A stretch of DNA of 45,390 bases from JAZDEY01 sp043808325 [NCBI: Candidatus Eiseniibacteriota bacterium]. Lineage in GTDB: Bacteria; Arandabacterota; Arandabacteria; Arandabacterales. Location of the stretch: assembly GCA_043808325.1 (NCBI GenBank), contig JAZDEY010000020.1:1-45390 (forward strand). The letters are read 5' to 3'. This document shows, one piece after another, positions 1 through 45,390 of this stretch. The notes under the pieces are model-generated. The model was not told the DNA's origin. It saw only the letters and a program-made list of their open reading frames with translations, and made no database searches. Position 1 is the stretch's first letter. Each line of letters starts with the position of its first letter. The translations under genes and the position numbers were made by a program.

Positions 1-1143
1 ACTGAGTATCAGCTCCGGGTTGGCAACTGCTTCGCAGACCTTCTCCCACACGGCATCCTCAACCCATCTTGCCGTGACCGACCCACCTCGACACTGGCTC
101 TTCAGGGGGAACGTGCGTGCCCTGTCACCACACCGGTAGGCAAGCCGCCCTCGCGAGGCCATCCCGTACATCGGCGCGCCGCACTCACCACACTTGAATA
201 GGTTCCGAAGGAGATAGTCGTGCTTGACATTCCTCTGCGATCGTTCCGCATTCAGCTTGAGCTGCTTCTGAGCTGACTCGAAGGTCTTCCTGTCCACTAT
301 CTCAAGCGACTTGGGCAGCGGAATTGCTGTCCACTGGTCCTTCGGTCTGAGGCGTTTGCTTGAATTCTTGGTCCTCCTGTACACGGCACCGGTCCGGAAG
401 CGTTTAGGCTCCACGCTGGCGAACTTGCCGTAATAAGTCGTACCGATATAGGTCTCGTTCCTCACAATTCGCTGTACGGTACCATGCCTCCAGCACCTTC
501 CCTGCCGGGGGGTGATGCCTCGCATCACCAGTTCCTTCGTTATCCCTCTCACCGATAACCCGTCATGAACAAGCATCCTGAATATGAGCCTTACGACTCT
601 TGCCTCTTCAGGCGCCACCTCGTAATGCCCGGGCTCCTTCTTGTTTCTGTCCCCGAGTACGTACTTGTAGCCGTAAGGGGCCCACCCTCCGATCACGAAG
701 CCACTCTGAGCCTTGTGGAGCCTGCCACGTCTTGTCCTTTCCAGTATCTTGGTCTTCTCGTACTCGGCAATCACACCCTGGACATTCTCCAAGAGCTTCT
801 CTTCCGGGGTGTCCTTGCTTTCCGGCCGATTGAGGTACTTGATCTTCACTCCAGCCTTTGCCAGTTCCTCTTGAAGGATACCCAGGTGTATGAAGCTCCT
901 GGAGAGCCGGTCCGGAGAGTGCACCAAGACCGTGTCGAAGAGGCCCCTCTTGGCATCGTCCCTGAGGCGATCCAGGGCCGGCCGTCCCAAGAGCTCTCCC
1001 GTGTAGCCATCGTCAGTGTATTCCATGCACCCAGCCGAGCCGTTTCCACCGGCGAATGTGCGCAGGTCTGCCACCTGAGACTGGATAGTCTCCTGCTTCT
1101 CCTGCTTCTCGGTGCTGACCCTGGCATATATCACGGGCTTCAT
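1..1143 (-). CDS. Large serine recombinase (resolvase/invertase superfamily), 3' end cut by window edge
   Basis: Reading the minus strand from the ATG at 1143 gives 381 codons open to the window edge. The start MKPVIYARVSTEKQEKQ is the resolvase catalytic N-terminus; the S in YARVS is the expected nucleophile. It continues with DGYTGELLGRPALDRL and VHSPDRLSRS (DRLSR is the conserved arginine motif). A recombinase domain follows, with RGITPRQGRCWRHGTVQRI and NETYIGTTYYGKF. Then comes a zinc beta-ribbon (FKCGECGAPMYG, later YRCGD and a further C). This order is that of large serine integrases, which move phages, ICEs and SCC-like elements at short att sites. It overlaps the upstream 77-aa ORF by four bases (ATGA), so the two are probably co-translated. 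The C-terminal coiled-coil region is outside the window. The family call is sure; the element it moves is inferred. Confidence 0.93.
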   Translation of the reverse strand, partial: MKPVIYARVSTEKQEKQETIQSQVADLRTFAGGNGSAGCMEYTDDGYTGELLGRPALDRLRDDAKRGLFDTVLVHSPDRLSRSFIHLGILQEELAKAGVKIKYLNRPESKDTPEEKLLENVQGVIAEYEKTKILERTRRGRLHKAQSGFVIGGWAPYGYKYVLGDRNKKEPGHYEVAPEEARVVRLIFRMLVHDGLSVRGITKELVMRGITPRQGRCWRHGTVQRIVRNETYIGTTYYGKFASVEPKRFRTGAVYRRTKNSSKRLRPKDQWTAIPLPKSLEIVDRKTFESAQKQLKLNAERSQRNVKHDYLLRNLFKCGECGAPMYGMASRGRLAYRCGDRARTFPLKSQCRGGSVTARWVEDAVWEKVCEAVANPELILS

Positions 1144-1373
1144 GTGCCACGTCCTTCCATTGCCATGGAACATACACGGATAGTGCCCGGGACATAGCAA
1201 GTCAATTCTCGCCCTGCCAGGTCGATTTCTGAGGCTTCCGGAAGGCCCAGCAGAAACTGGTACACCCGGAGGAGCCTCTCTTCAGCATCGTCAGTCGGAT
1301 CGTATTGCAACTCAACGTCATACGCAGGCTCACCCAGTCCCGTTCCCATCGTCCCCGTGCTCACAACCCTCAC
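1140..1373 (-). CDS. Small acidic protein coupled to the serine recombinase
   Basis: A 77-aa ORF whose stop overlaps the recombinase start by four bases (ATGA), typical of translational coupling. The sequence is acidic (YDPTDDAEERLLRVYQFLL, then LPEASEIDLAGREL) with a predicted amphipathic helix and no membrane segment. Small proteins in this position before a recombinase can be directionality or copy-control factors, but no known domain was recognised, so the role is inference. Another reading is that it is only a leader for the recombinase. Confidence 0.6.
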   Translation of the reverse strand: MRVVSTGTMGTGLGEPAYDVELQYDPTDDAEERLLRVYQFLLGLPEASEIDLAGRELTCYVPGTIRVCSMAMEGRGT

Positions 1374-1394
1374 CCTCCTCGTCTACCCCACACC

Positions 1395-1408
1395 TGAGTT
1401 TCTATTAA
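1395..1408 (+). repeat. 14-bp direct repeat, left copy (partner at 39444-39457)
   Basis: TGAGTTTCTATTAA here matches 39444-39457 exactly, and both copies are preceded by CCACAC within a few bases. The two copies bracket the whole accessory region. It could be an att remnant or a shared upstream element; a looser version lies near 41085. Confidence 0.35.
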
Positions 1409-1463
1409 TTCCCTGCGCCGACACGTGCTCTAGCAATCTCAGGATCCCGCTCCCGCAATCGTG

Positions 1464-1513
1464 AGGTTTTGCAATTTGCAGTACCCTATAAGGAGGGTAG
1501 GTCTGCAAAACCT
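1464..1513. repeat. Nested inverted repeat between the RepA-like gene and the recombinase operon
   Basis: Outer arms AGGTTTTGCA (1464-1473) and TGCAAAACCT (1504-1513) are perfect complements. They enclose a second pair, TACCCT (1482-1487) and AGGGTA (1494-1499). The region is non-coding and lies downstream of the RepA-like gene and upstream of the recombinase operon on the minus strand. It could be an operator, an att or resolution site, or an mRNA hairpin. No T-run follows, so a simple terminator is less likely. Confidence 0.5.
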
Positions 1514-1619
1514 ACCTCTTGCAGGTTCAAAGCTCACCCGCTTGCCTTCGGCGCGGGGCTTTGAATATGCCCCCGCGCCCGGAGTCTGCGCCTTGCGGGC
1601 TACGACCATTGCAATGCCC

Positions 1620-3158
1620 CTACCGCAGTGAGAAAGCTTTGGGGGTCTTGGCCCTGCCGTTGGCAGTGTGTTCCACTTTGTCGCTTTCATTCAACTTGCC
1701 CTCGTCCTTCAGCCGCTTGAGCGCGTTCGCGAATGTCCGCGAGCTTATGTTCTCCCCCCTGCACCTGCTTTCAAGATCCTTCCGGAAAACAGGCTCACCT
1801 GCCTCAGCAAGCGTGTCGATGATGAGACCCTTCGCCTGTTCGACCTTGGCATCTTTCTCGTCCATTGCTGCAAGTCTGACGGATCCATCTCCTCGGTCTT
1901 CAATCCTCACAAGAAGTGGCGCCAGCGCTCGGGCATACCGGGCTTTGTCGTGCTCGATTCTGATTTCACCCCCGCTCCCTCTCGCATAGAGGTGGAGATC
2001 CACTGCTGCCTTGAGCTCGGAGGTGCCCCTGAGCATCTGGCCGGCGTCGTTCGATTCCTTGGTCTTCTTCCTGGCATGGTGAGTCAGCAGTATGGCGCAA
2101 TCCTCCACCCTGGTGATCCGGGCAAGGCCACTCGTAAGGATCTTCATGTCGCTTGCTGAGTTTTCGTCGCGGGTGTGCACTCTAACCAGCGAGTCGATGA
2201 TGACAAGCTTCACCCCAAGGCGCCGGATCTCAGATGCAAGCTCTTCCTGGCCCCCTGGCGTATCGAGTTGGGGGCCCTGGAAACACGCGATCCACAATGG
2301 GCAGGGAGAGCTTATCGACCTCGCGCCGAGCAGCTCCAGCCTCTTCTTGAGCAGAGGCTCACCACTCTCCTCATCGATCAGAAGCACGGTGCCGTTCGTG
2401 GTCTTGAAATGGCCTAACCACAAACCCCCTTGTGCCACCGCGAGGGCCAGGCCCAGCACAAGCCATGTCTTGCCACAACCGCTCTCCCCGGAGAGAATGC
2501 CGAGGCCATTGCACGGAAGCAGACCGTCGACACGCCATGATGTCTCCTCACACTCACGGTCAAGAATGTCCGACAGCGACTGCACCGCGTATCTGGGCGA
2601 GAGCCGTTGCACTACTGAAACTTCCTCAATGCTCGCGGTGATCTTCTCTGCGACAGCAGATAGATCCCCTCCATTTCTGATGTCTTCGCGTGCCACAGAT
2701 AACGCCCGGTCAAACTCGATGCGGCGGCTGGCGTCGATTATCTCCTGACTGTACTGCCCAGATGAGCTGTCAACCCCGGTGTTCGGTAGTCCAGAGAGAT
2801 AGGAAGCGCCTCCCGCCTGCTCCAAAAGACCCGAGGCTCTGAGATGATCAACGACCGTAACCAGATCGGGTTGCTTGCCTTGTCTGATGAGGCCGACCGC
2901 AGCCTGATATATGATGCGGTGGCGAGTATCCGTGAAGCATCTACCGTTCCCCAGAGTCTCCACGATCGTGCCGGTTTCTTTTGAGAGCTCAAGAATGAGT
3001 CCCAGCACGGCCTGCTCCGCGATCAGCGCTCCACCGATGGGGCGGTAGGCCCTGTCTATCTGCTGTCGCCTTGGGTCACCCATCTCTCGTAGGCCCGTCG
3101 AATCAATCTGCTCTCTTGCCAAATCACTCACCACCCTACTCCGAATACCTGTTCCCAT
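1620..3158 (-). CDS. RepA/DnaB-like replicative ATPase (DnaB-N domain + AAA_25 + winged helix)
   Basis: 512 aa from the ATG at 3158, chosen over the longer frame from 3212 because GAGGGAAAG sits just before it and it begins 8 bases after the preceding stop. Residues about 40-150 resemble the DnaB N-terminal domain (IAEQAVLGLILE, TDTRHRIIYQAAVGLI, YLSGLPNT). Residues 210-400 form a RecA-fold ATPase of the RepA/AAA_25 type, with Walker A GESGCGKTW near 224-231, VLLIDEESG, Walker B LVIIDSLVRVH and LLTHHARKKTK. The C-terminus looks like a winged helix (SSRTFANALKRLKDEGKL). Such proteins initiate or load helicase at plasmid, phage and integrative-element origins. It lies in a minus-strand operon with a Cys-rich small protein and a ParA remnant. 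The family is well supported; its activity as an initiator is inferred. Confidence 0.85.
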   Translation of the reverse strand: MGTGIRSRVVSDLAREQIDSTGLREMGDPRRQQIDRAYRPIGGALIAEQAVLGLILELSKETGTIVETLGNGRCFTDTRHRIIYQAAVGLIRQGKQPDLVTVVDHLRASGLLEQAGGASYLSGLPNTGVDSSSGQYSQEIIDASRRIEFDRALSVAREDIRNGGDLSAVAEKITASIEEVSVVQRLSPRYAVQSLSDILDRECEETSWRVDGLLPCNGLGILSGESGCGKTWLVLGLALAVAQGGLWLGHFKTTNGTVLLIDEESGEPLLKKRLELLGARSISSPCPLWIACFQGPQLDTPGGQEELASEIRRLGVKLVIIDSLVRVHTRDENSASDMKILTSGLARITRVEDCAILLTHHARKKTKESNDAGQMLRGTSELKAAVDLHLYARGSGGEIRIEHDKARYARALAPLLVRIEDRGDGSVRLAAMDEKDAKVEQAKGLIIDTLAEAGEPVFRKDLESRCRGENISSRTFANALKRLKDEGKLNESDKVEHTANGRAKTPKAFSLR

Positions 3159-3165
3159 CTTTCCC

Positions 3166-3378
3166 TCAGAAAACCCCCACCTTTTCCCCCTGTTGTTTGA
3201 AACCAGGCCCATTTCCGTGACGGCCTGCGCTCGCGTGGAAAGGGTTATGACCGAAGCGGAAGGGATGCAGGGGGCAGGTCGACGCCCTGCAAGACCGCAC
3301 GTCCTTGCGACTGTTTCCTGAACAATCGAGACACTTGGCTCTGATCGCCCTTAGAGGTGAATGTGCGGACCGACTCAT
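3166..3378 (-). CDS. Small Cys-rich protein with CLDC...CPLxxFRxGxNP motif
   Basis: A 70-aa protein with AGAGGTCA directly before the ATG. The core reads IRAKCLDCSGNSRKDVRSC followed by STCPLHPFRFGHNPF. Four cysteines in CxxC...CxxxxC spacing suggest a zinc knuckle, and this pattern recurs in small proteins of phages and plasmids. It ends 8 bases before the RepA-like start, so it belongs to that operon. Function is not known to me. The residues after the motif (HASAGRHGNG and on) are less typical. Confidence 0.75.
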   Translation of the reverse strand: MSRSAHSPLRAIRAKCLDCSGNSRKDVRSCRASTCPLHPFRFGHNPFHASAGRHGNGPGFKQQGEKVGVF

Positions 3379-3393
3379 TGACCTGACCTCTTC

Positions 3394-3639
3394 TCAGCCA
3401 CTCCCGGTCGGCTTAAGGCCGACCGCCCTGATGCTCATATTCGGCGATAGCTGCTGCCTTACCCTTATCGCATTCGAGGCGCGGAAGGCAGCGCGTTCAA
3501 TTTCCATCGACAGGCTGGCGCTTCCCTGGCTGTCTAGACCGACCAGAAGCATTTTCTCCCCATGCATGGCCAGCGCGGCGGCCGTTGTCCTCCCGGTCCC
3601 GCCCTTGTTATTGATCAGGGAGATTATTTGTGCCTTCAT
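3394..3639 (-). pseudogene. Decayed ParA-type partition ATPase (N-terminal remnant)
   Basis: About 81 codons from ATG 3639 match only the N-terminus of ParA (normally 200-260 aa): MKAQIISLINNKGGTGRTT, then LLVGLDSQGSASLS. The deviant Walker A lysine of KGGxGKTT is arginine here. The aspartate of the usual LLVDLDSQG is glycine. The helix after the P-loop is shortened. The frame then runs into unrelated sequence and stops at 3394. These changes should abolish ATPase activity, so this is a remnant. It begins four bases after the stop of the 51-aa ORF, so the operon order is intact even though the partition function appears lost. Confidence 0.8.
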
Positions 3640-3643
3640 GCCG

Positions 3644-3799
3644 TCATTTCGCCTTTCCTTCGAATAGCTCAACCAATCGGGCACGTTCAATGCCTTCCCA
3701 TTCCTGGACTGCCGCCAGCGCCTTCAAGTCCATCCGGCTTGTCACTTCTTCTTCCAGGTGGCGCCGCCGAGACCCCTGTGTTTCTCTTGCCGTATTCAT
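3644..3799 (-). CDS. Small charged protein at the head of the replication operon
   Basis: A 51-aa ORF starting MNTARETQGSRRRHLEEE and ending in an amphipathic helix (EWEGIERARLVELFEGKAK). AGAGGTG lies about 12 bases upstream. Its stop is four bases before the ParA remnant start. No domain was recognised; a small DNA-binding or partition accessory protein is possible from position alone. Confidence 0.55.
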   Translation of the reverse strand: MNTARETQGSRRRHLEEEVTSRMDLKALAAVQEWEGIERARLVELFEGKAK

Positions 3800-3848
3800 G
3801 TCTAGATCAGCACCTCTTCAGAACGTCGTCTGGCACATTGTCTGGCTG

Positions 3849-3870
3849 AATACTAAGAGGTATTACTTAG
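3849..3870. promoter_or_regulatory. Overlapping inverted repeats upstream of the replication operon (candidate operator)
   Basis: The sequence AATACTAAGAGGTATT contains AATAC paired with GTATT, and CTAAG pairs with CTTAG just beyond. It lies about 50-70 bases upstream of the 51-aa ORF, between two minus-strand transcription units. No convincing -35/-10 pair was found, so operator function is only inferred. Confidence 0.3.
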
Positions 3871-3909
3871 AAAGATCGATAGTTCGCGGGGTAGCGGGAT
3901 AGAAGGTGA

Positions 3910-5229
3910 CTACCTTTTTGCGTGGTCATCGCTCGAACGAAGCAATGGGATAGTCACCGATAGCCGATGTCTGATGGAAGCAATCTCACGCTTGCGCAGC
4001 GTGTCCTTGGGTCGCGCATCTCTGCTCATGGTAGGGGCGGAAACATAGAACATTGTGCTCGGCGCAGACTCCATATGCTTGAGACACTCCAGCATCTTGT
4101 CGATCTTGAGGGACTCGACCGAGTTCCTAACTCCTGCAAGACATTCCTGTTCCCTCTTCATCTCCTGCTTAAGGTTGCCGGGTGTCGTACCACCTACACG
4201 GCTGGCTTGTTCCAGCGACAGCACAGATGGCTTGTACTTCCAACGAAGGTCGGTCTCACGCTGGTCCATAATCTTCCCAAGCAATTCGCGATCAAACATG
4301 GGGAATTCACGCTCCACGCGATTGGTATCGCCGACCATGTCATAACGGTCGCGCACTTCTTGTATCACGGCCTTGAACATGAAGTATGCAGCAAATGCAT
4401 TTGCGACTCTCGAACCCTGCAACAGGCGTTCGGGCAGGTTCCGGCTGGGACAGACGAATACGGAGATATAGAGCCTAATGAACTTTAGCATGAGCTCGAC
4501 CTGCACTGATGTCTGGCAAGCGTCGAGGCAGAAGAGACGAGACCGGAACATAGGGAATTCCTCTGCTGAGCCAACCGCAACGTCCAAGAAATCCCTATAC
4601 TTGTTCCTGAACTCTGTCTTCCTTTTGAGCACTCTCTCACTTGCTTCCAGATAGCCCGCTCCAATTGCAAGATTGCCAGGCGGTAGGATATGCCTCTTCT
4701 GTCTGTTCCGTCCGGCCGCGCAGATCCGCGGCCGCGGACGCTTCAGCATTCTCTCAAGAGCAAATACATCGAGCTCCCCACTGAAAGCCTCAACTCTCGG
4801 GCTATGCGGCAAGCCATATTCCGTCTCCACTTTCGGCTCAGGCACGTAGATCACCAACCCAACACGTTTGCCTTTCTCATTGACACGCTCACCCCTGTAT
4901 ATGATTAGCGCCTCTTTCTCCAATTCCGCATCCACGGCTTTAAGGTCCTCCAGCATTCTTTTAAGGGCGATAACGTCGAGATTCCAACCGATAGTCTTAA
5001 TGCTCCTGCTATACATGAAGACGGTGAGGGTCATGATTCCAGAAAACGATTTGTAGTAGTCCCTCTTTCCATCCTTCTTGAATCCCTGTTTCATGAGTCG
5101 CCGCTCAGTGAACTGCTTTACTAGTTTCTCGGGCACATGAGTGCCTAACTTAAGTGCGTCAGCCCCAGTGAAGACCGATGGGAAGGCAAACCGCGACACG
5201 TTGGATCGATGATCTTCGTTCATTGTCAT
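3910..5229 (-). CDS. Unrecognised 439-aa protein of the integrative element
   Basis: The start at ATG 5229 is preceded by GAGGAAG with a 5-base gap; a longer frame from a TTG at 5256 is less likely. The protein is basic and soluble, with no signal peptide or clear membrane segment. The N-terminal part has LGTHVPEKLVKQFTERRL and YYKSFSGIMTLTVFMYSR. The middle carries RPRPRICAAGRNRQK and a Phe/Tyr-rich helical stretch (LMLKFIRLYISVFVCPSRN). The C-terminal third is charged and helical (NLKQEMKREQECLAG). I do not recognise a family. It has its own promoter with a palindrome over the -10 box, so it may be the element's regulated early gene. Confidence 0.7.
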   Translation of the reverse strand: MTMNEDHRSNVSRFAFPSVFTGADALKLGTHVPEKLVKQFTERRLMKQGFKKDGKRDYYKSFSGIMTLTVFMYSRSIKTIGWNLDVIALKRMLEDLKAVDAELEKEALIIYRGERVNEKGKRVGLVIYVPEPKVETEYGLPHSPRVEAFSGELDVFALERMLKRPRPRICAAGRNRQKRHILPPGNLAIGAGYLEASERVLKRKTEFRNKYRDFLDVAVGSAEEFPMFRSRLFCLDACQTSVQVELMLKFIRLYISVFVCPSRNLPERLLQGSRVANAFAAYFMFKAVIQEVRDRYDMVGDTNRVEREFPMFDRELLGKIMDQRETDLRWKYKPSVLSLEQASRVGGTTPGNLKQEMKREQECLAGVRNSVESLKIDKMLECLKHMESAPSTMFYVSAPTMSRDARPKDTLRKREIASIRHRLSVTIPLLRSSDDHAKR

Positions 5230-5277
5230 ACGTTCTTCCTCAGAGTATGGGGTCAACTGAAAGCATCCGTCTGAAGC

Positions 5278-5306
5278 AGATTACTCGCAATCTGAAGAAG
5301 TGACAA
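5278..5306 (-). promoter_or_regulatory. Promoter of the 439-aa gene with a palindrome over the -10 box
   Basis: On the minus strand, TTGTCA (5306-5301) and TAATCT (5283-5278) are separated by 17 bases. A perfect inverted repeat, CAGATT (5277-5282) and AATCTG (5289-5294) with a 6-base gap, covers the -10 box. The layout suggests a repressor operator. The gene starts about 45 bases downstream. Confidence 0.6.
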
Positions 5307-5729
5307 CACTTCTGGTAGGCCAGAATCCAAGAGAAGGATCGCTCATTGGCGGAACTGTCACACACCTGCCGTGGGGCCCAGTAGGCTACCGACCGGCTAG
5401 CCCAGCATGCAGATCCGCGAACTTACTCCGCAGCCGCTTGCCTGCCGTGGAATCGACCGACGTCTCGCCAGGCAAAGAACCCCGTCGGCTCCCCGAGCTG
5501 TACCACAGGCAAAAGTCTCAGGGGGGAGGCTCAGGCGGCCGGGCCCCACGCTCAGTGCTTGCCGCAGGTTCCTGATGGGGGAGAATTGCTTCAGAACCGC
5601 GAAGGTAGCGGCCAGCCCGATGAATCATGGGCTGTTGGAAGACAGGACCACGTCATTGCATTATTGACCAGCGAAGAGTCCACTGCCCGGATGGAACTCT
5701 ACCCGACTGGCTTGGGACACGACACAGGG
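5307..5729. other. Non-coding gap containing the left copy of a 22-bp direct repeat
   Basis: About 420 bases between the 439-aa gene and the DUF4411 gene. I see no convincing gene; the open frames here lack family features and good ribosome sites. The recognisable content is the repeat at 5487-5508. Confidence 0.6.
5487..5508 (+). repeat. 22-bp direct repeat, left copy
   Basis: Begins GGCTCCCCGAGCTGTACC and is identical over 22 bases to 7587-7608. The two copies bracket the DUF4411/XRE-ImmA pair. The flanking bases differ, so this is a short exact repeat and not the end of a longer duplication. Confidence 0.75.
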
Positions 5730-6200
5730 CTAGCCGAACTTCCATCCCTCCGCCCTCATCATCCCTATGAGGTTCATACAGGGAACAGAGAAATGTTGAC
5801 ACACGAGCGGTATGCGCGGGCGGCTCGGCGTGCCCTCGTTTTTCTCTCCAGTGACGACCGTTGCACGTAGGACTCTAGCAAGGGCAATCACGAAGGGGTC
5901 TGCACGGCTGCGGTCTTTGATTGCTTTTACTAGCTCCGGAAAGGCAGCGAGAACCTCGGAGGTTGCACCCTGTGTGGGGTCATCCAATGGGACGAAGATC
6001 CGGTACCGTGTTTTCGCCCATTTATGGACCTCGTCATCCTTCCTACCAAGCTCGTCCAAGACCTCTTCGGATGAAATCAGAGTCCCTCCACGAATCATCG
6101 TTTCTATCCGATCCCAGAAAGCAGGAAAGACGTCGGGCGGATAATACCGCACCCACCCATCAAGTATCGCACTTGTGTCAATGCAGTAAAGCACAGGCAT
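5730..6200 (-). CDS. DUF4411 PIN-like protein
   Basis: A 156-aa protein beginning MPVLYCIDTSAILDGW, the DUF4411 PIN-like N-terminus with the first catalytic Asp in CIDTS. An acidic helix follows (ISSEEVLDELGRKDDEV), then the second acidic cluster DRSRADPFVIALARV. The end, with NEGTPSRPRIPLVCQ and NLIGMMRAEGW, is typical of the family. Length matches the family. PIN-fold proteins are usually metal-dependent RNases. It starts 20 bases after the XRE-ImmA stop, a pairing common for DUF4411, so the two probably act as one module, perhaps toxin-antitoxin-like or regulatory. The activity is inferred from the fold. Confidence 0.85.
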   Translation of the reverse strand: MPVLYCIDTSAILDGWVRYYPPDVFPAFWDRIETMIRGGTLISSEEVLDELGRKDDEVHKWAKTRYRIFVPLDDPTQGATSEVLAAFPELVKAIKDRSRADPFVIALARVLRATVVTGEKNEGTPSRPRIPLVCQHFSVPCMNLIGMMRAEGWKFG

Positions 6201-6220
6201 ACTCCGTCCGTAAAGAGACC

Positions 6221-7384
6221 CTATACGAGGTCATGCTCGATATCCGGTATGTGCTTCAGATTGACTCCAAGGTAGTCAGATAGATCCCCAGAGTGTATAG
6301 CCTCTCGATAGTACGCCTCCAGGACCAGCCGGACATATGCTTTGCCCAGGTCCCGCACCACCACTCTGTGAAAAGGCGGAAACCCCGATTGCTCGCGCTC
6401 CCCCAACCTGCGGTAAGACTCCAGCAGCTGGTTACGCTTCCCCTCGTAGAATCTTTGGGTCGTCTTTCCCACAGTCAAGAGTCTACGCAAGATAACCTCG
6501 CTGCTCACCGAGTACTTGTTGGCGAGCTGTCGAATCTCCGAATCCGTCCAGGATTCGGCATCCCGAGTTCTAACTACGGCCTCCTCTCGGAGAAAGGCAT
6601 CTCCAGGCACCAGCAGTGAGGCCGCAAACTGATTGCAGAACACTTCAGCCTGCTGCTCCGTCGAATGATCCGATGGGTTCTCATGGAAATCGCACAGTCC
6701 TCCTGTGCCCTGCAAGATATGGCAGAACTCATGCATCAAGCTGAACACACGCCCGAGGTGAGCATCGCTGGCGTTTAATACAACAACCGGCAGCGGGCGC
6801 AGATCAATTGAGAAAGCACGCATCTCACCAAGATCGATGTCACGTGCATGGAACACCAAAACGCCGTTATTCTCCATGGCCGACACCCAGCCGCTAAGAG
6901 CCTTATACTTGTCGCGCCATCCAAACTGTTCTTGTAGCCCAACCCCCAGGAAGTGTCTTCCCTTCACCGCAAGATCGTCCGACCCACCCCGATAGCGAGA
7001 TATCCGCGGGGCTTGCGGCGGGGCTTCACCAAGATCCTGGTACAGCTCTAGGGCAATTTCTCGTCGCATATGTGCACGACGTATAGCAAGGTTGAGTTCC
7101 GGAGAGTATTCCGTGTGAACCTGGCCGGGTAACCGCCTGAAATCCTTGAGAGCATCGAAATCGCGAGGTGGGGCGGGCAGGTAGAATACCGCCAGCGGGC
7201 GTTTATAGACGCCCGCGACAGTCCGAAGCTGAGGTATAGTCGGCGACCCCTCACCGGCCTCCCATTGACTCAAGCGTTCAAGCTTCACACCGATCTTCTT
7301 TGCAGCTTGTTCGGGAGACAGACCTATTGAGTCGCGGGCCCACACCAGAAGCTCCGGCTTGATACGCGCTCGCACTCTCCCCAT
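6221..7384 (-). CDS. XRE-family regulator fused to ImmA/IrrE metallopeptidase (DUF955)
   Basis: A 387-aa protein. Residues about 8-60 form a helix-turn-helix (LSPEQAAKKIGVKLERLSQW followed by EAGEGSPTIPQL). After a linker (RPLAVFYLPAPPRDFDALKD) comes the ImmA/IrrE peptidase with the zinc motif HEFCH (HExxH) near residue 215 and a downstream glutamate in EQQAEVFCNQFAASLLVP. ImmA-type peptidases cleave repressors or regulators and so relieve repression. It is divergent from the defence operon and just upstream of DUF4411, which makes it a candidate regulator of both. It has its own promoter at 7452-7480. The domain call is secure; the target is inferred. Confidence 0.9.
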   Translation of the reverse strand: MGRVRARIKPELLVWARDSIGLSPEQAAKKIGVKLERLSQWEAGEGSPTIPQLRTVAGVYKRPLAVFYLPAPPRDFDALKDFRRLPGQVHTEYSPELNLAIRRAHMRREIALELYQDLGEAPPQAPRISRYRGGSDDLAVKGRHFLGVGLQEQFGWRDKYKALSGWVSAMENNGVLVFHARDIDLGEMRAFSIDLRPLPVVVLNASDAHLGRVFSLMHEFCHILQGTGGLCDFHENPSDHSTEQQAEVFCNQFAASLLVPGDAFLREEAVVRTRDAESWTDSEIRQLANKYSVSSEVILRRLLTVGKTTQRFYEGKRNQLLESYRRLGEREQSGFPPFHRVVVRDLGKAYVRLVLEAYYREAIHSGDLSDYLGVNLKHIPDIEHDLV

Positions 7385-7451
7385 ATTCTACATCTCCATG
7401 CTCGGCACCCCGCCGCAGCCCACGCCTACCGCATACCCGCACCGTGGTTCC

Positions 7452-7480
7452 ATCATATGCCTCTGCGAAGCTCTGGTCAA
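7452..7480 (-). promoter_or_regulatory. Promoter of the XRE-ImmA/DUF4411 unit
   Basis: On the minus strand, TTGACC (7480-7475) and TATGAT (7457-7452) are separated by 17 bases, about 70 bases before the ATG at 7384. This is a good sigma70-type match. Confidence 0.6.
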
Positions 7481-7586
7481 GCCTGGACCGGCAAAGTGCC
7501 CGGAGTGGAAACAGCTATCTGCGGCCTGTTTCTTGCTTGTCAAGCTGAAGACTGCATCTACCGCATCGCTGAGAGTCTTGGTCCTG

Positions 7587-7608
7587 GGCTCCCCGAGCTG
7601 TACCACAG
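7587..7608 (+). repeat. 22-bp direct repeat, right copy
   Basis: Identical over 22 bases to 5487-5508. It lies about 110 bases upstream of the XRE-ImmA -35 box. The left copy lies about 180 bases upstream of the 439-aa gene's -35 box. The copies could be scars of module insertion or a shared upstream regulatory element. Confidence 0.75.
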
Positions 7609-7690
7609 ACCCGCCTGCCGAAGGCCGAGCCTCGGGTAGAAGACGGGTAGCGGCAAGAAAGGCTACCGGTCCAAAGGCTGCCCCGGCCCG

Positions 7691-7723
7691 TTGAATTTGC
7701 GAATGTTGTCTCGTAATAGACAA
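7691..7723 (+). promoter_or_regulatory. Promoter and overlapping operator of the defence operon
   Basis: TTGAAT (7691-7696) and TAATAG (7714-7719) are separated by 17 bases. A perfect inverted repeat, TTGTCT (7706-7711) and AGACAA (7718-7723) with a 6-base gap, covers the -10 box. The spacing matches the operator-like palindrome at 5277-5294 but the arm sequence differs. A DNA-binding protein here, possibly the divergent XRE-ImmA product, would block transcription. The rest of 7385-7839 shows no gene. Confidence 0.6.
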
Positions 7724-7839
7724 TGCGGCGCACCTTGACACTGCAACGACGTGATGATACCCTGAAACTAATCAGGTGCAGGCTGCCCACCGATCTGTCG
7801 CCGGGGCGCCAACTTGCTGTTTGTGCTTGGGGTGCACAG

Positions 7840-10800
7840 ATGAACGTTTTCGACCTTCGCGATCGCCTCGTTGGTGATTACGCTAGCTATACACGCAGTT
7901 TCATTAAGATTGCGGACCCTCGTATTTCGAACACGGTGGAATACGCCCTGAATGCGGGGGCCTTCTGGCCGGAGCCGTTGTTGCAGCTCAATCCGACCTT
8001 TCTACCAGGAGGCACCATCGACGATTTGGTGGCCCAAGGGACGCTTGACCCCGAATGCGCCAAGATATTCCGGCTCGACAAATCCAACACCGACCACACG
8101 GGCAAGCAACTTCTGCTCCACACTCACCAGCGAGAGGCGATACTCAAAGCTAAAGAAGGCAAGTCTTTTGTGCTAACTAGCGGCACAGGGTCAGGCAAGA
8201 GCCTGACGTACATTGTGCCCATCGTCGACCACGTTCTGCGAAACGGCTCCGGCAAAGGCATACAAGCAATCGTTGTGTATCCGATGAACGCCCTTGCCAA
8301 CAGCCAGGGCGAGGAACTCGGGAAGTTCCTGGAGAAGGGCTATCCGAAAGGCAAACCACCTGTTCGCTTCGCTCGCTACACGGGGCAAGAGAAAGGCCCC
8401 GATCGCGAGGAGATTCGGAGCAATCCCCCCGACGTTCTGCTGACCAACTATGTAATGCTCGAGCTTCTGCTCACCCGCATCGAGGATCGGGAGCTGGTTC
8501 GCGCCGCACAGGGGCTGCGTTTCCTTGTGTTCGACGAGTTGCACACCTATCGCGGGCGGCAGGGCGCAGACGTCGCGCTGCTTATTAGGCGCTGCCGTCA
8601 GGCTTTCGGTGGTCACGATATCATCAGCATCGGCACTTCAGCCACAATGGCTAGCGAGGGCTCTACCGGCCAGCAGAAGCAAGAAGTCGCCAAGGTTGCA
8701 CAGATGCTCTTTGGCGTTCCGTTCGACTCTTCGCAGGTTATCGGCGAAACCCTGGAGCGCGCCACGCCGGAGGCAAATTTCGGAGACCCACAGGTGATCC
8801 GGACGCTCCGACAAACGATCGATGCGGACGCGCCTCCACCCGATACCTATGATGACCTTCGCGCCCACCCTCTGGCGTCATGGATCGAGTCCACCTTCGG
8901 TGTGCGCACCGAGGCAGGAACGCGCATGCTTATCAGGCAAGTCCCGCGACGTATAGAGGGAGAGGCCAGCGCGGCTGAAGAGCTGGCGCGCTTGACTGCG
9001 ACCGATGATGTCTCGCGGTGCGCGGCAGTGCTACGGCGCTTCCTACTCAAGGGTTCGCAACTGCGGCGCAGCGCCTCGAGCCGATTCCCCATCTTCGCCT
9101 TCCGGCTGCATCAGTTCTTTACGCGCGGCGATACGGTCTGGGCGACCATCGAGCCTGAAGCTGAGCGCCACCTAGAAATGTCAAAGAAGGGGGCCAAGCC
9201 CGGAGAGCCCGACAAGCCCCTCTTTCCCCTAGTCTTCTGTCGTCAGTGTGGCGCCGCTTACTACCGAGTAAAGGTGATCTCCGACGAGAACGGCAAACAC
9301 CTTCTACCAAGGGAGGATCACCGGGAGCAAGATGATGACGGTAGCGTGGACGGGTACCTCTATGTGTCTGAATCTTCACCCTGGCCGCGGGCAGAGGGGC
9401 CGGACCTCCTGGGGCGTGTACCGGCATTTATGAAGGAGACCACGCCCCAGGGTGCTGAGCGTGTCCGCCCAGACGCACGAGCCGATCTTCCCGAGGCTGT
9501 CTTTGTCGATGCCAGCGGGCAGCTCGTGCCGGATGGCAAAGGTATCCCGACGGCGCTGATCCGGCGGAATTTCCAGTTCTGTCTGGAGCCCTCCTGCGGC
9601 ATTGCCTACACGAAGAGCCAACGATCCGAGCGCGCAAAGCTGGCTACCCTCGGCGTCGACAACCGCAGCACGGCAACCACTATCTTGGCAGTTCGGTCTC
9701 TCATCGAGCTGCAGCGCGATTTGGACCTCAAGCCCGAGGCTCGCAAGCTCCTGAGCTTCATGGACAACCGACAGGACGCCTCGCTACAGGCAGGACACTT
9801 CAACGATTTTGCCCAGGTGGCGTTGCTACGCTCGGCGCTCCACAAGGCGACCCAGGAGCAGGGTGGGAAGGGACTGAGCCACGGGGACCTTTCGCGCAGG
9901 GTGTTCGAAGCCATGCATCTTCCGTTCGATGAGTATGCTGCCGATCCGGATGTTCGAGGCCCGGCGAAGAGCGCAACCGACGACGCCCTGCGTCGTGTCC
10001 TCGACTACTATATCTATCGGGATCTACAACGCGGCTGGCGCGTGACTGCACCCAACCTCGAAGACTGCGGCCTGCTTACCTTCGACTACGAAGGAATGAA
10101 TGGAGAAGATGGCCTGTTGGGGGAGAAGGAGCTCTGGGAGGCTGGTTTCTCAGTTCAAACTGGCCGCGAGAGCGAGCAACTCATTGAGACCCCCGCGCCC
10201 TTGCGCGCCTGTCCCCAGGAGTTGCGTAAGGAACTGCTTCGGACGCTCCTAGATGTTCTGCGTCGGGCCCTGGCGGTTAAGGTAGATGCACTCGACCCAC
10301 AGAAGCAGCTCGATCTGGTGGAAAAGACAAAACCACGCCTGCAGGAAGGTACGGTCTGGTACCTGGAGGATGCGCAGGAGCTCGAGAAATCTGCGATCGC
10401 CTATCCACGCCCAAAGCAACGCCAGGACCGGGCGGGTTTCTTCGTCTCGTCCTACGGCAGCTACGGCCGCTACCTGAGGCGAGCATTGAGGGATTATGTG
10501 CCCCAAGGGCAGGGCTTTGGTCGCACTGAAGTCGATCAGGCGATCCATTTTCTGATGTTGGCGCTCAAGCGCTATGGCATCATCGAGCAGGTTCGCAGCG
10601 GCGACGTTCCCGGCTATCAGATCAATGCTGACGCGCTACGTTGGCTGCCTGCAGATGGCGAGGTTCGCCCGGTTGACCGGACACGTCTGCTGGAGGCCGG
10701 AGAGATCCCACCGGAGGTCAACCGCTACTTCGTGGAGTGTTATCGCTCTTTCGTGAACCTGAAATGCGTACTCGAAGCACGCGAGCATACCGCCCAGGTT

Positions 10801-13098
10801 ACGTCCGAAGACCGGGAAGCGCGCGAAGAGCGCTTCCGCACCGGTGATCTGCCCCTCCTCTTCTGCTCTCCTACGATGGAGCTGGGCGTCGACATCGCCC
10901 AGCTAAACCTCGTCAATCTCCGAAACGTTCCGCCGACGCCGGCCAACTACGCCCAGCGCAGCGGCCGTGCCGGGCGCGGCGGCCAGCCGGCTCTGGTCTA
11001 CACCTACTGCGCGGGCCGCAGCCCACACGACCAGTATTACTTCCGCCAGCCGAATCAGATGGTCGCTGGCTCGGTGGCGCCGCCGCGCATCGACGTCCGC
11101 AATCGCGACCTGCTGCGCTCCCATCTCTACGCCATTTGGATGGAAGTGGCCAAACCGGACCTCGGCAAGACGCTGACGGCAGTTCTCGATCTCGGCTCCG
11201 ACGATGGAAGACTTCCGCTCCCCGTTAAGGCCGCGCTTGTGCAGGAATTGAAGGACCCGGCCCATCGGGCGGCCGCACTGGCGAAGGCCAACCAGCTCAT
11301 CGCCGACATCCGCGACGAGTTATCCACGACGGCATGGTTCCACGAGAATTGGACCAAGGAAACTCTTGATCAGATCGAGCGTGCTTTTGAGGAGTCCTGC
11401 GAACGCTGGCGCAGCCTCTACCGCTCAGCTGTCCGCCAGCGAGAGCTGCATCACAAAATCATCCTCGATCACACTCGGCCCGAGCAGGAGCGCAATCATT
11501 CTCGCCGCCTGCGTGCCCAAGCCGAAAGCCAGATCAAGCTACTCACCGAAGCCGCAGGCATCTACGAGGGCGATTTCTACTCCTACCGCTACTTTGCTTC
11601 AGAAGGTTTTCTGCCGGGCTACAACTTCCCGCGCTTGCCCATCTCGGCGTACGTGCCAGGGCGACGCGGGCACAAGGGCCACGATGAATTCGTCTCTCGG
11701 CCTCGGTTCCTGGCTATCTCCGAGTTCGGCCCGCGTGCCATCATCTACCACGAGGGGGCGCGCTACCGGGTCTACAAGGTAAATCTCGACTACGGCTCCG
11801 GTGACATAGAGACAACGCATGATCTCTCGACCGCCACCATGAAGCGCTGCTCGAAATGCGGTTACGCGCACCTGGAGCAGGGGACCAACTTGGTCGAGGT
11901 ATGCGATCGCTGCGGGTCCGCCCTCAACGGCCCGGCCCGCATGGAAAACCTGGTCCGGATGCAAAACGTCAGCCTAAAGCTCGCAAAGCGCATCACCTGC
12001 GATGAGGAGGAACGGCAGCGGTTTGGCTACAAGCTTGTCACCTCCTACCGCTTCCCGGACACCGGTGGCAAGCCTGATCGTAAGGATGCCGAGGTTTACC
12101 GCGGCCCCACGCTCGTTATGCGACTTAGCTACGGCGATGCTACCGATCTTTACCGCGTCAACCTGGGCTGGGCCAGCCGTGGCAGCAGCCAGCCGCCGGG
12201 CTTCAACCTTGACTTGGAGCGCGGCTACTGGTCGCCCAACCAAGCCGACGACGAGGATAAGGATGACGCTACCGCTCAGGGGCGGATTCAGCGTGTGGTG
12301 CCTTACGTCAAGGACGCTAAGAACGCGCTTGTGATGCGGTTCGAGCCGCCCCGATCGGGTCCGGAGATGGCAAGCCTGCAGGCCGCTTTCAAGGAGGCCA
12401 TCCAGAAGCACTTCCAGCTTGAGCCCCGCGAGCTCTCGTGCGAGCCGCTGCCCTCGGCCCAGGCGCGCCGCGAGATCCTTTTCTACGAAGCCTCCGAAGG
12501 CGGCGCGGGGGTACTGCGCCAGCTAGCCGAAGACCCTGCAGTATTGCCGCTGCTTGCTCGGACGGCGCTGGAAATCTGCCACTTCGATGCGAGTACGCTC
12601 GAGGACAAGGGCGCGCAGACCTGCGGCAAGGCGTGCTACGAATGCCTGCTGGATTACGCCAACCAGCCGGACCATAAGGACTTGGACCGCCATCTCATCC
12701 GCGACCTGTTGGCCGACCTGTCGCATTCAGAGTGTCGCCCCGCCAGTGGCGCTGGATCGCGAACGGAACGCATAGCCGCGCTACGCAAGCGCTGTGACAG
12801 CCAACTGGAGATGCGTTGGCTCGACTCCGCAGATAGACTGATGCTCCGACTGCCGAGTGATGCCCAGTATCTGGTCGAGGCATGTTCAACCAGACCCGAT
12901 TTCTACTACCGCGAGCATAACGCCGCGATCTACATCGACGGCCCGCCGCACGACGAGCCGGACCAGATTCGTGAGGATGAGGACATCACCCAGCGGCTGA
13001 TGGAGATGGGTTATATCGTGATTCGGTTTCATCACAAGGCGGACTGGAACGAGGTCTTCCGTCGCCATCCGGACATCTTCGGGACGGCACAGTTGTGA
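7840..13098 (+). CDS. DEAD/DEAH helicase with DUF1998 and C-terminal nuclease-like domain (DrmA-DrmB/DruE-like)
   Basis: 1752 aa from ATG 7840. The frame opens earlier at 7723, but that lies at the -10 box, while MNVFDLRDRLVGDY is the usual family N-terminus. Helicase motifs: Walker A GTGSGKS (about 115-121), DELH (about 231), GTSATM (about 266) and motif VI QRSGRAGRGG (about 1037). Cysteine pairs CRQCG (about 465) and CLEPSCG (about 580) suggest one zinc site; CSKCG and CDRCG (about 1336-1357) make a second ribbon. The DUF1998 end has EGGAGVL and CGKACYECLLDY (about 1594). The last 90 residues (AIYIDGPPHD, then LMEMGYIVIRFHH) resemble the DUF559/Vsr nuclease fold. DUF1998 helicases occur in DISARM (DrmA plus DrmB) and Druantia (DruE). 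Here both parts are one chain. The four-base overlap with the SNF2 gene implies coupled translation. Role in anti-phage defence is inferred. Confidence 0.9.
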   Translation: MNVFDLRDRLVGDYASYTRSFIKIADPRISNTVEYALNAGAFWPEPLLQLNPTFLPGGTIDDLVAQGTLDPECAKIFRLDKSNTDHTGKQLLLHTHQREAILKAKEGKSFVLTSGTGSGKSLTYIVPIVDHVLRNGSGKGIQAIVVYPMNALANSQGEELGKFLEKGYPKGKPPVRFARYTGQEKGPDREEIRSNPPDVLLTNYVMLELLLTRIEDRELVRAAQGLRFLVFDELHTYRGRQGADVALLIRRCRQAFGGHDIISIGTSATMASEGSTGQQKQEVAKVAQMLFGVPFDSSQVIGETLERATPEANFGDPQVIRTLRQTIDADAPPPDTYDDLRAHPLASWIESTFGVRTEAGTRMLIRQVPRRIEGEASAAEELARLTATDDVSRCAAVLRRFLLKGSQLRRSASSRFPIFAFRLHQFFTRGDTVWATIEPEAERHLEMSKKGAKPGEPDKPLFPLVFCRQCGAAYYRVKVISDENGKHLLPREDHREQDDDGSVDGYLYVSESSPWPRAEGPDLLGRVPAFMKETTPQGAERVRPDARADLPEAVFVDASGQLVPDGKGIPTALIRRNFQFCLEPSCGIAYTKSQRSERAKLATLGVDNRSTATTILAVRSLIELQRDLDLKPEARKLLSFMDNRQDASLQAGHFNDFAQVALLRSALHKATQEQGGKGLSHGDLSRRVFEAMHLPFDEYAADPDVRGPAKSATDDALRRVLDYYIYRDLQRGWRVTAPNLEDCGLLTFDYEGMNGEDGLLGEKELWEAGFSVQTGRESEQLIETPAPLRACPQELRKELLRTLLDVLRRALAVKVDALDPQKQLDLVEKTKPRLQEGTVWYLEDAQELEKSAIAYPRPKQRQDRAGFFVSSYGSYGRYLRRALRDYVPQGQGFGRTEVDQAIHFLMLALKRYGIIEQVRSGDVPGYQINADALRWLPADGEVRPVDRTRLLEAGEIPPEVNRYFVECYRSFVNLKCVLEAREHTAQVTSEDREAREERFRTGDLPLLFCSPTMELGVDIAQLNLVNLRNVPPTPANYAQRSGRAGRGGQPALVYTYCAGRSPHDQYYFRQPNQMVAGSVAPPRIDVRNRDLLRSHLYAIWMEVAKPDLGKTLTAVLDLGSDDGRLPLPVKAALVQELKDPAHRAAALAKANQLIADIRDELSTTAWFHENWTKETLDQIERAFEESCERWRSLYRSAVRQRELHHKIILDHTRPEQERNHSRRLRAQAESQIKLLTEAAGIYEGDFYSYRYFASEGFLPGYNFPRLPISAYVPGRRGHKGHDEFVSRPRFLAISEFGPRAIIYHEGARYRVYKVNLDYGSGDIETTHDLSTATMKRCSKCGYAHLEQGTNLVEVCDRCGSALNGPARMENLVRMQNVSLKLAKRITCDEEERQRFGYKLVTSYRFPDTGGKPDRKDAEVYRGPTLVMRLSYGDATDLYRVNLGWASRGSSQPPGFNLDLERGYWSPNQADDEDKDDATAQGRIQRVVPYVKDAKNALVMRFEPPRSGPEMASLQAAFKEAIQKHFQLEPRELSCEPLPSAQARREILFYEASEGGAGVLRQLAEDPAVLPLLARTALEICHFDASTLEDKGAQTCGKACYECLLDYANQPDHKDLDRHLIRDLLADLSHSECRPASGAGSRTERIAALRKRCDSQLEMRWLDSADRLMLRLPSDAQYLVEACSTRPDFYYREHNAAIYIDGPPHDEPDQIREDEDITQRLMEMGYIVIRFHHKADWNEVFRRHPDIFGTAQL

Positions 13099-15926
13099 GC
13101 ACGGCCACGCTGTCTAAACCGGGCACCCTGATCCACGCCCGCGGGCGTGAGTGGGTCGTGCTACCTGAGTCCACAGACGATCTTCTCATTGCGCGGCCCT
13201 TGGGTGGGCTCGATGAGGAGATCACGGGCATCCTGCCTGCCGTTGAGCCGGTCGAGTCCGCTGCGTTCCCACTTCCAACTCCTGATGACCTCGGCGACTT
13301 TGCCTCGGGCCAGCTCCTGCGCGACGCAGCCCGCCTTTCCACCCGTGCGGCCGCTGGCCCCTTCCGCAGTTTCGGACGCATTGCTGTCGAGCCACGGCCG
13401 TATCAGCTTGTGCCTTTGATGATGGCGCTCAAGCTCGACCCCGTGCGCCTCTTGATCGCCGACGACGTTGGGATCGGCAAGACCATCGAGGCGGCGGTCG
13501 TCGCCCGGGAGTTACTCGACCGCGGTGAGATTCGTCGGCTGGCCGTACTCTGCCCACCGCATCTTGCCGAGCAATGGCAAGGCGAGCTGGCCGAGAAGTT
13601 CCACATCGATGCCGAACTCGTCCTGAGCAGCACCATCATGCGATTGGAGCGGGATCTGCCTGTGGGCGTCTCGGTATTTGACCGCCACCGCTTCACCATA
13701 GTCTCCACCGACTTCATCAAGAGCACGCGCCGTGCTGAGGATTTCATTCTGAAGTGTCCGGAGTTCGTCATCGTGGATGAGGCCCACGGTTGCACCCTGG
13801 CCGCTGGCGTGGGGCGCGGACGGCAGCAGCGTTTCGATCTTCTGCGCCGCGTCGCAGCGGACCTGTCCCGGCACTTAGTGCTCGTCACGGCCACGCCTCA
13901 CAGCGGCAACGAGGAAGCCTTCAGGTCGCTCTTGAGCCTGCTCGAAAGCGATTTCGCTAACCTGCCTGCGGACTTGGACCGCGCTGAGCTTGCAGGTATT
14001 CGGCGGAAGATTGCCCGTCACCTTGTCCAGCGCCGGCGAGCTAACATCCGCAACTACTTGGACACCGATACCGCCTTCCCCGAGCGCAAGGACAAAGAGG
14101 CAACCTACACATTCAGCCAGGACTACCGCACCCTCTTCGATGACATCCTCGCCTTTGCGCGTGACTATGTCTCGGGAGAGGACGGGGAGCGCAGGCGCCG
14201 AGTGCGCTATTGGTCCGCGCTGGCCCTGCTCCGCTGCGTTTCGTCGAGTCCCGCCGCCGCAGCAGCTACGCTGCGAAGCCGCGCTGCTGTGGACCAGGCC
14301 ACTGATGAAGACGTAGATGAGGTTGGCCAGCGCACGGTGCTCGACCAGGGCGATGCGGACGACGTGATCGCTGTCGACTTCAGCCCCGGCTCCGATACCG
14401 AGGGTGGCGGCGAGGGCACTCGCCGCAAGCTGCTCGACTTCGCCCGGCGTGCCGAAGCCGTCCCGCCAGATGCCGACCAAAAACTCCAGGGCGCCATCCG
14501 TGAGATCAAGGCGCTCATGAAGGACGGCTTCCAGCCGGTCGTCTTCTGCCGCTTCGTGGACACAGCCGACTATGTGGCTCGCCAGCTCCGCGAGGCGCTG
14601 CCCACGAAGGTGGCTGTCGAATCCGTGACTGGCTTGCTCCCGCCCGCCGAACGCGAGGCGCGAATTGCCGCTCTGGTCGCCGAATCGGGCCAGTACGTTC
14701 TCGTCTGTACCGATTGCTTGGCGGAGGGCATCAACCTGCAGGAGCACTTCAACGCCGTCCTGCACTACGACCTGGCCTGGAATCCCACGCGCCACGAGCA
14801 GCGCGAAGGTCGGGTCGATCGCTTCGGCCAGGAGAAGCGCGAGGTCCGCGTCATAACTTACTACGGCACCGACAACCCCATAGACGGTGTGATTCTCGAT
14901 GTCCTCATCCGCAAGCATAAGAGCATCAAGAGTGACCTCGGCGTTACGGTTGCGGTGCCGGGCTCGAGCGAGCAGATAGTCGAGGCCCTTTTCGAAGGCG
15001 CACTTTTCCGGGAGAAGACGAAGGCCGGTCGGAGTCAGCTGACACTAGACTTCATCAACGACCTTGAGCCGAAGAAGCAGGCCATCCACGCTGAGTGGGA
15101 GAACGCCCGTGACCGCGAAAAGGCCAGCCGCTCGCGCTTTGCCCAGCACACCTTGAGCCCTGAAGCCGTCGCGGCGGAACTGAAGAGCGTGCGTGCCGCC
15201 ATCGGTCGCAGTGAGGATGTCGCCCGCTTCTTCCACGCCGTGCTGCAGGCAGCGAATGTCCCGATTCGGGACAAGGGCAGTGCGGTCACTGTGCACCTCT
15301 CCAAGGACGTGCCGCGCTCCCTGCGCCAGGCCATCGGGAGTGACGAGCCATTCAGCGGCCGCTTCGACCTCCCGCTGGAAGCGGACGAGGTCTATCTTGG
15401 CCGTACCAGCCCGGTGGTCGAGGGTCTTGCCGGCTGGACACTCGATCAGGCGCTCGATCCAGTGGCCCGGGAGGCCAGGCCCGTGGCTGCCCGGTGCGGC
15501 GTGATATCCACCTCAGCCGTAAGTGCCCGGACGACGCTCCTAGTGGCACGCTTACGCTATCATCTGCAGATCGCGGAAACCGATGCGGAGACCATCCTTT
15601 GCGAGGAGATAGTCCCGCTGGCCTTCACCCGTGCGGCTGACGCGCCGCAGTGGCTGACTCCCGAGGATGGCGAGCGCCTGCTGGCCGCCAAGCCTGAGCG
15701 TAACCTCGTCGCCACCGCTATCGACCAGCAAATTGCCATGCTGATCGCGACCCTGCCGAGAGTCCAAGAGGCTCTCGCGCCCATCGCCATGGAACGCGCC
15801 GCTACGCAGCTTGCTGCCCACGAGCGGGTGCGCGAAGCCGCACGAAGCAAGGGCCGCGTCACCGTTCAGCCGGTACTCCCGGTTGACATTCTCGGGGCCT
15901 ACGTCCTCTTGCCGAGGTTGAGCTGA
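13095..15926 (+). CDS. SNF2/RapA-like helicase (DrmD-like)
   Basis: A 943-aa protein starting at GTG 13095, overlapping the upstream stop by four bases. The SNF2 ATPase core has PYQLVPLMMALKLDPVRLLI, motif I DDVGIGKTIEAAV (about 122-134), LCPPHLAEQWQGEL, motif II VDEAH (about 227), TATPHSGNEEAF, VFCRFVDTADYVA, and the C-terminal lobe TDCLAEGINLQ with HEQREGRVDRFGQ (about 537-578). The sequence is closest in style to the RapA/DrmD branch and not to eukaryotic remodellers. The C-terminal third is helical and unassigned. In class 1 DISARM, DrmD accompanies DrmMI and DrmA-C; here it sits between the DUF1998 helicase and an adenine methyltransferase. It probably translocates on DNA to license or restrict foreign DNA. 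Confidence 0.9.
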   Translation: MSTATLSKPGTLIHARGREWVVLPESTDDLLIARPLGGLDEEITGILPAVEPVESAAFPLPTPDDLGDFASGQLLRDAARLSTRAAAGPFRSFGRIAVEPRPYQLVPLMMALKLDPVRLLIADDVGIGKTIEAAVVARELLDRGEIRRLAVLCPPHLAEQWQGELAEKFHIDAELVLSSTIMRLERDLPVGVSVFDRHRFTIVSTDFIKSTRRAEDFILKCPEFVIVDEAHGCTLAAGVGRGRQQRFDLLRRVAADLSRHLVLVTATPHSGNEEAFRSLLSLLESDFANLPADLDRAELAGIRRKIARHLVQRRRANIRNYLDTDTAFPERKDKEATYTFSQDYRTLFDDILAFARDYVSGEDGERRRRVRYWSALALLRCVSSSPAAAAATLRSRAAVDQATDEDVDEVGQRTVLDQGDADDVIAVDFSPGSDTEGGGEGTRRKLLDFARRAEAVPPDADQKLQGAIREIKALMKDGFQPVVFCRFVDTADYVARQLREALPTKVAVESVTGLLPPAEREARIAALVAESGQYVLVCTDCLAEGINLQEHFNAVLHYDLAWNPTRHEQREGRVDRFGQEKREVRVITYYGTDNPIDGVILDVLIRKHKSIKSDLGVTVAVPGSSEQIVEALFEGALFREKTKAGRSQLTLDFINDLEPKKQAIHAEWENARDREKASRSRFAQHTLSPEAVAAELKSVRAAIGRSEDVARFFHAVLQAANVPIRDKGSAVTVHLSKDVPRSLRQAIGSDEPFSGRFDLPLEADEVYLGRTSPVVEGLAGWTLDQALDPVAREARPVAARCGVISTSAVSARTTLLVARLRYHLQIAETDAETILCEEIVPLAFTRAADAPQWLTPEDGERLLAAKPERNLVATAIDQQIAMLIATLPRVQEALAPIAMERAATQLAAHERVREAARSKGRVTVQPVLPVDILGAYVLLPRLS

Positions 15927-15928
15927 CC

Positions 15929-20025
<4,097 letters not shown>

Positions 20026-20029
<4 letters not shown>

Positions 20030-20214
20030 AAAGACACGCGAAGCGAGTTCATACTCGCATTCCAAGGAAATCCCTGATAGATGCCTGTCGTCGTGTGCTT
20101 GAGCTTGCGTCCCAGTACAAACCAGGGGAAACACCATGGGGAGTTGGGATACGATGGCCTCATATTTGGTTACTTGGACGCGATGTTCGGCAAGATGAGA
20201 CGACGACACCGTGA
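20026..20214 (+). CDS. 62-aa basic protein coupled to the methyltransferase gene
   Basis: The ATG overlaps the methyltransferase stop in ATGA, the third tight junction in the operon. The sequence runs MKRHAKRVHTRIPRKSLIDA and later WGVGIRWPHIWLLGRD. It is basic and Trp-rich, with no known domain. It could be a small fourth component, or the truncated start of a lost gene such as the usual PLD protein. Only position supports it. Confidence 0.5.
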
Positions 20215-20306
20215 TCAGCATCCAACGACTGTCCGAACTTGCTTGACTAACCGCCCGCATGAAGCGTTCATGAATGCAACTCCATTTGGCCCAAAGGAGG
20301 TAGCAA

Positions 20307-21167
20307 TTGAGACTGGCCACCGCGATCCGGTGTTTCGACATCCAGCTCGCCGCTGATGGCAAGAGCGAGCACACTCGTGGCGCCTATCTCCGAGACCTTA
20401 CGAAGTTCAGGGACTGGCTGCGTGGCGATCCCGATATCGTCAGCATCGCTCCCGGCACTCTCGCCAGGTACCTGACCCGCAAAGCCCCAGTAACCATACC
20501 CGCAATATCCGGCAATCGAACTAAGACGGCGCTGCGGGTCTTCTTTCGGTTTCTCGTCGCCGCCGGCTACATGGACACCGACCCTGCGCGGCTGATCAAG
20601 AATGGACGGACCGAGCCCAAGATCCCGGCGCACCTGACTGCCGCCGAAGCACGAAGGCTCATGTCAGCCATCCGGGTGGCGCGGAGCAATGCGGCAGATC
20701 GGGACCGCGCACTGTTTGCCTTCCTGCTTTATACCGGCATCAGACTCGGGTCAGCGATCGAACTGAGGGTTCGCGATGTCAACCTCGGCCAGCGGACAGC
20801 GCAGATCAACGGCAAGGGCGGGGCCAGACAGTCGGTCTACCTCAACTCGAGCGTCCGCAGGTTTCTCAAGTCACACATCAAGGCCTTCGGACTCACCCCC
20901 GACGACGCTCTCTTCCCCTCCCGCAGCGGCGGTCACCTGTGTGCTCGCCAAGTCCAGCTCCGATTCAAGCACTGGCTCGACAAGGCTGGCATCACCCGTC
21001 ACCTTACGGTCCATTCTACGCGGCACACCTTCGCCATGAACCTCTACCGAAGTAGTGGCAACCTCCGGCTCGTCCAGACCGCGCTCGGGCATCGGCACAT
21101 TAGCACGACCGAAATCTACGCCCGAGTTGAGGACAAGACCCTGAGGCGAGCGCTCGAGAGATTGTAG
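20307..21167 (+). CDS. Tyrosine recombinase, XerC/XerD-like
   Basis: A 286-aa protein starting at TTG 20307, with AAAGGAGG and a 5-base gap upstream. The core-binding domain is residues 1-100. The catalytic set is complete: R146 (TGIRLGSA), K170 (NGKGG), H236 and R239 (HSTRHTF), H262 (LGHRHIS) and Y271 (TTEIYARV). Length fits Xer-type enzymes. The extra alpha-helix segment of integron IntI, usually before HxxR, is absent. It lies directly before an array of short gene units separated by structured repeats, in the same direction as most of them. It may mobilise that array, but it could also belong to an unrelated element. Confidence 0.92.
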   Translation: MRLATAIRCFDIQLAADGKSEHTRGAYLRDLTKFRDWLRGDPDIVSIAPGTLARYLTRKAPVTIPAISGNRTKTALRVFFRFLVAAGYMDTDPARLIKNGRTEPKIPAHLTAAEARRLMSAIRVARSNAADRDRALFAFLLYTGIRLGSAIELRVRDVNLGQRTAQINGKGGARQSVYLNSSVRRFLKSHIKAFGLTPDDALFPSRSGGHLCARQVQLRFKHWLDKAGITRHLTVHSTRHTFAMNLYRSSGNLRLVQTALGHRHISTTEIYARVEDKTLRRALERL

Positions 21168-21213
21168 CCCAATCACCGCGAAAGCCCGTTTTCCCTACTT
21201 CGTTCAATCGGCA

Positions 21214-21354
21214 TTATGCGAAGCTGGCCAGAGTCACGACCTCGCTGAACCCTTCAAGCAGCGTATCGTCATTTTCCCCGGCGCGTTGCTTGGTGTCGAC
21301 CTTTCCCCGGGAGATCACGTGGGTCTACTCTCGAACCGGTGAGCGCAGTCTCAT
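21214..21354 (-). pseudogene. Remnant of a RAYT/Y1 transposase N-terminus
   Basis: On the minus strand from ATG 21354: MRLRSPVRE, an in-frame stop, then THVISRGKVDTKQRAGEN, ending TLASFA. The start MRLRSP...HVISRGK matches the N-terminus of REP-associated tyrosine transposases (usual form YHVISRGN). Only about 46 codons remain and the catalytic HUH and Tyr motifs are missing. A similar HVISRGK remnant lies in repeat L3 near 29480. Confidence 0.5.
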
Positions 21355-21518
21355 CTCGAAACCGTATAGCACATGTCATGACCTTCAGTCTTTGACAGAG
21401 GCGTCAGACTGTGGTATCCTAAATGCTCGGCTTATTGAGCATTGTGCGGCAGAGCAGTAACCCAAAGGCTGTCATCTGGAAACGGCATAAGCCGCGGCTG
21501 GGCACTGTTAGAGGTAGT
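21305..21518 (+). repeat. Leader repeat L1
   Basis: Starts with CCCCGGGAGATCACGTGGGT (21305-21324), identical to 29472-29491. It includes the promoter at 21392-21420, a GGCAGAG box 27 bases after the -10 (21448-21454), and a conserved core at 21461-21505 (CCCAAAGGCTG, CTGGAAACGGCATAAGCCG). The same core occurs in L2, L3 and L4. Although an ATG frame at 21423 reads through, the shared peptide it encodes (VIWKRHKP) recurs in L2, where no gene continues, so this part is non-coding. Confidence 0.75.
21392..21420 (+). promoter_or_regulatory. Promoter within L1
   Basis: TTGACA (21392-21397), 17 bases, TATCCT (21415-21420). The -35 is consensus. L3 and L4 hold the same arrangement. The gene starts about 100 bases downstream. 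Confidence 0.65.
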
Positions 21519-22586
21519 ATGATCGAAGAGAGTGCTCTGCGCTTCTTTGCAAGTGATCTGGGGGCGCCGCTCTTCGCTATCCCGCAGGCGGCAGATGATC
21601 CGAATCATCCCCACTTCCAGGCAGTCCAAAGAGCCCTCGGCTCCATCGATCAAATCAGTGTCGACGACATGAAACTCAACCCCTCGTTTGCCTTCCTACA
21701 CCGTGACGTGCCTCCCGCTGAATACGAGCGGAAAGCACGGATTTACGTCTTGATCGAGTACCTCAACCATGAGATACCGCGCCGGCGTTGCTCGGAGCTC
21801 GCCGCCCAGGACTCATGCCCGAGGCCTGCGCCGTACAATCACCCGAGCCTCATAGACCTTGAGCTCGATAGTGATCGCTTGGTCGCACTGAGTGAGTTCA
21901 ACATAGTCGGCGGGGTGCTCCTTCGAAATGAGTTCGCATCCACCGTGACTCCCCCGGTCCAATCAGTGAATGCCGCATACTGGTTGCTGCAGATTCTCAA
22001 ACGTCCGGCCCTCTATCAGTCGGCCCGTGTGCGTCTGGATCCATTCTTGTTCCGACCTGCCAAGGAGGTTGGGCATATCGGCTACCGGATGTGGATTTAC
22101 GGGGTGCCGCTCCAATGGGATCGCATAGCCGAACTAAAGGAGGAAGAACACGGGCGGTGGTTTCCGGACCCTTGGCCCCAAACCGATATCGAGTTCACCG
22201 ATTTTGTTTGGTCGCCCCGAGGTGAAGAAGTGCACTTTCTGTGCGAGGAAGTCCCCAGGCGTGACGCCGTGGAGTTTCGGGGTAGCAGGTACTTCCATGC
22301 CGTACTTACCCGTGCCAGCCGCACATTTTCCCATGTGGATGGCGCCGTCCGTCTCTACTCACAGGATGATTGGGGCGACCGCGTGCAGACCCACGTCCGC
22401 AGGGCAGGAAAGTCCGGCAGGCGCATCAAGGTCTTCCAGATCAACGCGGAGATCACTTCCCAGCTTGTCTGCGACTTATGCCCCTCCTTCTTTGTCTGGA
22501 ATATGGACGTAGCTCGCTATTTTGGCTCTGGTCCAGACAGGCCAGCGCCATGGAACACTGGCAACAGTGCCCAACGAGTGGCTTGA
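21519..22586 (+). CDS. Unrecognised 355-aa protein, first unit of the array
   Basis: The start at ATG 21519 is preceded by GAGGTAGT with good spacing; the in-frame ATG at 21423 lies inside repeat L1 and is rejected. The protein is soluble and mixed in composition, rich in Trp, Pro and His (PDPWPQTDIEFTDFVWSP), with three Cys near the end (LVCDLCPSFFVWNMD). There is no signal peptide, membrane segment or known motif. Its stop lies inside the structured repeat at 22569-22694, the arrangement seen for integron cassettes. Function unknown. Confidence 0.8.
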   Translation: MIEESALRFFASDLGAPLFAIPQAADDPNHPHFQAVQRALGSIDQISVDDMKLNPSFAFLHRDVPPAEYERKARIYVLIEYLNHEIPRRRCSELAAQDSCPRPAPYNHPSLIDLELDSDRLVALSEFNIVGGVLLRNEFASTVTPPVQSVNAAYWLLQILKRPALYQSARVRLDPFLFRPAKEVGHIGYRMWIYGVPLQWDRIAELKEEEHGRWFPDPWPQTDIEFTDFVWSPRGEEVHFLCEEVPRRDAVEFRGSRYFHAVLTRASRTFSHVDGAVRLYSQDDWGDRVQTHVRRAGKSGRRIKVFQINAEITSQLVCDLCPSFFVWNMDVARYFGSGPDRPAPWNTGNSAQRVA

Positions 22587-22694
22587 GACGGCCGGACGTT
22601 GCGGCGTCACGGCTCTTGCAGGAGCAAGCGCCGCGCTGCCTTGCTGCCGCTGACGCGCACGATTATGCTGGATCGGCATACTCTACCGTTGGCA
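22569..22694 (+). repeat. attC-like structured repeat A
   Basis: Left end GCCCAAC (22569-22575) fits the integron R-type core RYYYAAC; right end GTTGGCA (22688-22694) nearly complements it. CCAACGAGT near the left end can pair with ACTC...GTTGG at the right end. An inner hairpin CTTGC-AGGA-GCAAG sits near 22615-22628. GAGACGG and GGCGTCACGG are shared with D, E, F and H. The upstream gene ends inside it. Confidence 0.5.
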
Positions 22695-22772
22695 GGGGAC
22701 GCACAGTGTTGAGCAGTAAGGGCATGATTTGGCCTGCGAAGGCATTGGGCAATGCAGAGAGGAGGCAAGGTG

Positions 22773-23732
22773 ATGGCCGGAGATACACGTAGGCTCTTGG
22801 AGGATTTGGCGCTTGCCAAGACGGCTCTTGATACAGATGAAATCAAGGATGAACTCACACACCTTCGCCAAGCGCTTGAGGAGGAGCAGCGAAAGCAGGA
22901 ACTCGAGAGAGACGAGAAACAGCGCTCTGAGAAGGGGCAGAAGTTTTTCACCTTGGGCGAAGAGAGCTTCCGTTCCGCCAAGTGGACGGAGGCCATCGTA
23001 AACTACGAAATTGCCGCGAGGTCATTCCCAGGCACCTACTATTTTACGAGTAGTGGTATATTCAGCTCTAAGCTCGCCCTTTTCGAAATCGCCCGATGTC
23101 TGCAGCGCTTAGGCAGGTATAGTGAATCGCTAAAGGTGTTCGATGAACTTTCCGCAAGCAAGGACAATCTGGCCACCGATTGCGATTATCTCGATCTATT
23201 CATGAAACAGTTCAACCCCGAATTCGTGTTGGCCTGCGAAGGTCGCCTCGAGCAACTCGAACAGGGCTCGAGTGCTGAAGCAGACTCTCACTCCGAGCGG
23301 AAAGACCTTATGGTGAGGGTATTCGAGCTTGCTCCTGACACACATCCAGAATATGAGGAGGCCTTTCGAGAACAGAGGGAGAACGAAAAGAAGCAGGCCG
23401 AGACCCGCCGCGCATTGCTTCGAGCTAAAATGGCCGAGCGCGTCGCCCATCGCAAACCGTGGACTAGGGCTCGTGTCGCAGGCTTTCTGTTGGCTTTCGC
23501 CTGCCTCATAGGGTTTGCCTCGGTCAGTTCAGGTACGACTGATCTGAGCATCAGCATGTACAACATGTTCGGAAATGGTTTCTGGCTGCTCCTGCTCCTA
23601 GGGATGGTCGCTTGGTATTTCGTGAGGAGGCAAGGAAAGGAAATCCGCCGCATCGAGGCCGAGATCAAAACACTCTCCTCGCTGATTGCTAGCATAGATT
23701 CGGTGTTGGATCGGCAGAGAAAGCCACAGTGA
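22773..23732 (+). CDS. Coiled-coil/TPR-like membrane-anchored protein
   Basis: 319 aa from ATG 22773, with GGAGG 7 bases upstream. The N-terminal 70 residues are a charged coiled coil (LRQALEEEQRKQELERDEKQ). Residues about 60-150 look like TPR-type helices (FRSAKWTEAIVNYEIAARSF, LALFEIARCLQRLGRYSES). Two membrane segments follow near the C-terminus (RVAGFLLAFACLIGFASV and FGNGFWLLLLLGMVAWYFV), then a short helical tail. There is no signal peptide, so it should face the cytoplasm. It resembles in plan the minus-strand 333-aa protein at 27832-28833. Function unknown. Confidence 0.8.
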   Translation: MAGDTRRLLEDLALAKTALDTDEIKDELTHLRQALEEEQRKQELERDEKQRSEKGQKFFTLGEESFRSAKWTEAIVNYEIAARSFPGTYYFTSSGIFSSKLALFEIARCLQRLGRYSESLKVFDELSASKDNLATDCDYLDLFMKQFNPEFVLACEGRLEQLEQGSSAEADSHSERKDLMVRVFELAPDTHPEYEEAFREQRENEKKQAETRRALLRAKMAERVAHRKPWTRARVAGFLLAFACLIGFASVSSGTTDLSISMYNMFGNGFWLLLLLGMVAWYFVRRQGKEIRRIEAEIKTLSSLIASIDSVLDRQRKPQ

Positions 23733-24338
23733 TTGCTTGCCGCTGGGTTTCGGATGGGCTGCCCACTGATCTCTATCAGTTGGAGATGGGAGTAGAGGCT
23801 CTCTGATTCCTATGCTGCCGGTGGTAGAATATGGACCTTTGACAACCTCCCCGAGAGAGCTAGGCACGTGGATGGCACACCTGCTTACGGAGAATGGAGT
23901 GGTGGGTGGCTCGGTGTTGCGCAGAAGCAGGCTGAGGATTTGAACGAGCTTATTCGTGCTTGGACTGGCTTTTGAGCGGGAACCTTGGTTGTGAGGAAAT
24001 AGGGGTTTGTGAGAATTGTGAGGGGTATAATTCTGGCCCCACTTCCTGGTAGAGGTTGGTGGTATCGTGCCATGGAGCGATGGTCAAGAGATTCACTGGG
24101 TTGCGGAAGGACGTGACCACTATCTCTATGATGGTTGATCCTCTGGCCGGGCACATCGCGCAGGAGGAAAGAGAATTCGAAATAGCCGCCTCACAAAGGC
24201 AGTGCGAAAGCTGTCAGGCAGCAGTCGGGGCGGGTCTCAACCTGTTCGCTGGGCCTTTGTGCAGGCTGAACGTTCTGTGACAGCCCAGGCGGGCCCTCGT
24301 GTCATGATGCGGTCAAAGCCAAGAGCATGGAGGAAACG
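23733..24338. other. Gap of about 600 bases, probably with gene debris
   Basis: No convincing gene. A plus-strand frame is open from 23796 to 23975 and ends in protein-like sequence (YGEWSGGWLGVAQKQAEDLN, then ELIRAWTGF), but it lacks an ATG and a ribosome site, so it may be a gene fragment. No L-type or attC-like repeat was seen here, unlike most other gaps of the array. Confidence 0.4.
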
Positions 24339-25727
24339 ATGAGGATACTACTTTGCCTCCTACTGAGTGCAGGGGTGGTTATCACCGTGGGAGCCTGCAA
24401 CAATCAGCGAACACGGAATGAGACACGCGGTTCGTCTATAGGGCTTCAGGAAGGGGCAGGCGATCGGTGGGTTATGAGTGTCTGGCTAGACGTTTATGAT
24501 CAACCGAGTAGTGGAGGCAAGATTGTGGGAACGCTGCCGCCGGGCTCACTCGTCGTGATCAACGTAAGGTACGGCACCGATCCCATCTATGTAGGTGCTC
24601 CAGCAGGCTGGGCCTATGGGACCTCTGAAGACGGTAGAATCACAGGGTGGGTGGACACGAACCTGCTGACTGTGACTAGGCCCGAGCATTACATCCCCGT
24701 GGGCAGTCCGGATTCTGCCCACCAGAAAAGAAATGAAAGTGTGCTGTCCAGGACATCGGGGATGCTCGCTCTTATCCCAGCCGCTGTGGCCCTGGCAATT
24801 GTCTTGCTGCTTGGCATATTCTACCTATTCCTCGTGTCGGACGCGCGTGCTGCGGCCATAAGCTCAGTAGCAATAAGTCTCTTTGGCGCTCTCAACATCC
24901 TATTTGGTGTGTGCGCAGCTCTTAGCCTAGTCCCGCACTTCCATTGGGACATCATGAGGGAAATTCGGTTGCTCTATCCGGTCAATTACACCCTCATTGC
25001 CGTAGATATAGTCAGCGCTATCTGGTTACTTGTGTCGGGCATAGGGCTCCTGCGCGCTACCGCATGGTCGCGCAGAGCGACAATGGCATATGGTTGCGCC
25101 GCGATTCTCGATGTTGCGCTTTTCCTGGCTGGCGCTACGCCTTTTGGCTACCTCCTGACGTCATTCCCGACGATCTACTTAGCGACTGGCGCCGCCAAAC
25201 CATGGGGCGCGGCCGCCAGCCTAGTCTATCCGATCTTGCTTATCGTGTTCATGAAGAAACGACAGGTGCGGGTGGCATTCGAAAACAGCCGCCCCGACCA
25301 ACGCACGGGGGTACGTGGCCAAACATCTGCTTTCCTCCCCCCTCACCAGATTGCAGAAGCAAGTGCAACGCGTGTTGGTCCAACTGAAGGGTCTGGCTCA
25401 ACATGTGCTGATCTCTACTGCCCCTCCTGCGGCAACAGCGTCAAGAGAGGCGCCGTCATCTGCATCCATTGCGGTGTGCCGAATAGAGCTGCCTACTTCC
25501 GGGGGTACCCAGTCGAGAAAAAGAAGGACACAGCAATGCTCCTGGGCGTCTTCCTCGGGTTCTGGACATGGCTCTACACCTATAAGAGAGATGCGTGGAA
25601 GTTCTGGCTATGTCTTGGACTCGGTCTGCCTACGTTTGGTGTCTCCGTTGTCGTTGGACATATCTGGGCCATAATCAATCAAGCCGTCAGACCGAATTCG
25701 TTCTTCAGGGATTATCCCAATGGATAA
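24339..25727 (+). CDS. Lipoprotein-type membrane protein with SH3-like, zinc-ribbon and TM2-like parts
   Basis: 462 aa from ATG 24339, with GGAGG 4-5 bases upstream. A lipoprotein-type signal (LLLSAGVVITVGAC) comes first. Residues about 45-110 resemble a bacterial SH3 domain (WLDVYDQPSSGGKIVGTL, GRITGWVDTNLL). Five or six membrane segments follow (about 140-290). A zinc ribbon has CPSCG and CIHCG in YCPSCGNSVKRGAVICIHCG. The end is TM2-domain-like (KKKDTAMLLGVFLGFWTWLY, then GHIWAIINQAVRP). It shares the zinc-ribbon-plus-membrane plan with the 171- and 179-aa proteins of the array. It may be an envelope stress or surface-sensing protein; that is inference. Confidence 0.8.
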   Translation: MRILLCLLLSAGVVITVGACNNQRTRNETRGSSIGLQEGAGDRWVMSVWLDVYDQPSSGGKIVGTLPPGSLVVINVRYGTDPIYVGAPAGWAYGTSEDGRITGWVDTNLLTVTRPEHYIPVGSPDSAHQKRNESVLSRTSGMLALIPAAVALAIVLLLGIFYLFLVSDARAAAISSVAISLFGALNILFGVCAALSLVPHFHWDIMREIRLLYPVNYTLIAVDIVSAIWLLVSGIGLLRATAWSRRATMAYGCAAILDVALFLAGATPFGYLLTSFPTIYLATGAAKPWGAAASLVYPILLIVFMKKRQVRVAFENSRPDQRTGVRGQTSAFLPPHQIAEASATRVGPTEGSGSTCADLYCPSCGNSVKRGAVICIHCGVPNRAAYFRGYPVEKKKDTAMLLGVFLGFWTWLYTYKRDAWKFWLCLGLGLPTFGVSVVVGHIWAIINQAVRPNSFFRDYPNG

Positions 25728-25918
25728 TATGGGTGTTGGGTGATTTGCAACAGCACAGGATCGCTCGGTACACAGCTGAAGAGCGGCCCAAGGGCTGTTA
25801 TCTGGAAACGGCATAAGCCGCAGATGGCGCGAAGGAGATGCTGGACCGCAGTCGAGCGGGCGGTCGTTCGCAGGCATGAGCTTTGCGCGTTCACCTTGAA
25901 TGACGCGGGAGGATCACG
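25722..25918 (+). repeat. Leader repeat L2
   Basis: Begins at the preceding stop codon and holds the conserved core at 25787-25832 (CCCAAGGGCTG, CTGGAAACGGCATAAGCCG). It stays similar to L3 as far as the next gene start (CGTTCACCTTGAAT against CGTTCACGTTGAAT). No consensus -35 box was found in this copy. Confidence 0.7.
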
Positions 25919-26434
25919 ATGTTCACGCTATATCTTATCGCTTTCCCGGTTCTGTGGGTCGTAGTTGGAATTGTCGTAGCCTATCTCCTCTACGACGCAC
26001 TTTCCCGGGTTCCCGAGCGATACCGCGCTGCACCACCGTATTTCGCATGGCTCACGCTCATCCCTGTTGCAGGAGTGGCCTTCTACTGGATCTTGCTGCC
26101 CTTCAAGGTACCGGAGTCGTTTCAGCGCTATTTCTCTGACCACCCCAATGAGACCGCCAAATCCCAAGACTGCGGGAAGGCACTGGGGCTTGCGTGTGTC
26201 ATTCTTGGGGTGTTATGTCTTATACCCATTCTTGACATCATTGCTTCTATTCCAGCGTTGATTGTCTTGATTCTCTACCTGCGCCGCGTCGCCGCGATGG
26301 CGAAACTCATCCCCGTGCAGGCACCCCACCAACCGGTCCAGCCCACATCACTTAAGAAATGTCCCTATTGCGCTGAGTTCGTCCAGCCGGAGGCAGTCAA
26401 GTGCAAGCACTGCGGATCACCGCTACCGAAATGA
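25919..26434 (+). CDS. Three-pass membrane protein with C-terminal zinc ribbon (paralogue 1)
   Basis: A 171-aa protein with GGGAGG before the ATG. It opens with a membrane segment (YLIAFPVLWVVVGIVVAYLL), then two more (FAWLTLIPVAGVAFYWILL and LACVILGVLCLIPILDIIAS), then YLRRVAAMAKLIP. The cytoplasmic tail holds a zinc ribbon, CPYCAEFVQPEAVKCKHCG. It is nearly identical to the protein at 29810-30349. The similarity at DNA level includes the leader and the repeat after the gene, so the whole unit was copied. Function unknown. Confidence 0.85.
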   Translation: MFTLYLIAFPVLWVVVGIVVAYLLYDALSRVPERYRAAPPYFAWLTLIPVAGVAFYWILLPFKVPESFQRYFSDHPNETAKSQDCGKALGLACVILGVLCLIPILDIIASIPALIVLILYLRRVAAMAKLIPVQAPHQPVQPTSLKKCPYCAEFVQPEAVKCKHCGSPLPK

Positions 26435-26449
26435 CCCTGGGGATCTTCC

Positions 26450-26533
26450 ATCTAACAAGGATAGACAAGCGTCTTGAGCGGACGGCTGCTATGGGGTCAC
26501 GGTTCTTGCAGAGCAACTGCCGCGCCGTTGGGT
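26450..26533 (+). repeat. attC-like structured repeat D
   Basis: ATCTAAC (26450-26456) fits RYYYAAC and GTTGGGT (26527-26533) fits GTTRRRY, giving an 84-bp site, within the usual attC size. The inner part has CTTGAGCGG, GGTCACGG and the apical pair TTGC-AGA-GCAA. It is the best attC match in the window. Confidence 0.5.
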
Positions 26534-26597
26534 AACGAAGACTCGGCATTCAGATTGGGTAGTGCCGGTGTTCAAGTTGCAGTGGAGGTAGATGCCA

Positions 26598-27578
26598 ATG
26601 ATACGCAACTGCGCAGCCGCCGCGACCGTGCTCACACTAGTTCTACTCATATTCGACATTGCCACCGCCCTAAGTGGAGCGGAAGCTCCGGAAGGAGCGA
26701 GGGTAGACGTCAATCTGCTATCCGGCAAGACCTTTCATGGGACGTTGTTGGAGGTTACACCTGATTCGCTGGTCATCGACCGGGGGGGAGGGGGCTCACC
26801 CCTTTATCATCCTATAGCTCGGTTTTCTCGTGCGGAGATATCCGCCATACGGTTGTCGGAAGACCTCACATTCTTGCCTCTACCGTCGGACACCACTCTG
26901 CAGGACATGTTAAGAAGCATCATAGCTGCGAAATCGGTTCGGCCATCGGTTCGACCACAGATCGATCTCAATCTGGAATCTGGCAATATTCTCCATGGGG
27001 CTTTGCTGGATGTTACGCCTGATTCATTGGTCATTGACCAAGGGGGAATGAGATTCCCCTTCTATCATCCGATAGCCAGCTTCTCTCGTTCAGAGATATC
27101 TGGTATTCGGCTGCGGGGGGAATCCGCGTTTTCACCCATGCCCCCAGACACAACTCTGGAGGACACTCTCAGGGGCATGATGAGTGCGAAGTCAACCCGG
27201 GACTCGCTCGAGACCACGACAGATATTAGATCAACTGGGCCACGATACATACGTGTCTACAAATATGATAAGCTCGCATTTGTCGGACTTACGATCGCCG
27301 GAGGTGTCTTTGCCGGTGACCGTCTTAGCAGAGCATCGGCGAAGGATGATCTGGCTGACTTCATGGATACTCAAAAGCAGCATTCCCTCGCCAGCAGCCT
27401 CAGGGGCGATGCGAAAGATGCTAGGTCTCAAGCCTATTTCGGCGTAGCGGTCGGTCTTGGAGCTCTTGTTGCTGCTTGCTGGCCCTCTCACGAAGATATT
27501 CTGGTTCCCTCCGTTTCTGCTGAGAACTCAGGAGGGGTGAGAGTTGCTTTTTCGATACCTCATTGGTGGCTACCCTGA
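26598..27578 (+). CDS. Exported protein with two tandem Sm-like repeats
   Basis: GGAGG is 9 bases before ATG 26598; ATG 26592 is also possible. The N-terminus is a signal peptide or anchor (AAAATVLTLVLLIFDIATAL). Two copies of an about 85-aa unit follow: VDVNLLSGKTFHGTLLEVTP with LVIDRGGG and SRAEISAIRL, then IDLNLESGNILHGALLDVTP with LVIDQGGM and SRSEISGIRL. The pattern of short beta strands (LxSGxxxxGxLLxVTPDSLVI) resembles Sm-like or PilZ-size beta barrels. A charged linker (YIRVYKYDKLAFVGLTIAGG) and a hydrophobic stretch follow, then a short tail. Each repeat also carries a helical TTLxDxLR segment. The duplication is clear; the function is unknown. Confidence 0.8.
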   Translation: MIRNCAAAATVLTLVLLIFDIATALSGAEAPEGARVDVNLLSGKTFHGTLLEVTPDSLVIDRGGGGSPLYHPIARFSRAEISAIRLSEDLTFLPLPSDTTLQDMLRSIIAAKSVRPSVRPQIDLNLESGNILHGALLDVTPDSLVIDQGGMRFPFYHPIASFSRSEISGIRLRGESAFSPMPPDTTLEDTLRGMMSAKSTRDSLETTTDIRSTGPRYIRVYKYDKLAFVGLTIAGGVFAGDRLSRASAKDDLADFMDTQKQHSLASSLRGDAKDARSQAYFGVAVGLGALVAACWPSHEDILVPSVSAENSGGVRVAFSIPHWWLP

Positions 27579-27635
27579 ATCGCGCGTGCTCCAGTCCTGT
27601 GGTCGAGGGCCCCTAGGGTAATATGACATCGGGTT

Positions 27636-27715
27636 GCCCAACCGTTAGATTGAGACGGTTGACTGCCGCGACGTCGGCTCTCGCCGCCGCCAGGCGTAGT
27701 AGGTGGTCTTATCTT
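27636..27715 (+). repeat. attC-like structured repeat F
   Basis: GCCCAAC (27636-27642) is followed by TTGAGACGG and CGACGTCGGCTCTCGCCGC, aligning with repeats A and E. The right core is not clear, so this copy is degenerate. The right end is approximate. Confidence 0.4.
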
Positions 27716-27831
27716 ATGGGGTAGGATTGCCCCCGTAGAGACGTTATAGGCTGCTGGCGAGGCGATTGCCGATCCTGAAACTGCAGGTGCAAACCAGTCC
27801 TGTCCCCGGCGATACGTTCATTGGTCTTTCC

Positions 27832-28833
27832 TCATATGCCGACGGCATTCCTTATCTTGGCATATTCGGGATGGTCGTGGATAAACCTAGTCACTTCATC
27901 ACCGATATCACCAATAGTCCGGCATTCTTTGTCAATCTCCTGGAGTTCACGCTCGCACTGGCTGATCTCTTTGACAATCTGGTCCAGTCTAGTTTCGCAC
28001 TCTTTCCTGTGTGCCTGGATATTCCTGCTTTTTGCAGGATAGGCGCGAATCTCCTGTTGAAGATAACGACGGTCAGCGAGTTTGGTCACTAAGAAGAAGA
28101 TGGAAACCACTGCGAACGCGAGGCTGAACATCCTACCGTTCGCGGATCGGGTGATGAAGGCCAGGACTATCAAGAATGTGGCAATTCCCGCCGCCAAGAC
28201 CAATCGCCAAGACTTACCAGGTTGCGCCGGGGGGGGCGGCAGCTCCACAACGCAGTTCTCCAACTCGCTCTCTGCGTCAGGTCTCTTTGCCATTAGATCG
28301 CCCAGCCCTCGCTCCTTCGCACTTTGAGTCATCTTCAGCGCTTTTAGCCTTATGAGACTTTCGCATCTCTGCCTCTCTGCCTGGTCAAGGAAGTGGACAG
28401 TCCCGTCACGGAAATCCTGAAGCCTCTTTCCAACATTACTTGAATACTCCTTCTCACTAAGGGTATCCATCTCTCGTGTTGCCAATTCCAGTGTTCGGGA
28501 CAGAGTATCGCCTTGCATTCGTAAGAACATGTACTGGACTGCAGCGTCCTTCAGAGAGGCAACCCCCTCAATAGTATGCTCGATGTCAAAGACCAGATTC
28601 TTCAGATCATTGAGGCGACGCTCCTTTGCTTCAGCGCGCTGCAAAGCTTCCAAGGTCCGCTCTGTGTCGGATGTCAGCCTCCGGAGCAGAGCATCTTCTC
28701 GGGCCATCTGCTCAGCAAGGCCGGCGGCGCTGGCCTTCAGCTCGTCGACACCGCCCTTAATCTCTTCAGCTCGCCAGCTTTGCTGCAACTGGAGAAAGCG
28801 GTCCAGCCAGTCCTGTTCTTTTCCTTCGGTCAT
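27832..28833 (-). CDS. Coiled-coil membrane protein, antisense to the array
   Basis: A 333-aa protein with CCGGAGGCACT directly before the ATG. The N-terminal half is a long coiled coil (LDRFLQLQQSWRAEEIKGGV, LLRRLTSDTERTLEALQRAE). Two membrane segments lie near residues 210-255 (LVLAAGIATFLIVLAFI and MFSLAFAVVSIFFLV). A charged helical tail follows (CETRLDQIVKEISQCERELQ). There is no signal peptide. It is one of the few minus-strand genes in this array and starts 17 bases after the stop of the RecB-like remnant, so both may come from one inverted unit. No family was recognised. Confidence 0.8.
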   Translation of the reverse strand: MTEGKEQDWLDRFLQLQQSWRAEEIKGGVDELKASAAGLAEQMAREDALLRRLTSDTERTLEALQRAEAKERRLNDLKNLVFDIEHTIEGVASLKDAAVQYMFLRMQGDTLSRTLELATREMDTLSEKEYSSNVGKRLQDFRDGTVHFLDQAERQRCESLIRLKALKMTQSAKERGLGDLMAKRPDAESELENCVVELPPPPAQPGKSWRLVLAAGIATFLIVLAFITRSANGRMFSLAFAVVSIFFLVTKLADRRYLQQEIRAYPAKSRNIQAHRKECETRLDQIVKEISQCERELQEIDKECRTIGDIGDEVTRFIHDHPEYAKIRNAVGI

Positions 28834-28849
28834 AGTGCCTCCGGGTCGG

Positions 28850-29212
28850 TCATTCCTTTTCTTCCAGCCTAACCTTCCTTATCTGCCTTCTAACCATGAG
28901 AGATTGGAGCCTCTCGATGAATTCCGGTGGCCAGAGCTCCGGCTGGCTATTGACCATATCTGATCTCATTGCTGAAACGTCTGGGTACTTGCCGGAGGAG
29001 ATAAGAAGCTCCCGCAAGGCACTCCACTTCTCGGGATCGTCACCCTTGGTCGGAGCACAGACGTGGTCCTCTATGGTCACCACCAGCCGATGGTTAGGGC
29101 CGTCAATAACACGCATGTTCTCCCGTTCGGCGAATTCGATAGCGGCTTCCTCGATCTTCGCTTGCTGTTTGCCGCCAGCGAATCCGGACTCGCACGGCGT
29201 CCATTCTAAGAC
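28850..29212 (-). pseudogene. C-terminal fragment of a RecB/Cas4-like PD-(D/E)XK nuclease
   Basis: The frame has VLEWTPCESGFAGGKQQAKI, then EFAERENMRVIDGPNHRLVV and WSALRELLISSGKYPDVSAM, and ends MVRRQIRKVRLEEKE. This order resembles the tail of PDDEXK_1/RecB-like nucleases, after the catalytic core. The core itself is missing and no plausible start lies in frame nearby (the frame only becomes protein-like from about 29212). It is therefore a fragment. It adjoins leader L3, which suggests loss of the front part by recombination. Confidence 0.6.
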
Positions 29213-29223
29213 ACGCGTTCTCT

Positions 29224-29376
29224 CTAAGCAAGTGCTTGGTATCGGATATGTTCCGGCGTAACACCGACGCCATCCCCAGCGGGGTCTATTTTCATGAGCC
29301 GCTTCGCCATCTCTCTGAACTCCTTGTCCCTCAGCAACCTCTTCAGCCTGTCGTAGTTCCCCTCGCTTTGCATCAT
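29224..29376 (-). CDS. Small helical protein next to the nuclease fragment
   Basis: A 50-aa ORF (MMQSEGNYDRLKRLLRDKEF, ending PEHIRYQALA) with CAGGAG upstream of a double ATG. The open frame extends further upstream with protein-like sequence (RVIRGEPSDRLNFVQE), so it may be the tail of a longer, broken gene. It runs into the nuclease fragment. It has a helical, charged composition with no domain recognised. Confidence 0.45.
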   Translation of the reverse strand: MMQSEGNYDRLKRLLRDKEFREMAKRLMKIDPAGDGVGVTPEHIRYQALA

Positions 29377-29471
29377 CTGCTCCTGTACGAAGTTCAATCG
29401 GTCGCTTGGCTCTCCTCGGATGACTCGCTCCTCTTGCGCCGCCCTGAAACACGCATCTGCTGGTGGCCTTC

Positions 29472-29809
29472 CCCCGGGAGATCACGTGGGTGAACCCTCA
29501 GCCTGGTGGGCGAGCATGGCTGTCCAAAGCTCGACCGATGCAATCTGATCCCACAGACCGCAGTCTATCTTGAGACTGCATAACACATATCGCGGCCTTG
29601 CAAGCGCTTTGACAGGTGCTTGAGAGTATGGTAATGGTGGAATAGCAGCAGTCGAGCTTCGTGTGGCAGAGCAGCAGCCCAAAGGCTGTTACCTGGAAAC
29701 GGCAGAAGGCGCGGTTGGCGCGAACAAGATACCAAACCGAGGTCGAGCGAGTGATCGTTTGGTAGACATGATCTTTCCACGTTCACGTTGAATTGCATGG
29801 GGGATCACC
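29472..29809 (+). repeat. Leader repeat L3
   Basis: Starts with CCCCGGGAGATCACGTGGGT as in L1. It contains a minus-strand HVISRGK remnant of a RAYT transposase, the promoter at 29609-29637, GGCAGAG at 29665-29671 (27 bases after the -10, as in L1) and the core at 29678-29723. It continues to the next gene start with similarity to L2. Confidence 0.75.
29609..29637 (+). promoter_or_regulatory. Promoter within L3
   Basis: TTGACA (29609-29614), 17 bases, TAATGG (29632-29637). The -35 is consensus; the -10 is weaker. The same boxes and spacing occur in L4. Confidence 0.6.
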
Positions 29810-30349
29810 ATGGGCCGAGTAGGATCTACTGAGATGCTGTTGCTATATCTTTTCGCTCTCCCGGTATTGTCGGTCGTCGTCGGAATCGTCGTAGCCTATC
29901 TCCTCTATGACGCACTTTCCCGGGTCCCGGAGCGATACCGCGCTGCACCACCGTATTTCGCATGGCTCACACTCATCCCCGTTGCAGGAGTGGCCTTCTA
30001 CTGGATCCTGCTGCCCTTCAAAGTACCGGAGTCGTTTCAGCGCTATTTCTCTGACCACCCCAATAAGACCGCCAAATCCCAAGACTGCGGGAAGGCACTG
30101 GGGCTTGCGTGCGTCATTCTTGGAGTGTTATGTCTTATACCCATTCTTGACATCATTGCTTCTATTCCAGCGTTGATTGTCTTGATTCTCTACCTACGTT
30201 GCGTCGCCGCGATGGCGAAACTCATCCCAGGGCAGGCACCCGACCAACCGGTCCAGCCCACATCACTTAAGAAATGTCCCTATTGCGCTGAGTTCGTCCA
30301 GCCGGAGGCAGTCAAGTGCAAGCACTGCGGATCGCCGCTACCGAAATGA
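29810..30349 (+). CDS. Three-pass membrane protein with C-terminal zinc ribbon (paralogue 2)
   Basis: 179 aa; the ATG follows GGGGGATCACC, aligned with the start of the copy at 25919. Apart from eight extra N-terminal residues (MGRVGSTE) it is nearly identical to that copy, with the same three membrane segments and zinc ribbon CPYCAEFVQPEAVKCKHCG. Differences are few: NKTAKS for NETAKS, YLRCVAA for YLRRVAA, and GQAPDQ for VQAPHQ. The identity extends through the repeat after the gene. This points to recent copying of a whole gene unit, or conversion between units. Confidence 0.85.
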   Translation: MGRVGSTEMLLLYLFALPVLSVVVGIVVAYLLYDALSRVPERYRAAPPYFAWLTLIPVAGVAFYWILLPFKVPESFQRYFSDHPNKTAKSQDCGKALGLACVILGVLCLIPILDIIASIPALIVLILYLRCVAAMAKLIPGQAPDQPVQPTSLKKCPYCAEFVQPEAVKCKHCGSPLPK

Positions 30350-30374
30350 CCCTGGGGATCTTCCATCTGACAAG

Positions 30375-30460
30375 ACTCAACAAGCGTCTTGAGACGGGCG
30401 GCTACTGCGGCGTCACGGTTCTTGCGGTGGCAAGCGCCGCGCCGCCTTGCCCCACCACCC
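30375..30460 (+). repeat. attC-like structured repeat E
   Basis: ACTCAAC (30375-30381) fits RYYYAAC. It is followed by AAGCGTCTTGAGACGG, TGCGGCGTCACGG, the hairpin CTTGC-GGTG-GCAAG and CGCCGC, aligning well with repeat A. No clear GTTRRRY core follows. The right end is approximate. Confidence 0.45.
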
Positions 30461-30521
30461 AGCCACGCCGTCATCTGCCATATGAGTACTCAATCAGAGA
30501 CTTCTTCATGGGAGGTCTTCC

Positions 30522-32066
30522 GTGACTGATATCCTGCTGATCGTGACCCTCGTACTGCTCGTCGCCGCGGTGGCACTCCTGCTCATGCTCTTAAGGAAAG
30601 CGTCGCAAACCGATGCATCAGTGCTTGCTTCCCGTCTTGGTGCTTTCGAAAGCGCACAGGAGCGTACCGAGCGTGCGGTAAGAGAGGAAGTATCCCGGAG
30701 CAGAGATGAACTGGGCAAGGCGGCGCGAGAGCAGCGGCAGGAGCTTACCGGAGCTTTCAAGACCTTCGGTGATTCCGTGGTACAACGAATGATGGACGTT
30801 GCCAATATGCAAAAGGGGCAACTCGATGCTTTCTCCGGTCAGATTGCCTCCTTCGCCAAAGCCAGCGGCGAAAAGCTCGACGGTGTTCGTGTCGAATCCG
30901 CTACTGGAGCGAAGCAGCTTCGGGAAGAAGTCGTGACGACGCTGAAGAGCATCTCTGAGACGATGGCGAAAACAATGGGCGAGTTGGCCAATCTTCAGAA
31001 GGCCCAGCTTGAAGCCATGTCATCTGCGATTGGGAAGCTTTCGGATTCAAATGAGAAGAAACTGGAAGCGGTCAGGGTCACGGTGGAAGGTAAACTCCAA
31101 AGCATGCAGGTTGATAACGCCAAGCAGCTTGAACAAATGCGGCAGACCGTAGACGAGAAACTCCAGGGGACGCTTGAGAAGCGTTTGGGCGAGTCCTTCA
31201 AGCAGGTCAGCGAACGTCTGGAACTGGTACACAAGGGGCTTGGAGAGATGCAGACTCTTGCCACGGGTGTTGGCGACCTTAAGAGGGTGCTCACAAACGT
31301 CAAGACCCGCGGGACATGGGGTGAAGTGCAGCTTGGGGTGCTATTGGAGCAGGTGCTGAATCCCGATCAGTTCGCTGCGAACGTGGCCACGAAGGAAGGT
31401 GGCGAGCGTGTCGAGTTTGCGATAAAGCTGCCGGGACAAGCCGCTGACAAGGATGAGATCGTCTGGCTCCCGATTGATGCCAAGTTCCCTATCGAAGACT
31501 ATCAACGTCTGATCGAAGCTCAAGAGAGGGCCGACGTCGAAGCGGTGGAGGTGGCGGGAAAGCAGTTGGAGACCCGTGTCAAGGCCTGTGCAAGGGACAT
31601 CTGCGGGAGGTACTTGGACCCGCCAAAGACTACTGACTTCGGCATTCTATTCTTGCCCATAGAGGGGCTCTTTGCCGAAGTCATCCGCAGAACGGGTTTG
31701 ACCGAGGCTATCCAACGGGAGTGCCGCGTGGTCATCGCTGGCCCGACTACGCTGTGGTCCCTTCTGAGCAGCCTTCAGATGGGTTTCCGCACGCTTGCCA
31801 TCCAGAAGCGTTCTAGCGAGGTCTGGAACCTCCTTGCTGCGGTCAAGACCGAGTGGACGAAGTATGGCGCCGTTCTGGACGCAGTGCAAACGAAGCTGCA
31901 TCAGGCATCAGACACAATCGAAAGAGCCAAAGTGAGGTCAAGAGCCGTCGGCAGGAAGCTCAGGGATGTGCAAGAGCTTCCCGTTAGTGAGGCTACCGCC
32001 CTGCTGCCCCTTGATGCGCCGGAGGATGATAAGGGGGATGATGAGAGCGATGATGTGAGAGGCTGA
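30522..32066 (+). CDS. rmuC: RmuC family DNA recombination protein
   Basis: A 514-aa protein starting at GTG 30522, with GGGAGG and about 6 bases of spacing. An N-terminal membrane anchor (LLIVTLVLLVAAVALLLMLL) is followed by a long coiled coil (about 35-240). The RmuC domain comes next: LKRVLTNVKTRGTWGEVQLG, LLEQVLNPDQFAANV, WLPIDAKFPIEDYQRL, DFGILFLPIEGLFAEV and SSLQMGFRTLAIQKRSSE. RmuC has a PD-(D/E)XK-like fold and is linked to limiting recombination at inverted repeats and to anti-phage effects. Length fits the family. In this repeat-rich array it may be a passenger gene and not the only cellular copy. Identification is firm. Confidence 0.93.
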   Translation: MTDILLIVTLVLLVAAVALLLMLLRKASQTDASVLASRLGAFESAQERTERAVREEVSRSRDELGKAAREQRQELTGAFKTFGDSVVQRMMDVANMQKGQLDAFSGQIASFAKASGEKLDGVRVESATGAKQLREEVVTTLKSISETMAKTMGELANLQKAQLEAMSSAIGKLSDSNEKKLEAVRVTVEGKLQSMQVDNAKQLEQMRQTVDEKLQGTLEKRLGESFKQVSERLELVHKGLGEMQTLATGVGDLKRVLTNVKTRGTWGEVQLGVLLEQVLNPDQFAANVATKEGGERVEFAIKLPGQAADKDEIVWLPIDAKFPIEDYQRLIEAQERADVEAVEVAGKQLETRVKACARDICGRYLDPPKTTDFGILFLPIEGLFAEVIRRTGLTEAIQRECRVVIAGPTTLWSLLSSLQMGFRTLAIQKRSSEVWNLLAAVKTEWTKYGAVLDAVQTKLHQASDTIERAKVRSRAVGRKLRDVQELPVSEATALLPLDAPEDDKGDDESDDVRG

Positions 32067-32193
32067 TGGATTGTGGGCCCGCAGAGCATCTATTGGCGCT
32101 CAACCAATGCAGATAACAAGGCGGTCCCGGGACGGCAATTCCGCTGCGCTTCATAGCCGCAAGTGAGCCTCACCGTTGACATGACTTCCGATG

Positions 32194-32506
32194 TCAGGCC
32201 TCAGATGAACACTCTATTGCGAAGGTCTTTGGACTCTCGAAGCCGTCCTCCAGTATCCTCCGAAGCGCCTTCACCTGCTTGGCCGGGCACCAGCTGCGGC
32301 AGTTGGACAGCCATCGTTCATCCTCCCCCGGTCGCGGGTCCGCCTGTTTCCCCGCCTTGCCCCTCACTCGGATTGCTAGCATCACGCCATTCTACGATAA
32401 TTCTGGTCTGCTCGCCTGCCCCCCGTTCCTCTCTCAAGAACTCTTCCAGCCTGATAAGCTTGTCCAAGTCCGCGACGGTGACTTTGACCTTGCCCGCGGC
32501 TTGTAA
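32194..32506 (-). pseudogene. Truncated gene pair cut by leader L4
   Basis: The minus strand reads VKVTVADLDKLIRLEEFLRE, then TRIIVEWRDASNPSEGQGG, and stops. An overlapping frame continues with ERWLSNCRSWCPAKQVKALR and FESPKTFAIECSSEA, with its stop at 32194. Both look like real coding sequence, perhaps phage-type small proteins, but the first has no start: its upstream part is replaced by L4 from about 32496. The rest of 32067-32193 shows nothing clear. Confidence 0.5.
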
Positions 32507-32635
32507 GCGCTTTGACAGGCGCTTGAAAGTGTGATAATGGTGGGATAGCGGCTGTTGAGCTTTATCCGGTAGAAGAGCGGCCCAAACGCCCTTATCTGGA
32601 AACGATTTGAGCCGTAGTTAGCAAGGTATTAGGGA
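32496..32635 (+). repeat. Leader repeat L4 with promoter
   Basis: TTGACA (32512-32517), 17 bases, TAATGG (32535-32540), identical boxes to L3. The box GGTAGAA lies 27 bases after the -10, in place of GGCAGAG. The core at 32581-32624 ends in GTTAGCA, which complements the GCTAAC after the downstream gene. The L3-like sequence starts near GCGGCTTGTAAGCG, exactly where the minus-strand fragment is broken off. Confidence 0.7.
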
Positions 32636-32641
32636 GGGTGA

Positions 32642-33154
32642 ATGACAGGAAGGCCGCGTCCGGAGATACCAAGGTCCATTCAGGTCGAGGTTTTCTTTCG
32701 GGACCGCTGGCTCTGTCATCTCTGCCATCGCCCCACCGTGTTTGATCTCGCTTTCAAGTTCCTGTCAGAGATGGTCGATTCGGAGCTGCCGGGCGTACTG
32801 GTCGCGATGTACGACCTCCATCGGCGTCGCGACAAGGCCCCGTTGCTCGACGAGATTGGGGCGTGCCTCGACCACGTCGAGTCGTACGTTGGCGGCGGAG
32901 CACACGACATCAGCAACTTCGCCACCGCGTGCGCGCGGTGCAACGCGCGCAAGAGTGACCACACCAAGGACCAGTACTTGGAGATTAGCCGCCCATGGAA
33001 GGTGAGAGGACAGCACGGCGAGCCAGAGCATTGGGACGGCTTGGCCTCTCTATTCGTGATCCTAGCCAGACACTCAAACCGGCCGCTGACAGGAGCTGAG
33101 AAGGGCTGGCTGCGTGCATTCGAGGAGCACTATGCTCAAAGGGGTGTTCGCTAA
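32642..33154 (+). CDS. HNH endonuclease
   Basis: A 170-aa protein with GGGAGGGTGA before the ATG. It has the HNH signature: CHLC (C25, C28), the catalytic region LDHVESYVGGGAHDISNF with H78, and C97-C100-N101 with H107 in CARCNARKSDH. The zinc pair and the DHV...N...H order are typical of HNH nucleases with restriction-like or mobile-element roles. No extra domain is seen. It stands alone with its own leader and its stop touches repeat H, so it looks like a cassette passenger, perhaps for defence. Confidence 0.88.
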   Translation: MTGRPRPEIPRSIQVEVFFRDRWLCHLCHRPTVFDLAFKFLSEMVDSELPGVLVAMYDLHRRRDKAPLLDEIGACLDHVESYVGGGAHDISNFATACARCNARKSDHTKDQYLEISRPWKVRGQHGEPEHWDGLASLFVILARHSNRPLTGAEKGWLRAFEEHYAQRGVR

Positions 33155-33205
33155 CAGGGGCGTCGAGACGGACTGCGCTTCGCGCTGCCGCTGATGCCGA
33201 CGAAA
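33149..33205 (+). repeat. attC-like structured repeat H
   Basis: GCTAAC (33150-33155) overlaps the stop of the HNH gene. Then GGGGCGTCGAGACGG and the palindrome-rich TGCGCTTCGCGCTGCCGC follow, the latter able to form a GCGC-hairpin. This copy is shorter than A. The next gene starts inside it and no right core was found. The right end is approximate. Confidence 0.45.
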
Positions 33206-34144
33206 TCGCTTAGCACGATACTTGACAGGGATTTCGCGCGAGCTGGCGCGAGAGATGTGATCGACTTGATCTGCCCTCTCCTGCGTGAGCTAGTCAACCA
33301 CGCGACGCACGTATTTCAGCGCTCCCAGGCTGCCCCGGCGGAGCCCCCTGGCGTCGATGAGGACATTGCACCGCTGTGCCTATTTCGGACAGTGACGGAG
33401 TGCACTGACGCCGTCGAGGAGCTCATAGCGGAATCGTGCGGCTTCGGAACGCTCCCAGTGCTGCGAACCTCCTTTGAGGCGGTCGTGTCGCTTGAGTATT
33501 TGAATCATGGGGACTGTGCCAAGCGCGGACTCTGTTGGTTCTATGCGTATATTCGAGATCGCCGACGATCCTATCGTCTGCTTAGAAGCGCATCGCCGGA
33601 GGGACAGTCCTTTGACGAGGCGTGGAAACGTCAGTTCGGAGTGGCCTTTCATGAGCCGCCAGACGTGGACAAAGCCATCGCCAATCTCGATCGCCTGCTC
33701 TCGAAACCGCATCTAGCTCCGATAGATGCCGAGTTTCACCGGTTAAGGAGCGCACGGAGAAGTACGCCGAAATGGTACGCCCTGTTCAGAGGACCCACGA
33801 CCCTCAGAGATTTGGCAATATCGGTCAATCGCGAGGCTGACTATGAATTCCTGTATCGGTACTGGTCCAGTGTGGCACATGCGCATGACGCGTCCAGCCT
33901 CCTCACCGCATTGAGAGACGGTAGTCCAGGGTTTTGGAGCATGCGGTACCCTGGCCGCCTCCAGCAGGTCGCTCTCTGGGCCGCAGAATTCCAACTAAGT
34001 GCGACTCGGTCCATGCTCAAACGCTACCGCCCTACTGAAGAGATCACGCCCTGGTATCTTGCTGAGATAAAGCCGAAGATGGACAAACTCAGGAACGCCA
34101 AGTTCACAATGAATATTGTAGAGGAAGGGGAGTTTCCTGGCTGA
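33194..34144 (+). CDS. DUF5677 family protein
   Basis: A 316-aa protein with no clear ribosome site; the start is chosen as the first ATG and lies inside repeat H. The sequence LPVLRTSFEAVVSLEYLN, the YAYIRDRRRSYRLLRSASPE stretch and YRYWSSVAHAHDASSL are typical of DUF5677, helical proteins of about 250-320 aa. Their function is unknown; they are often found in accessory and defence regions. The protein is soluble with no signal peptide. The family call rests on pattern and length. Confidence 0.75.
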   Translation: MPTKSLSTILDRDFARAGARDVIDLICPLLRELVNHATHVFQRSQAAPAEPPGVDEDIAPLCLFRTVTECTDAVEELIAESCGFGTLPVLRTSFEAVVSLEYLNHGDCAKRGLCWFYAYIRDRRRSYRLLRSASPEGQSFDEAWKRQFGVAFHEPPDVDKAIANLDRLLSKPHLAPIDAEFHRLRSARRSTPKWYALFRGPTTLRDLAISVNREADYEFLYRYWSSVAHAHDASSLLTALRDGSPGFWSMRYPGRLQQVALWAAEFQLSATRSMLKRYRPTEEITPWYLAEIKPKMDKLRNAKFTMNIVEEGEFPG

Positions 34145-34240
34145 CCACCGGCGTGAGGCGCACGGATGCTGCGGCGTCAGGCTAGGATTGAGCGCCAAAT
34201 AAAGCTAGTCATGCCGGATCGGCATAGGCCGTGGTTAACC
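34139..34240 (+). repeat. attC-like structured repeat I
   Basis: GGCTGAC overlaps the stop of the DUF5677 gene; GAC replaces the usual AAC. TGCGGCGTCAGG follows, then a right part (CATGCCGGATCGGCATA, CCGTGGTTAACC) that aligns with the core of L1-L3. This copy links the two repeat families, because it joins an A-type left half to an L-type right half. Confidence 0.45.
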
Positions 34241-34249
34241 TGCTAAGGA

Positions 34250-37200
34250 ATGAGCCGCTTGAACATTGACTGGAATGCGATCAGGCCGCTGAACGGGGGA
34301 CGTGATAAGGGGTTTGAAGAGCTGTGTGCCCAATTGGCACGTGCCGAGAAGCCCGCTGGTTCGCGCTTTGAGCGGAAAGGGACTCCTGACGCTGGAGTCG
34401 AGTGCTACACCATCTTGCCCGACACCTCAGAGTGGGGATGGCAATCCAAGTACTTTGATGGGCTGGGGGACCCGCAGTGGTCTCAGATTGATGAGTCTGT
34501 CGACAAGGCCCTCGAGAAACACCCTCGGCTCGTGCGGTACTTCGTCTGCGTCCCATTCGATCTCCCGGACGGTCGCATCAAGGGGCGAAAGTCTGCGAAG
34601 GAGCGGTGGGACGATCACGTCAAGAAGTGGACCAAGTGGGCCTCCAAACGGAAGATGACGGTTGAGTTCGTCTACTGGGGCAGTCACGAGATGCTCGAGC
34701 GGTTGGCGCAGCCGCATAATGTTGGGCGTGTCCGTTTCTGGTTCGACGTACGGGGCTTCGACGGAGCCTGGTTCTCCGCGCGACTGGAGGAAGCACTGGG
34801 GACCGCAGGACCGCGCTACACCCCCCAGATTCACGTTGACCTGCCGATCGCCGGCGAGTTCGATGCATTCGGTCGGACGGAACGGTTCTTTGACTGCGTC
34901 AAGGCGTGTGCTCGGAAGGTCCGTGATAAGCTTCGGACTTTCGAGTACTCCGACCAGAATGTAGCCGCCGAGGCGAGCCTTGACGCCGCTGCAACCTCAC
35001 TGATCACAAAGGTCGAGGCAGTCCTGGCAGAACTTGCGGATGTCCAGTTTCAGCCCATTGGGCCCCTTCCGTTCTCGCAGATCGCTGGACAGGTCGCCGT
35101 CGCGGAGGAGGCTGCCGAGGAAGTCGAACGGTTCCTCTCCGAGCGCGAACGAGCGCATGATGCAGAGGCGTCTGCGAAGACCGGAACGACCTCGAGAGCG
35201 TCCTACCCGAGCAACCCTTTCAGGGAGCGGCGACTCCGTCTGTACAGCCTGTCAGCTGAGCTCAGAGAGGCGCGCGAAGCGCTGACGCACGCTGACCGCA
35301 CCGCGAGCGGTGCGCTGATGCTCCTTCGCGGCGATGCGGGCACAGGCAAGACCCACCTTCTATGCGACGTGGCTCGCCAACGTGTTGCCGCGAATCGGCC
35401 GACGGTACTTCTCCTCGGCCAGCGCTTCGTAAGCAACGATGCGCCGTGGACGCAGGCGCTTCAACATCTCGACTTGGCCGGCCTTTCCGCTGAAGAGTTC
35501 GTCGGCGCTCTCGAGTCAGCGGCGCAGGCTGCGGGCTCTCGCGCTCTTGTCCTGATCGACGCGATCAACGAGGGCTCGGGCCGGGTCATCTGGCCGAACC
35601 ACTTGGCTGCCTTTCTCGCCCACCTCGAGCGATCTCTATGGGTTGGTGTGGTGCTCTCGGTTCGTTCGTCCTATGAAGAAATCGTCGTCCCCGAGGCGGT
35701 GCGAGAACGTGCCGCTGTGGTGACGCACAACGGGTTCATGGATCACGAATACGATGCCACTCGAACATTCTTCGTTCACTACGGCCTGGAGCTGCCCTCG
35801 ACTCCACTTCTCGCGCCGGAGTTTCGCAACCCGTTCTTTCTCAAGACCCTGTGTGAGGGCCTCCGCACGAAGGGGGAGCGACGGCTGCCGCGCGGCTTCC
35901 ACGGCATCACCGCCGTGTTCGATCTGTACCTATCTGCGATCAACCAGCGCTTGGCGTCAGCCCTTGGCTTCGATCCCAGAACTCCGCTCGTCCGGCAGGC
36001 CCTGGAGGCTGTATCCAAGGTACTCGTCGATTCCGGAAAGCGGTGGCTGACGTTGGCGAAGGCAGGGGAGATCATAAACTCCCAGCTTCCTGACCGTGAG
36101 TTCGAGCAGTCTCTTTATCGCGGCTTGGTCGTTGAAGGTGTCTTGGTCGAGGATGCGGTACGTCGCCAAGACGCAGACCGAGATGAGATCGTCTTCGTTG
36201 CCTACGACCGCTTCGTCGATCATCTGGCTGCCAGGACGTTGCTCGATAGACATCTCGACGCCGGTAACCCAGCGTCTGCCTTCGCTGCAGGAGGTGCCCT
36301 GGCGTTCCTGGCCGACAAGAAGCAGTACGTGCCACCTGGACTCCTCGAAGCCATGTGCATCCAGATTCCTGAGCGTACCGGTCAGGAGATAATCGCTCTC
36401 GCCCCCGCGATCTCGGAGCGCTGGGAAATCGGTGATGCCTTTCGGCAGAGCCTGGTGTGGCGCGCGCTCAACGCCTTTTCGGATGGCACATGTGAGGCGC
36501 TGAACAAGCTCAGTCGAAATGACCACGACTTACGCGACACGTTGGACGTGCTGCTGACTGTGGCCACGTTTCCAGGCCACCCGCTCAACGCGACCTTCCT
36601 CGACCGGCGGTTGCGCAAGGACGCCATGCCTGAACGCGACGCCTGGTGGAGCACCTACCTTCACGCAGCGTGCGGTGGCCGTGGCGCCGTCGATAGGCTC
36701 GTGGACTGGGCATCCTCAGTGATACCGGATACCACCATCGACGACGAAACGGTAGACCTTTGCGCGATTACGCTTGCCTGGATGCTCACAACATCGAATC
36801 GATTCCTCCGCGACCGGGCCACCAAGGCTCTCGTGAGCCTGCTGACTGGCCGAATGCTTGCGGTCGGACGGCTCGTCGAGCGGTTCACCGATGTCGACGA
36901 CCCCTACGTGGTGGAACGCATTTACGCCGTCGCGTACGGAACTTCTACGCGATGCCACGATCCCCATGAAGTCGGTGCCCTAGCGGAACGAGTGTACGCC
37001 CGCATGTTCGCTGCCGGCGCTCCTCCGCCACATATCTTGCTCCGAGATTACGCGCGCGGAGTTGTCGAGCGTGCTCTGTACCTCGGATCAAAGGTTCAGG
37101 TCGACGCAAGTCATATTCGACCGCCGTACAAGAGCCAGTGGCCCACGATTCCGACAGAGGAGGACATCAAACCGTTCCTCCCGGATTGGTCGCGGGGCTC

Positions 37201-38935
37201 CCATGACAGCGGGGACCTTGAGTGGTCTCGCAACTGTATCGGGAGCTCTGTGCTGGACGGTGACTTCGCACACTATGTAATCGGGTCGAGTTCGAGCAGC
37301 TGGCTATCACTGGGGCTCGAAGACCCGGCTTGGAAACCGCCTGAGCGACCCGAGGATCAACTACGCGCTCTTGCCTCCGAATTCTCGGACGAAGAGAGAA
37401 ACGCCTGGAAAGCATTCAACGCAGCAGAGGCTGCACTCCAGGCAGCCTCATACTCGTTTCTCGCCGGTTGGTTCGCTCAACGCGGAATGGGTGCGAATGG
37501 CGATGCCGAACTCTCGGACGTTGATGCACTGAAGCAGTGGCTTGGGAAATCCCACTCTCAAGAGATTGCGGCCTTGGAGGCGAAGATAGGGCAGGCGCAC
37601 GATGTGCTCTACGCCGCACTCACGAAGCAGCATGCAAGGAGGCTGGAGGAAATCCTTACGGCGAAGGAGGCCTATCACGACACACGGCGGCCTCCGCGCC
37701 TCGAGCTTCGCCAGATCCAGCGGTACATCCTTCGACGTGTCTTCGAGCTCGGATGGACCACCGAGCGCTTCGGGCACTTCGACCGCTTCTCGGTTGGCTA
37801 CCATGATCGCGAAGCGTCGAAGGCCGAGCGGATCGGGAAAAAGTACCAGTGGATCGCTTGGCACGAAATCATGGCGCTTGTGGCCGATCATTTCCAGTAC
37901 CGCGAGGAGCTCCGCGAAGAGGGTGGGGACCAAGCCTACGACGGCCCATGGCAGGCCGACTTCCGCGATATTGATCCCTCGTGCACAATCCGGTCCTTGC
38001 GGGGGGGGACCTCATGGGAAGGTCACTCTCCTTCATGGTGGGGCGCAGCGCCGTATGGCAACTGGGGCTCTCCCGGCGATCCGAGAGGGTGGGTGGTTCG
38101 CTGCGACGATCTTCCTGATCTCGCGGATCTGCTAATCGTCACGAACCCTGAGGACACGTCGCGCTGGATCAGTGCACAGGGCTATCTCATCTGGCGGCAG
38201 CAACCGCCGGCGGATAAGGAGTCGACCGACGTCGAGCTGCGCGAGCTGTGGCTGCTGTGCACCGGCTATCTGATTCGGACGGAAGACGCCGAGCCATTCG
38301 TAAAGTGGGCTGAAGGCATCGATTTCTGGGGACGCTGGATGCCGGACCCGGCACAGGTCTGCCGGATGTTTCTCGGTGAGCACGGTTGGGCACCGGCGTC
38401 TCGATACTTCCAACAGCAGTACTTCGGCGATGCCGGAGAGACGCAGTCTGGCCACGGATGCCCGACGAGCATGCGCACAGTCGCGTTCAAGTACCTTCGC
38501 GAGGCGAGTGGCGTCGACCGCTCGGTGGACGAGAGCTACACCCTTCGTCTCCCCGCAGCCGAACTCGTGGCCGGAATGGCGCTTCGCTGGGTTGGGAACG
38601 GTGCGGACTTCGTGAACACTGAGGGGCGGCTCGCTGCGTTTGACCCAACCGTCCACGCGGCTGGCCCAAGCGTGCTTCTTCTTCGGGAAGAACTGCTGCA
38701 GGAGTTTCTTGCACGAGAGAAACTGACCGTCTGCTGGACTGTGTTGGGAGAGAAGCGCGTTCTCGCGCCCGGGTTCAGTCCGGGCCATCGCTATCCGGCG
38801 CTCCGGATGTCAGGAGCATATGTGCTCGCGGACAAAGGGTTGGTCGGCTTCCTAAAGTGCACACTCGATGATCCGGACACAAAGGAGACCTCCTCCCCTC
38901 CAAGAGTCCTTGCATTCATCCGGAGCCCTGTGTGA
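34250..38935 (+). CDS. STAND NTPase with N-terminal Mrr/Cap4-like nuclease (Avs-like defence protein)
   Basis: 1561 aa; ATG 34250 follows AAGGA with almost no gap, so the TTG at 34259 is a rival start. Residues 1-190 look like a PD-(D/E)XK nuclease of the Mrr/Cap4 type: FEELCAQLARAEKP, GTPDAGVECYTI (D47, E51) and EWGWQSKYF (Q65, K67). A P-loop follows: Walker A GDAGTGKTHLL (about 362-372) and Walker B LVLIDAINEG (about 432-441). A long helical C-terminus (about 600-1561) fits a repeat sensor, as in STAND proteins. The plan of nuclease, STAND ATPase and sensor matches Avs antiviral proteins, which detect phage proteins and then cut DNA. It is a single-gene unit flanked by repeats I and J. Assignment to a named Avs type is not possible from sequence reading alone. 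Confidence 0.8.
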   Translation: MSRLNIDWNAIRPLNGGRDKGFEELCAQLARAEKPAGSRFERKGTPDAGVECYTILPDTSEWGWQSKYFDGLGDPQWSQIDESVDKALEKHPRLVRYFVCVPFDLPDGRIKGRKSAKERWDDHVKKWTKWASKRKMTVEFVYWGSHEMLERLAQPHNVGRVRFWFDVRGFDGAWFSARLEEALGTAGPRYTPQIHVDLPIAGEFDAFGRTERFFDCVKACARKVRDKLRTFEYSDQNVAAEASLDAAATSLITKVEAVLAELADVQFQPIGPLPFSQIAGQVAVAEEAAEEVERFLSERERAHDAEASAKTGTTSRASYPSNPFRERRLRLYSLSAELREAREALTHADRTASGALMLLRGDAGTGKTHLLCDVARQRVAANRPTVLLLGQRFVSNDAPWTQALQHLDLAGLSAEEFVGALESAAQAAGSRALVLIDAINEGSGRVIWPNHLAAFLAHLERSLWVGVVLSVRSSYEEIVVPEAVRERAAVVTHNGFMDHEYDATRTFFVHYGLELPSTPLLAPEFRNPFFLKTLCEGLRTKGERRLPRGFHGITAVFDLYLSAINQRLASALGFDPRTPLVRQALEAVSKVLVDSGKRWLTLAKAGEIINSQLPDREFEQSLYRGLVVEGVLVEDAVRRQDADRDEIVFVAYDRFVDHLAARTLLDRHLDAGNPASAFAAGGALAFLADKKQYVPPGLLEAMCIQIPERTGQEIIALAPAISERWEIGDAFRQSLVWRALNAFSDGTCEALNKLSRNDHDLRDTLDVLLTVATFPGHPLNATFLDRRLRKDAMPERDAWWSTYLHAACGGRGAVDRLVDWASSVIPDTTIDDETVDLCAITLAWMLTTSNRFLRDRATKALVSLLTGRMLAVGRLVERFTDVDDPYVVERIYAVAYGTSTRCHDPHEVGALAERVYARMFAAGAPPPHILLRDYARGVVERALYLGSKVQVDASHIRPPYKSQWPTIPTEEDIKPFLPDWSRGSHDSGDLEWSRNCIGSSVLDGDFAHYVIGSSSSSWLSLGLEDPAWKPPERPEDQLRALASEFSDEERNAWKAFNAAEAALQAASYSFLAGWFAQRGMGANGDAELSDVDALKQWLGKSHSQEIAALEAKIGQAHDVLYAALTKQHARRLEEILTAKEAYHDTRRPPRLELRQIQRYILRRVFELGWTTERFGHFDRFSVGYHDREASKAERIGKKYQWIAWHEIMALVADHFQYREELREEGGDQAYDGPWQADFRDIDPSCTIRSLRGGTSWEGHSPSWWGAAPYGNWGSPGDPRGWVVRCDDLPDLADLLIVTNPEDTSRWISAQGYLIWRQQPPADKESTDVELRELWLLCTGYLIRTEDAEPFVKWAEGIDFWGRWMPDPAQVCRMFLGEHGWAPASRYFQQQYFGDAGETQSGHGCPTSMRTVAFKYLREASGVDRSVDESYTLRLPAAELVAGMALRWVGNGADFVNTEGRLAAFDPTVHAAGPSVLLLREELLQEFLAREKLTVCWTVLGEKRVLAPGFSPGHRYPALRMSGAYVLADKGLVGFLKCTLDDPDTKETSSPPRVLAFIRSPV

Positions 38936-39004
38936 GGCGCCGACTGCGGTGGACGCTATGTCTGCTTGGAGGGAGCGTGGAAACGCATCGGTAAACCCGG
39001 AGCA

Positions 39005-39061
39005 GCCTAACAGCCTGTTGCAGCAGACGGCGCTGCGCGCTGGTTGAAGCCGTAACGTATG
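39005..39061 (+). repeat. attC-like structured repeat J, end of the array
   Basis: GCCTAAC (39005-39011) fits RYYYAAC exactly. It is followed by AGCCTGTTGCAGCAGACGG, CGCTGCGCGC and GTTGAAGCCG, which can form a hairpin. It follows the 1561-aa gene and is the last such repeat before the chromosome-like region. The right end is approximate. Confidence 0.45.
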
Positions 39062-39154
39062 CGCCCTGCTACTCTATCCATAGTGGCCAGTAAACGGGGG
39101 AAGGTCACCCTCCACCGAAACAAAGTGCCAATATTAGCACAAAGCGGTGGGTTA

Positions 39155-39274
39155 TCATAGATAGCCTCGTTCCTTCGTTGATACGAAGGTGCCATCTCCG
39201 ACGATTACGTGGTCAACAACGTCGATGCCGACGATGGTCCCGGTCTTGACCATGCGACGGGTGATCACAATATC
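39155..39274 (-). pseudogene. RadC C-terminal remnant
   Basis: The minus strand reads DIVITRRMVKTGTIVGIDVV, then DHVIVGDGTFVSTKERGYL and a stop. This is the end of RadC/JAB-domain proteins (usual pattern ITRRL...LGIxVLDHVIVGDG). A stop sits just before it, and the sequence upstream (SDPKSFAGGKPL) may be the shifted frame of the HNHPSGDP region. Only the tail remains, at the right edge of the accessory region. The rest of 38936-39571 has no gene. Confidence 0.8.
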
Positions 39275-39443
39275 TTAGCGGCTTGCCTCCGGCGAACGAC
39301 TTGGGATCACTGCCATCGCCTAGGCCCCGATTGCCAGCCGGATAGCCCCCCAGCGAACCCCCTGAGTGCGAGAATTCGCTTGTAGGCCACGATCCTAGAG
39401 AAAAGATATCGGAAGCCGGGGTTTCCACTACCAACCACACAGG

Positions 39444-39457
39444 TGAGTTTCTATTAA
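39444..39457 (+). repeat. 14-bp direct repeat, right copy
   Basis: Identical to 1395-1408 (TGAGTTTCTATTAA), with CCACAC just upstream in both. It lies after the RadC remnant and about 20 bases before the promoter of the Ig/FN3 lipoprotein. Confidence 0.35.
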
Positions 39458-39472
39458 CCTCCATGTGCTCCT

Positions 39473-39510
39473 CATGGTATACTGGGAGTCCAGCGTAGCG
39501 GCAGAGTGGT
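39473..39510 (+). promoter_or_regulatory. Leader L5: promoter and GGCAGAG box
   Basis: TGGTATACTGGGA with -10 TATACT (39478-39483), then GCGTAGCGGCAGAGTGG with GGCAGAG at 39500-39506, 16 bases after the -10. The same two blocks recur upstream of the beta-helix gene at 41176-41210. No strong -35 box was seen. Confidence 0.6.
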
Positions 39511-39571
39511 GCGGGGACAAGGGGTCTCCATCTCAGTCGAGCAAGAGTTGGATGGACACAGGAGGCTGATA

Positions 39572-41023
39572 ATGAAGCTATGCATTGTTCTTCTCTTCGC
39601 GGTGGTTCTGCTTTCGAGCTGTGGCGAGAAGACGACCGAACAACAGGAGCCGACCATTTACATCACTTCGCCCGCTGATAGCGCCAAGGTCTTCGAGATC
39701 ACGAATATCACTGCAGAGGCAAGCGACGACAAGGGTGTTGCTAAGGTCGAGTTTTACATTGACGCCAGCCTGAAGGCTACAGACGTGCAGGCCCCATATT
39801 CATACTCATGGAACACGACTTCCTGCAGTGACAGCAGCTTTCACACCATTTTCGCTAGGGCCTACGACACCGACGATAATATTGCCGGCTCCGAGCTCAT
39901 AACCGTCATGGTAGATAACTCACTAGGTCGCCCCAATCCGGTCGTTCTCAACCCCGCTTCGGAGATAACCGCTTCCACAATGTTGCTGACTTGGAGCGAG
40001 AACACAAACGACGATTTTGCTATCTTCAAAGTCTTCCGAAGCTTAGGGGCAGGTGTAACTGAGAGTTCTGAGCAGCTGGCTACCATACATCAGGACACGA
40101 CGACTTCATATCCGGTCAGCGGTTTGCAGGAAAACGAAGGGTACCATTTCAGGGTCTTTACCTACGACGTCTTCGGTCATTCATCCGGAAGCAATGAGGT
40201 CATGGCGAAGACCTTGAATATCGCGCCCCGTGTTTCGACCCTTCAGCTATGCCCCACGACGCCTGCCACGGAGAGTTCGGTCCCAGTCTGCTGGAGCCGG
40301 AACACGAACCATGACTTCATCTCATACAGGTTGTACCGTCTCCTGACCGCAGATGTCGATACGAATTCAACTCTCATCTTCGAAACACAGAATGTGGGCG
40401 AAACCGCTTATACTGACACAGGGCTTGCCGCAGACACGAAATACTACTACCGAGTCTATGTTTATGATACTGGGCAGATCGGGAGCGGGAGCAACATTGT
40501 CGGCGTTACGACCCTCTGTCAAGGACCAATGGAGAGTCTCTGGGAAGTTACCCGGGGCTTGGTGATCCTTGGGCACTCCACACTCGATTGCTGTGGCCAA
40601 GACATACGGGACATGTTCGGAGGCACGTTCTCGACTAATCCCGTTGAAGTCGGCAACGTCGTCTTCGACGATGCTCCTGCCCCTGGATTCGTGGACTTCG
40701 TTGAATGGCAGACTCCCTGGTTCGCGAGGATCTCAAGCTTCACTCTCACATACCGGGATGATGGTCCTGGGCTCAACTGGAGGAACCTTGCGCATTTCAC
40801 ATTGCGGTTTCTCGATGAGACATCCGGCGGTTGGGTAACTGTCTATAGCGCTGACACTCCGCAGCATGTGGGGGCACACACGATAACGGCCTCGATCAAC
40901 GGTCCTGTAGCAAACAGGTTCCGTGCGGAGTTTACCAGGGGGCCGGCATCGGCCTCAGATTCGGATGCGCCACGAATAATCGAGCTTGATGGCTTCGGCT
41001 GCATCATGAGTGCGGGGGACTGA
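39572..41023 (+). CDS. Secreted lipoprotein with Ig-like and fibronectin type III domains
   Basis: 483 aa from ATG 39572, with GGAGG 6 bases upstream; earlier in-frame starts lie in the leader. A lipobox signal (LLFAVVLLSSCGEK) gives a lipid-anchored protein. Residues about 30-125 form a bacterial Ig-like domain (PTIYITSPADSAKVFEITN, VAKVEFYIDASLKATDVQAP). Two FN3-like units follow (NPASEITASTMLLTWSENTN, then PVCWSRNTNHDFISYRLYRL), each ending in a YYRV or YHFRV strand and VMAKTL or VVGVTTL. The last 130 residues form a different beta-rich domain (RFLDETSGGWVTVYSADTPQ). It is likely an outer-membrane or surface protein. No enzyme motif is seen. Confidence 0.85.
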   Translation: MKLCIVLLFAVVLLSSCGEKTTEQQEPTIYITSPADSAKVFEITNITAEASDDKGVAKVEFYIDASLKATDVQAPYSYSWNTTSCSDSSFHTIFARAYDTDDNIAGSELITVMVDNSLGRPNPVVLNPASEITASTMLLTWSENTNDDFAIFKVFRSLGAGVTESSEQLATIHQDTTTSYPVSGLQENEGYHFRVFTYDVFGHSSGSNEVMAKTLNIAPRVSTLQLCPTTPATESSVPVCWSRNTNHDFISYRLYRLLTADVDTNSTLIFETQNVGETAYTDTGLAADTKYYYRVYVYDTGQIGSGSNIVGVTTLCQGPMESLWEVTRGLVILGHSTLDCCGQDIRDMFGGTFSTNPVEVGNVVFDDAPAPGFVDFVEWQTPWFARISSFTLTYRDDGPGLNWRNLAHFTLRFLDETSGGWVTVYSADTPQHVGAHTITASINGPVANRFRAEFTRGPASASDSDAPRIIELDGFGCIMSAGD

Positions 41024-41175
41024 TAGCGGGGATAGGCAGCCACTCCAACAGTTGTATCTGCCTTGTGCGTGCCCTACATCTGAGTCTCTAGTGCTTCTCC
41101 GGATAGTCATTGCCACTAGACCCTTGGTGCCATATCCCATAGCTGGGTTTCTGGTATTCATCAGCCCTTCGGGCG

Positions 41176-41210
41176 TGGTATACTGGGATTCCGGCGTAGC
41201 GGCAGAGTGG
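41176..41210 (+). promoter_or_regulatory. Leader L6: promoter and GGCAGAG box
   Basis: TATACT (41179-41184) and GGCAGAG (41201-41207) are 16 bases apart. The blocks TGGTATACTGGGA and GCGTAGCGGCAGAGTGG are identical to L5, so the genes at 39572 and 41238 are probably regulated alike. Confidence 0.6.
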
Positions 41211-41237
41211 CACACCAAAACAAGGGGGGACACTTCT

Positions 41238-42140
41238 ATGGCACGATGGCTACTGCTTGTCTGCGTTTTGAGCCTCGTTATACCCGCGGCTGGTTTCTCA
41301 CGTACCTGGTACATCAAGTCCGATGGTAGCGGTGATGCGGCGACTATTCAGGACGGCATCAACGTGGCCAATCCTGGGGATAGTGTGGTCGTGGCCCAGG
41401 GCACTTATTGCGAGAACATCCGAATGAGAAACTGGGTCACTCTTTGCAGTGAGCTCGGCCCCGAGCTGACAACGGTCAACGGTGGGGCTTCCGGCCTCGT
41501 GATCCTGTGCGAAAGCGTTCAGGGTTGCACGGTCGCGGGTTTCACTCTGACGAACGGGAGATCGGTAAATGGAGGGGGTGTACTCTGCACCCAGTCTACG
41601 GGAATCGCTATCAGAGGGAACAGGATAATTGAGAATACAGGTCTTGATTCAGGAGCAGGAATCTACTGGCACCTATCATCCGGAATAATCGAGTGGAACC
41701 TCATCGCAAACAACTCGGTGGTTGGCATCTACTGTTCCTACGCGTCACCTGAGATCGGGCACAATACGATTTCGTCCAACCTCGGGCCGGTGAACCTCAC
41801 CCTGTACTATTCGTCACCGGGTATCCACCACAACATCGTGGTCAATGGTCAGGCAGGCATTCGGTGCGAGCCCGGCTCGTATCCCACCCTCTGGTGCAAC
41901 GATGTCTGGGGCCACACCGATTGTGACTATTGTTGCATCACTGTGCCTGTGCCAGGTTCTCTGGACATCAGCATGGATCCCCTTTTCTGCGACCCGGACA
42001 ACATGGACTTTCGCATTGACCGGCAATCGCCCTGCGCGAATCAGCCTGGGTGTGGTCTGGTTGGTGCCTACGGACCGGCGTGTGGCGCAACCGGGATCGA
42101 AGGCAATAGCTGGGGCGCAATCAAATCCATGTACCGTTAG
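41238..42140 (+). CDS. Secreted right-handed beta-helix protein with W-x-x-I-K tail
   Basis: 300 aa from ATG 41238, with AGGGGGGA 7 bases upstream. A signal peptide (WLLLVCVLSLVIPAAGFS) is followed by the DUF1565/pectate-lyase-like opening DAATIQDGINVANPGDSVVV. Beta-helix coils come next (VILCESVQGCTVAGFTLTNG, IAIRGNRIIENT, PEIGHNTISSNL, PGIHHNIVVNGQAGI). There are several Cys and a proline/glycine-rich end. It ends NSWGAIKSMYR, a tail shared with the neighbours at 42151 and 43491. Related beta-helix proteins bind or cleave polysaccharide, but no catalytic site is evident. It lies 10 bases before the 98-aa gene, probably in one transcript. Confidence 0.85.
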   Translation: MARWLLLVCVLSLVIPAAGFSRTWYIKSDGSGDAATIQDGINVANPGDSVVVAQGTYCENIRMRNWVTLCSELGPELTTVNGGASGLVILCESVQGCTVAGFTLTNGRSVNGGGVLCTQSTGIAIRGNRIIENTGLDSGAGIYWHLSSGIIEWNLIANNSVVGIYCSYASPEIGHNTISSNLGPVNLTLYYSSPGIHHNIVVNGQAGIRCEPGSYPTLWCNDVWGHTDCDYCCITVPVPGSLDISMDPLFCDPDNMDFRIDRQSPCANQPGCGLVGAYGPACGATGIEGNSWGAIKSMYR

Positions 42141-42150
42141 GAGGTGCCTT

Positions 42151-42447
42151 GTGGCAAAGAAGTTCATGTTTGTGTGCTTGGGAATTCTGGCTCTCGCGGT
42201 CGTGTATCATCTTGGTGCCGCGAAGGCGGAGTCATACACAGGGAGTCCATTCGTAAGCCTCTGCTATGACGCTCATGATGGCTATCTTCTTGCACTTACG
42301 GAAGACAGCTCTGTCTATGCTACTTATCAGGCGGCCCCCTGGCCCACCCAGTTCCCTGACTGGTACTTGTGGGGTCAGATCCCAACGGGACCCACAGGGA
42401 CACAAAGCACCACCTGGGGGCAGATCAAGGCGCAGTTCGGGAAGTGA
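42151..42447 (+). CDS. Small secreted protein ending in the W-x-x-I-K tail
   Basis: 98 aa from GTG 42151, with TAGGAGG and 6 bases of spacing. A signal peptide (MFVCLGILALAVVYHLGAAK) is followed by an about 70-aa mature part: VSLCYDAHDGYLLALTEDSS, VYATYQAAPWPTQFPDWYLW. The end is TTWGQIKAQFGK. The mature part alternates short beta strands and may be a single propeller-like blade. No known domain. The tight spacing to the beta-helix gene suggests they act together. Confidence 0.75.
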   Translation: MAKKFMFVCLGILALAVVYHLGAAKAESYTGSPFVSLCYDAHDGYLLALTEDSSVYATYQAAPWPTQFPDWYLWGQIPTGPTGTQSTTWGQIKAQFGK

Positions 42448-42500
42448 GATGAATGCCGGCAAGACAGAGCTGACAGTCTGCGCACATGTAGAGGCATGGC

Positions 42501-43424
42501 ATGGCTACTGACAACAACCTCTTTGGGGCCTTACACCGATGGGCAGCAGGCCAGGATGAGAACTTCACAACCGGAGCCTTGGTCTATCTGCTGCAATACC
42601 TTGTAAAGACTGAGCCAACCGCTGCCCTGGCCGTACTGAATACGCTTTGTGGCGAAAGACTCAAATGGAGCCCCGCTGACGCAGACAAGGTTTCGATCAG
42701 ATGCCAAGCCTGCACCGAGCGAGGAATCCCCGATATCAAGATTAGTACCGACGATAGGCTTGTGTATGTTGAGGTCAAGGTAGAGTCTGGATTCGGTCGC
42801 AATCAACTATCCAGGTACCGTGATCAACTCAAACACAGCGACTATAATGAGACACTCCTGGTCGTCCTGACGATGGGTTCCATTGAAGTTCCGGCTTTCT
42901 CAAAGCAGTCAGATGTGCTTTTGCGCTGGCACCACGTGGCGGAGTGCTTGGAGACCCTGAGGATCAAGGATCAGGCAGCCATCTTTGTGGTGGCCCAATT
43001 CATTGAGTTCTTGAAGCGGAGGGGACTTGCCATGGATGCAGTGAGCTGGGAATTGGTGGCAGGGGTACGGTCTTTGCGCAATCTAGTGGACATGCTGTCC
43101 GAGGCTCTATCCGCCAATGGTGTTCAGTATTCCTTTTCTGCTGGCGGGCGATGGTACGGTTACTATGTTGAGAACAAGGCGTTCTTCGTGGGTCTGTACT
43201 ATGACAGCCCGAACTGCATCAGATTCAAGACATACGACATGGCTCTGAATGCAGGAGGCAAAGACCTTGAGATGGGAGAAATGGAGGGTGACATTTGGAC
43301 TAATGTGCTCCATCTGGACTCAGAGGAGACCCATTTCTTCGCCAGGACGAAGGCGAGTCAAATCAAGTGCCTTGAGGACTTCGTAAAACTCAGCCTGGAC
43401 TATGGGAGAAAACTGGCAAAGTGA
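42501..43424 (+). CDS. PD-(D/E)XK nuclease-like protein
   Basis: 307 aa; ATG 42501 follows GAGG with 7 bases of spacing. The N-terminus is helical (LFGALHRWAAGQDENFTTGA). The nuclease core reads RGIPDIKISTDDRLVYVEVK, giving D in PD and the E-x-K motif in VEVKV, followed by GFGRNQLSRYRDQL with the conserved Gln and Tyr. The rest is mixed (RWYGYYVENKAFFVGLYYD). Proteins with this start are annotated as PD-(D/E)XK nuclease family members and are common in defence islands. No signal peptide is present, so it is cytoplasmic, unlike its neighbours. Substrate unknown. Confidence 0.8.
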   Translation: MATDNNLFGALHRWAAGQDENFTTGALVYLLQYLVKTEPTAALAVLNTLCGERLKWSPADADKVSIRCQACTERGIPDIKISTDDRLVYVEVKVESGFGRNQLSRYRDQLKHSDYNETLLVVLTMGSIEVPAFSKQSDVLLRWHHVAECLETLRIKDQAAIFVVAQFIEFLKRRGLAMDAVSWELVAGVRSLRNLVDMLSEALSANGVQYSFSAGGRWYGYYVENKAFFVGLYYDSPNCIRFKTYDMALNAGGKDLEMGEMEGDIWTNVLHLDSEETHFFARTKASQIKCLEDFVKLSLDYGRKLAK

Positions 43425-43490
43425 TCGGCAGACTTACCCCGGTCTCTCGCATCCTGCTTAGACAGCCCAGGCTAGTTCAAAGAGGTTGGA

Positions 43491-43664
43491 ATGTGCGGTT
43501 TCTGCCGACGAGGCTCCTGGGCCGCGCTCAGATATCGCATCTGCTCCGGGATCGATCGCAAAGCAAGAGAGAGAATACTACCAAGTCCTTGGGCCCCCAT
43601 TATCGCCATCTGCGCCGCTCTCTCCGACGCCTGGGAGCAGATCAAGGCGCAGCTCAAGGAGTGA
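43491..43664 (+). CDS. 57-aa protein or fragment ending in the W-x-x-I-K tail
   Basis: AGAGGTTGGA lies before ATG 43491. It begins MCGFCRRGSWAALRYRICSG, has a hydrophobic stretch (WAPIIAICAALSDAW) and ends AWEQIKAQLKE. There is no normal signal peptide. The tail matches the C-termini at 42140 and 42447, so this is probably a short family member or the remnant of one. Confidence 0.55.
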   Translation: MCGFCRRGSWAALRYRICSGIDRKARERILPSPWAPIIAICAALSDAWEQIKAQLKE

Positions 43665-43811
43665 CTGTCCAAAAGCTGATACTCTCATTCCAGCGCCTTT
43701 TTAGAGTGCCAGATAGCAAGCTACGCGCCCGCAGGGCCAATGCAGGCAGTCCGAGGGCCTTGGGCGCTGAGGGCTGAGCTGAGCATGAACTACTGCGCTA
43801 GGAGGACTGGG

Positions 43812-45062
43812 ATGCTAACCAAACGCACTAACGTCGCTGCATGCTGCATTTGTCTTCTGATGTTGGTCGTACTTAGTTGCGGTAGGGATAAGCCAACTGA
43901 TTCCGGGGGCAACACTGCCCCCACAGCGTCTTTCACCATAACCCCGGCGATCGGCGACATGCTGACGTCTTTCCAGTTTGATGCGTCAGGCTCCTCTGAT
44001 GCTCAAGACCCCGTATCCGCTCTCCAGGTACGCTGGGACTGGGAGAATGACGGGACGTGGGACACCCAGTGGTCTGCGACGAAGACAGCGAGCCATCAGT
44101 ATGGCACACTGGGGACTAAGACAATCAAGTTGGAGGTCGAGGACACCGGAGGCTTGACAGATGACACGTCACGGACGGTGACGGTAACTCAGAGGCTCAC
44201 ACCGCCCGAGATGGTTCTGGTGCCTGCGGGGACATTCACGATGGGTGACGGTGTGGCTTATTGTGGTGTCGCTAAGCACCAGGTCACCCTGAACCGCAGT
44301 TTCTACTTGGGCAAGTACGAGGTAACCAACAAGGAGTACCGCGACGCCCTCCAGTGGGCATACGACCAAAACCCGAAGATGGTGACGGTAGAGGGTTCCG
44401 CGCCTGGAACGAAATATGTCTATGCAATCCTAGATGGACACTCTTCGGTTCTGCTGGCAACTCTTTTCCCAAGTGAATGCGAGGTTTACTTCGGCGGGGA
44501 CGCTTTCACGGTGAATCCGGGCAAGGAGAACTATCCTATGGTGTGTGTGTCCTGGCGTGGGGCAGCGGCGTACTGTGATTGGCTCAGCATGAGTCAGGGG
44601 CTTGCGCCTGCGTACAATCACTCCACCTGGCAGTGCAACAGCGGGGACCCTTATGGGGCTAGTGGGTACCGCCTTCCGACCGATGCGGAGTGGGAGTACG
44701 CGACTCAATACGGGGGCGAGCGGATTTATCCATGGGGCAATGAGAGCCCGAATTGCAGTCGGGCCAACTACCGGGACTGTGGTTTGCACTTGCCTATCGC
44801 TGTGGGGAGCTGCCCGGCGGGGGCCACATCACTGGGGCTGCACGACATGGCGGGAAATGTGTATGAGTGGTGCAACGACTGGCACACCTGCAATCTTGGA
44901 ACCTCATCAGTGGTTGACCCTAAAGGCCCATCAAGTGGCTCGTATCACGTGATGCGTGGGGGTGCGTATAACTTCTTCAACGACGACCTGCGGTGCGCTT
45001 ACCGGCACTTCGACACGGGTACGCCCGGCTACGGCGGGTTTCGATGTGCCCGCAGTCAGTGA
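43812..45062 (+). CDS. Lipoprotein with PKD domain and SUMF1/formylglycine-generating-like domain
   Basis: 416 aa from ATG 43812, with GGAGG 6 bases upstream; earlier starts lie in non-coding sequence. A lipobox signal (CICLLMLVVLSCGRD) is followed by a PKD domain (PTASFTITPAIGDM, VRWDWENDGTWDTQW, HQYGTLGTKTIKLEVEDTGG). A SUMF1/FGE-sulfatase domain comes next: MVLVPAGTFTMGD, FYLGKYEVTNKEYRDAL, YPMVCVSWRGAAAYCDWLS, YRLPTDAEWEYATQYGG, MAGNVYEWCNDW and GYGGFRCARSQ. The fold is clear. The copper-site cysteines of true formylglycine-generating enzymes are not evident, so it is probably a binding or structural version at the cell surface. It resembles many secreted proteins of FCB-group bacteria. 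Confidence 0.9.
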   Translation: MLTKRTNVAACCICLLMLVVLSCGRDKPTDSGGNTAPTASFTITPAIGDMLTSFQFDASGSSDAQDPVSALQVRWDWENDGTWDTQWSATKTASHQYGTLGTKTIKLEVEDTGGLTDDTSRTVTVTQRLTPPEMVLVPAGTFTMGDGVAYCGVAKHQVTLNRSFYLGKYEVTNKEYRDALQWAYDQNPKMVTVEGSAPGTKYVYAILDGHSSVLLATLFPSECEVYFGGDAFTVNPGKENYPMVCVSWRGAAAYCDWLSMSQGLAPAYNHSTWQCNSGDPYGASGYRLPTDAEWEYATQYGGERIYPWGNESPNCSRANYRDCGLHLPIAVGSCPAGATSLGLHDMAGNVYEWCNDWHTCNLGTSSVVDPKGPSSGSYHVMRGGAYNFFNDDLRCAYRHFDTGTPGYGGFRCARSQ

Positions 45063-45105
45063 TGATTCTGGATTTCTGTTTTCTGATTTCTGGACTCGGG
45101 GGGCA

Positions 45106-45124
45106 CAGGGGGCGGAACCCCCTG
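45106..45124 (+). terminator. Hairpin after the SUMF1 lipoprotein gene
   Basis: CAGGGGG (45106-45112) and CCCCCTG (45118-45124) form a perfect 7-bp stem with a 5-base loop, about 45 bases after the stop. No T-run follows, so it is only a possible terminator. Between 45125 and 45252 nothing else was seen. Confidence 0.4.
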
Positions 45125-45252
45125 CCGCTCTCGTCGCCGCCACCTTCCGCCCCTTCGCCTTGAGCAGAACCAGCCACGCTCTCTAAGAATAAATTTAGAA
45201 CCTCGAACCCGAAAAAACCTCCGGCCTGATCAATCTTGGCCCGGATAGCCTA

Positions 45253-45390
45253 GTGTCGTGTCCCATAAACAAGTTGATTAATGTATGGTTCTGCGCATAT
45301 AGTGGGTACCGTTCCTATCGACAAGGAGGTACTCATGAAAGCCGGCCGGCCAAGAGGGCTGCTTGTGTTGTCGGATGAGGAGAAATCCGA
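45253..45390 (+). mobile_element. IS630-type element, left end
   Basis: A TA dinucleotide (45251-45252) is followed by GTGTCGTGTCCCATAAAC, which resembles the terminal repeat of IS630-family elements inserted at TA. The transposase gene starts 82 bases inside. The right end lies beyond the window. Confidence 0.75.
45335..45390 (+). CDS. IS630-type transposase, N-terminal fragment at window edge
   Basis: ATG 45335 follows AAGGAGG. The 18 visible codons, MKAGRPRGLLVLSDEEKS, match the start of IS630-family transposases (pattern GRP...LVLSxEE). The catalytic DDE domain lies outside the window. Confidence 0.8.
   Translation, partial: MKAGRPRGLLVLSDEEKS

What the first reader, a model, noticed from the sequence alone, without database searches (positions are those of the whole stretch)
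20307..39061. Integron-like array of single-gene units with degenerate attC-like repeats
After the tyrosine recombinase, most genes are short, same-strand and separated by structured repeats that begin near or inside the stop codon (A, D, E, F, H, I, J). Several begin with RYYYAAC-type cores (GCCCAAC, ATCTAAC, ACTCAAC, GCCTAAC), and D also ends in GTTGGGT. They share GAGACGG, GCGGCGTCACGG and an apical CTTGC...GCAAG hairpin. The recombinase lacks the IntI-specific insertion, so if it acts here it would be a non-canonical cassette system. The cargo includes probable defence genes (HNH, Avs-like, RmuC) and many orphans.
Basis: partly seen in the sequence, partly recalled or inferred. Interest (0 to 1): 0.8.

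Follow-up and report, generated by a model that had tools for sequence, protein, structure and literature searches.

The report
Degenerate integron-like gene cassette array
A stretch of an unidentified bacterial genome carries unrelated single genes, most followed by one half of the recombination site that integrons use to shuffle genes; it looks like a decayed or unusual integron array, and the enzyme gene beside it is not an integron integrase.

Summary
The repeats are real and attC-like. A profile of the attC left arm (R''-spacer-L''), built from 27 Pseudomonadota attCs only, matches just after the stop codon of 7 of 10 plus-strand array genes (region P<0.03) and of 0 of 17 other ORFs in the window; 0 of 1000 column-shuffled profiles do as well. 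An eighth site is placed by eye and by similarity. They are not canonical attCs: a covariance model reaching 37 bits in control loci gives at most 8.7 bits here, with one site at 7.8 bits, E=9.4. At none of 8 sites are the R' box or R''/R' pairing above background. The adjacent recombinase is Xer-like, lacks the IntI insertion and has the composition of the upstream defence operon, not of most cargo. Best reading: a degenerate integron cassette array without its integrase, like a CALIN remnant. A cassette system run by the Xer-like enzyme is not excluded but has no direct support. No relative carrying the array was found, so shuffling of gene order could not be tested.

The parts
20307..21167 (+). 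Xer-like tyrosine recombinase, 286 aa, TTG start after AAAGGAGG; no IntI insertion; probably not the array's integrase
   Evidence: composition
21380..21507 (+). promoter/leader module before the first array gene (TTGACA-17-TATCCT plus GTCATCTGGAAACGGCATAAG leader)
   Evidence: (D2/D3)
21519..22586 (+). array gene 1, orphan (start chosen by eye, in frame with the longer ORF 21423-22586)
   Evidence: no family
22569..22694 (+). site A: attC-like left arm, shared hairpin, L'-like GCTGCCGCTGACGCGCACGA; right border uncertain
   Evidence: left-arm score 11.3, region P 0.002
22752..23732 (+). array gene 2, weak TPR match below cut-off; no site found after it
24327..25727 (+). array gene 3, lipoprotein-like by eye, weak zinc-ribbon and SH3 matches below cut-off; no site found after it
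25775..25828 (+). leader copy 2 (GTTATCTGGAAACGGCATAAG), without the TTGACA part
25919..26434 (+). array gene 4, zinc-ribbon orphan; duplicate of 29810
26450..26533 (+). site E: left arm, R'' ATCTAAC, ends in R'-like GTTGGGT; homology with the duplicate unit fades near here
   Evidence: score 9.3, region P 0.005; 7.8 bits E=9.4
26592..27578 (+). array gene 5, orphan
27636..27714 (+). site D: left arm GCCCAACCGTTAGATTGAGACGG; right border uncertain
   Evidence: score 3.5, region P 0.027; fold z -1.93
27832..28833 (-). minus-strand orphan ORF
28850..29485 (-). minus-strand ORF, no Pfam family
29458..29725 (+). second copy of the promoter/leader module with its upstream 55-nt repeat
   Evidence: (D2, D3, D7)
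29810..30349 (+). array gene 6, duplicate of gene 4 (gene body 95.8% identical)
30375..30487 (+). site F: left arm ACTCAACAAGCGTCTTGAGACGG, shared hairpin; right border uncertain
   Evidence: score 8.0, region P 0.011; folds
30522..32066 (+). array gene 7, RmuC family
   Evidence: 252.7 bits
32111..32176 (+). site G: left arm AGATAACAAGGCGGTCCCGGGACGG; right border uncertain
   Evidence: score 5.7, region P 0.016
32500..32620 (+). third copy of the promoter/leader module
32642..33154 (+). array gene 8, HNH endonuclease
33149..33214 (+). site H: left arm CGCTAACAGGGGCGTCGAGACGG, 66 nt to GCTTAGC, L'-like part shared with A
   Evidence: score 8.1, region P 0.010
33194..34144 (+). array gene 9, DUF5677
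34139..34242 (+). site I, placed by eye: weak left arm; right end ATGCCGGATCGGCATA shared with A and resembling the leaders
   Evidence: left-arm score -4.6, P 0.31, not significant
34250..38935 (+). array gene 10, Avs2 antiphage protein
   Evidence: (1381.8 bits, cut-off 1000)
39005..39062 (+). site J: best left arm, GCCTAACAGCCTGTTGCAGCAGACGG; right border uncertain
   Evidence: score 15.5, region P 0.001

Best explanation
This is an integron-type gene-cassette array that has lost canonical attC sites and has no integron integrase in view: a degenerate, CALIN-like remnant. Each unit was once a one-gene cassette ended by an attC site. The left arm (R''-spacer-L'') is still recognisable after most genes. 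The R' box and R''/R' pairing have gone or changed, so the sites are probably poor substrates, or none, for a known IntI. Several genes may now be expressed from their own copies of one promoter/leader. Shown: left-arm similarity, its position, sharing among some sites, absence of canonical structure, and that the only tyrosine recombinase among the 27 window proteins scanned with Pfam is not an IntI. Inferred: descent from a working integron, loss of the integrase, and that the Xer-like recombinase belongs to the neighbouring defence operon rather than to the array.
For: An attC left-arm profile trained without any window sequence picks 7 of 10 plus-strand array 3' flanks at region P<0.03 and 0 of 17 other ORF flanks (Fisher 4e-8 versus 0.59). 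The sites are related to each other, so Fisher overstates independence; the column-shuffle control does not need it: 0 of 1000 shuffled profiles reach the observed statistic (largest 41.6, observed 73.9). Of the 7 best plus-strand scores in the window, 6 are these sites. Some sites share sequence across unrelated genes. The units are single-gene, 10 of 12 on one strand. The two duplicate units share leader, gene body and site (80%, 96%, 81%) and fall to 61% in gapped alignment after GCCGCGCCG of site E, close to the G|TT step of its GTTGGGT. [quoted passage not shown]
Against: No significant covariance-model hit. R' scores of -2.7 to 5.3 against 6.1 to 15.1 in training (nearest are D, P 0.06, and E, P 0.09), and ungapped Watson-Crick pairing not above shuffles at any of 8 sites. 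Decay of both halves alike would not predict left arms kept and right arms lost at nearly all sites. Two array genes have no site, and site I has no significant left arm. No single left arm is significant against the whole window. Site-specific cassette movement is not shown: the duplicate pair can be explained by ordinary duplication and gene conversion. The flank window (-20 to +100 from the stop) was chosen after the sites were seen.
Confidence: 0.58

Rival explanations
1. A working integron of a divergent lineage: the sites are functional attCs of a type outside the Pseudomonadota-trained model, and the true IntI lies elsewhere in the genome and acts in trans.
For: A and H share an L'-like right arm GCTGCCGCTGAYGCSSACGA. 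H's predicted fold pairs its left and right arms and its ends, leaving unpaired bases, though its energy is no better than shuffles (z 0.05). All 7 bases of E's R'' can pair with GTTGGGT if G-T is allowed. attC models are taxon-specific (PMC8352920, passages), and cassettes in CALINs can be used in trans (PMC9668308, passages).
Against: R' boxes and R''/R' pairing are not above background at any of 8 sites. Only 3 of the 8 sites (A, D, F) fold with z near -2.
Confidence: 0.15
2. A cassette system run by the adjacent Xer-like recombinase on attC-like sites, perhaps as double-stranded DNA.
For: Uninterrupted recombinase gene with the usual catalytic motifs by eye (recalled), upstream of the first promoter/leader and in the same direction. 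GAGACGG is identical in A, D, F and H. A 20-bp perfect direct repeat CCCCGGGAGATCACGTGGGT lies downstream of the recombinase and 8.2 kb into the array.
Against: No IntI insertion; Xer proteins lack the I2 element that reads folded attC (PMC7790495, passages). Recombinase GC 0.62 and GC3 0.75 match the upstream defence operon (0.61-0.64 and 0.72-0.76), not most cargo (GC 0.53-0.58 in 9 of 11 array genes measured). No left-arm site after the recombinase gene. By eye no 7-base core is identical at all 8 sites.
Confidence: 0.1
3. An unrelated family of intergenic repeats (REP-like, or 3' regulatory structures) that resembles an attC left arm.
For: Half the site, and the pairing that defines attC, is missing. 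The hairpin of A and F is shared as sequence. The promoter/leader repeats show that other repeat families exist here.
Against: Order-sensitive profile match. No terminator-like site within any of the 8 site spans. No Rfam family reaches its gathering score in the window. None of the 17 other ORF flanks reaches P<0.03; the lowest is 0.037.
Confidence: 0.12

Closest known systems
CALIN (cluster of attC sites lacking an integron integrase)
   Same: Series of mostly same-strand single genes, most followed by an attC-like left arm, no IntI found in the window
   Different: Sites are not scored as attC; right half (R') not recognisable
Complete chromosomal integron
   Same: Recombinase gene, promoter-like stretch, then an array of unrelated genes with attC-like left arms
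   Different: Recombinase is Xer-like without the IntI insertion and points the same way as the array; attC sites not canonical. Reverse orientation of IntI alone is known in Spirochaetota (PMC9668308, passages)
XerC/XerD-type tyrosine recombinases
   Same: Residues 18-281 of 286 align with XerD (1a0p, 103.6 bits); best NCBIfam scores are XerD and XerC (about 180 bits)
   Different: Below the curated cut-offs of about 330 bits; at most 35% identity in the 20 of 299 Pseudomonadota genomes that match at E<=1e-30
Avs2 (AVAST type 2)
   Same: Gene 34250-38935 passes the NCBIfam cut-off (1381.8 versus 1000 bits) and matches PADLOC Avs2 at 1663 bits
   Different: Nothing notable except its place in the array

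Membership tests
attC site | left arm R'' (RYYYAAC) - spacer - L'' in attC order | tested here: met
   7 of 10 array 3' flanks at P<0.03; 0 of 1000 shuffled profiles as good; site I not met
attC site | R' box (GTTRRRY) 45-135 nt downstream of the start of R'' | tested here: not met
   best scores -2.7 to 5.3 versus 6.1 to 15.1 in training, region P 0.06 to 0.78 over 8 sites; E has GTTGGGT (P 0.09), D the best score (P 0.06)
attC site | R''/R' and L''/L' pairing into a hairpin | tested here: not met
   covariance model R2: best window hit 8.7 bits, site E 7.8 bits E=9.4, control loci up to 37.1 bits; R''/R' pairing P 0.095 to 0.99. L''/L' alone was not tested as such; folds
Integron (complete) | IntI with the additional domain near patch III | tested here: not met
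   recombinase 89 bits on TIGR02249 versus cut-off 265; insertion absent in alignment with 13 IntIs; no other Phage_integrase match in 27 window proteins scanned
Integron (complete) | attI with promoter Pc beside intI | tested here: inconclusive
   promoter-like 10 of 12 at 21392-21420, but 8 such sites found against 6.7 expected; the same module recurs at 29.6 and 32.5 kb
CALIN | at least 2 attC sites found by model, no IntI | tested here: not met
   no significant model hit in the window; the limit of two sites is from PMC9024848 (passages)
Integron / CALIN | cassette order differs between relatives | not testable with these tools
   no relative found

The most novel reading that the evidence does not exclude
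A cassette array moved by a Xer-type recombinase without the I2 element, on attC-like half sites handled as double-stranded DNA: a living or recent form of the double-strand ancestor from which integrons are thought to have arisen.
Probability: 0.07. Interest if true: 0.85.

Novelty: new variant of a known kind. Interest (0 to 1): 0.42.

Why it matters
If it is a decayed array, it shows that attC-type cassettes carrying defence genes (Avs2, HNH) can persist after the sites stop meeting attC models, so model-based surveys may undercount such arrays; a left-arm-only profile with a positional test finds this one. If the Xer-like enzyme moves the units, it would bear directly on how integrons arose from Xer-type recombination.

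Tried and rejected
Promoter repeats as attC left arms: the D2 repeat (CTTTGACAG...) looks attC-like by eye, but scores -13 to -46 on the left-arm profile at the eight offsets tried, so I treat it as a promoter/leader. A right-end box GTYATSY seen by eye in leaders, A, D, F and I is partly supported by A-I and I-leader similarity, but canonical R' scoring does not support it, so it is not counted as R'. Relatives: the leader pattern in genome contigs gave one chance match inside a coding sequence of a Rhodospirillaceae MAG. In viral contigs a site pattern, the leader pattern and the 20-bp repeat gave 0, 0 and 0; a hairpin pattern gave 2 matches inside one and the same ORF of two viral contigs, judged chance; the recombinase gave one locus at 32% identity; the zinc-ribbon orphan gave 124 relatives, 80 kept, all matching only within residues 118-179 of 179. 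The recombinase matched at least 5000 plasmid records, all below 60% identity and about 32% at best in the 15 rows listed, and 20 of 299 Pseudomonadota genomes at up to 35%. DNA of one unit (29440-30530) found nothing in plasmids or phages. The first covariance model R1 could not take long loops and was replaced by R2. Two strict pairing scans find nothing at the 8 sites. The structure of the orphan 21519 came out at mean pLDDT 33 and was not used.

Training set: 301 candidate attC-like hairpins in control loci, filtered to 70, 60 and 32 non-redundant. Five of 32 were dropped by hand (two long chance hairpins, one other chance candidate, one reversed, one nested), leaving 27. The pairing test is ungapped and Watson-Crick only.
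Full report
What was checked. The finding describes structured repeats after most genes between 20.3 and 39.1 kb. I confirmed them by repeat search, sequence reading and pairwise alignment against shuffles. Eight sites (my letters) begin at 22569 A, 26450 E, 27636 D, 30375 F, 32111 G, 33149 H, 34139 I and 39005 J. Seven pass a profile test; site I is placed by eye and by its right end.

Are they attC-like beyond chance? I collected attC sites from integron-bearing Pseudomonadota genomes. IntI family TIGR02249 was found in 72 of 398 genomes and an attC pattern in 12 of 398; arrays were fetched. The final set is 27 non-redundant attCs. A 25-column profile of their left arms was scored in the 3' flank (-20 to +100) of 27 ORFs of the window. 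Seven of 10 plus-strand array genes reach region P<0.03: 21519, 25919, 26592, 29810, RmuC, HNH and Avs2. None of the 17 other ORFs does; the lowest is 0.037. These 17 include the recombinase and the two minus-strand ORFs of the array. Combined P is 4e-8 against 0.59. With the profile's columns shuffled, 0 of 1000 runs reach the observed statistic (largest 41.6, observed 73.9), and the reversed and complemented profiles do not either. No single site is significant against the whole window: the best score is 15.5 and the 95% point of the shuffle maxima is 15.8. The evidence is joint and positional. The flank size was chosen after the sites were known; the column-shuffle control uses the same flanks.

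Are they attC sites? By the usual definition, no. A covariance model with room for long loops (R2) gives 26 hits at E<=1, up to 37.1 bits, in three control loci, one of which (L037) contributed one training site. In the window it gives four hits at E<=10, best 8.7 bits, and only one is at a site: E, 7.8 bits, E=9.4. At none of the 8 sites is the best R' box above background (lowest P 0.06 at D and 0.09 at E), nor the ungapped pairing of R'' with downstream sequence above shuffles (lowest P 0.095, at I). Folding of 14 stretches, mostly bottom strand, gave z near -2 for A, D and F (F core -2.67), -2.13 for one leader module, and between -0.93 and +0.27 for the rest.

Other structure in the array. 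Four copies of a leader, STYAYCTGGAAACG, stand before genes 21519, 25919, 29810 and 32642, three of them with a shared promoter-like stretch. Genes 25919 and 29810 are duplicates: leader 80%, gene body 96%, site 81% identical, then 61% in gapped alignment after GCCGCGCCG of site E. The rise of identity inside the gene body suggests later gene conversion, so the pair does not prove cassette movement. Sites A and H share an L'-like right arm; A and I share ATGCYGGATCGGCATA, and I resembles the leader there. Sites D, G and J share no right part with another site at P<0.02.

The recombinase. It is a 286-aa Xer-like tyrosine recombinase: about 180 bits on XerD and XerC models (cut-offs about 330), 89 bits on the integron integrase model (cut-off 265), nearest solved structure by sequence XerD. 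In alignment with 13 IntIs the IntI-specific stretch is missing. Published work says Xer proteins lack the I2 element that lets IntI use folded attC (PMC7790495, passages seen). Its GC and GC3 match the upstream operon, not most of the array cargo; HNH and Avs2 are also GC-rich. I therefore think it more likely belongs with the defence operon at 7.7-20.0 kb (DruE-like, DpdE, DrmMI or type IIG matches).

Interpretation. The most economical reading is a degenerate integron cassette array without its integrase. [quoted passage not shown] What does not fit simple decay is that left arms survive while right arms do not. Either the right halves changed in this lineage, or the site now has another role. 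Integrons with taxon-specific attCs are known (PMC8352920, passages), so a divergent working integron is the main rival. A system run by the Xer-like enzyme is the boldest reading left open; [quoted passage not shown]

Literature. Searches and 87 of the open library listed no paper that by title or opening of abstract describes attC half-site arrays beside a Xer-like recombinase. The lists were capped (25 of 371; 12 of 119; 12 of 25; 12 of 34). Apart from the passages cited I saw listings only, and subscription journals are mostly absent from that library.

Limits. No genome is held for the window, no close relative was found, and the host is unknown, so gene-order comparison, phylum-specific attC models and the search for an IntI elsewhere could not be done.

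Noticed in passing
1-1143, minus strand (cut by the window edge): Large serine recombinase: Resolvase 115.6 bits, Recombinase 73.6 bits, zinc beta ribbon 45.4 bits, all over their Pfam cut-offs.
   Followed up: partly
7723-20029: Long defence operon: DruE-like helicase (373 bits), DpdE (825 bits), DrmMI / type IIG-like methyltransferase (216 bits); on the minus strand before it a weak RmrA-like HTH-peptidase (63 bits).
   Followed up: partly
21305-21324 and 29472-29491: 20-bp perfect direct repeat CCCCGGGAGATCACGTGGGT inside a larger, less similar duplication upstream of two promoter/leader modules.
   Followed up: partly
39475-39509 and 41176-41210: 35-nt promoter-like repeat (94%) upstream of two genes outside the array; by eye it shares TGGTAT.CT and GCGGCAGAG with the array's first promoter module, so this promoter type may be general in the host.
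   Followed up: no
42413-42447 and 43630-43664: 35-nt repeat (86%) at or near the ends of two ORFs downstream of the array.
   Followed up: no
32163-32534, minus strand: Between site G and the third promoter module the minus strand is open first in one frame and then in another, like the remains of a broken minus-strand gene; not identified.
   Followed up: partly
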